From IMG/VR virus record IMGVR_UViG_3300021959_005167, positions 1-28,419 of that record: a stretch of 28,419 nt of DNA, one strand, 5' to 3'. Each line of letters begins with the position of its first letter. Within the stretch, counting starts at the first letter, position 1. A program made the position numbers and the translations under genes. The notes under the pieces are model-generated. The model was not told where the DNA came from. It worked only from the letters and a program-made list of their open reading frames with translations, and made no database searches. Positions 1 to 28,419 of this stretch are shown piece after piece. The stretch is from a virus.

Positions 1-1
1 A

Positions 2-1330
2 GGTGACGCTAGAACAAATAATGAGGGTACAGATACATCTCCAGTTACTCCAGCAGACAATGTTAATTCACAACACTTTCCTTTTGATGATATGTTGGCG
101 GCTAAGAAAATTACTACTACAGATGTGACCTTTGCAGTTCCAAGAAGAAATTGGGCTACAGGCACAACTTACGATATTTACAGACATGACTATGGAGATT
201 ATGCGACAGGTACTACAACAGCTATTGCAGCTAATAGTGGTGCGTCAACATTACATGACGCAAGTTTCTATGTATTGACAACTGCTAGAAATGTTTATAA
301 GTGTTTAGATAATGATGGTAATACTGCTTCGACAATCGAACCAACAGGAACAGATGTAACAATTATTTCTACTGCTGACGGATACAAGTGGAAATATATG
401 TACACTTTATCTGCTTCTCAACAATCAAATTTCTTATCAACTGACTTTATGGCAGTTGCAACAAACTCTACAGTATCATCAGCAGCCGTTGATGGTGCAA
501 TTAATATTTGTAAAATTAAATCTGCCGGTTCAGGTGGTTCAGACGGTACTCATACAGGTATTGCAATCAGAGGTGACGGTTCTTCAGGTGAGGTTTCAGT
601 TACAGTTGCTTCAGGTGCAGTTACAGCTGTGACAGTCACAACTCCAGGAACAGGTTATACTTTTGGTACAATCAGTAATGCACAAATCGTAGCTGCTGGT
701 GCGACAGGTTTGACAGGTGCAGAAATTGATGTAATTATTGAACCAAAAGGCGGACACGGATTTAACGCAGTAGAAGAATTGGGAGGATTTTATGTAATGA
801 TGAATACATCACTTGAAGGAACAGAAAGTTCAAACACAAGTGACTTCTCAGTTGCAAACGACTTTAGAAAAATTAGTTTAATTAGGGATCCACAATCAGG
901 TGGTTCAGCTGCTACATCAACAACACTTAGAGGCACAAAAGCAGTAAATCTTACAGGTGTTACAGGAACATTTACAGCTGACGAAGAAATCAACCAAGCA
1001 ACTACAGGTGCAGTTGGTAAAGTTGTAGAGTGGGATTCAGTAAACAGTATTTTATATTACATTCAAACTAGACATACAGACGAAGGTATTGATAGTAACG
1101 GAGACCAAACAGCGTTTAGTGGACAAAATGTTATCACAGGACAATCGTCTAGTGCTAACGGTACACCAACAACATCATCAAGCACAATTAACAGCCAAGT
1201 ATTTGCAAGTGGATATTCTAGTGCAGAAATTGACGCTGACTCTGGTGATATTCTTTACATTGAAAACAGAGCGCCTATCACAAGAGCTGCTGACCAAACA
1301 GAGAATATTAAACTGGTTATAGAATTTTAG
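2..1330 (+). CDS. 8: Baseplate wedge protein gp8 (5' partial)
   Basis: T4-type baseplate wedge subunit, a structural protein of the contractile tail baseplate. The reading frame is open to the left edge of the window, so the N-terminus (probably a few tens of residues) is missing and the first internal ATG at 92 is unlikely to be the start. Recalled similarity to T4 gp8 covers three places: a PRRNW segment early on (T4 has PRRDW), DGYKWKYMY in the middle (T4 DGYVWEYLF), and the C-terminal stretch GDILYIENRAPI followed by DQTENIKL (T4 GEMIYMENRPPI and DQTEEINI). At over 440 residues it is longer than T4 gp8 (about 334), with an inserted Gly/Ser/Thr-rich middle. It ends 9 bases before the giant structural gene, with an AGGAGAG ribosome-binding site in the gap. 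Confidence 0.88.
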   Translation, partial: GDARTNNEGTDTSPVTPADNVNSQHFPFDDMLAAKKITTTDVTFAVPRRNWATGTTYDIYRHDYGDYATGTTTAIAANSGASTLHDASFYVLTTARNVYKCLDNDGNTASTIEPTGTDVTIISTADGYKWKYMYTLSASQQSNFLSTDFMAVATNSTVSSAAVDGAINICKIKSAGSGGSDGTHTGIAIRGDGSSGEVSVTVASGAVTAVTVTTPGTGYTFGTISNAQIVAAGATGLTGAEIDVIIEPKGGHGFNAVEELGGFYVMMNTSLEGTESSNTSDFSVANDFRKISLIRDPQSGGSAATSTTLRGTKAVNLTGVTGTFTADEEINQATTGAVGKVVEWDSVNSILYYIQTRHTDEGIDSNGDQTAFSGQNVITGQSSSANGTPTTSSSTINSQVFASGYSSAEIDADSGDILYIENRAPITRAADQTENIKLVIEF

Positions 1331-1339
1331 GAGAGTTAA

Positions 1340-4300
1340 ATGCCAAGTCCAACTGACTTTAACCTCTCACCTTACTATGATGACTTTAGCGAGTCGAAGA
1401 AGTTTCACAGAATACTTTTTAGACCGTCATTTGCAGTTCAGGCTAGAGAGTTAACACAATCACAATCAATTCTACAAAACCAGGTAGAAAAAGTATCTGA
1501 CCACCTTTTCAAACAAGGTGCAATGGTTATTCCTGGTCAAGTATCAATTGATACAGAATATACTTCAATTAAGTTAACTTCAAAATCAGCTTCAGAATTA
1601 TCAACTTATAACGGAACAACTTTAACAGGAAATACTTCAGGTGTTGTTGCAAAAGTTGTAGGCATTTCAATTACAGACGGTACTGACCCCGACACTTTGT
1701 TTGTTAAATACGACAAAGCAGGAACAAACAATACAGATTTAGTATTTACTGATGGCGAAACAGTAACATCAAATGCTACAGGTAGTCCAACAATTGTAGT
1801 TGCGACAACTCACACAGGTTCAGCTGCAGCTATTGAATCAGGTGTTTATTACATAAATGGTTTTCATGTCAATGTAGATAGTACAACTTTAATATTAGAT
1901 AAGTACACAAACTCACCATCATACAGAATAGGTTTGTCGGTTACAGAATCTTTTGTAACGCCAAATGATGATAACAGTTTAAATGACAATGCTCAAGGTA
2001 CTTCAAATGTAAATGCTCCTGGCGCACACAGATTTAAAATCACATTAACATTAGCTAAGAAAACATTAACAGCTGTTGATGATAATAATTTTTATGAAAT
2101 TGCTAGAGTTGATACTGGTAATATTAAATCAATGGTTAGAACAACAGAGTATGCTGTTCTTGAAGATACATTAGCAAGAAGAACATTTGATGAATCGGGT
2201 AACTATGTTTTAATTAATCCAGACTTTGATGTCAGAGAACATTTAGTATCTGGTAACAATAGAGGTATTTACACATCAGGTGAAAGTGGTAGTGCAACTA
2301 AATTAGCAATAGGTGTTTCACCGTTCAAAGCATATGTAAACGGATATGAATCAGAAAGATTAGGTACTACTTTTGTTGATGTAAACAAAGCAAGAGATTT
2401 TGATACTGCTAACAATAATAAAACTAGATTTACTTTAGATAACTATTTTAATGTTGATAATGTTTATAATACTCCTGATGTAGGATTTGTTTCAGGTGCT
2501 GTAGAGGCATTTAAAACTGTAAATCTTTTTGACACAGCAACAGCAGTAAGAGGAACGCAACAATCAACAGTAGGTACAACTGTACCACAAATTGGTCGTG
2601 CTAAGTCAAGAGGTTTTGAATATGTAACAGGTTCAGAATCAAATGATATTTTTGCACAAACTGGTGTTTGGCGACATTACTTATTTGATGTTGAGATGTT
2701 TACTCATCTTAATGTTTTAGAGGCAACTTCATTTACAACAGGTGAAATTGTATCAGGTTCAAGTTCAGGTGCAACAGGTGTCGTACAAGGTATTTCGGCG
2801 ACTAAATCAGCAGCTGCTACATCTATTTCAGCTGCAAGTCCAGGTGTTGTTACCCTAAATGACCATGGCTTTGTTGATGGTCAACAAATTAGTTTATCTG
2901 GTGGTAACTTTCAAATAGACTCTTCAGCATATACTGAAGGAACATTTACTGTTAGAAACGCAACAACAAATACTTTTGAATTATTTGGTGCAGACGGCAC
3001 AACTGCTCAGAATGTAACAGCATTTACTTCTGGTCCTACAATGACACATGGTGTTGTGGTATTATCAAATGTCAAAGGTTCTTTTGCAATCAATGAAAAT
3101 ATTGTAGGTCAAACTTCAAATGGTTCTGCTACAATTCAACCTGATAGATTAGGTTTAAAAGGTGTTGCAACAAGAGATATTACAGCTGTAAAACAAATTG
3201 GTATGGCAGGTTCGCCAACTTATACAGCAGATACAGATTTAACTTCTACTTACGGTACAAATGAAACTATTACAGGTAATATTTCAATTGCAAATAGTTC
3301 GAATAACTTATTAGGTAAAGGTACAAACTTTAATACAGAATTAAAAGTAGGTGATTCAATATCATTTACAAATGACGCAGGTTCAACTGTTACAGCAATT
3401 GTACAAAATGTTGTTTCGCAGTCACAAGCAACACTATCAGCTAATGTTGGTGGTTCAGATGTGTCAACTGCCGCTGTTGTTACAAGAAACAGAGCTAAGT
3501 TAACAAATCCTGAAAACAATATTTTAATTTACAAATTACCATACAAAACTGTTAAGACATTAAAGACTACAACAAATGCTGGTCAAACAGACACTAACTT
3601 TAATGTAAGAAGACAATTCAAAGGCGACTTATCATCAAATGGTGATATTACAATTTCTGCTGGTACTAACGAAACATTTGCTTCATTATCAAATAGTGAT
3701 TTTGCAGTATCTATTATGTCAACAGGTGGTGGTGGAACAGGTGCAGTAGGAGATACATTAAACCTATCAGGTAGTAACCATGAGGGTGACTCAATATTTA
3801 ATTTAGGTGGTTCTCCGACAGGTAAAACTCTTAACTTAGACTTTGGCGCTAACTTTGCTGGTCACACAGTAAAAATCTTAGCAACAATTAGTAGAACAAT
3901 TGCAGATTCAAAAACAAAAACATTAAACTCTAGTTCAACTGTTAACATTTCTTCTCAAACAACTATTGAAAGTGGTGTTATTGGATTAGGTAAGGCAGAC
4001 ATTTATCAAATTAATAATATTTACATGTCAGGTGGTTTTGGTTCAGCTGCTACAAGTTCAGATACAGATATTACAAGTAGATTTGAATTAGATAACGGTC
4101 AAAGAGATAACTTCTATGACATTGGTAGAATTAAATTAAAACCAGGTGCAATCGTACCAACAGGTCAATTACTTGTAAACTTTGATTACTTCTCTCACGG
4201 TTCAGGAGATTATTTTGATGTTGACTCTTATTCAGGTGTTGTAGATTACGAAAATATACCTAGTTACACTTCAGATACATCTGGTGTTAAATTTGAATTA

Positions 4301-7300
4301 AGAGATGTTTTAGATTTCAGACCAAGAGTAGATGACGCAAGTACAATTGATAGTGGTTCTAGTGATAGGTCATTTGACGGTACTGGTGCTTCTACTGTAG
4401 ATATTCCAGAATTTGGTTCTGATATTACTTCAGATTTAGAATTTTATTTAAGTAGAGTTGACAAACTATTCTTAACAAGAGAAGGTAATTTAAGAGTTGT
4501 TGAAGGAGCTTCTGACTTAAATCCATTAGAGCCTAAAGATTTAGATGGACATATGTTATTGTCAACTTTAAATATTCCTGCTTATACATTACAAACAGAT
4601 GATGTAAAAATTGACGCCGAAGATAATAGAAGATATACAATGAAAGATATTGGTAATCTTGAAACTAGAATTAAAAATATCGAATATTATACTCAGTTAT
4701 CATTATTAGAGGCAGACGCTCAATCATTACAAATACAAGACGCAAATGGTTTTGATAGATTTAAAAATGGTTTTGTTGTCGATAACTTTACAGGTCATAA
4801 TGTAGGTGATGTAGGTAATAATGATTACAAATTAGCAATAGACAGAGCAAGAGGTGAGGCAAGAACATTATTTAATGAAGATTCGGTTACTTTAGCTGAA
4901 GCTGATGATGATGGCACATCTATATTATCTGGCGATAGAACAGACGCAAATTACCAAAAGACTGGTGATTTAATTACATTACCTTATACAGAAACAAATT
5001 ATATAGAACAACCTTTCGCAACAAAAACAGAAAATTTAAATCCTTTCTTAGTATTTGATTGGATTGGAGATATTGACTTAGACCCACCAGTAGATGAGTG
5101 GAAAGAAACAAGAAGAGCTCCAGAAATCGTTGTTAATGTTAATGGTACATTTGATAACTTAGCTATTAATGCAGGTTTAGATAATACCAGTATTTCAGAA
5201 ATACCAGTTGGTACAGAATGGAATGAATGGCAAGACCAATGGTCAGGTAATCCTAGAACAACAAGAAGATGGCAAGGTAATCAATTAGTTGAAACTACAA
5301 ACAGAGATGTGGTTCAAACGAGAGCTGGTGTAAGAACAACAATTGTACCACAAGCACTAAGACAGAGTTTAGGTAACAGAGTTATTTCGGTAGCATTTGT
5401 ACCGTTTATTAGAAGTAGAACAATCACTTTCTCAGGTTACGGATTAAGACCAAACACTAGAGTTTATCCTTATTTTGATAACATTGATGTATCATCATAT
5501 GTAACACCAAGTGGCGGCTCATTAGGTGGTAATGTTACAACAGACGCAAATGGTTTTGTATCAGGTACTTTTGCAATACCTGACCCTAATGTTACATCTA
5601 ATCCTAGATGGCGTACAGGTAAGAGAGTATTCAGATTAACAAGTTCATCTACAAATAGTAACGATAGAACAGCAGTTGCAACTTCAGCTGAGGGTGATTA
5701 TGACGCAAAAGGTTTATTAGAAACCACACAAGAGGCAATTATTTCAAGTAGAGAAGCTAGAACAGTTAGAACATCTACTACAGGTAATAGAGCACAAACA
5801 AGAACATCAAATAGAGTTATTGCAGTCAGACAACCTCAAAGACAAGGAAGAGAAGATAACAATAGAGCTCAGAGAGGTGACCCATTAGCGCAATCATTTA
5901 TTGTTGATGAAGAAGATGGTATTTTTATAACTTCTTTAGACGCTTTCTTTGCTACAAAATCAGATACAATTCCTGTGAAGGCAGAAATTAGAACAATGGT
6001 CAATGGTTATCCAGGACCTAAAGTATTACCTTTTGCAAGAAAATGGTTAAATCCTGGTTCAATTAATACTAGTACAGACGCTACAACAGCAACTACATTT
6101 ACATTTGATTCACCTGTTTATTTACAAGAAGGTATTGAGTATGCGATTGTATTATATTCTGACTCAACAGATTACACAGCTTATGTTGCAAGATTAGGTG
6201 AAACTCAAATCGGTTCAAATAGAACAGTATCGTCACAACCAAATATTGGTGTATTATTCAAATCTGCTAACAATAGAACATGGACTCCTGAACAAATGGA
6301 AGACATGAAGTTTACTTTAAAGAAAGCAGTATTTGATACTTCATCTACAGGTACATTAACATTGACTAATGATACTTTACCTACAAAAACTTTAGACTCA
6401 AATCCAATTAGAACATTTAATGGTTCTGGTGTAATTAGAATTTTCCATGCAAATCATGGTATGCATAGTACAAATAACAATGTTACGATTGCCGGTATTG
6501 CTTCAGGCACATACAATGGTATTGCTCACTCAGATATTAACGGAACATACACAACAATTTCAAACATAACTTTAGATAGTTACGATATTACAACAACTGG
6601 TACAGCTTCTGCTACGGGAGATGTTGGTGGTTCAAATGTAACGGCTACTCAGAATAGATTGTTTGATGTATTACAATTGCAAATTGGTAGTGTCATACAC
6701 CCACAAACAAATATCAATGCAACTCTAAGAACAACATCTGGTAAATCAGTTCATGGTACAGAATCGCCATTTAGTTTAGAAGGAACAACATCATCTAAGA
6801 ATGTAGTATTAGGAGATAATATTTACTTTACAAATCCTAGAATGGTTGCAAGTTCTATAAATGAAACAAATGAAATGGCAGGTTCTAAGTCAATGTTTGT
6901 TAACTTGATAATCAGTTCATCAAATGCTAATGTATCTCCAGTTATTGATTTAAAACGAGTTAATGCTTTTGCAATTTCAAACAGATTAAATAAACCACAA
7001 GTATCTACTACAGATACATTTACAGGTGATGGTTCTACTACAGACTTTACAATGTCATCTTCACCAGCAAGTGTACATTTATTAGCTGTTAAAAAATCAG
7101 GTAAAAAATTATCTCCTGTTGATGACTTTACAGTTTCAGGTACAACTTTGACCTTAACATCTGCTCCGGCAAGTGGTTCAAAAATTATAGCAAAATTAAG
7201 TAATACAGTAGATTATGAAGATGATACTGCTACAGAGGGTGGTTCATCTGAAGGAAGTTACTTAACTAGACCAGTTACTTTAGAAAATCCATCTACAGCA

Positions 7301-7615
7301 GTAGAGGTAAGAGTGGCTGCTAGTGTGAGGTCGACTTCTTCTATCAAGATGTATTACCGTCTATCTGGTGGTGAGGAAACACGAAGAATACAGGACATTG
7401 AGTTTACACCATTTAACACAGACGGTTCATCTGATACAAATGTCACACCATCACAAGGTGATGAAGTTGCAGATATTGATTTTAAAGATTACAAATTTAG
7501 TGTAGCTGCGTTACCAGAGTTTACATCATTCCAAATTAAAGTAGTATTTAACGGAACAAACTCTGCTTACCCAGCAAGACTAAAAGACTTTAGAGCAATT
7601 GCTTTGGCGGTATAA
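1340..7615 (+). CDS. Giant DUF4815-type virion structural protein
   Basis: A 2091-residue virion protein directly downstream of gp8, probably baseplate or tail associated. The first ~60 residues (FNLSPYYDDF, then HRILFRPSFAVQARELTQSQ) match the N-terminal signature I associate with the DUF4815 family of marine T4-like phage tail proteins. The middle is Thr/Ser/Gly-rich beta-type sequence. Around residue 1290 there is a WNEWQDQW motif, and around 1513 a segment GDPLAQSFIVDEEDG begins a region typical of these proteins. From about residue 1893 a FTGDGSTTDFT segment resembles a fibre-type beta repeat. No membrane segment or signal peptide is seen. Position suggests it replaces or complements the T4 gp9/gp10 baseplate-periphery proteins; that role is inferred. 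Strong AGGAG-type site upstream of the ATG. Confidence 0.8.
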   Translation: MPSPTDFNLSPYYDDFSESKKFHRILFRPSFAVQARELTQSQSILQNQVEKVSDHLFKQGAMVIPGQVSIDTEYTSIKLTSKSASELSTYNGTTLTGNTSGVVAKVVGISITDGTDPDTLFVKYDKAGTNNTDLVFTDGETVTSNATGSPTIVVATTHTGSAAAIESGVYYINGFHVNVDSTTLILDKYTNSPSYRIGLSVTESFVTPNDDNSLNDNAQGTSNVNAPGAHRFKITLTLAKKTLTAVDDNNFYEIARVDTGNIKSMVRTTEYAVLEDTLARRTFDESGNYVLINPDFDVREHLVSGNNRGIYTSGESGSATKLAIGVSPFKAYVNGYESERLGTTFVDVNKARDFDTANNNKTRFTLDNYFNVDNVYNTPDVGFVSGAVEAFKTVNLFDTATAVRGTQQSTVGTTVPQIGRAKSRGFEYVTGSESNDIFAQTGVWRHYLFDVEMFTHLNVLEATSFTTGEIVSGSSSGATGVVQGISATKSAAATSISAASPGVVTLNDHGFVDGQQISLSGGNFQIDSSAYTEGTFTVRNATTNTFELFGADGTTAQNVTAFTSGPTMTHGVVVLSNVKGSFAINENIVGQTSNGSATIQPDRLGLKGVATRDITAVKQIGMAGSPTYTADTDLTSTYGTNETITGNISIANSSNNLLGKGTNFNTELKVGDSISFTNDAGSTVTAIVQNVVSQSQATLSANVGGSDVSTAAVVTRNRAKLTNPENNILIYKLPYKTVKTLKTTTNAGQTDTNFNVRRQFKGDLSSNGDITISAGTNETFASLSNSDFAVSIMSTGGGGTGAVGDTLNLSGSNHEGDSIFNLGGSPTGKTLNLDFGANFAGHTVKILATISRTIADSKTKTLNSSSTVNISSQTTIESGVIGLGKADIYQINNIYMSGGFGSAATSSDTDITSRFELDNGQRDNFYDIGRIKLKPGAIVPTGQLLVNFDYFSHGSGDYFDVDSYSGVVDYENIPSYTSDTSGVKFELRDVLDFRPRVDDASTIDSGSSDRSFDGTGASTVDIPEFGSDITSDLEFYLSRVDKLFLTREGNLRVVEGASDLNPLEPKDLDGHMLLSTLNIPAYTLQTDDVKIDAEDNRRYTMKDIGNLETRIKNIEYYTQLSLLEADAQSLQIQDANGFDRFKNGFVVDNFTGHNVGDVGNNDYKLAIDRARGEARTLFNEDSVTLAEADDDGTSILSGDRTDANYQKTGDLITLPYTETNYIEQPFATKTENLNPFLVFDWIGDIDLDPPVDEWKETRRAPEIVVNVNGTFDNLAINAGLDNTSISEIPVGTEWNEWQDQWSGNPRTTRRWQGNQLVETTNRDVVQTRAGVRTTIVPQALRQSLGNRVISVAFVPFIRSRTITFSGYGLRPNTRVYPYFDNIDVSSYVTPSGGSLGGNVTTDANGFVSGTFAIPDPNVTSNPRWRTGKRVFRLTSSSTNSNDRTAVATSAEGDYDAKGLLETTQEAIISSREARTVRTSTTGNRAQTRTSNRVIAVRQPQRQGREDNNRAQRGDPLAQSFIVDEEDGIFITSLDAFFATKSDTIPVKAEIRTMVNGYPGPKVLPFARKWLNPGSINTSTDATTATTFTFDSPVYLQEGIEYAIVLYSDSTDYTAYVARLGETQIGSNRTVSSQPNIGVLFKSANNRTWTPEQMEDMKFTLKKAVFDTSSTGTLTLTNDTLPTKTLDSNPIRTFNGSGVIRIFHANHGMHSTNNNVTIAGIASGTYNGIAHSDINGTYTTISNITLDSYDITTTGTASATGDVGGSNVTATQNRLFDVLQLQIGSVIHPQTNINATLRTTSGKSVHGTESPFSLEGTTSSKNVVLGDNIYFTNPRMVASSINETNEMAGSKSMFVNLIISSSNANVSPVIDLKRVNAFAISNRLNKPQVSTTDTFTGDGSTTDFTMSSSPASVHLLAVKKSGKKLSPVDDFTVSGTTLTLTSAPASGSKIIAKLSNTVDYEDDTATEGGSSEGSYLTRPVTLENPSTAVEVRVAASVRSTSSIKMYYRLSGGEETRRIQDIEFTPFNTDGSSDTNVTPSQGDEVADIDFKDYKFSVAALPEFTSFQIKVVFNGTNSAYPARLKDFRAIALAV

Positions 7616-7616
7616 T

Positions 7617-7844
7617 ATGGCACAAAGATTAAAAGTTGAAGGTTACACAAGTTTAGTAAGAGATGTACACTCAAACGGTATTGTTAACACAAATGTGACA
7701 GAATACGAAATTTATATGAAAAGAGTTAGGTCAAGAGAACAACATGGTGACCAAATTAGAACAGCGGTAAAAGACATAAATAGTTTAAAGACCGAGTTAA
7801 GAGAAATTAAAAGTTTAATAAAAGAGTTAATCAATGGCAGTTAA
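7617..7844 (+). CDS. Small coiled-coil virion-cluster protein
   Basis: A 75-residue protein starting at the ATG one base after the stop of the giant structural gene; an in-frame TTG at 7599 lies inside the upstream gene and is less likely. The N-terminal half is mixed (MAQRLKVEGYTSLVRDVHS). The last ~30 residues are rich in Lys, Glu, Leu and Ile with heptad-like spacing (IKSLIKELI), consistent with a short coiled coil. It overlaps the next gene by 11 bases, so the two are probably translated together. Small proteins of this look sit between tail genes in marine T4-like phages, but no specific function is recognised. Confidence 0.7.
   Translation: MAQRLKVEGYTSLVRDVHSNGIVNTNVTEYEIYMKRVRSREQHGDQIRTAVKDINSLKTELREIKSLIKELINGS
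7775..7782 (+). promoter_or_regulatory. Possible T4-type late promoter (CATAAATA)
   Basis: CATAAATA differs at one base from the T4 late consensus TATAAATA. It lies 52 bases upstream of the ATG at 7834, inside the preceding small gene. In an A+T-rich genome a one-mismatch octamer can arise by chance. Confidence 0.3.
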
Positions 7845-8805
7845 AAACATAGCAGTAACAGATACGCTAGAAACATTTAGAACGGAGTTTAACGACTTAG
7901 CGGCTAATGATTTTGGTGATAAAGCAAATCTATCAGCTTCTATTAGTGCAACTAATTTAGTTGACGCTATGAATGAAACAATTAGTATTGCTACATCTAC
8001 TGCTGGTTGGACAATAGAAGATAGTACATCAACACAACAGATTATAGGTGGTGGTGATGTATTAAGAGTATTTGGTACTTCAAATGAAATTGAAGTGGTT
8101 GTAAGTGCGACAGATACATTAACAATTGGTTTACCAAGTGCTGTCACAATAACAACTTCTTTAACAACACCTACAATAAATGCAGGCAGTCTTCAATTAT
8201 CTGGCAACACAATTACTGCTACAGATTCTACGGCAATTAGTTTTGGTTCTGAAAATTTAATTACAACAGGTACACTTAATGCTGGTGCAATAACAGGAAC
8301 AAGTATTACAGGTTCAGGTGCAACACACACTTTAGGTACTGTAGAGATATCAGGTAATACTTTAAGGTCTACAGATTCTACTAGATTAAATATTAATGAT
8401 TCATTTAGAGCAAATGCATTTGAAACGCAAACAGGACTTTTAACTGTTAATGAAATAGGTGGATTTCCATATTTAACTTCTTCAGCTTCAGGTGGTGCAA
8501 TTACGGCTGCTTTAGCTATTGACGCAAATTTATATATTGCTCAAAATAGAACAATAATTTATGAGGGTTCTACAAGTGATTCAAATAGAACGACACTTAC
8601 GGTATCTGACCCTACAGGTACAAATACTATAACTATACCTGATAATACAGGAACAATTGTAACAACAGGTTCTATAGACGCAATAACAGAATCAATGATA
8701 GCAAGTGACGCTATTGGTCAAAATGAATTAAAATCTTTGGTGACATTACAAATATTAAACTCATCCGGTACCACTTTGAAAACAATTTATGGCGCTGGTG
8801 CTTAA
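7834..8805 (+). CDS. Fibre-like virion structural protein
   Basis: A 323-residue protein with the composition of phage fibre proteins: rich in Thr, Ser, Gly and Asn, no cysteine, and short beta-type repeats such as LQLSGNTITATDST (around residue 120) and VEISGNTLRSTDST (around 170), which are visibly related to each other. The N-terminus (MAVKNIAVTDTLETFRTEFN) resembles the opening of fibre-like proteins in marine T4-like phages, as recalled rather than searched. The C-terminal ~40 residues (NELKSLVTLQILNSSG) are different and may form a tip or binding module. It overlaps the upstream small gene by 11 bases and is followed by another virion gene after a 19-base gap. Probable tail-fibre or neck/whisker component; exact location unknown. 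Confidence 0.68.
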   Translation: MAVKNIAVTDTLETFRTEFNDLAANDFGDKANLSASISATNLVDAMNETISIATSTAGWTIEDSTSTQQIIGGGDVLRVFGTSNEIEVVVSATDTLTIGLPSAVTITTSLTTPTINAGSLQLSGNTITATDSTAISFGSENLITTGTLNAGAITGTSITGSGATHTLGTVEISGNTLRSTDSTRLNINDSFRANAFETQTGLLTVNEIGGFPYLTSSASGGAITAALAIDANLYIAQNRTIIYEGSTSDSNRTTLTVSDPTGTNTITIPDNTGTIVTTGSIDAITESMIASDAIGQNELKSLVTLQILNSSGTTLKTIYGAGA

Positions 8806-8824
8806 AAATAAATGGAATTAGATT

Positions 8825-9757
8825 ATGGCAGTAAGACAACCACTTTACTATAACTCAGGCAATCTACAAGAGATGACCACAACTATGGTCGGAGAAATTG
8901 TAGACCAAATAGTTTATCAATACTCATTAAATCCTAGTGTATCATTATCAGTTGTTAGTTCAGGTGGTAGTTTAGGTACATTAAGTGATACTAGATTACA
9001 GGCAGGTGCTCAATCAACAAGTGTTTCAGCATTTCCTAGTGAAGCTACAACAGCAGAGCCCTCTACCGTTACAGTTAACTATTCAAAAATAACTCAAACG
9101 ACAGCTTCAATAACACCTACAACAGATACAGGTAAGACTTGGCCTGTTTATTACACATCATCTGGTGCAGTTCAAGCTATGTCACTCGCAGATGTAAAAG
9201 ATACCTTTTTACATCCAGCGATAGATTTATTAGTTTCGGGTTCTACTGGCACACAACAAGGTGGAACATATTTTATTAGTACATCAACAAGTGTTACTGG
9301 AGCTACCGAAGTTAGTGGTTCAAGTACGGCAGTATTTACAGATACTAGAGCAAACACTTCAGCATATACAGCTTCAGGTATTCCCGAAACACAAGACCAA
9401 CCTACTACTATCACAAATTATTATTTACATAGTGTTAATGGTTCTGATACATCTTATACAACTCCTATGTTGGTTGACGCTTCAAATAATCTTCAAACTT
9501 ATCCAGAAGCAACATTTGAATCATTAATTCAAGAATGGGTTAGATATACAGCAGCTTCATCTACTGATGGTTATGCATTATCTTATAGTTACTCTTCAGG
9601 TACAAACAGAGGTACAGGTATGGGTGATACCAGATTAAATGGTTCTGGTAATTATCAAACAAGATTTGTAAATGCTAACGATTATAGAGCACAAGAATTT
9701 CCAAACGGTTCGTCAACAACAGTAAACACTTATTATTTAAAAATAAATAAATCTTAG
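8825..9757 (+). CDS. Virion structural protein (marine T4-like family)
   Basis: A 310-residue protein whose opening (MAVRQPLYYNSGNLQEMTT, then QIVYQYSLNPS and SSGGSLGTLSDTR) matches a virion structural protein I recall as widely conserved in cyanomyoviruses and related marine phages. It is Ser/Thr/Tyr-rich with no predicted catalytic motif, signal peptide or membrane segment. It is preceded by GGAATTAG as a weak ribosome-binding site. It is the last virion gene before the enzymatic island, which starts one base after its stop codon. The precise structural role is not known to me. Confidence 0.68.
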   Translation: MAVRQPLYYNSGNLQEMTTTMVGEIVDQIVYQYSLNPSVSLSVVSSGGSLGTLSDTRLQAGAQSTSVSAFPSEATTAEPSTVTVNYSKITQTTASITPTTDTGKTWPVYYTSSGAVQAMSLADVKDTFLHPAIDLLVSGSTGTQQGGTYFISTSTSVTGATEVSGSSTAVFTDTRANTSAYTASGIPETQDQPTTITNYYLHSVNGSDTSYTTPMLVDASNNLQTYPEATFESLIQEWVRYTAASSTDGYALSYSYSSGTNRGTGMGDTRLNGSGNYQTRFVNANDYRAQEFPNGSSTTVNTYYLKINKS

Positions 9758-9758
9758 T

Positions 9759-10484
9759 ATGAATATATTATTGACTGGAAGTGAGGGCTTCATAGGCTCT
9801 AATTTAAAAAATAAATTAGATAATGTTACTTGTTTAGATTTAAAATTAGGTGAAGATTTATTAACATGTAAGTTACCTGATAATATAGATGTGGTAATTC
9901 ATTTAGCCGGACTATCAGGTGTAAGAATATCTTTAGACAATCCAGCTGAATATTGGAAACAAAATGTTATTGTTAGTCGAAGAATATTTGAACATTATAA
10001 AAACTCCAGAATATTATATGCAAGTTCAAGCACAGCACATGAACCATGGAGAAATCCATATGCATTTAGTAAATTTTCACTAGAACATTTTGCTCCAGAT
10101 AACAGTTTAGGTATGAGATTTACTACATCTTACGGACCTAATGGTCGGGAGAACATGTTAATACCACAAATTATCAAAGGTGTGGTGCCATATATTAATG
10201 TTGACCATAGTAGAGATTTTATACATGTGGATGACTTATGCGAAGCTATTATATTGATGATGAATACAAATGAAACAGGTGTTATTGATATGGGTACAGG
10301 AATATCAAATAAAATAGTAGATATTATGAATTATTGTAAGTTATCGTTTTCTAGTAAATTAGGACCAGAAACCGAGAGAAAAGATAATAAAGCTGACATC
10401 TCTATCTTGACTAAATATGGATGGAAACCAAAAATAAATTTGTTTCAATACTTAGATAACAAAATAGGAAAGAGGATAAACTAA
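9759..10484 (+). CDS. NAD-dependent epimerase/dehydratase (SDR)
   Basis: Extended-type short-chain dehydrogenase/reductase, the class that epimerises, dehydrates or reduces nucleotide sugars. The N-terminal NAD-binding Rossmann motif is GxxGxxG (G7, G10, G13, with FIG). HLAG at residues 48-51 and SSS at 89-91 are followed by the catalytic YxxxK (Y101, K105). At 241 residues it is shorter than the usual ~310-350, with a compact C-terminal substrate domain. A likely role is to provide an activated sugar for the glycosyltransferases downstream; this is inferred from context. It starts one base after the last virion gene, and its TAA overlaps the next ATG by one base. First gene of the enzymatic island. 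Confidence 0.8.
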   Translation: MNILLTGSEGFIGSNLKNKLDNVTCLDLKLGEDLLTCKLPDNIDVVIHLAGLSGVRISLDNPAEYWKQNVIVSRRIFEHYKNSRILYASSSTAHEPWRNPYAFSKFSLEHFAPDNSLGMRFTTSYGPNGRENMLIPQIIKGVVPYINVDHSRDFIHVDDLCEAIILMMNTNETGVIDMGTGISNKIVDIMNYCKLSFSSKLGPETERKDNKADISILTKYGWKPKINLFQYLDNKIGKRIN

Positions 10485-11005
10485 TGGAAATTACAAAAGA
10501 CAATTTTGTTTCAGCAAGATTTTGTGATAATGAAAGAACACAAATTGAGGTTTTTGTAAAAGGTGATAAAGAAAATGAAGTTTTTCCACATATCGTAGAG
10601 TTAGACGAAAATCATCCTGATTACAAAAATTTACTATCTATTCAATCATTACCCGAAATTCATCATTATACTGATAATTGGTGTAATGAACAAAGAAAAC
10701 GATTCAAAGAAGAAATGATTGATATTGCCAAACAAGAAGGCATTATCAAAGTATCTAAATCAAATGCACCGAATGTAAAAGAGGTGGAAGTTAAAATTGA
10801 TTACACACTGGAAGAATTGGTGTCGAAAATCTTTAATGACAAATTAGAGTATGATAATGAATTGATTAAAGAGCAGATGTTCAAAGCTAAACTAGCTGCA
10901 TTTGAATTGCCTATTGTGAAAGAATCAGATAATAGAGAATTAAAAGCTAAACTTAGAAAAGCAGAAACCTTTAAAGATATTATTTCATATACTTCACAAT
11001 TTTAA
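10484..11005 (+). CDS. Hypothetical acidic/helical protein
   Basis: A 173-residue protein I do not recognise with confidence. The first ~60 residues are mixed alpha/beta (MEITKDNFVSARFCDN), then a charged helical region rich in Lys and Glu runs to the end (KLRKAETFKDI). There is no signal peptide, membrane segment or cofactor motif. It sits between the epimerase (one-base overlap) and the first radical SAM gene (15-base gap). The opening vaguely recalls small proteins next to fibre genes in marine phages, so a fibre-assembly role is possible. A carrier or substrate protein for the modifying enzymes downstream is another possibility. Neither is supported by a motif. Confidence 0.6.
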   Translation: MEITKDNFVSARFCDNERTQIEVFVKGDKENEVFPHIVELDENHPDYKNLLSIQSLPEIHHYTDNWCNEQRKRFKEEMIDIAKQEGIIKVSKSNAPNVKEVEVKIDYTLEELVSKIFNDKLEYDNELIKEQMFKAKLAAFELPIVKESDNRELKAKLRKAETFKDIISYTSQF

Positions 11006-11020
11006 GGACTAAATCATGTT

Positions 11021-12202
11021 ATGTTTGACTTTGAAAAACCTTTATCATTTCATATAGAAATAACGGACAAGTGCAACGCTAGATGTGTACAATGTTCAAG
11101 AAATAGAATTAACCGGAAAGGTGAGTTAGAAGAAAGACCAGAATTGTGTCTGACCGAAATCACCATTGACAGATATAAAAAAATATTTCAAAACTACCAA
11201 AAACAAGCCAAAGCTGTATTATTCTGTGGTAACATGGGCGACCCAATGTTTGCTAAAGATATTTACGAAATATCAGAATACACATTAACTAATGTTTTAA
11301 CAGATTGGCATTTAAAAAACAAAGATGATAGTTTAAAAATTTATACTAACGGAGGTATGAGGTCTGCCAAATGGTGGTATGACTATGGTAAACTATTAGC
11401 TCCCTATAATGGTCTAGTGAATTTTGCAATTGATGGATTAGAAGACACACACCATATCTATAGAACAAATACAAGATATCATAGAGTTATAGAAAATGCT
11501 ACAGCATTTATGAAAGGTGGTGGAAGAGCTGAATGGTCATTTATTAGGTTTGGTCACAATCAACATCAAGAAGAAGAATGTAAACAAATTGCTAAAGATT
11601 TAGGATTTGTAAGATTTACTGCTGTCAATACACAAAGATTTTATGGCAAAGATAGTATTGATTATACTTGGCAAAAAAGAAATTATAGTGTAATGAGATA
11701 TCAACCTGAAAAAACGGATGTACAAGAATTTAAAGATTTAAATAGGACAGATAAGTTGTGGGACGGTAAAAAAGTTGAAGATTTATCTGCTGATGAAATT
11801 AACATACAAACAAATAAAAATCAAAATAAATTTGTTGAGGATCCTGAAAAATCAAGAAAAGAATCTGCCGGTAAAATATATTGTCATACAAAAGCAAGAA
11901 ATGATGTTTACTTAGATTGTATGGGTTATGTTCATCCTTGTTGTTGGATTGGTTCAAATGAATATCATAGAATTAATAATGTAGCTGAAAAAACAAAATA
12001 TCAACATATGGGAAACGAGATGTTAGACCATAGAGATTTAATTCCTGCATGGGAAAAAGACTTTATAGATATTCTAAAAGAAGACTGGTATCAACATATA
12101 TTACCTTTAAGTTGGGACATGTCGCCTTGTCGCATTTGTTCTAGGCAATGTGGTAAAGATAAATTTACTACAGTACGACAACATGAAGGCCTTAGAAAAT
12201 GA
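11021..12202 (+). CDS. Radical SAM protein with C-terminal Cys-rich (SPASM/twitch-like) domain
   Basis: Radical S-adenosylmethionine enzyme of 393 residues. The canonical CxxxCxxC that binds the 4Fe-4S cluster is C18, C22, C25 (DKCNARCVQC). A GNMGDP motif at 70-75 stands where GGEP-type SAM-binding motifs occur. The C-terminal third carries many cysteines (CHTK, LDCMG, HPCCW, then CRICSRQC near the end), consistent with a SPASM/twitch domain holding auxiliary clusters, as in peptide- or carbohydrate-modifying members. Substrate unknown. The ATG follows an AAGGA site. Its TGA overlaps the PP-loop gene's ATG as ATGA, so translation is probably coupled. Confidence 0.87.
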   Translation: MFDFEKPLSFHIEITDKCNARCVQCSRNRINRKGELEERPELCLTEITIDRYKKIFQNYQKQAKAVLFCGNMGDPMFAKDIYEISEYTLTNVLTDWHLKNKDDSLKIYTNGGMRSAKWWYDYGKLLAPYNGLVNFAIDGLEDTHHIYRTNTRYHRVIENATAFMKGGGRAEWSFIRFGHNQHQEEECKQIAKDLGFVRFTAVNTQRFYGKDSIDYTWQKRNYSVMRYQPEKTDVQEFKDLNRTDKLWDGKKVEDLSADEINIQTNKNQNKFVEDPEKSRKESAGKIYCHTKARNDVYLDCMGYVHPCCWIGSNEYHRINNVAEKTKYQHMGNEMLDHRDLIPAWEKDFIDILKEDWYQHILPLSWDMSPCRICSRQCGKDKFTTVRQHEGLRK

Positions 12203-12867
12203 TATATGTTCCGGATAGTGCAAAAAATATATTAATCAACCATTCTTCAGGAATGGATTCGACACTTTTAATTTATAAATTGTTAAATGAATTAAAGATA
12301 TCTCGTAAACTAGACAAAGTAAATATTTTTATTAATACAGGTGATGAACCTGTGTGTGACCCATATGCCAGCTTTAGGTCAGACAATATCTGTAAAAAAC
12401 TATTCGATAAATTTAGTTCTTCTTATACCAGATTAAAATTTATTTACACAGATGGTGAAACAAAAATACCAACTTTTAAAAGTAAAACTATAGAGTATAA
12501 ACGACAGTATAATATAGATGTTTTTTATAGAGGTATCACATTATCTCCACCTAAAGAAATACAAACAAAATATAATTATTATAAACCTGAAAGAGATGTA
12601 GACCAATTAACTCATATTACACTAGTAGGCGAAAGTTATACAATATGTCCTTGGTACAATGTAGATAAAAAATTTATTGTTTCTGAATATAAAAAAGATA
12701 GTTTCTTAATGAATGAAATATATCCGTTAACACATAGTTGTATATGTTCTGGTGATAAAACTGAAAATTGGACAAAACATTGTTCCGAAACACAAGGACC
12801 AAATGCTAAAAACTGGTGTTGGTGGTGTGTAGAAAAACAATGGGCACTTGGAGTGTTGAATGATTAA
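12199..12867 (+). CDS. PP-loop ATP pyrophosphatase, QueC-like
   Basis: Enzyme of the PP-loop ATPase superfamily, which activates a substrate carbonyl or carboxylate by adenylation. The N-terminal loop is SSGMDST at residues 16-22, a variant of SGGxDS. Length (222) and a C-terminal cysteine set (C181, C183, C195, C207, C210, with CWWC) resemble QueC of preQ0 synthesis, whose C-terminal cysteines bind zinc, but the spacing is not the QueC pattern and no QueD, QueE or FolE gene is nearby. It may adenylate a carboxylate in the pathway of the flanking radical SAM enzymes. It overlaps the upstream gene by 4 bases and the downstream radical SAM gene by 8. Superfamily assignment is firm; substrate unknown. 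Confidence 0.75.
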   Translation: MIYVPDSAKNILINHSSGMDSTLLIYKLLNELKISRKLDKVNIFINTGDEPVCDPYASFRSDNICKKLFDKFSSSYTRLKFIYTDGETKIPTFKSKTIEYKRQYNIDVFYRGITLSPPKEIQTKYNYYKPERDVDQLTHITLVGESYTICPWYNVDKKFIVSEYKKDSFLMNEIYPLTHSCICSGDKTENWTKHCSETQGPNAKNWCWWCVEKQWALGVLND

Positions 12868-14089
12868 GCCTTACTGTACTTTACCTTTTGTACAATTTTC
12901 AACTACAGTTGCTGGTAATTATCAGGCATGTTGTATTGCTAAAAAACAATCAGAAAATATTGTTGATGTATCGCCTATGGACTTTTTCAATGGTAAACAT
13001 ATGAAACAATTGCGATATGATATGTTGAAACCTGGTGAACCTACTGACTTAATTAAAGACACTTGTTATAAGTGTATAGCAAATGAAAAAAACTCAGGCA
13101 ATTCAAAAAGATTACAAAATTACTACACAACAAATTTAGATAAAACAAATACATTAAAACAAAGAACATTAGAAAAAATAAAAGACGACAAAAATGTAGA
13201 CTTGGAACCTACTGATATGGACTCTTTTAAAATTAAGATATTTGGAAATTTGTGTAATTTAAAATGTACTATGTGTAATCCTCTAGTATCATCAAAAATA
13301 GCAGCTGAACAAAAAAGATTGGGTACTTTGCCTAGAGATTGGAAAGGACCAATTATAATAGACCAATCTAAAAAAATGGATATGGATAAGTTTAGAGATG
13401 ACTTAAAGAAAATATTACCTACTACTAATCAAATAGAAATTGTAGGTGGCGAACCATTATTATATCCTAAAGTTGCAGGATTTGTACAATGGATTGTTGA
13501 CAACAATATGTCAAGACATTTAGAGTTGAGATTTGTAACCAATGGCATGACTGAAAATTTTGAGTTGTTTGCTTTATTTAAATATTTTAGAAAAGTGACC
13601 ATAATGTTTTCTATTGATGGTGTTGGCAAGATTGATGAATATATAAGAACCGGAACTATATGGGAACAAAAAGTTGAAACTATGAAAAACATAGGTCAAA
13701 TTCCTAAAGTAAAACTATCTTTCAGTACAACAGTTCAATTATTAAACATTGGATACTTAGATGAAATTCACACCTTTGTGAAAGATACATTTGGTATGCA
13801 AGCAAAATTAAATAATAATCTTTCTTTTCCTGTGTGGGCTAGAGCAGTTAATGTTCCTAAAGATGTGTCTGAAATGTATATTAAAAAATATAGTAACAAA
13901 AAATTCTATAATATGGCTCACCATATACACACTTTAAGAAACGATAAAGAAAGAAATGATACTAGATTTTTAGACGCTATGGATAGATACAGGTATCTTG
14001 ATAGTATTAGAGATACAAATTTGTTAGATGTTTATCCAGAGTTTGAAAAATGGTATATTAATGCAAAGGCAACACCATGGTCTCTATAG
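12860..14089 (+). CDS. Radical SAM protein with N-terminal Cys-rich (twitch-like) domain
   Basis: Radical SAM enzyme of 409 residues. The cluster motif CxxxCxxC is C132, C136, C139 (LCNLKCTMC), and GGEP, the SAM-contact motif, is at 196-199. An N-terminal ~100-residue domain has its own cysteines (C6, C24, C25, C69, C72), resembling a SPASM/twitch domain placed before rather than after the barrel. I recall such twitch-type radical SAM proteins in marine viral and bacterial genomes. Function is unknown; modification of a peptide, sugar or small molecule is plausible. It overlaps the PP-loop gene by 8 bases and the first glycosyltransferase by 13. Confidence 0.86.
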   Translation: MIKPYCTLPFVQFSTTVAGNYQACCIAKKQSENIVDVSPMDFFNGKHMKQLRYDMLKPGEPTDLIKDTCYKCIANEKNSGNSKRLQNYYTTNLDKTNTLKQRTLEKIKDDKNVDLEPTDMDSFKIKIFGNLCNLKCTMCNPLVSSKIAAEQKRLGTLPRDWKGPIIIDQSKKMDMDKFRDDLKKILPTTNQIEIVGGEPLLYPKVAGFVQWIVDNNMSRHLELRFVTNGMTENFELFALFKYFRKVTIMFSIDGVGKIDEYIRTGTIWEQKVETMKNIGQIPKVKLSFSTTVQLLNIGYLDEIHTFVKDTFGMQAKLNNNLSFPVWARAVNVPKDVSEMYIKKYSNKKFYNMAHHIHTLRNDKERNDTRFLDAMDRYRYLDSIRDTNLLDVYPEFEKWYINAKATPWSL

Positions 14090-14679
14090 TAACTGCTTTC
14101 TGGGGAGACAAGTATAGTGTAGATGATTTAAAAAAATTACCAATTGATTTTTGTTTTTCTGATAGAGAAATACCTGGTATAAAAACTTTTCCTATTGATA
14201 TGAGTTACAAACACACCTGGAAAAAAATGACATTATTTGATAAGAGGTTAAATCTAGGCGATTGTTTATTTTTAGATATAGATATCATTATCCAAGGTGA
14301 CCTAAATATTCTTATTGACTATTATAAAAAGAATAAAGTCAAAGGTAAAGTTATGTTAAGTCATGTACATTGGTTTGATAATGAAAAGATGAAAAAAAAT
14401 AAGTCAACATATACATCTTGTAATGTAAATAGTGGTGTGTTTGCATTTAATAATGATGAGTGCGACCACATTTATCAAGCAGTTGAAAAAGATAAAGAAA
14501 AATTATCAATGTTATTTGAAGGCACAGATAAATGGTTTTATCATGTTCATAAAGATTGGTATACTTTTTGGCCAGACAAATATGTACAACATGCTATACA
14601 TAACTTTGAAAAATTTGATAGAAAGAAAGCGATTATATTAAGTGAAAATGGAAGAGCCGAAGGTAGAAATAAAATTTAA
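14077..14679 (+). CDS. Glycosyltransferase-like protein (DxD)
   Basis: A 200-residue GT-A type glycosyltransferase-like protein. Hallmark: LGDCLFLDIDIIIQGD, with D67 and D69 forming the DxD metal/nucleotide-sugar site after a hydrophobic strand. The N-terminus (MVSIVTAFWGDKYS) fits the first beta strand of the nucleotide-binding fold. It is shorter than typical GT8-like enzymes (250-300). It is the first of four related DxD proteins in tandem and the most divergent in length. It probably transfers a sugar from a nucleotide sugar to a glycan or protein acceptor. It overlaps the radical SAM gene by 13 bases and the methyltransferase gene by 32. Confidence 0.7.
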   Translation: MVSIVTAFWGDKYSVDDLKKLPIDFCFSDREIPGIKTFPIDMSYKHTWKKMTLFDKRLNLGDCLFLDIDIIIQGDLNILIDYYKKNKVKGKVMLSHVHWFDNEKMKKNKSTYTSCNVNSGVFAFNNDECDHIYQAVEKDKEKLSMLFEGTDKWFYHVHKDWYTFWPDKYVQHAIHNFEKFDRKKAIILSENGRAEGRNKI

Positions 14680-15322
14680 TTATGATTTAGGTCTTTTTGG
14701 TGATACACTAAACAGAGTTGTATTACGAGAATATCCACATAGATTAAAAGACTTCATCAATAGTTTTTCAGGCAATCAAGTTACTTGTAAAAAGTGGTTG
14801 ATAGAGCAACTACTTTTAGTATTAAAAGATAAGCCTAACATATCAACTAGAAAAATTACCGTATTAGGTTCGTGGTATGGCAATGTATTAGTACCTTTGA
14901 TTGTTGACAATATAAAAGGTGTTGAAGATATACAATTAATTGACATGGACGAAGACGCTTTAGATATAGGTAGAAAGTTTTTAGGTAGAAGTTATAATGA
15001 TGTTAATATTAATTATATAAAAGAAGATATTAATTTTATAGATTATTCTCAAAGATATACAAACATTTGTATTAATACATCTTGCGAACATATGTTTCCT
15101 ATGTCGTCAATATCTTTTTCAAATGATAAACAAGTATTATATATCTTACAATCAAACAACATGAAAGATGAAAGAGAACATGTAAATTGTGTTGAAGATT
15201 ACTATGAATTGATGAAACAATCTGATATTACAAAACCTTATTATTATAGTAGATTAAAATTAAAAGGTAGAAACAATAAAGAATACAAAAGATTTATGGT
15301 GATTGGTAAAAGAAATGACTAG
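14648..15322 (+). CDS. Class I SAM-dependent methyltransferase-like protein
   Basis: A 224-residue protein with a Rossmann-type SAM-binding core: motif I appears as VLGSWYGN (residues 72-79), followed one strand later by an acidic IQLIDMDEDALDIGR (95-109), the usual ribose-binding position. Sequence after residue 180 is basic and helical. I chose ATG 14648; a GTG at 14642 would add two residues. Either way the start lies 32-38 bases inside the preceding glycosyltransferase, and the stop overlaps the next start by 8 bases (ATGACTAG). It sits between glycosyltransferases, so methylation of a sugar is a reasonable guess; the acceptor is not identifiable. Confidence 0.65.
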   Translation: MEEPKVEIKFNYDLGLFGDTLNRVVLREYPHRLKDFINSFSGNQVTCKKWLIEQLLLVLKDKPNISTRKITVLGSWYGNVLVPLIVDNIKGVEDIQLIDMDEDALDIGRKFLGRSYNDVNINYIKEDINFIDYSQRYTNICINTSCEHMFPMSSISFSNDKQVLYILQSNNMKDEREHVNCVEDYYELMKQSDITKPYYYSRLKLKGRNNKEYKRFMVIGKRND

Positions 15323-16028
15323 TATTTGTACACTACTAAAAAAAGGACCAAAATATGGTACTAAAGATGTAAATAATATTTTTAGAAGTTTGAAGAAACA
15401 CACGACTAAGCCTTTTAAGTTTTATTGTTATACAGATTATGATACTGAGTTTTTAGATGAAGATATAAACATTATTGAGTTAGAAAATGATGATAAAAAA
15501 CTACAATGGTATAAGTTAGATTTTTTTAAAAAAGGTATTGTTAAAGAAGAAGATATTATATTGATGGATATTGACCAAGTCATAATTAGAAATTGTGATT
15601 TTTTATTTGATGATATTGAAGATAATGAATTTAGAGGCACACATAGATTTTGGTGGAGATGGAGAGAAGATAAAGAAAATAAAAAGTTTGCATTGAGTGG
15701 TAGCATATACAAATTCAAAAATGGTGAACATCAATACATTTCTGACAAATTTGAAAAAGATATTGACTATTGGCAAGAATATTTTATTAAAAATGGTACA
15801 ACAAGTGGACCTGTAAATGGCGAACAACACTTTGTACAAAAGATGTTAGAAGATAACAAAACTAAAACCTCAATGTTTCCTGAAAAACATATTGTAAAGT
15901 GGCATGAAAATGACTTTTATATACAAACATGCATTGAACATGATTATAAAAAATGGTCGGGTAATCCATATCTATTAGATGAAGATTGGCACACAGATGT
16001 AAAGGTAATTCATTATGCCGGAAATTAA
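15315..16028 (+). CDS. Glycosyltransferase-like protein (DxD), paralogue A
   Basis: A 237-residue GT-A type glycosyltransferase-like protein. The N-terminal pattern (YGTKDVNNIFRSLKKHTTKP, then FYCYTD) and the DxD strand IILMDIDQVI (D85, D87) are typical of small alpha/beta glycosyltransferases. A later block, IYKFKNGEHQYISDKF, then DIDYWQ and NGEQHFV, is clearly shared with the protein at 16698-17255, so the two are paralogues. A TTG four codons upstream (15303) is possible, but the ATG at 15315 forms the usual 8-base stop/start overlap. It overlaps the next gene by 14 bases. Donor and acceptor unknown. Confidence 0.72.
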   Translation: MTSICTLLKKGPKYGTKDVNNIFRSLKKHTTKPFKFYCYTDYDTEFLDEDINIIELENDDKKLQWYKLDFFKKGIVKEEDIILMDIDQVIIRNCDFLFDDIEDNEFRGTHRFWWRWREDKENKKFALSGSIYKFKNGEHQYISDKFEKDIDYWQEYFIKNGTTSGPVNGEQHFVQKMLEDNKTKTSMFPEKHIVKWHENDFYIQTCIEHDYKKWSGNPYLLDEDWHTDVKVIHYAGN

Positions 16029-16701
16029 TTGGAATACTCCTGTTGATGTTTATTGTGTTAATGTAGGGGAAAAATACGGACCTGAATATGTGTTTAAACT
16101 TAAATCAGCTGTTGAAAGACATTTAACTCAACCTCATAATTTCTGGTGTATCACAGATAAACCTGAATTATATCCTTTTTCTATAAAATCAGATGATTTA
16201 CCAGGTTATTGGAGTAAAATATCTGTATTTAAATATACTGGTAGATGTTTATATTTTGATTTAGATGTTATTATACATGGAGCAATAGACGAATTAGCTA
16301 TGACAACAGGAAATTTTCATATGATTTTACCGTTATGGAAAGACCCCAGAAAAGCAAAGTTTGTTTCTGATAGACCAGATATAGGTACATCTCTACATAA
16401 CTCCTCGGTAATGAATTGGAATGATAGTAGAGAAATATACAATAAATTTATGAAAGACCCCGAATATTATATATTTAAATATAAGGGTGATGACAGATTT
16501 TTAACACACGAAACAGAACCAAAAACTTTTCCTACTAAAAAAAGGCCACCTATAATATACTCATATAGAGATGGTGCTCATTATAATGATGACAATGAAT
16601 CTTTTAAATATCGTAAAGAATATTCTGTAGCTTTGTTTCATCAAAAACCTGAAATACATGATTGTTTAGAACATGATATTGTTAAGGAAAACTGGATATG
16701 A
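16015..16701 (+). CDS. Glycosyltransferase-like protein (DxD)
   Basis: A 228-residue GT-A glycosyltransferase-like protein. The opening (VDVYCVNVGEKYGPEYVFKL) and WCITDKPE are characteristic of bacterial glycosyltransferases of this type, and the DxD is in LYFDLDVIIHG (D82, D84). SSVMNWN at about residue 130 and a late LFHQKPEIHD segment complete the catalytic half. It is related to its neighbours but less closely than the 15315 and 16698 pair are to each other. It overlaps the upstream gene by 14 bases and the downstream one by 4 (ATGA). It likely acts in series with the other three on one glycan; that is inferred from gene order. Confidence 0.75.
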   Translation: MPEINWNTPVDVYCVNVGEKYGPEYVFKLKSAVERHLTQPHNFWCITDKPELYPFSIKSDDLPGYWSKISVFKYTGRCLYFDLDVIIHGAIDELAMTTGNFHMILPLWKDPRKAKFVSDRPDIGTSLHNSSVMNWNDSREIYNKFMKDPEYYIFKYKGDDRFLTHETEPKTFPTKKRPPIIYSYRDGAHYNDDNESFKYRKEYSVALFHQKPEIHDCLEHDIVKENWI

Positions 16702-17255
16702 TAGCACATTGTATATTCTATGGCAATAGATATTCGTATTCAAATGTTGTAACTTTACAGAGAGAGTTTAAAAAACATGATGTAAAATTAAAGTGTGAAC
16801 ATATAAAAAGCTTTGAATCTATAAAAGAACATTGGCATAAATTAAAATACTTTGATAATACAAATGAAGATACTATAATAATTGATATAGACCAGACAAT
16901 AGTAGGTGATATATCAGATATGATTAACTATCCTGTTAAAGACAATGAGTTAATTACCTACAAAAACTGGTGGGACCATTCTCCTAAGTGTCCAATAAAC
17001 GGTGGTTGGTATAAATTCAAATCTGGTAGTTTGCAGTATGTGTGGGATAAATTCAATTCCGATATAGAAAAATGGCAACTTCATTATTATAATAATGGTA
17101 CAGTTCATTATCAGTATTACGGTGAACAAAATTTTGTATATGATACAGTCTTAGAGAACGGTGGTAAAATAACTCATATGCCTATTGAATGGTATAGTAA
17201 AAATACAATAAATGAAAATACTAAAATAGTTCATCATGTGGGGATAGATAAATAG
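16698..17255 (+). CDS. Glycosyltransferase-like protein (DxD), paralogue B
   Basis: A 185-residue paralogue of the protein at 15315-16028. The DxD motif is in TIIIDIDQTIVGD (D63, D65). The shared block includes YKFKSGSLQYVWDKF, then DIEKWQ and YGEQNFVYD, aligned with its neighbour. Compared with that neighbour it has a shorter N-terminus (the first strand begins almost at the start) and a shorter tail. ATGA overlap with the upstream gene; four bases separate it from the desaturase. It is the last of the four tandem glycosyltransferase-like genes. Confidence 0.7.
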   Translation: MIAHCIFYGNRYSYSNVVTLQREFKKHDVKLKCEHIKSFESIKEHWHKLKYFDNTNEDTIIIDIDQTIVGDISDMINYPVKDNELITYKNWWDHSPKCPINGGWYKFKSGSLQYVWDKFNSDIEKWQLHYYNNGTVHYQYYGEQNFVYDTVLENGGKITHMPIEWYSKNTINENTKIVHHVGIDK

Positions 17256-17259
17256 TAAT

Positions 17260-17910
17260 ATGTGGTTAACAATTTCAATATTAATAGGCATAGTGTGGTC
17301 TCAAATTATTTCACACTTTGGTGCTAGCATACTATTACATAGACATTATTGTCATAACCAATTCAAAGTACCAGTATGGTTTGAAAGAGTTGGTTTAGCA
17401 ATGTTAATGATAGCATGTATTAGAACACCAATCGGGTGGATTGCGAGTCACCGTATGCACCATGCACACTCTGACGGTCCAAATGACCCACACGCAGCTA
17501 AACATGTAGGTTTCTGGAAAGTATTATTGACTACATGGAATATCGAGAAAATACCTATGAAATACGCTAGAGATTTATATAAAAATCCTAATCTAGTATT
17601 TTGTCATAAACATTGGTTGAAAATACTAATAGGTGTAAATGTTGTTAGTTACATTATTTGTCCATATTTTTGGGTGGCCTTTTGTGCCGTACCATTTGTT
17701 TTTGCAAAAATAGGATTTGGACTATTGAATACAGTCGGACATAAAACACCAGGTGGCGCTAATGTACCTTGGTTAAATATGTTTATTGCAGGTGAAGGCT
17801 ATCATAAAAATCATCACGAAAACTTTAAACGAATTAGATTGCATAAGTTTGATACAGGTGGTTGGTTAGCGGAGAAATTATTTTATGACAAACAAAGAAA
17901 AAATACTTAA
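17260..17910 (+). CDS. Membrane fatty-acid desaturase
   Basis: Integral-membrane non-haem di-iron desaturase, which introduces a double bond into an acyl chain. All three histidine boxes are present: HRHYCH (27-32), HRMHH (64-68) and HKNHH (182-186), with the accessory TVGHK histidine at 161. Hydrophobic segments lie at about residues 1-25, 43-63 and 122-155. It is 216 residues, shorter than delta-9 acyl-CoA/acyl-lipid desaturases (about 300), but the core is intact. It would act in the host inner membrane and need an electron donor such as ferredoxin or a flavoprotein, none of which is obviously fused to it. It sits between glycosyltransferases and a PLP enzyme. Fatty-acid desaturases have been seen in other marine phages. 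It overlaps the next gene by 26 bases. Confidence 0.88.
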   Translation: MWLTISILIGIVWSQIISHFGASILLHRHYCHNQFKVPVWFERVGLAMLMIACIRTPIGWIASHRMHHAHSDGPNDPHAAKHVGFWKVLLTTWNIEKIPMKYARDLYKNPNLVFCHKHWLKILIGVNVVSYIICPYFWVAFCAVPFVFAKIGFGLLNTVGHKTPGGANVPWLNMFIAGEGYHKNHHENFKRIRLHKFDTGGWLAEKLFYDKQRKNT

Positions 17911-18670
17911 ACAATCATTAGCTATTAGAACATTTCCTATTATTGAAGTTCAAATTGTTTGTGATAATTTCAAGTATGATGATTATACAGAGGTAAAACC
18001 ATTTCACTCAGATATTACTGAATGGTTGAAACCTATCATAGACTTATCAGATTTTAAATACTTATATCCAGCTAACGGTGTTACTGAGGGTATCAACTAT
18101 TGGTACATGCAAGAAAATAGAAAAATAATTAGACATAAAGATGATTATGTATGGTTACCTGAAAGTGAAACTGGTGAAGTGTTGTATATGTCAAATCCAT
18201 CATCAGCCGATGGCAATTTAAAAGATATACCTACTAATATACCTGTTGTATTAGATATTGCACACATAGGTTCGTGTAGTTCAGATATAAAAATTAAAGT
18301 GCCTGATAATGTCGAAAAGGTATTTTTCTCATTAAGTAAATGTTTTGGTATGAGAAATTATCGTATAGGATATTATTGGTCAAGGACACCAGATTCACAA
18401 TTAGAAAGATTAATTGGGTCTGCTAAGTATTATAATTATCACTCAATGCAACTAGGTGAAGAGATAATTAGAAAAGTATTACCAACACATGTTAGTACAA
18501 GACTAAAAAAATATCAAGAAAAAATATGTCAGGATTTAAACTTTACACCGTCTGATAGTGTGTGGTTAGCTACAACAAAAGATAGTGATTATGATAAGTT
18601 TAAAAAGGGTGATGTAAATAGAATTAGTTTATGTGATTTAATAAAGGAAGAATATGATACAACCTCATAA
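17885..18670 (+). CDS. Short PLP-dependent aminotransferase-like protein (fold type I)
   Basis: A 261-residue protein with the landmarks of class I/II aminotransferases in order. YPANGVTEG (61-69) stands at the phosphate-loop position, NPSSADG (104-110) is like the NPxNPTG motif, and VVLDIAH (121-127) has D124 where the pyridine-nitrogen Asp sits. SLSKCFGMRNYRIGY (149-163) has K152 as the expected Schiff-base lysine and R160 as the phosphate ligand. NRISLCDLI near the C-terminus is at the place of the substrate-carboxylate Arg. The family norm is 350-400 residues, so this is a reduced version, chiefly missing N-terminal and C-terminal small-domain sequence. A GGAG site precedes the ATG inside the desaturase gene. 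It may transaminate a keto-sugar or amino-acid intermediate; substrate unknown. Confidence 0.72.
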   Translation: MTNKEKILKQSLAIRTFPIIEVQIVCDNFKYDDYTEVKPFHSDITEWLKPIIDLSDFKYLYPANGVTEGINYWYMQENRKIIRHKDDYVWLPESETGEVLYMSNPSSADGNLKDIPTNIPVVLDIAHIGSCSSDIKIKVPDNVEKVFFSLSKCFGMRNYRIGYYWSRTPDSQLERLIGSAKYYNYHSMQLGEEIIRKVLPTHVSTRLKKYQEKICQDLNFTPSDSVWLATTKDSDYDKFKKGDVNRISLCDLIKEEYDTTS

Positions 18671-19463
18671 GACAATTCAAGACATTAGAGGTCTTGATGA
18701 CGGACATATAAGACAATTAGCAAGAGATATACACCAAGACGGTGTAGCTGTAATCTATAATCAAAATCTAAAAGAAAGTGATTATATTTATTTTATGAAA
18801 AGATTTGGTGAATGTGAATCACCTGATTTGTTTATGAATCCAAAAGAACATCCAGAAATCTTTTTAGTCACAGGTAAAAAAGTTGACGGTAAGAAAATTG
18901 GTATGTTTGGTGATACAGAGTTAGGTTGGCATTCAAATGGTAATTCAAGACATTTGATTGATAAGATATTAATTGGATTGTATTGTGTTAAAGAAGACAT
19001 TAATACCACATTAAGTGTATGTAATACTTCTAAACCTTTTTATGATATGTCTAAAGATGAACAAGAGTATTATCGTTCTATTACAATCAGATTAAAATTT
19101 AAAAACAATACAATATATGACTTAGAAGAGGGTGACCCAGAGTTAGAATTTATGAGTAAAAATAAAGGTAGTATTCGTAAGTTGGTAGATGTACACCCAC
19201 ATAACATGTCAGAATATTTTTACTTTCCATACCACTTTATTTGTAAAGCATGGGAAGGCAAAAAACAAATTGACCATGAAGAGTTAATCAGTAAATTAAA
19301 ACCAAAGATATTTAAATCACAGTATCAATATCACCACATATTTAAAGAGGGTGATTTACTTCTCATGGACCAATTTACAAGTTTACACCGTAGAACACCT
19401 GTTATGGATAACAATCGTTTACTATGGCGAATAGCATCGGATTTTAACAATGTTTACAAGTAA
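18654..19463 (+). CDS. TauD/TfdA-like Fe(II)/2OG oxygenase, copy 1 (HxN variant)
   Basis: A 269-residue protein of the TauD/TfdA clavaminate-synthase-like group, which couples 2-oxoglutarate decarboxylation to hydroxylation or other C-H chemistry. The N-terminal part (HIRQLARDIHQDGVAVIY, then FGECESP) matches the TauD opening. The proximal metal motif is WHSNG: H93 is present, but the usual Asp two residues on is Asn (N95). The distal His is H245 (MDQFTSLHRR), and the 2OG-binding Arg is R255 or R259 (RLLWRI). An AAGGAAG site precedes the ATG, and the gene overlaps the PLP gene by 17 bases. A second copy with the same HxN lies at 21470-22351. The fold is clear; whether the altered ligand changes the chemistry is open. 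Confidence 0.82.
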   Translation: MIQPHKTIQDIRGLDDGHIRQLARDIHQDGVAVIYNQNLKESDYIYFMKRFGECESPDLFMNPKEHPEIFLVTGKKVDGKKIGMFGDTELGWHSNGNSRHLIDKILIGLYCVKEDINTTLSVCNTSKPFYDMSKDEQEYYRSITIRLKFKNNTIYDLEEGDPELEFMSKNKGSIRKLVDVHPHNMSEYFYFPYHFICKAWEGKKQIDHEELISKLKPKIFKSQYQYHHIFKEGDLLLMDQFTSLHRRTPVMDNNRLLWRIASDFNNVYK

Positions 19464-20058
19464 AGAAGTACCTTGGCCAAAGATAGGCACCATGACCGGT
19501 GAAATACCTATGAAAAGAAGATATGCATTAAGAGATATGTCTTATCTTGACACACTAGAGGCAAGGCCTATTTTTGAAAAACAAGCCGATATTATCATTA
19601 AAAACAATTACAAAGGTATTGTTGATATAGGTTGCAGGCATGGACCTGTAAATGATTTTCTACATGAAAAGTCTTATAAAGATTATCAGTATTATGGTTT
19701 TGACACCTCACCTGAACCTATTGAATATGCACAAAAACGGTGGCCAAACTATCAATACGAAGTTAGAGATTGGGCAACATTAAAAGATGTTAACTTCAAA
19801 GTAGATTGTATAATTTTTAGTGGTGTTTTATTGTATGAAAAAGACCATTATAAAATGTTCACAAACATAATGAAATTTTATGATTGCAAAAATGCGATTA
19901 TACAAGAGCCATATCACGAACAAACATATTATGAAGAAAAATTAAAATTAAAATCAATCACAAATGATATGCAACAATATAATTTTAAAGAAAAGACTAT
20001 TGTAGAGGCAGAAATATTTTGTGGTAAAAGATTGGTAGGTGAAGTATCATATGAATAA
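19450..20058 (+). CDS. Class I SAM-dependent methyltransferase-like protein
   Basis: A 202-residue protein with a Rossmann SAM-binding core. Motif I is VDIGCRHG (58-65). The acidic residue of the next strand is in YYGFDTSPEPIEYAQKRW, a good motif II, and IIFSGVLLY provides the post-II strand with the following hydrophobic turn. The first ~45 residues form a separate lead-in with an Arg-rich patch (MKRRYALRDM). It lies between the first TauD-like gene (14-base overlap) and the first flavin reductase-like gene (8-base overlap, ATGAATAA), so it is probably part of the same pathway. Acceptor unknown. Confidence 0.78.
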   Translation: MFTSKEVPWPKIGTMTGEIPMKRRYALRDMSYLDTLEARPIFEKQADIIIKNNYKGIVDIGCRHGPVNDFLHEKSYKDYQYYGFDTSPEPIEYAQKRWPNYQYEVRDWATLKDVNFKVDCIIFSGVLLYEKDHYKMFTNIMKFYDCKNAIIQEPYHEQTYYEEKLKLKSITNDMQQYNFKEKTIVEAEIFCGKRLVGEVSYE

Positions 20059-20689
20059 GATTGTAGCAGTAAATTTTAGTAATGCTTCTAACTCTATGCA
20101 AGGTAGAGGTTTAAAACTTTTAGATAAATTTATTCCATTTTACAAAGTTATTAATTTAAGAGATTTTTGTATACCTGTATTAGATAGTAACATGGCTGAT
20201 GGTAATGTACCTGATAGTGTAATAGAGTTTGACAAGGCATTAATTGACGCAGACGCTTATGTTTTTTGTGTTGCTGAATTCATGGGTGGATATTGTGGAC
20301 AATTTAAGAATGCTATGGATTGGTTAGTTGTAAAAACAAACTATGATAAAGATTTAAATATACCTTATAGTATCAGTCATAAACCAATGTTTAGTGTTAC
20401 ATTTTCACCTAGTAATAAAAATGGTGGTAGACATGCAAATATGATGAAAGACTTATTAAAAAATTTTCAAGTTGTAAACCACGGCCATATTGTATTTAAT
20501 CATGGTTGGGAAAAATGTGTTCCAGGCAACTATGAATGGGTAAAAGAAGACGCTGAAAATATGAATAAAGTATTATCAGAACCTTATGAAAAGAAAAACA
20601 AAATTACTGAACATACGGATGTAAGAACAATATGTAAATGGATTCATTTGTATGAAGAGTGGGATAAAAAATGGCAAGATATAGAATAG
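20051..20689 (+). CDS. NAD(P)H-dependent FMN reductase-like flavoprotein, copy 1
   Basis: A 212-residue flavodoxin-fold protein of the NADPH-dependent FMN reductase group. The N-terminal strand and phosphate loop (IVAVNFSNASNS) are followed by the family signature DADAYVFCVAEF, then GQFKNAMDWLVV (residues 67-94), and by KPMFSVTFSPSNK with a Gly/His segment. I chose ATG 20051, which gives the 8-base ATGAATAA overlap; a GTG at 20039 is less likely. Members reduce free FMN or use bound FMN to reduce substrates such as azo compounds or quinones. It could supply reduced flavin or electrons to a partner enzyme in the island. A paralogue is at 22341-22967. Confidence 0.8.
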   Translation: MNKIVAVNFSNASNSMQGRGLKLLDKFIPFYKVINLRDFCIPVLDSNMADGNVPDSVIEFDKALIDADAYVFCVAEFMGGYCGQFKNAMDWLVVKTNYDKDLNIPYSISHKPMFSVTFSPSNKNGGRHANMMKDLLKNFQVVNHGHIVFNHGWEKCVPGNYEWVKEDAENMNKVLSEPYEKKNKITEHTDVRTICKWIHLYEEWDKKWQDIE

Positions 20690-21486
20690 TAAAGAATATA
20701 GATGAAAAATTGCCTGGTGATGATATACAAAAATATATTGACAGAGAAAATCCAGAAAATCCTGAACATACTAAGGTAAATTATAATAATCATTATAATG
20801 GTTATAAAGGTGTTGTATGGACACCATTAGATGTACCTTATGTAAATTTAGATTTAGATTTGATGTGGAAAAGATGGACAAGTATTAATGATAAAAAACA
20901 TGTATGGTTTGACAAAGACAAATCTGATATTAATAGTTCAAGACATAGTACATATATTAATCACGACTACAGAGCATTAATGTTATTTACGAATGGTGCA
21001 TATTATGGAGATGTTAAAGGTGAGTGGTGTGACTTTGTACATGATGAGTTTCCAGATGTAGTAAAATTTATTGATTCAATGCCCTATGATAATGTAAGGT
21101 GGTTGGCATTTGTGGGTAGAGATACACACGGTGTTGGTCCCCATTATGATGAATACGATAAGGCAAGAGAAGATTTAAAATACCAAGAACCTAGTCAAGT
21201 TAGAGTTAGGTGGAGTAAAGTTACTGATTGGGAAAAAGAACATTTATATTTTACAAAAGACCATGCTCAAACAAGAATATATCCTATGTTGCCACCAGAA
21301 ACAAATGCTATGGCATATGACGGTACAGTACATGAACATGGAGCGGACGCAGGTTACCACCCTACAAAAAGAATTCAATTAATGCCAATGGGTACTTTAA
21401 ATATTCCTAAATGGCATGATTTGTTAGAACGAAGTATAGAAAAATATAAGGATTATGTAATAACAAAAGATGATTTTACAAAATAA
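20671..21486 (+). CDS. Fe(II)/2OG oxygenase-like (cupin/AspH-type fold)
   Basis: A 271-residue protein whose second half looks like a double-stranded beta-helix oxygenase. Proximal ligands are H158 and D160 in GVGPHYDEYD. A distal His is H221 or H223 (GTVHEHG), with R234 (TKRIQLMP) at the 2OG-binding place. The first ~100 residues are rich in Trp, Tyr and Asp and not recognised. It overlaps the upstream FMN reductase-like gene by 19 bases and the downstream TauD-like gene by 17. Substrate unknown. It is not close in sequence to the TauD-like pair, so it is an independent member of the superfamily. A non-enzymatic cupin is the main alternative. Confidence 0.62.
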   Translation: MARYRIVKNIDEKLPGDDIQKYIDRENPENPEHTKVNYNNHYNGYKGVVWTPLDVPYVNLDLDLMWKRWTSINDKKHVWFDKDKSDINSSRHSTYINHDYRALMLFTNGAYYGDVKGEWCDFVHDEFPDVVKFIDSMPYDNVRWLAFVGRDTHGVGPHYDEYDKAREDLKYQEPSQVRVRWSKVTDWEKEHLYFTKDHAQTRIYPMLPPETNAMAYDGTVHEHGADAGYHPTKRIQLMPMGTLNIPKWHDLLERSIEKYKDYVITKDDFTK

Positions 21487-22351
21487 AAAATTAGAATCAA
21501 TAGACCCTATTGACGCAAATAAAATGGTTGCTGAGCATGGTTATTTGGTGATTGAAAATAGTGGTGCAAGTCCTGAAGAATTTGCAGAATGGAATCTTGC
21601 ATTTGGTTATCATATAAGTCCTGATATTTGGTGTACCGATAAGAAACATAGTGAATACTTTTGGCGTGTAACAAATAAAAAGATAGACGGAGAAAATCAA
21701 GGTCTATTTGCAGATGATGAATTGGATTGGCACAGTAATTTGGTACCTCATGCTGATGCTCAAGAAGTTATAGGTTTGTATGGTAAAACAATAACATATG
21801 ATACCGAAACATGGATATGTACTAGTATTCCTTATATGAAAAAATTAAGTGCAAAAACTAAAGAGTTATATAAAAGTTTATACACTAAATTAAATCATTC
21901 GGGTGGTATTCCTATAAATCAACCATGGAAACCTGATTGGGATAAAAAATATACTGATACAGTTTTAAACGGTATAAAACAAAATAGAAATAAAAGTAGA
22001 GCTGATTTAGTTGATAAAAGATTTAAAGAGTGGCGAGGTGTATTAGATAAACATAGACTAGTACCAAATCATCCTTTAGGTATTGAGGGTATATTTTTTC
22101 AACCTTATGAAATTACAGAATTTGTCGGTTTGTTAAACTTTTCTCACAAAGAATTATATAATGAAATATATAAAGACTTTATAACTGACAAGTACACTTA
22201 TAAACATAAATGGAAACCTGGTGATATTTTATTAATGGACCAGTTAACAACCATTCATAGACGGCCTACGATAGCAAAAGACCAAACTAGAGAATTATTG
22301 AGGTCAGCATGTTGGTATAAAAATAGGAATCATTTTGAATATGTCTTGTAA
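21470..22351 (+). CDS. TauD/TfdA-like Fe(II)/2OG oxygenase, copy 2 (HxN variant)
   Basis: A 293-residue paralogue of the protein at 18654-19463. Conserved stretches include FGYHISPDIW (against FGECESPDLF in copy 1), VTNKKIDGENQGLFADDEL, and the metal motif WHSN with H88 and N90, again Asn instead of Asp. The distal His is H263 (MDQLTTIHRR), and R278 (LLRSACW) is the likely 2OG ligand. A middle insertion of about 25 residues relative to copy 1 is rich in Lys and Arg. It overlaps both neighbours (17 and 11 bases). Like copy 1 it is followed by an FMN reductase-like gene, which suggests duplication of the pair. Confidence 0.82.
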   Translation: MILQNKKLESIDPIDANKMVAEHGYLVIENSGASPEEFAEWNLAFGYHISPDIWCTDKKHSEYFWRVTNKKIDGENQGLFADDELDWHSNLVPHADAQEVIGLYGKTITYDTETWICTSIPYMKKLSAKTKELYKSLYTKLNHSGGIPINQPWKPDWDKKYTDTVLNGIKQNRNKSRADLVDKRFKEWRGVLDKHRLVPNHPLGIEGIFFQPYEITEFVGLLNFSHKELYNEIYKDFITDKYTYKHKWKPGDILLMDQLTTIHRRPTIAKDQTRELLRSACWYKNRNHFEYVL

Positions 22352-22967
22352 AATTTCAGCATTTAGTTTTAGTAATAACTTAGATAGTATGAATAGTAAA
22401 GGTCTTCTAATGATGGATGACCATATTAAATTTCATGTATGTAAATCTATGTGTGATTATAATATGAAACTGATTGATACAAATGATGTTGATGGTAAAG
22501 TTGATGATGGTATAAATCAATTTGATAAAGATTTGCATGACACAGATGTTTTTGTTTTTGCTGTTCCTGAACACACAGGCCATTATTCAGCAGTTTTTAA
22601 AAATGCGTTAGATTGGTTAGTTGTAAAATCTAACATGAATAATAATCTAGGAACATCATACGGATTTTCACATAAACCTATAATACTAATTACATTTACA
22701 CCATCAAAAAAGGCTGGTAATAGACACTTTGACATGACTAAACACTTATTAGAAAAAATGGGTGGTAATGTTGTAAAGAGCTTTGTAAAAAATGATTGTT
22801 GGGATAATCTGTATCGAGAAAACATGAGTTTCATAAGTGAAGAATGTAAATATATTAATGAATTCAAAAAAGATTTGGTGACCATTGAAAAACATGAATC
22901 AAAACAATGGAAAAATAAAGATGATATGATAAGTTCATATAATAATTGGAAAGATAAATGGAAGTAA
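22341..22967 (+). CDS. NAD(P)H-dependent FMN reductase-like flavoprotein, copy 2
   Basis: A 208-residue paralogue of the protein at 20051-20689, sharing ISAFSFSNN at the phosphate loop, DTDVFVFAVPEHTG, then FKNALDWLVVKSN (residues 86-98), and KPIILITFTPSKKAGNRHFD. The second loop has PEHTG where classic members have PEYN. A TTG at 22335 would add two residues; the ATG at 22341 is preferred. The tail (about 40 residues) is Lys- and Trp-rich, as in copy 1 (YNNWKDKW against YEEWDKKW), which supports recent common ancestry. It overlaps the next gene by 10 bases. Confidence 0.8.
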   Translation: MSCKISAFSFSNNLDSMNSKGLLMMDDHIKFHVCKSMCDYNMKLIDTNDVDGKVDDGINQFDKDLHDTDVFVFAVPEHTGHYSAVFKNALDWLVVKSNMNNNLGTSYGFSHKPIILITFTPSKKAGNRHFDMTKHLLEKMGGNVVKSFVKNDCWDNLYRENMSFISEECKYINEFKKDLVTIEKHESKQWKNKDDMISSYNNWKDKWK

Positions 22968-23539
22968 AAAGATATTCAGAAAACCCTAATGAGTATTGGC
23001 CATTGATTGAAAAGTTTAGACAACAATCATTTAAAGAGGGTAATAATAGTATCGGTTATGATAAGTATGACCCCGATAATAAAGACATAGAAACATGGAT
23101 GTGTTTTAAAGATAATAAATTAATATCAATATCAGCTGCTGAAAAATCTCATTATACAAATGACCCTAATATTGCAGTAAGAGTATGTCGTTATCATATA
23201 CTAAAGAAATATAGATTTAGTCATTGTGGTTTGATTATGGGAGAACATCAAATCAAGTGGTCAAGAGATAAAGGATTTAAGATATTATATATTACACATG
23301 ACATAAAAAACAAAGCCATAAATAACCTTTATCAAAGAAGAAAACAAATGACAGATAAGGCATTTAAAGAACATATAAATGGTGAGTGGTACACAAAATT
23401 ACAAGTAGAGAAGAATTTTTTATTTAAGACTGGTGATATGTTGCAATATGTTTATAGCATAAGACTACAAGAGAATTATGATTGGCAACCTAAATCAGAT
23501 TATATAATTGAGAGGAAACATGATGGACAAATTATCTAA
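22958..23539 (+). CDS. GNAT-like N-acetyltransferase (tentative)
   Basis: A 193-residue protein with the layout of GCN5-related acyltransferases. A beta-rich N-terminal half (TWMCFKDNKLISISAAEK) leads to a strand/loop RVCRYHILKKYRFSHCGL, a helix EHQIKWSRDKGFK and a strand ILYITHD (110-115), then KNKAINNLYQRR, the usual C-terminal pattern of residue number and neighbour helices. The acetyl-CoA loop (R/QxxGxG/A) is not clearly present; HCGLIMG at 89-95 is the nearest place, so the assignment is tentative. It may acylate an amino group, such as one placed by the aminotransferase-like enzyme; that link is speculative. Confidence 0.5.
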   Translation: MEVKRYSENPNEYWPLIEKFRQQSFKEGNNSIGYDKYDPDNKDIETWMCFKDNKLISISAAEKSHYTNDPNIAVRVCRYHILKKYRFSHCGLIMGEHQIKWSRDKGFKILYITHDIKNKAINNLYQRRKQMTDKAFKEHINGEWYTKLQVEKNFLFKTGDMLQYVYSIRLQENYDWQPKSDYIIERKHDGQII

Positions 23540-24137
23540 ACACAGTTTACCTACTGTAAAAGAATTAAATCTTAATATAGATTTAGATAAGTTAAGAAAA
23601 GCTACAGATGAGTTGGCTGAAAAGTTTACAGATGTGAGGTCTGCTAATCCTATGTTATGTATGAATCATGAGGAATTAGTTAAAGATGTTTATGATAACT
23701 TTGAACAAATCAACTTAACTACACCTAGTGAGATATTACCTCACACCACTAGTATTAAAGAAAGATTGAAAAGAAGAGAAGAACATTTATATAATGTACC
23801 TACAGATGATTATAAAGGTAGTTATTTTGAGGAGATTGTTACACAATGTAAATCACCAGCAAGTAGAATTAGAATTACAAAATTAGCACCAGGTAAAATG
23901 ATACCATGGCATGTTGATTATGATGTATCATATGGTGTAAGAGTAATTGTTCCTATCTATGGTGACAATAATGTTATTAACCTATTTAAAAGAAATAATA
24001 AAATAGAAGCTTACAATCTTAAAAACGGAGTTGCCAATTTCTTGAATATAGGTTATACTCACGGTGTCGTGTCTATGAGTAAAAAGGCTAGGATAGCTTT
24101 AATGTTTACTTTAGATGGCACTAAAGATATTCTGTAA
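23520..24137 (+). CDS. Aspartyl/asparaginyl beta-hydroxylase-like 2OG oxygenase
   Basis: A 205-residue protein with a compact AspH-type jelly roll. RIRITKLAPGKMIPWHVDYD contains the proximal ligands H131 and D133. VRVIVPI follows, then FLNIGYTHGVVSMS with the distal H181 and RIALMF with R191 at the 2OG-binding position. All expected residues are present, so it is the most complete of this subtype here. The first ~90 residues are helical and charged. An AGAGGA site precedes adjacent ATGs at 23520 and 23523; either could be used. It overlaps the GNAT-like gene by 20 bases. It ends the plus-strand chain and overlaps the convergent minus-strand gene by 17 bases. Confidence 0.8.
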   Translation: MMDKLSKHSLPTVKELNLNIDLDKLRKATDELAEKFTDVRSANPMLCMNHEELVKDVYDNFEQINLTTPSEILPHTTSIKERLKRREEHLYNVPTDDYKGSYFEEIVTQCKSPASRIRITKLAPGKMIPWHVDYDVSYGVRVIVPIYGDNNVINLFKRNNKIEAYNLKNGVANFLNIGYTHGVVSMSKKARIALMFTLDGTKDIL

Positions 24138-24804
24138 ATATACTCAACCCTAATTTTTTACCTTTAAAGTTACTTCCACAATGCAATCTTACACAATCAA
24201 AAACAATTGCATTACCAGGTCGCCATGCGTGAGCGGAGTTAAAACTTAAACCTTTCAACCATTTATCTTCTAAATGAGTTAGATACTTTTCTTTCATTAT
24301 AGTATCAAATGGTATATTTGATTTGCCTACAACATTTTCATAATCATATACAATAGTGTTGTAAAAGGTTTCTATATTTTCTTCACCGTTAAAAAACTTA
24401 CTAGGTCCGTCAAGATATACTTGGTCAAAAAAACACAAATATGGTTCTTCTTTTGTGTCATACTCTAAGGGTATATTAAAGGCTTTATATGTTAGTGGTA
24501 AACTATGTTTATCGTCATTGTGTATGATATGTGGTTGTTTTACTTCAAAAAACATACCAGACATTACTTTACTATTAGGATAAAATTTAGATATTTTATC
24601 TATAATTTTGTTTAGTGTTGGCGAGTCATAATGTTTTATATCAGAGGTTATAGGTCCTGTATTTTTGTAAACTTTATTAATATTACCATAGTATTCCATA
24701 CTTAATGTTTCTATATCTTCTTTTGATATAAAATTTTCTATATAGTATGTTTCTTCTAAATTTGATAATATGAAATCTTTATGTTCTTGCGACCTAGTGG
24801 GCAT
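24121..24804 (-). CDS. 2OG-Fe(II) oxygenase-like protein, minus strand
   Basis: A 227-residue protein in the prolyl-hydroxylase/PhyH-like style. FFEVKQPHIIHNDDKH has H95 and D97 as proximal ligands, and AFNIPLEY follows. The terminal block HAWRPGNAIVFDCVRLHCGS has the distal H208, followed by GKKLGLSIFTEYL. Position K217 stands where an Arg normally binds 2-oxoglutarate. I chose the ATG at 24804, which overlaps the upstream minus-strand gene by 11 bases; a TTG at 24819 is an alternative. Substrate unknown. The N-terminal ~80 residues are helical and charged. Confidence 0.75.
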   Translation of the reverse strand: MPTRSQEHKDFILSNLEETYYIENFISKEDIETLSMEYYGNINKVYKNTGPITSDIKHYDSPTLNKIIDKISKFYPNSKVMSGMFFEVKQPHIIHNDDKHSLPLTYKAFNIPLEYDTKEEPYLCFFDQVYLDGPSKFFNGEENIETFYNTIVYDYENVVGKSNIPFDTIMKEKYLTHLEDKWLKGLSFNSAHAWRPGNAIVFDCVRLHCGSNFKGKKLGLSIFTEYL

Positions 24805-25501
24805 GTTGTAAATTAGCAATTAAAGCTGTTACATTCTCCGAAGTGAATGGTACATTAATAATTAAATGTGTACTGTTTTTAGACCAACTCATAGTTCTAT
24901 GTACTCTTTTTGTATTTACATAATATGGTCTGCCATGTTCAATTAACATTTTCTCATGGCCATGTATCCAATCGAATTGCATAGGACCACAATCTTGCAA
25001 AAACACAGCTATTCTAAATGAATCTCTAGGCATAGTTGGATGGTCTCTATGTGGATGAAAGTAAGCGCCCTCGCCACATTTTACTAAAAAGGTTCTGCCT
25101 AAAGTAGGAAATATATTTAAAAGTGGGTGTAAACATTCTAACTTATTATAAACTTTAGTAGGTACATTAAACTCTGCCTCATTGACATATCTATTCGCCT
25201 CTACACACGCTTGTGCTAAACTAGGATTGTCTTGATGAGTTTTGCCTGGTAAATTTAAAAGAGATAGTGCTTTACGATTATTAATCTTATCGGTTCTAGG
25301 TAAATAATCTACCCAATCGTTTTCAAATTCTTTAATTTGTTTTGAGTATTGACCACAATTAACTTTTACCTTTAGGCCTTCCCAATCACCTAAACTTAAC
25401 AACGCTACTTCATTGGCTAGAGTTTCACAATCTACTTTTTTCGCATTAAATTTTACTGACTGACCACTTACACCTGGTTTCACTATTACATTATCTGTCA
25501 T
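24794..25501 (-). CDS. AspH-like 2OG oxygenase-like protein, minus strand
   Basis: A 235-residue protein. GAYFHPHRDHPTMPRDSFR carries an HxD (H151, D153) and a basic patch typical of aspartyl/asparaginyl hydroxylase-like folds. IAVFLQDCGP and the late VNTKRVHRTMSW contain the probable distal H201. The position expected to hold the 2OG-binding Arg reads STHLIINVP, with His (H212) in its place, so cofactor use is uncertain. A strong AGGAGA site stands before the ATG. It overlaps the nitroreductase-like gene upstream and the other oxygenase-like gene downstream by 11 bases each, so the three minus-strand genes form one operon. Confidence 0.72.
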   Translation of the reverse strand: MTDNVIVKPGVSGQSVKFNAKKVDCETLANEVALLSLGDWEGLKVKVNCGQYSKQIKEFENDWVDYLPRTDKINNRKALSLLNLPGKTHQDNPSLAQACVEANRYVNEAEFNVPTKVYNKLECLHPLLNIFPTLGRTFLVKCGEGAYFHPHRDHPTMPRDSFRIAVFLQDCGPMQFDWIHGHEKMLIEHGRPYYVNTKRVHRTMSWSKNSTHLIINVPFTSENVTALIANLQHAH

Positions 25502-26087
25502 AATATTCTCCTATACTATTATTTATGCGTTCACCTTGTACACCATTTCCTAGGTCATATCCCATTTCTACACCATCTTTGAATACTTTTCTAGTAGGTT
25601 CGGTATCAATTTTGTCAGCATATCCTAAACCTAATAACATATGTACATGAGTTTCGCCTATTTTTTGTCCTAACTCTCTCGATTCTAAACAACCATTGAA
25701 CCCGGTATTTAAACCTATATCTTCAGCGGCCAGTAATGCAGTTGTTGAGCTGACCATGATATCTTCTATGACTTCTAAATTATTTTTTTCAGAAGCCCAT
25801 GCTAAGACAATAGGTGCTAACACCTGTCCATTGTATCTTCTTAAACCGTTACCTTTAGCGCCTCTAATTTTATTCAAACAATATGTGTGTTCCCAATATA
25901 ACCAATCTTTTATTTGTTTGCATTTTTTCGTTTCATCAAATATCAAAACTTTGTAATTGTATTTTAGTTGTTTTGAAGGAGACCTATATATACAGTCTAA
26001 TACATAATCGAGTTTATGTTGTTCTACCTCTTTTTTTGACCACCATTTTGTAGTGTAACGAAGTTTTAATAACGATTTTACAGACAT
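25491..26087 (-). CDS. Nitroreductase-family flavoprotein-like protein
   Basis: A 198-residue protein resembling FMN-dependent nitroreductases. The N-terminal basic/aromatic segment RYTTKWW (10-16) and YVLDCIYRSPSKQL (28-41) match the opening helix and FMN-phosphate region of the family. MVSSTTALLAAEDIGLNTGFNGC (111-133, given as a region) is the core helix and loop seen in most members, and LLGLGYAD (151-158) is near the C-terminal strand. Members reduce nitro groups or quinones, or oxidise/dehydrogenate substrates (for example azoline oxidation in peptide natural products). First gene of the minus-strand trio. Only a weak ribosome-binding site is visible and GATAAATA lies just upstream. Confidence 0.72.
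   Translation of the reverse strand: MSVKSLLKLRYTTKWWSKKEVEQHKLDYVLDCIYRSPSKQLKYNYKVLIFDETKKCKQIKDWLYWEHTYCLNKIRGAKGNGLRRYNGQVLAPIVLAWASEKNNLEVIEDIMVSSTTALLAAEDIGLNTGFNGCLESRELGQKIGETHVHMLLGLGYADKIDTEPTRKVFKDGVEMGYDLGNGVQGERINNSIGEYYDR
25520..25527 (-). promoter_or_regulatory. Possible late promoter, CATAAATA (minus strand)
   Basis: One mismatch to TATAAATA, 19 bases upstream of the ATG of the minus-strand oxygenase gene at 25501 and inside the nitroreductase gene. It could drive the two oxygenase-like genes separately. Chance occurrence is not excluded. Confidence 0.3.
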
Positions 26088-26092
26088 ACACT

Positions 26093-26100
26093 TATTTATC
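26093..26100 (-). promoter_or_regulatory. Possible late promoter, GATAAATA (minus strand)
   Basis: GATAAATA lies 5 bases upstream of the minus-strand nitroreductase start and back to back with the plus-strand late promoters. The spacing is too short for a normal leader, so if active it would give a nearly leaderless transcript. Confidence 0.25.
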
Positions 26101-26103
26101 TTG

Positions 26104-26119
26104 TATAAATATATAAATA
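26104..26119 (+). promoter_or_regulatory. Tandem T4-type late promoter (two TATAAATA copies)
   Basis: Two perfect, abutting copies of the T4 late promoter octamer TATAAATA (26104-26111 and 26112-26119). In T4 this octamer is recognised by the late sigma factor gp55. A TAGGAGA ribosome-binding site follows at 26121-26127 and the ATG is at 26133. It is the clearest promoter in the window and restarts virion-gene transcription after the enzymatic island. With transcription starting a few bases downstream of the octamer, the first copy fits the leader better than the second. Confidence 0.75.
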
Positions 26120-26132
26120 ATAGGAGATAATT

Positions 26133-26339
26133 ATGAATACAGTAATGATTGATGGCAAAGAGTTTGATGTCGCAAAATTGAGTCCAGAATTACAAAATTA
26201 CCTAGTGGTAAGACAAGAAATTCAGGCCTCTAAAGTAAGACACAATCTTGAGCTAGAAAAAATCGAAGTGTTAACAACACATTATAACAAAAAAATTGCA
26301 GAATTAGTAAAAAAAGAAATACCAGAAGAGAAGAAGTAG
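26133..26339 (+). CDS. Small DUF6447-like protein
   Basis: A 68-residue protein. The opening MNTVMIDGKEFDVAKLSPE matches a small protein family (DUF6447, by recollection) found in cyanophages and marine bacteria: a short beta strand with an IDGKE turn, then a helix. The rest is a charged helix (ELEKIEVLTTHYNKKIAEL) likely to form a coiled coil. No catalytic function is expected. It is the first gene after the doubled late promoter, with a strong AGGAGA site. Its TAG is immediately followed by the next ATG. Confidence 0.72.
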   Translation: MNTVMIDGKEFDVAKLSPELQNYLVVRQEIQASKVRHNLELEKIEVLTTHYNKKIAELVKKEIPEEKK

Positions 26340-26681
26340 ATGGCAGCCATAGCTAACCTTACAATCGACCAAGGAACAACATTCAGTTCAGATGTAACAG
26401 TCAAAGACGCAAACAATAATCCGTTTAACTTAACAGGTTATACTGCTGAAGCTAAAATGTCCAAAGGATATTCTTCTACTCGAACAAGAACATCAATAAC
26501 TACAACGATAGCCGCTGACGCCACAACTGGTGTTGTCACACTATCATTAACATCTACAGTTTCAGCAAACCTGGACGCAGAGAGATATGTGTACGATTTA
26601 GAGATTACACAGACCTCTAGTGGTAATGTTACAAGAGTTATTGAAGGTATTATTACAGTTAGACCACAAGTATCTATCTAA
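26340..26681 (+). CDS. Ig-like/beta-sandwich virion protein
   Basis: A 113-residue beta-rich protein. The opening (IANLTIDQGTTFSSDVTV, then NNNPFNLTGYTAEAKMSK) resembles the N-terminal domain of phage baseplate-upper or Ig-like virion proteins, in which a strand pair is followed by an LTGYT turn. The ATG abuts the stop of the preceding gene, with AGAGAAG just upstream as ribosome-binding site. It is probably a small virion component near the tail fibres. No cysteine or signal peptide. Confidence 0.62.
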   Translation: MAAIANLTIDQGTTFSSDVTVKDANNNPFNLTGYTAEAKMSKGYSSTRTRTSITTTIAADATTGVVTLSLTSTVSANLDAERYVYDLEITQTSSGNVTRVIEGIITVRPQVSI

Positions 26682-26697
26682 TTCAACTCTTTTTTGT

Positions 26698-26705
26698 TAT
26701 AAATA
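26698..26705 (+). promoter_or_regulatory. T4-type late promoter (TATAAATA)
   Basis: Perfect TATAAATA preceded by a T-run, 19 bases upstream of the ATG at 26724 with a GGAGAG ribosome-binding site between. The spacing is like that of T4 late genes. It would drive the small fibre-like gene and the large fibre gene. Confidence 0.7.
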
Positions 26706-26723
26706 TACATACGGAGAGAAATA

Positions 26724-26972
26724 ATGCCTGATATTACAGCTAAGATAAATGTAAATACATCACAAGGACCACAACAAGTTTCGGTGTCCTTGCCATCTGC
26801 TCAGGCGGCAGCAAATAATTCTCTACAATTGAAGTTGTTAGGCGATGTTGATACAACTACCTTAAATGATGGTGCAATATTACAATATAGGTCAAGTGAC
26901 GCAAAGTTTGTAACTACAAATGAAATAGTAACTACAACAGGAACTTTGACCATAAACGCAGGAGCATTTTAG
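26724..26972 (+). CDS. Small fibre-associated protein
   Basis: An 82-residue protein. The first ~35 residues are Gln/Ser/Ala-rich (INVNTSQGPQQVSVSLPSAQ). The second half, LKLLGDVDTTTLNDGAILQY followed by KFVTTNEI, is a motif common in marine phage fibre proteins (LGDVD...DGAxLxY...KxV). It is preceded by a perfect late promoter and followed after 9 bases by the large fibre gene. It may be a fibre adaptor or a separately encoded fibre N-terminal piece. Confidence 0.65.
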   Translation: MPDITAKINVNTSQGPQQVSVSLPSAQAAANNSLQLKLLGDVDTTTLNDGAILQYRSSDAKFVTTNEIVTTTGTLTINAGAF

Positions 26973-26981
26973 GAGTTTTAG

Positions 26982-28419
26982 ATGGCAACAGTAATTCAGA
27001 TAAAAAGAAGTTCAGCGGCAACAGCCCCGAGCACGCTGAAACTTGGTGAAGTAGCTTATACATATGGAACAGGTACACAAGCCAATAGTGGTGATAGACT
27101 ATTCATTGGTGAGGGAGGCGTTGACGGAAACGGTGACGCAAATAATGTAACAGTAATTGGCGGTCAGTATTTTACTGACATGTTAGACCATGTTGCTGGT
27201 ACTCTAACAGGAAGTTCAGCACTTACAGCAGACTCAAACTTAGCCATTGACCAAGTAATTATTGGTAATAGTGCTACAGTAGGTGGTACAGTAAAATTCA
27301 ATGAAGGAACAAATAACGGCACAAACTTTATAGGTTTGAAAGCTCCGAATGCCGTTACAGCTTCACAAACATTTGTTTTACCTGACGGTGATGGTACAGC
27401 AGGTCAATTTTTAAAAACAGACGGTTCAGGTAATTTAGATTTCGCAACTGTAAATCAGTTTATTGATTTAGCAGGTGACACAGGAACAGATACTTACAAT
27501 ACTGCTGAAACACTTACCTTTGCAGGTACAGGTGGTTTAGTTCAGACTGTAACAGACAATACAGTAACAGTTACAGCAACAGCATTAACAAACGCTAACT
27601 TATCAGGTAGTGCAGGCATATCAAATGCTAACTTAGCAAATCCTACAACTACATTAGGTTCATCTACATTAACATTAGGTGCAACTACAACAGACATTGC
27701 AGGTTTAACATCATTAGTAGTAGATAGTATTACAATTAATGGTTCAACTCTTTCAACAACTGCTGGTAATACAGACATTGTTTTCTCTCCTCATGGAACA
27801 GGAACAGTTACAGTACCAAGTGGTTATGAAGACAGAGCAGGATTTACAACTAACTCATTAGCAAACAAAGCTTATGTTGACCAAGTTGCACAAGGTCTTG
27901 ACGCTAAACCGTCAACAAGAGTTGCTACAACAGCAAACTTAACGGCGACTTATTCAAATGGTACTGCTGGTGTTGGTGCAACATTAACAAACTCTAGTAC
28001 ACAAGCTGCATTATCAATTGATGGTGTAACTATGGTAGCAGATGATAGAATTTTAGTTAAAGACCAATCAACAGCCGCTCAAAACGGTATCTATGTTGTA
28101 ACAAATATAGGTTCAGGTTCATCAAATTGGATTTTAACAAGAGCAACACCTGAAGACCAACCTGCTGAATTATCAGGTGGTTCATTTGTATTCGTAGAAG
28201 AAGGTACTGCTAACGGAGATAATGGTTATGTATTCACACATACAGGCGTTCCTACTTTTGGTACAACAGCATTAGATGTAACACAATTTTCGGGTGCAGG
28301 TCAAATTAATGCCGGCGCTGCTATGTCAAAAACTGGTAATCAGTTAGATGTAGAAGTAGATGACTCTTCAATTGAAGTAAACGCAGACGCATTAAGAGTT
28401 AAAGCATTAGGTATTACTA
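26982..28419 (+). CDS. Large tail-fibre-like protein (3' partial)
   Basis: Starts at an ATG 9 bases after the preceding stop, with AGGAG at 26971-26975. It remains open for 479 codons to the right edge, so the C-terminal receptor-binding part is missing. The N-terminus (MATVIQIKRSSAATAPSTLK, then LGEVAYTY, RLFIGEGG and VTVIGGQYFTDMLDH) is a conserved fibre start in marine T4-like phages. A Thr/Ala/Asn-rich beta-repeat shaft follows. A second conserved block near residue 296 (NKAYVDQVAQGLDAKPSTRV, then RILVKDQSTAAQNGIYVV) is a widespread phage-fibre module. By analogy it is a host-recognition fibre. Confidence 0.8.
   Translation, partial: MATVIQIKRSSAATAPSTLKLGEVAYTYGTGTQANSGDRLFIGEGGVDGNGDANNVTVIGGQYFTDMLDHVAGTLTGSSALTADSNLAIDQVIIGNSATVGGTVKFNEGTNNGTNFIGLKAPNAVTASQTFVLPDGDGTAGQFLKTDGSGNLDFATVNQFIDLAGDTGTDTYNTAETLTFAGTGGLVQTVTDNTVTVTATALTNANLSGSAGISNANLANPTTTLGSSTLTLGATTTDIAGLTSLVVDSITINGSTLSTTAGNTDIVFSPHGTGTVTVPSGYEDRAGFTTNSLANKAYVDQVAQGLDAKPSTRVATTANLTATYSNGTAGVGATLTNSSTQAALSIDGVTMVADDRILVKDQSTAAQNGIYVVTNIGSGSSNWILTRATPEDQPAELSGGSFVFVEEGTANGDNGYVFTHTGVPTFGTTALDVTQFSGAGQINAGAAMSKTGNQLDVEVDDSSIEVNADALRVKALGIT

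Follow-up and report, generated by a model that had tools for sequence, protein, structure and literature searches.

A conserved, co-traveling enzyme cassette in a host recognition cluster island of a T4-like phage of the SAR11 type

The closest described counterparts of the locus reported here are the host recognition clusters (HRCs) of pelagimyophages: hypervariable regions that follow the VrlC gene, lie beside tail fibers, and carry glycosyltransferases and radical SAM cassettes (Zaragoza-Solas 2020, PMC7029224). The accessible portion of that paper also reports an aspartyl/asparaginyl hydroxylase as core to all PMPs, notes that a freshwater PMP group has a stearoyl-CoA desaturase as well as a 2OG protein, and describes no conserved 2OG/PLP/TauD/methyltransferase cassette. 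Judging from the available parts of two further papers, pelagiphages carry 2OG oxygenases either one at a time or as groups (PMC9599517), and 2OG oxygenases and ferrochelatases, not this cassette, are enriched in seasonal phages (PMC11561400). Our literature search, mostly by title and with subscription papers outside its reach, found no published phage cassette of this combination. The nearest isolate is Pelagibacter phage Mosig EXVC030M (MT647606), which has an island at the same site, with the same edges and a partly different gene set.

We analyzed a 28,419-nucleotide viral stretch (IMG/VR record IMGVR_UViG_3300021959_005167), here called the window, in which a 23-gene enzyme island interrupts the tail genes. 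We took an HRC to start after the VrlC gene, to end before the gp14 neck gene, to hold fibers and glycosyltransferases, and to vary between relatives. The left landmark is a VrlC-type baseplate protein (DUF4815; positions 1340 to 7615, plus strand; PF16075 E 9e-62, phrog_358) that is 56% identical to Mosig VrlC, with the gene order found in Mosig. The last virion genes before the island are two plus-strand tail genes (7834 to 8805 and 8825 to 9757; their Mosig counterparts, in the same place, share 66% and 74% identity), and a gp8-like baseplate wedge (PF09215, phrog_438) is among the flanking genes. Beyond the island lie a small ORF of 68 codons, recognized by eye near 26133, whose counterpart Mosig_00071 has the same place in Mosig, and plus-strand tail fiber genes (26340 to 28419; 85 to 95% identical to those of Mosig; phrog_1084 and phrog_8745); this flank comprises phrog_1084/3304 plus a fiber gene. 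Fibers and glycosyltransferases are both present, and the region differs between relatives. Both the window and its record end at 28419. The island shares the site, hypervariability, glycosyltransferases, and radical SAM proteins of the pelagimyophage HRC, and from its start and contents we identify it as the HRC island of a SAR11-type T4-like phage.

The first-pass annotation had claimed a 23-gene enzyme island inside the tail cluster, and this description holds: 23 intact ORFs (i01 to i23; 173 to 409 amino acids) lie between tail genes, 20 on the plus strand (9759 to 24137) and three on the minus strand (24121 to 26087). The plus-strand genes overlap at 17 of 19 junctions, the two gaps being 15 and 4 bases, and GC content in 1-kb steps is 25.5 to 33.7% within 10001 to 26000, versus 31.6 to 39.3% outside 9001 to 26000. 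Misassembly, a check named beforehand, is ruled out because other contigs span both junctions: the left one is crossed by L006/L120 (95% over 1,001 bases) and L012 (71%), the right one by L005 (100%), L143 (97%), L088, L146, and L009. The contig is not chimeric.

The claim that the combination and density of genes are new was partly right. Because the HRC had already been described and the Mosig genome carries an island there too, an enzyme island in a tail cluster is not new; the island class appears in the accessible text of PMC7029224, and the Mosig island (2021) is comparable. The Mosig desaturase, PLP enzyme, TauD, methyltransferase, GNAT, and AspH proteins are 78 to 94% identical to those of the window, whereas the middle of the Mosig island holds DegT, carbamoyltransferase, and MoaA-type genes instead, and also a peroxiredoxin. 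By tblastn, with rows from the window's own pieces (L002 and L003, including matches of 99 to 100% identity) set aside, Mosig has no orthologue of i16, i17, i21, or i23, though it has other nitroreductases. The novelty lies in the island's anatomy: two layers, with a conserved co-traveling cassette that makes up nearly half of the island.

The enzyme inventory was correctly listed, with uneven family support: the epimerase, two radical SAM proteins, GT8 (i06), the desaturase, two TauD proteins, methyltransferase i14, and two FMN reductases exceed Pfam cutoffs, while i07, i12, i19, i20, and i23 fall below them, and several other calls are motif based. Genes i01 to i10 form the first layer. The left edge of the island, conserved in Mosig, is i01 (9759 to 10484), an NAD-dependent nucleotide-sugar epimerase (PF01370 E 1e-21, phrog_540) with 61% identity to the Mosig protein in the same place. 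The gene listed as the one unknown, i02 (10484 to 11005; 31% to Mosig_00095), may belong to the tail side rather than to the enzyme set, as in L055 a 27% identical relative directly follows a tail gene with no epimerase in between. Next are a radical SAM protein (i03, 11021 to 12202; PF04055 over cutoff, phrog_21308), a PP-loop ATPase-like protein (i04, 12199 to 12867; an SSGMDS motif seen by eye and a weak match to TilS) with two close viral relatives in a single-protein scan, which detects close relatives only, and a twitch-type radical SAM protein (i05, 12860 to 14089; NF033640, 274 bits, cutoff 170). A GT8-like glycosyltransferase (i06, 14077 to 14679; PF01501 over cutoff, phrog_1962) precedes a weakly methyltransferase-like protein (i07, 14642 to 15322; Spermine_synth below cutoff, 30% to Mosig_00090, "putative methyltransferase") and three small glycosyltransferase-like proteins (i08 to i10; 15303 to 16028, 16015 to 16701, and 16698 to 17255) assigned from PHROGs only (phrog_1962, E 6e-8 to 8e-12). 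Gene content identifies this predicted set of epimerase, radical SAM, PP-loop, and small glycosyltransferase genes as lineage specific, with mostly other genes in its place in Mosig.

The second layer begins with i11 (17260 to 17910), an SCD-type membrane desaturase (PF00487, 39.2 bits, cutoff 29.7) that matches acyl-CoA desaturase structures (E 4e-6). Its residues H27, H32, H64, H67, H68, N157, H161, H182, H185, and H186 are invariant in 16 of 16 sequences, making up a complete His-box metal site, and presumably correspond to the SCD metal ligands. The compact fold-type-I PLP enzyme i12 (17885 to 18670) misses the class I/II aminotransferase cutoff (PF00155, 15.8 versus 19.7 bits) and was assigned from its AF2 model (pLDDT 89.6) and structure matches to Trp aminotransferase (Foldseek E 1.6e-8), HisC, and alliinase (E 1e-8 to 1e-7); K152, probably the PLP lysine, D124, and R160 are invariant (19/19). 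Two NADPH-FMN reductases, i15 (20039 to 20689; PF03358 E 5e-17) and i18 (22335 to 22967; PF03358 E 6e-15), accompany a SAM methyltransferase (i14, 19450 to 20058; PF13649 over cutoff, with a weak PHROGs match to tRNA methyltransferase) and a GNAT-like acyltransferase (i19, 22958 to 23539; Acetyltransf_1 below cutoff, 84% identical to Mosig_00073, annotated as N-acetyltransferase).

The strongly conserved i20 (23508 to 24137) is an AspH-type 2OG oxygenase that scores 16.9 bits against the 22.6-bit aspartyl/asparaginyl hydroxylase cutoff (PF05118). Its HVD..H..R motif is invariant (14/14), and its AF2 model (pLDDT 86) has a double-stranded beta-helix fold. The best PDB sequence match was E 0.097, no meaningful relative, and its relatives come from fold comparison: Cpz10 ranks first (Z 18.9) and is followed by AspH (human, Z 14.9) and by proline hydroxylases, PHD2 scoring Z 14.7, and the lists compared contain no LpxO structure. 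An i20 tree, read without branch support, took in L011, L046 to L048, and L135_11525, which are not close i20 relatives. Of the six 2OG oxygenases that the annotation counted, three are supported by a profile or a fold and the other three by a motif, because i16, i21, and i22 rest on motifs read by eye. Probable oxygenase i16 (20671 to 21486; HxD..H..R) has no family match in Pfam, PHROGs, or a further profile search and was found again with the cassette in other loci. The minus-strand block (24121 to 26087) consists of 2OG-like i21, AspH/2OG-like i22 (also 32.5% identical to a Mosig gene so annotated), and nitroreductase-like i23, just under its cutoff; i21 and i22 are neighbors in 10 of 43 groups, and five of those 10 also have i23 close by. 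For i11 to i23, dN/dS was 0.055 to 0.342 in 25 comparisons, saturated pairs below 40% identity being left out.

Both TauD-family proteins, i13 (18654 to 19463; PF02668 E 2e-20, 74.5 bits) and i17 (21470 to 22351; PF02668 E 2e-19, 71.1 bits), pass the family profile (cutoff 27) but have His-x-Asn in place of the His-x-Asp/Glu iron ligands. The i13 motif WHSNGNSR is present in 16 of 16 aligned sequences. Among 66 distinct phage TauD sequences, 61 read H,N,H, one H,N,gap, and two H,D,H, and two were unreadable (62 Asn and 2 Asp among 64 readable); the two His-x-Asp cases are related to i17 and belong to a single group of near relatives. Thirty control TauD proteins comprised 24 HxD, 2 HxE, 2 HxN (both in cluster-bearing genomes), and 2 unreadable sequences. 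The His-x-Asn proteins might be inactive, and the literature search found no publication on such proteins.

Loci related to the second layer were collected from the best 80 of 86 desaturase relatives, the best 80 of 166 i20 relatives, and TauD, PP-loop, and radical SAM scans; after L069 to L083 (desaturases of 30 to 33% identity) were dropped, 162 loci were dereplicated to 43 groups. Those of the scans that used one protein as the query pick up close relatives only. Among these best-scoring relatives, desaturase, PLP enzyme, and i20 occur together in 29 of the 33 groups holding i20; in the other four, the contig stops partway through the module. This trio is usually accompanied by a TauD-type protein and a methyltransferase; all five genes share one locus in 24 groups, in seven gene orders with a median span of 5.0 kb. 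The context also varies, the neighbors being fibers in some cases and replication-type genes, recognized by eye, in others, and T4-type Gp23 was found in five of 16 records searched. At analyst-chosen identity thresholds, the desaturase is present in 13 of 16 i20-anchored groups at 60% and in all 16 at 25%. Five of the 16 have an i19-type GNAT-like protein and a further eight a second family, GNAT-like by eye and unrecognized by Pfam; the "GNAT" count in our main co-occurrence table pools the two. Not every locus has the five-gene core: at the thresholds used, L178, L180, L187, L195, and L196 are without i13 and i14, L046 to L048 are without i20, and in L054 a desaturase is present and the rest are without close matches. 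Among 50,697 phage records, Mosig alone matched the three cassette genes searched, and 72,556 plasmid records held no match to i13 or i20. These comparisons of predicted genes establish i11 to i20 (17260 to 24137) as a conserved, shuffled, mobile cassette, whose core is the predicted membrane desaturase, PLP enzyme, and AspH-type oxygenase, usually with the His-x-Asn TauD and methyltransferase and often with GNAT-like proteins and flavin reductases. Co-occurrence of this kind shows that the genes are used together and carries no information on the order of reactions.

Three Bdellovibrionota genomes (G001, G002, and G003) carry related clusters on contigs without recognizable phage genes, and a further genome draw yielded no additional strong cluster genome. 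All three have relatives of the desaturase, the His-x-Asn TauD, and AspH plus a radical SAM protein, and two have a relative of the PLP enzyme; the best TauD per genome is 33 to 61% identical to i13. Bacterial and phage clusters have families in common, and one radical SAM protein of L139 shares 65% identity with its counterpart in phage L043. The bacterial clusters differ in context and in carrying HTTM (G003), VanZ (G002), and further radical SAM proteins.

Because a subset of the genes is co-inherited as a unit, the suggestion that the island resembles a natural-product cluster gains support. The reading we favor, tentatively and at slightly less than an even chance, is that the cassette tailors a small molecule or lipid headgroup that derives from an amino acid and is linked to the membrane, and that it stands next to a glycan set specific to the lineage. 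The cassette would act as one pathway in the infected cell: an amino-acid-derived unit would be hydroxylated by i20 and i16, handled by PLP enzyme i12, N-acylated and methylated by i19 and i14, and oxidized by the TauD-type proteins, with redox managed by the flavin reductases (and peroxiredoxin in relatives). Within the membrane, a linked or partner acyl chain would be the target of the desaturase. Such a pathway would yield a small molecule or lipid headgroup associated with the membrane, and the glycan layer (i01 to i10) may decorate the cell surface separately. Cpz10, the caprazamycin beta-hydroxylase (PDB 7V4F/7V4M), aligns with i20 over 158 residues and shares its His-x-Asp...His triad; identity is 20%, and the phage shows no sign of a nucleoside product. 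Caprazamycin-type liponucleoside antibiotic clusters have an SHMT-like transaldolase beside oxygenases, and none of the 23 genes matched SHMT in Pfam at E 0.1. Counting against our reading, the i20 fold also matches protein hydroxylases, i12, i19, and i20 lie below Pfam cutoffs, the His-x-Asn proteins may lack activity, and some loci depart from the five-gene core. A RiPP pathway was considered because a twitch-type radical SAM protein and a nitroreductase are present. DNA hypermodification was considered as well, and no match named a DNA-modification enzyme (Pfam and PHROGs for 23 genes, a further profile search for 10).

Alternatively, the whole island might remodel host surface glycan or LPS lipid during infection and so block co-infection, which we regard as unlikely but worth serious consideration. 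The glycosyltransferases, epimerase, methyltransferase, and acyltransferase would alter the O-chain, whereas acyl chains would be altered, in the manner of LpxO-type enzymes, by the AspH-type oxygenase and the desaturase. The presence of an epimerase and four glycosyltransferase-like genes fits this proposal, which the accessible part of PMC7029224 makes for HRC glycosyltransferases. Against it, a glycosyltransferase of a kind included in the search is found with the cassette in 6 of 17 desaturase-anchored groups, and the nearest solved folds to i20, in lists that hold no LpxO structure, act on amino-acid-type small molecules or proteins. A bolder possibility, to which we give somewhat little credence, is a mobile natural-product pathway common to marine phages and a few Bdellovibrionota, in which a TauD 2-His-1-Asn iron site would perform new chemistry (for example, a halogenase-like open site or altered oxidation) and yield a membrane-active molecule during infection.

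The genes might also be independent auxiliary genes that accumulated loosely at a recombination hot spot and share no pathway. Such accretion would accord with a left half that differs between relatives and with the single and grouped 2OG oxygenases that the available text of PMC9599517 reports in pelagiphages; we judge it improbable, as the same core recurs jointly in different orders and contexts and has bacterial counterparts. Modification of virion proteins, above all of the adjoining tail fibers by hydroxylation and then glycosylation, is suggested by the position among the clustered tail genes, in this phage as in Mosig, and by the pairing of 2OG oxygenases with glycosyltransferases, a known recipe for protein modification, but is very improbable, and the fiber role raised by the first-pass annotation becomes less likely for the right half, because related clusters lie in Bdellovibrionota contigs without recognizable phage genes, while in some other phages the cassette sits by replication-type genes (by eye) and a membrane desaturase and TauD-type proteins would not be expected.

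What had been an odd island becomes a defined, testable unit, a cassette with a five-gene core found in many uncultured phages (several of them T4-like) and in cultured Mosig, which grows on a cultured SAR11 strain. The His-x-Asn TauD group poses a separate, simple biochemical question. If a molecule is made by the cassette, phages of very abundant ocean bacteria would run their own secondary metabolism.

The first-pass annotation described an enzymatic island inside the tail/fiber cluster, and our ORF reading of the window bears this out: 23 genes (i01 to i23; 9759-26087), 20 on the plus strand and 3 on the minus strand, lie between tail genes, flanked by T4-type baseplate and fiber genes. 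The plus-strand island genes mostly overlap adjacent ones in an operon-like arrangement. The readable sequence is limited to the 28,419 bases of the virus record; both island junctions are spanned by other contigs, so a chimeric contig or misassembly is ruled out. The annotation also held that location by itself is not new, and the site has indeed been named: the sections of Zaragoza-Solas 2020 (PMC7029224) that we draw on describe the VrlC-to-gp14 region of pelagimyophages as a hypervariable host recognition cluster (mean, 44.6 kb) containing fibers and glycosyltransferases, with two genomes set apart by radical SAM cassettes. At the left edge, i02 may go with the tail genes, because its relative (27%) in contig L055 directly follows a tail gene, with no epimerase between. 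In the minus-strand block at the right edge (24121-26087), i21 and i22 are neighbors in 10 of the 43 groups into which we collapsed 162 related loci, with i23 close by in 5 of those 10; this is possibly a second mobile block.

When 50,697 phage records were compared by megablast, similarity was confined to Pelagibacter phage Mosig EXVC030M (85% identity, 26% of the query). Tail proteins of the window are 56 to 95% identical to those of Mosig, which is the sole match for the tail protein at 8825-9757. This likeness makes SAR11 or a relative the putative host; Mosig itself was isolated on P. ubique HTCC1062, according to the portion of PMC7892664 used here. Mosig carries its own version of the island in the same place: the two share a tail gene, the epimerase, and i02 on the left and fiber genes on the right, and differ in the middle. 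The TauD protein i13, the AspH-type oxygenase i20, and the desaturase i11 each match only Mosig among the phage records (E 1e-5), and i13 and i20 had no match in the plasmid records searched; the epimerase is common, matching 43 phage records, many of them cyanophages. Mosig also has a second 2OG-oxygenase block before its neck genes (L001:35609-40694), in which genes for ferrochelatase and heme oxygenase and one resembling a phycocyanobilin oxidoreductase also occur.

Genes i11 to i20 (17260-24137) form a cassette whose core is inherited together. The i11 desaturase has 86 viral relatives, of which we kept the best 80 (15 of these distant, at 30 to 33%); close viral relatives number two for the PP-loop protein i04 and three for the radical SAM enzyme i05. 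Beside the desaturase, the same neighbors recur in altered order, namely, a PLP enzyme (i12), TauD (i13), a methyltransferase (i14), and the AspH-type oxygenase (i20), frequently with a GNAT-like protein, flavin reductases, peroxiredoxin, or extra 2OG proteins. All five core genes are present in 13 of the 16 groups in which i20 has 7 kb of sequence on either side, and in 14 of the 17 groups anchored on the desaturase. When the threshold for the desaturase is relaxed, it is accompanied by both the PLP enzyme and i20 in 29 of the 33 i20-holding groups; in the other 4, the contig ends inside the module. Across 24 groups, the five genes appear in seven orders. Counting against the cassette reading are L046 to L048, which lack i20; L054, which has the desaturase and no close matches to other core genes; and five groups without i13 and i14 at the identity thresholds we set. 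An i19-type GNAT-like protein occurs in 5 of the 16 i20-anchored groups, and a second family, GNAT-like by eye, in 8. Genes i11 to i23 are under purifying selection: dN/dS was 0.055 to 0.342 in 25 comparisons with loci L012 and L009, with dS near 1 in many.

Several relatives show features of their own. L180, L187, and L195 carry a shorter variant, in which a divergent desaturase, PLP enzyme, and i20 adjoin, without i13/i14 at the set thresholds. A 415-aa cassette neighbor in L046 (14806-16050) has a weak LanC-like match below the cutoff. In the L020 record (G291), a match to major capsid protein Gp23 (110962-112079) is broken across several frames with stops; no such splitting is seen in the four further records that match Gp23.

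Apart from an Asn in the TauD proteins, the metal and PLP sites of the cassette enzymes are intact. In the TauD family, the iron ligands are His-x-Asp/Glu plus a distal His. The TauD proteins of the cassette are of three kinds, with the motif WHSNG, WHANG, or WHSNL, and retain the distal His and Arg. Among 66 distinct phage proteins, the ligand positions read H,N,H in 61, H,N with the third missing in 1, and H,D,H in 2 (i17 relatives from a single group of near relatives); 2 were unreadable. Of 30 control TauD proteins from Bdellovibrionota, 24 have HxD, 2 HxE, and 2 HxN, with 2 unreadable, and both HxN proteins come from cluster-bearing genomes. Judged from sequence, the Asn could be a neutral iron ligand, make space for another ligand, or signal lost activity. 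Our literature search on a His-x-Asn TauD group found no publication.

The alignment of i11 relatives retains all ten metal-ligand positions, which we take to be those of stearoyl-CoA desaturase, and i11 matches acyl-CoA desaturase structures (E 4e-6). By its predicted structure, i12 is a PLP enzyme of fold type I and compact build, with Trp aminotransferase, HisC, and alliinase as its closest matches. For the i20 model, the nearest solved fold is the caprazamycin beta-hydroxylase Cpz10 (Z 18.9, 158 residues), whose substrate and triad we took from part of PMC9814697, followed by human AspH (Z 14.9) and proline hydroxylases (Z 14.8 and 13.4); such likeness in fold cannot fix the i20 substrate.

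Relatives of the cassette genes are also clustered in bacteria. A TauD-alignment scan of a genome collection (84,980 species) yielded four loci: L121, a short Paceibacter MAG contig that is probably phage, and L122 to L124, from Bdellovibrionota. The cluster is rare in that phylum, since only 3 of 290 genomes (the same three) gave strong matches and 2 gave weak ones. In L135/L136, each of the five core families is represented, near what appear by eye to be aromatic-amino-acid biosynthesis genes; L138/L139 hold TauD, AspH, PLP, GNAT, desaturase, radical SAM, and PP-loop relatives, with an EF-Tu gene nearby (by eye); and L140 holds relatives of TauD, AspH, desaturase, and radical SAM. One radical SAM protein of L139 is 65% identical to one of phage L043. 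In an i20 FastTree, read without considering branch support, the bacterial relatives from G001 and G002, together with phage L110, fall outside the main phage group. The Bacteriovoracaceae cluster L135 also encodes four adjacent paralogues (17292-19410; 175 to 177 aa) related to a 174-aa phage cassette protein; by their motif, read by eye, they are probably small 2OG oxygenases.

The annotation's claim that the combination and density of genes are new therefore divides: this kind of island and its site were already known, and what is apparently new is a conserved cassette with His-x-Asn TauD proteins and Bdellovibrionota counterparts, of which we found no description in the literature searched. 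As to function, surface glycan remodeling is a rival to be taken seriously, chiefly for the island's left half, and is what the consulted sections of PMC7029224 propose for the region's glycosyltransferases. Modification of the phage's own fibers, the island's location among tail genes notwithstanding, is weakened by the related clusters in bacteria and by cassettes that sit, by eye, near replication-type genes. Our best reading, in which a single pathway, its product class, and its step order are what we infer, is that the cassette enzymes would together tailor a small molecule or lipid headgroup derived from an amino acid, with the desaturase acting in the membrane.
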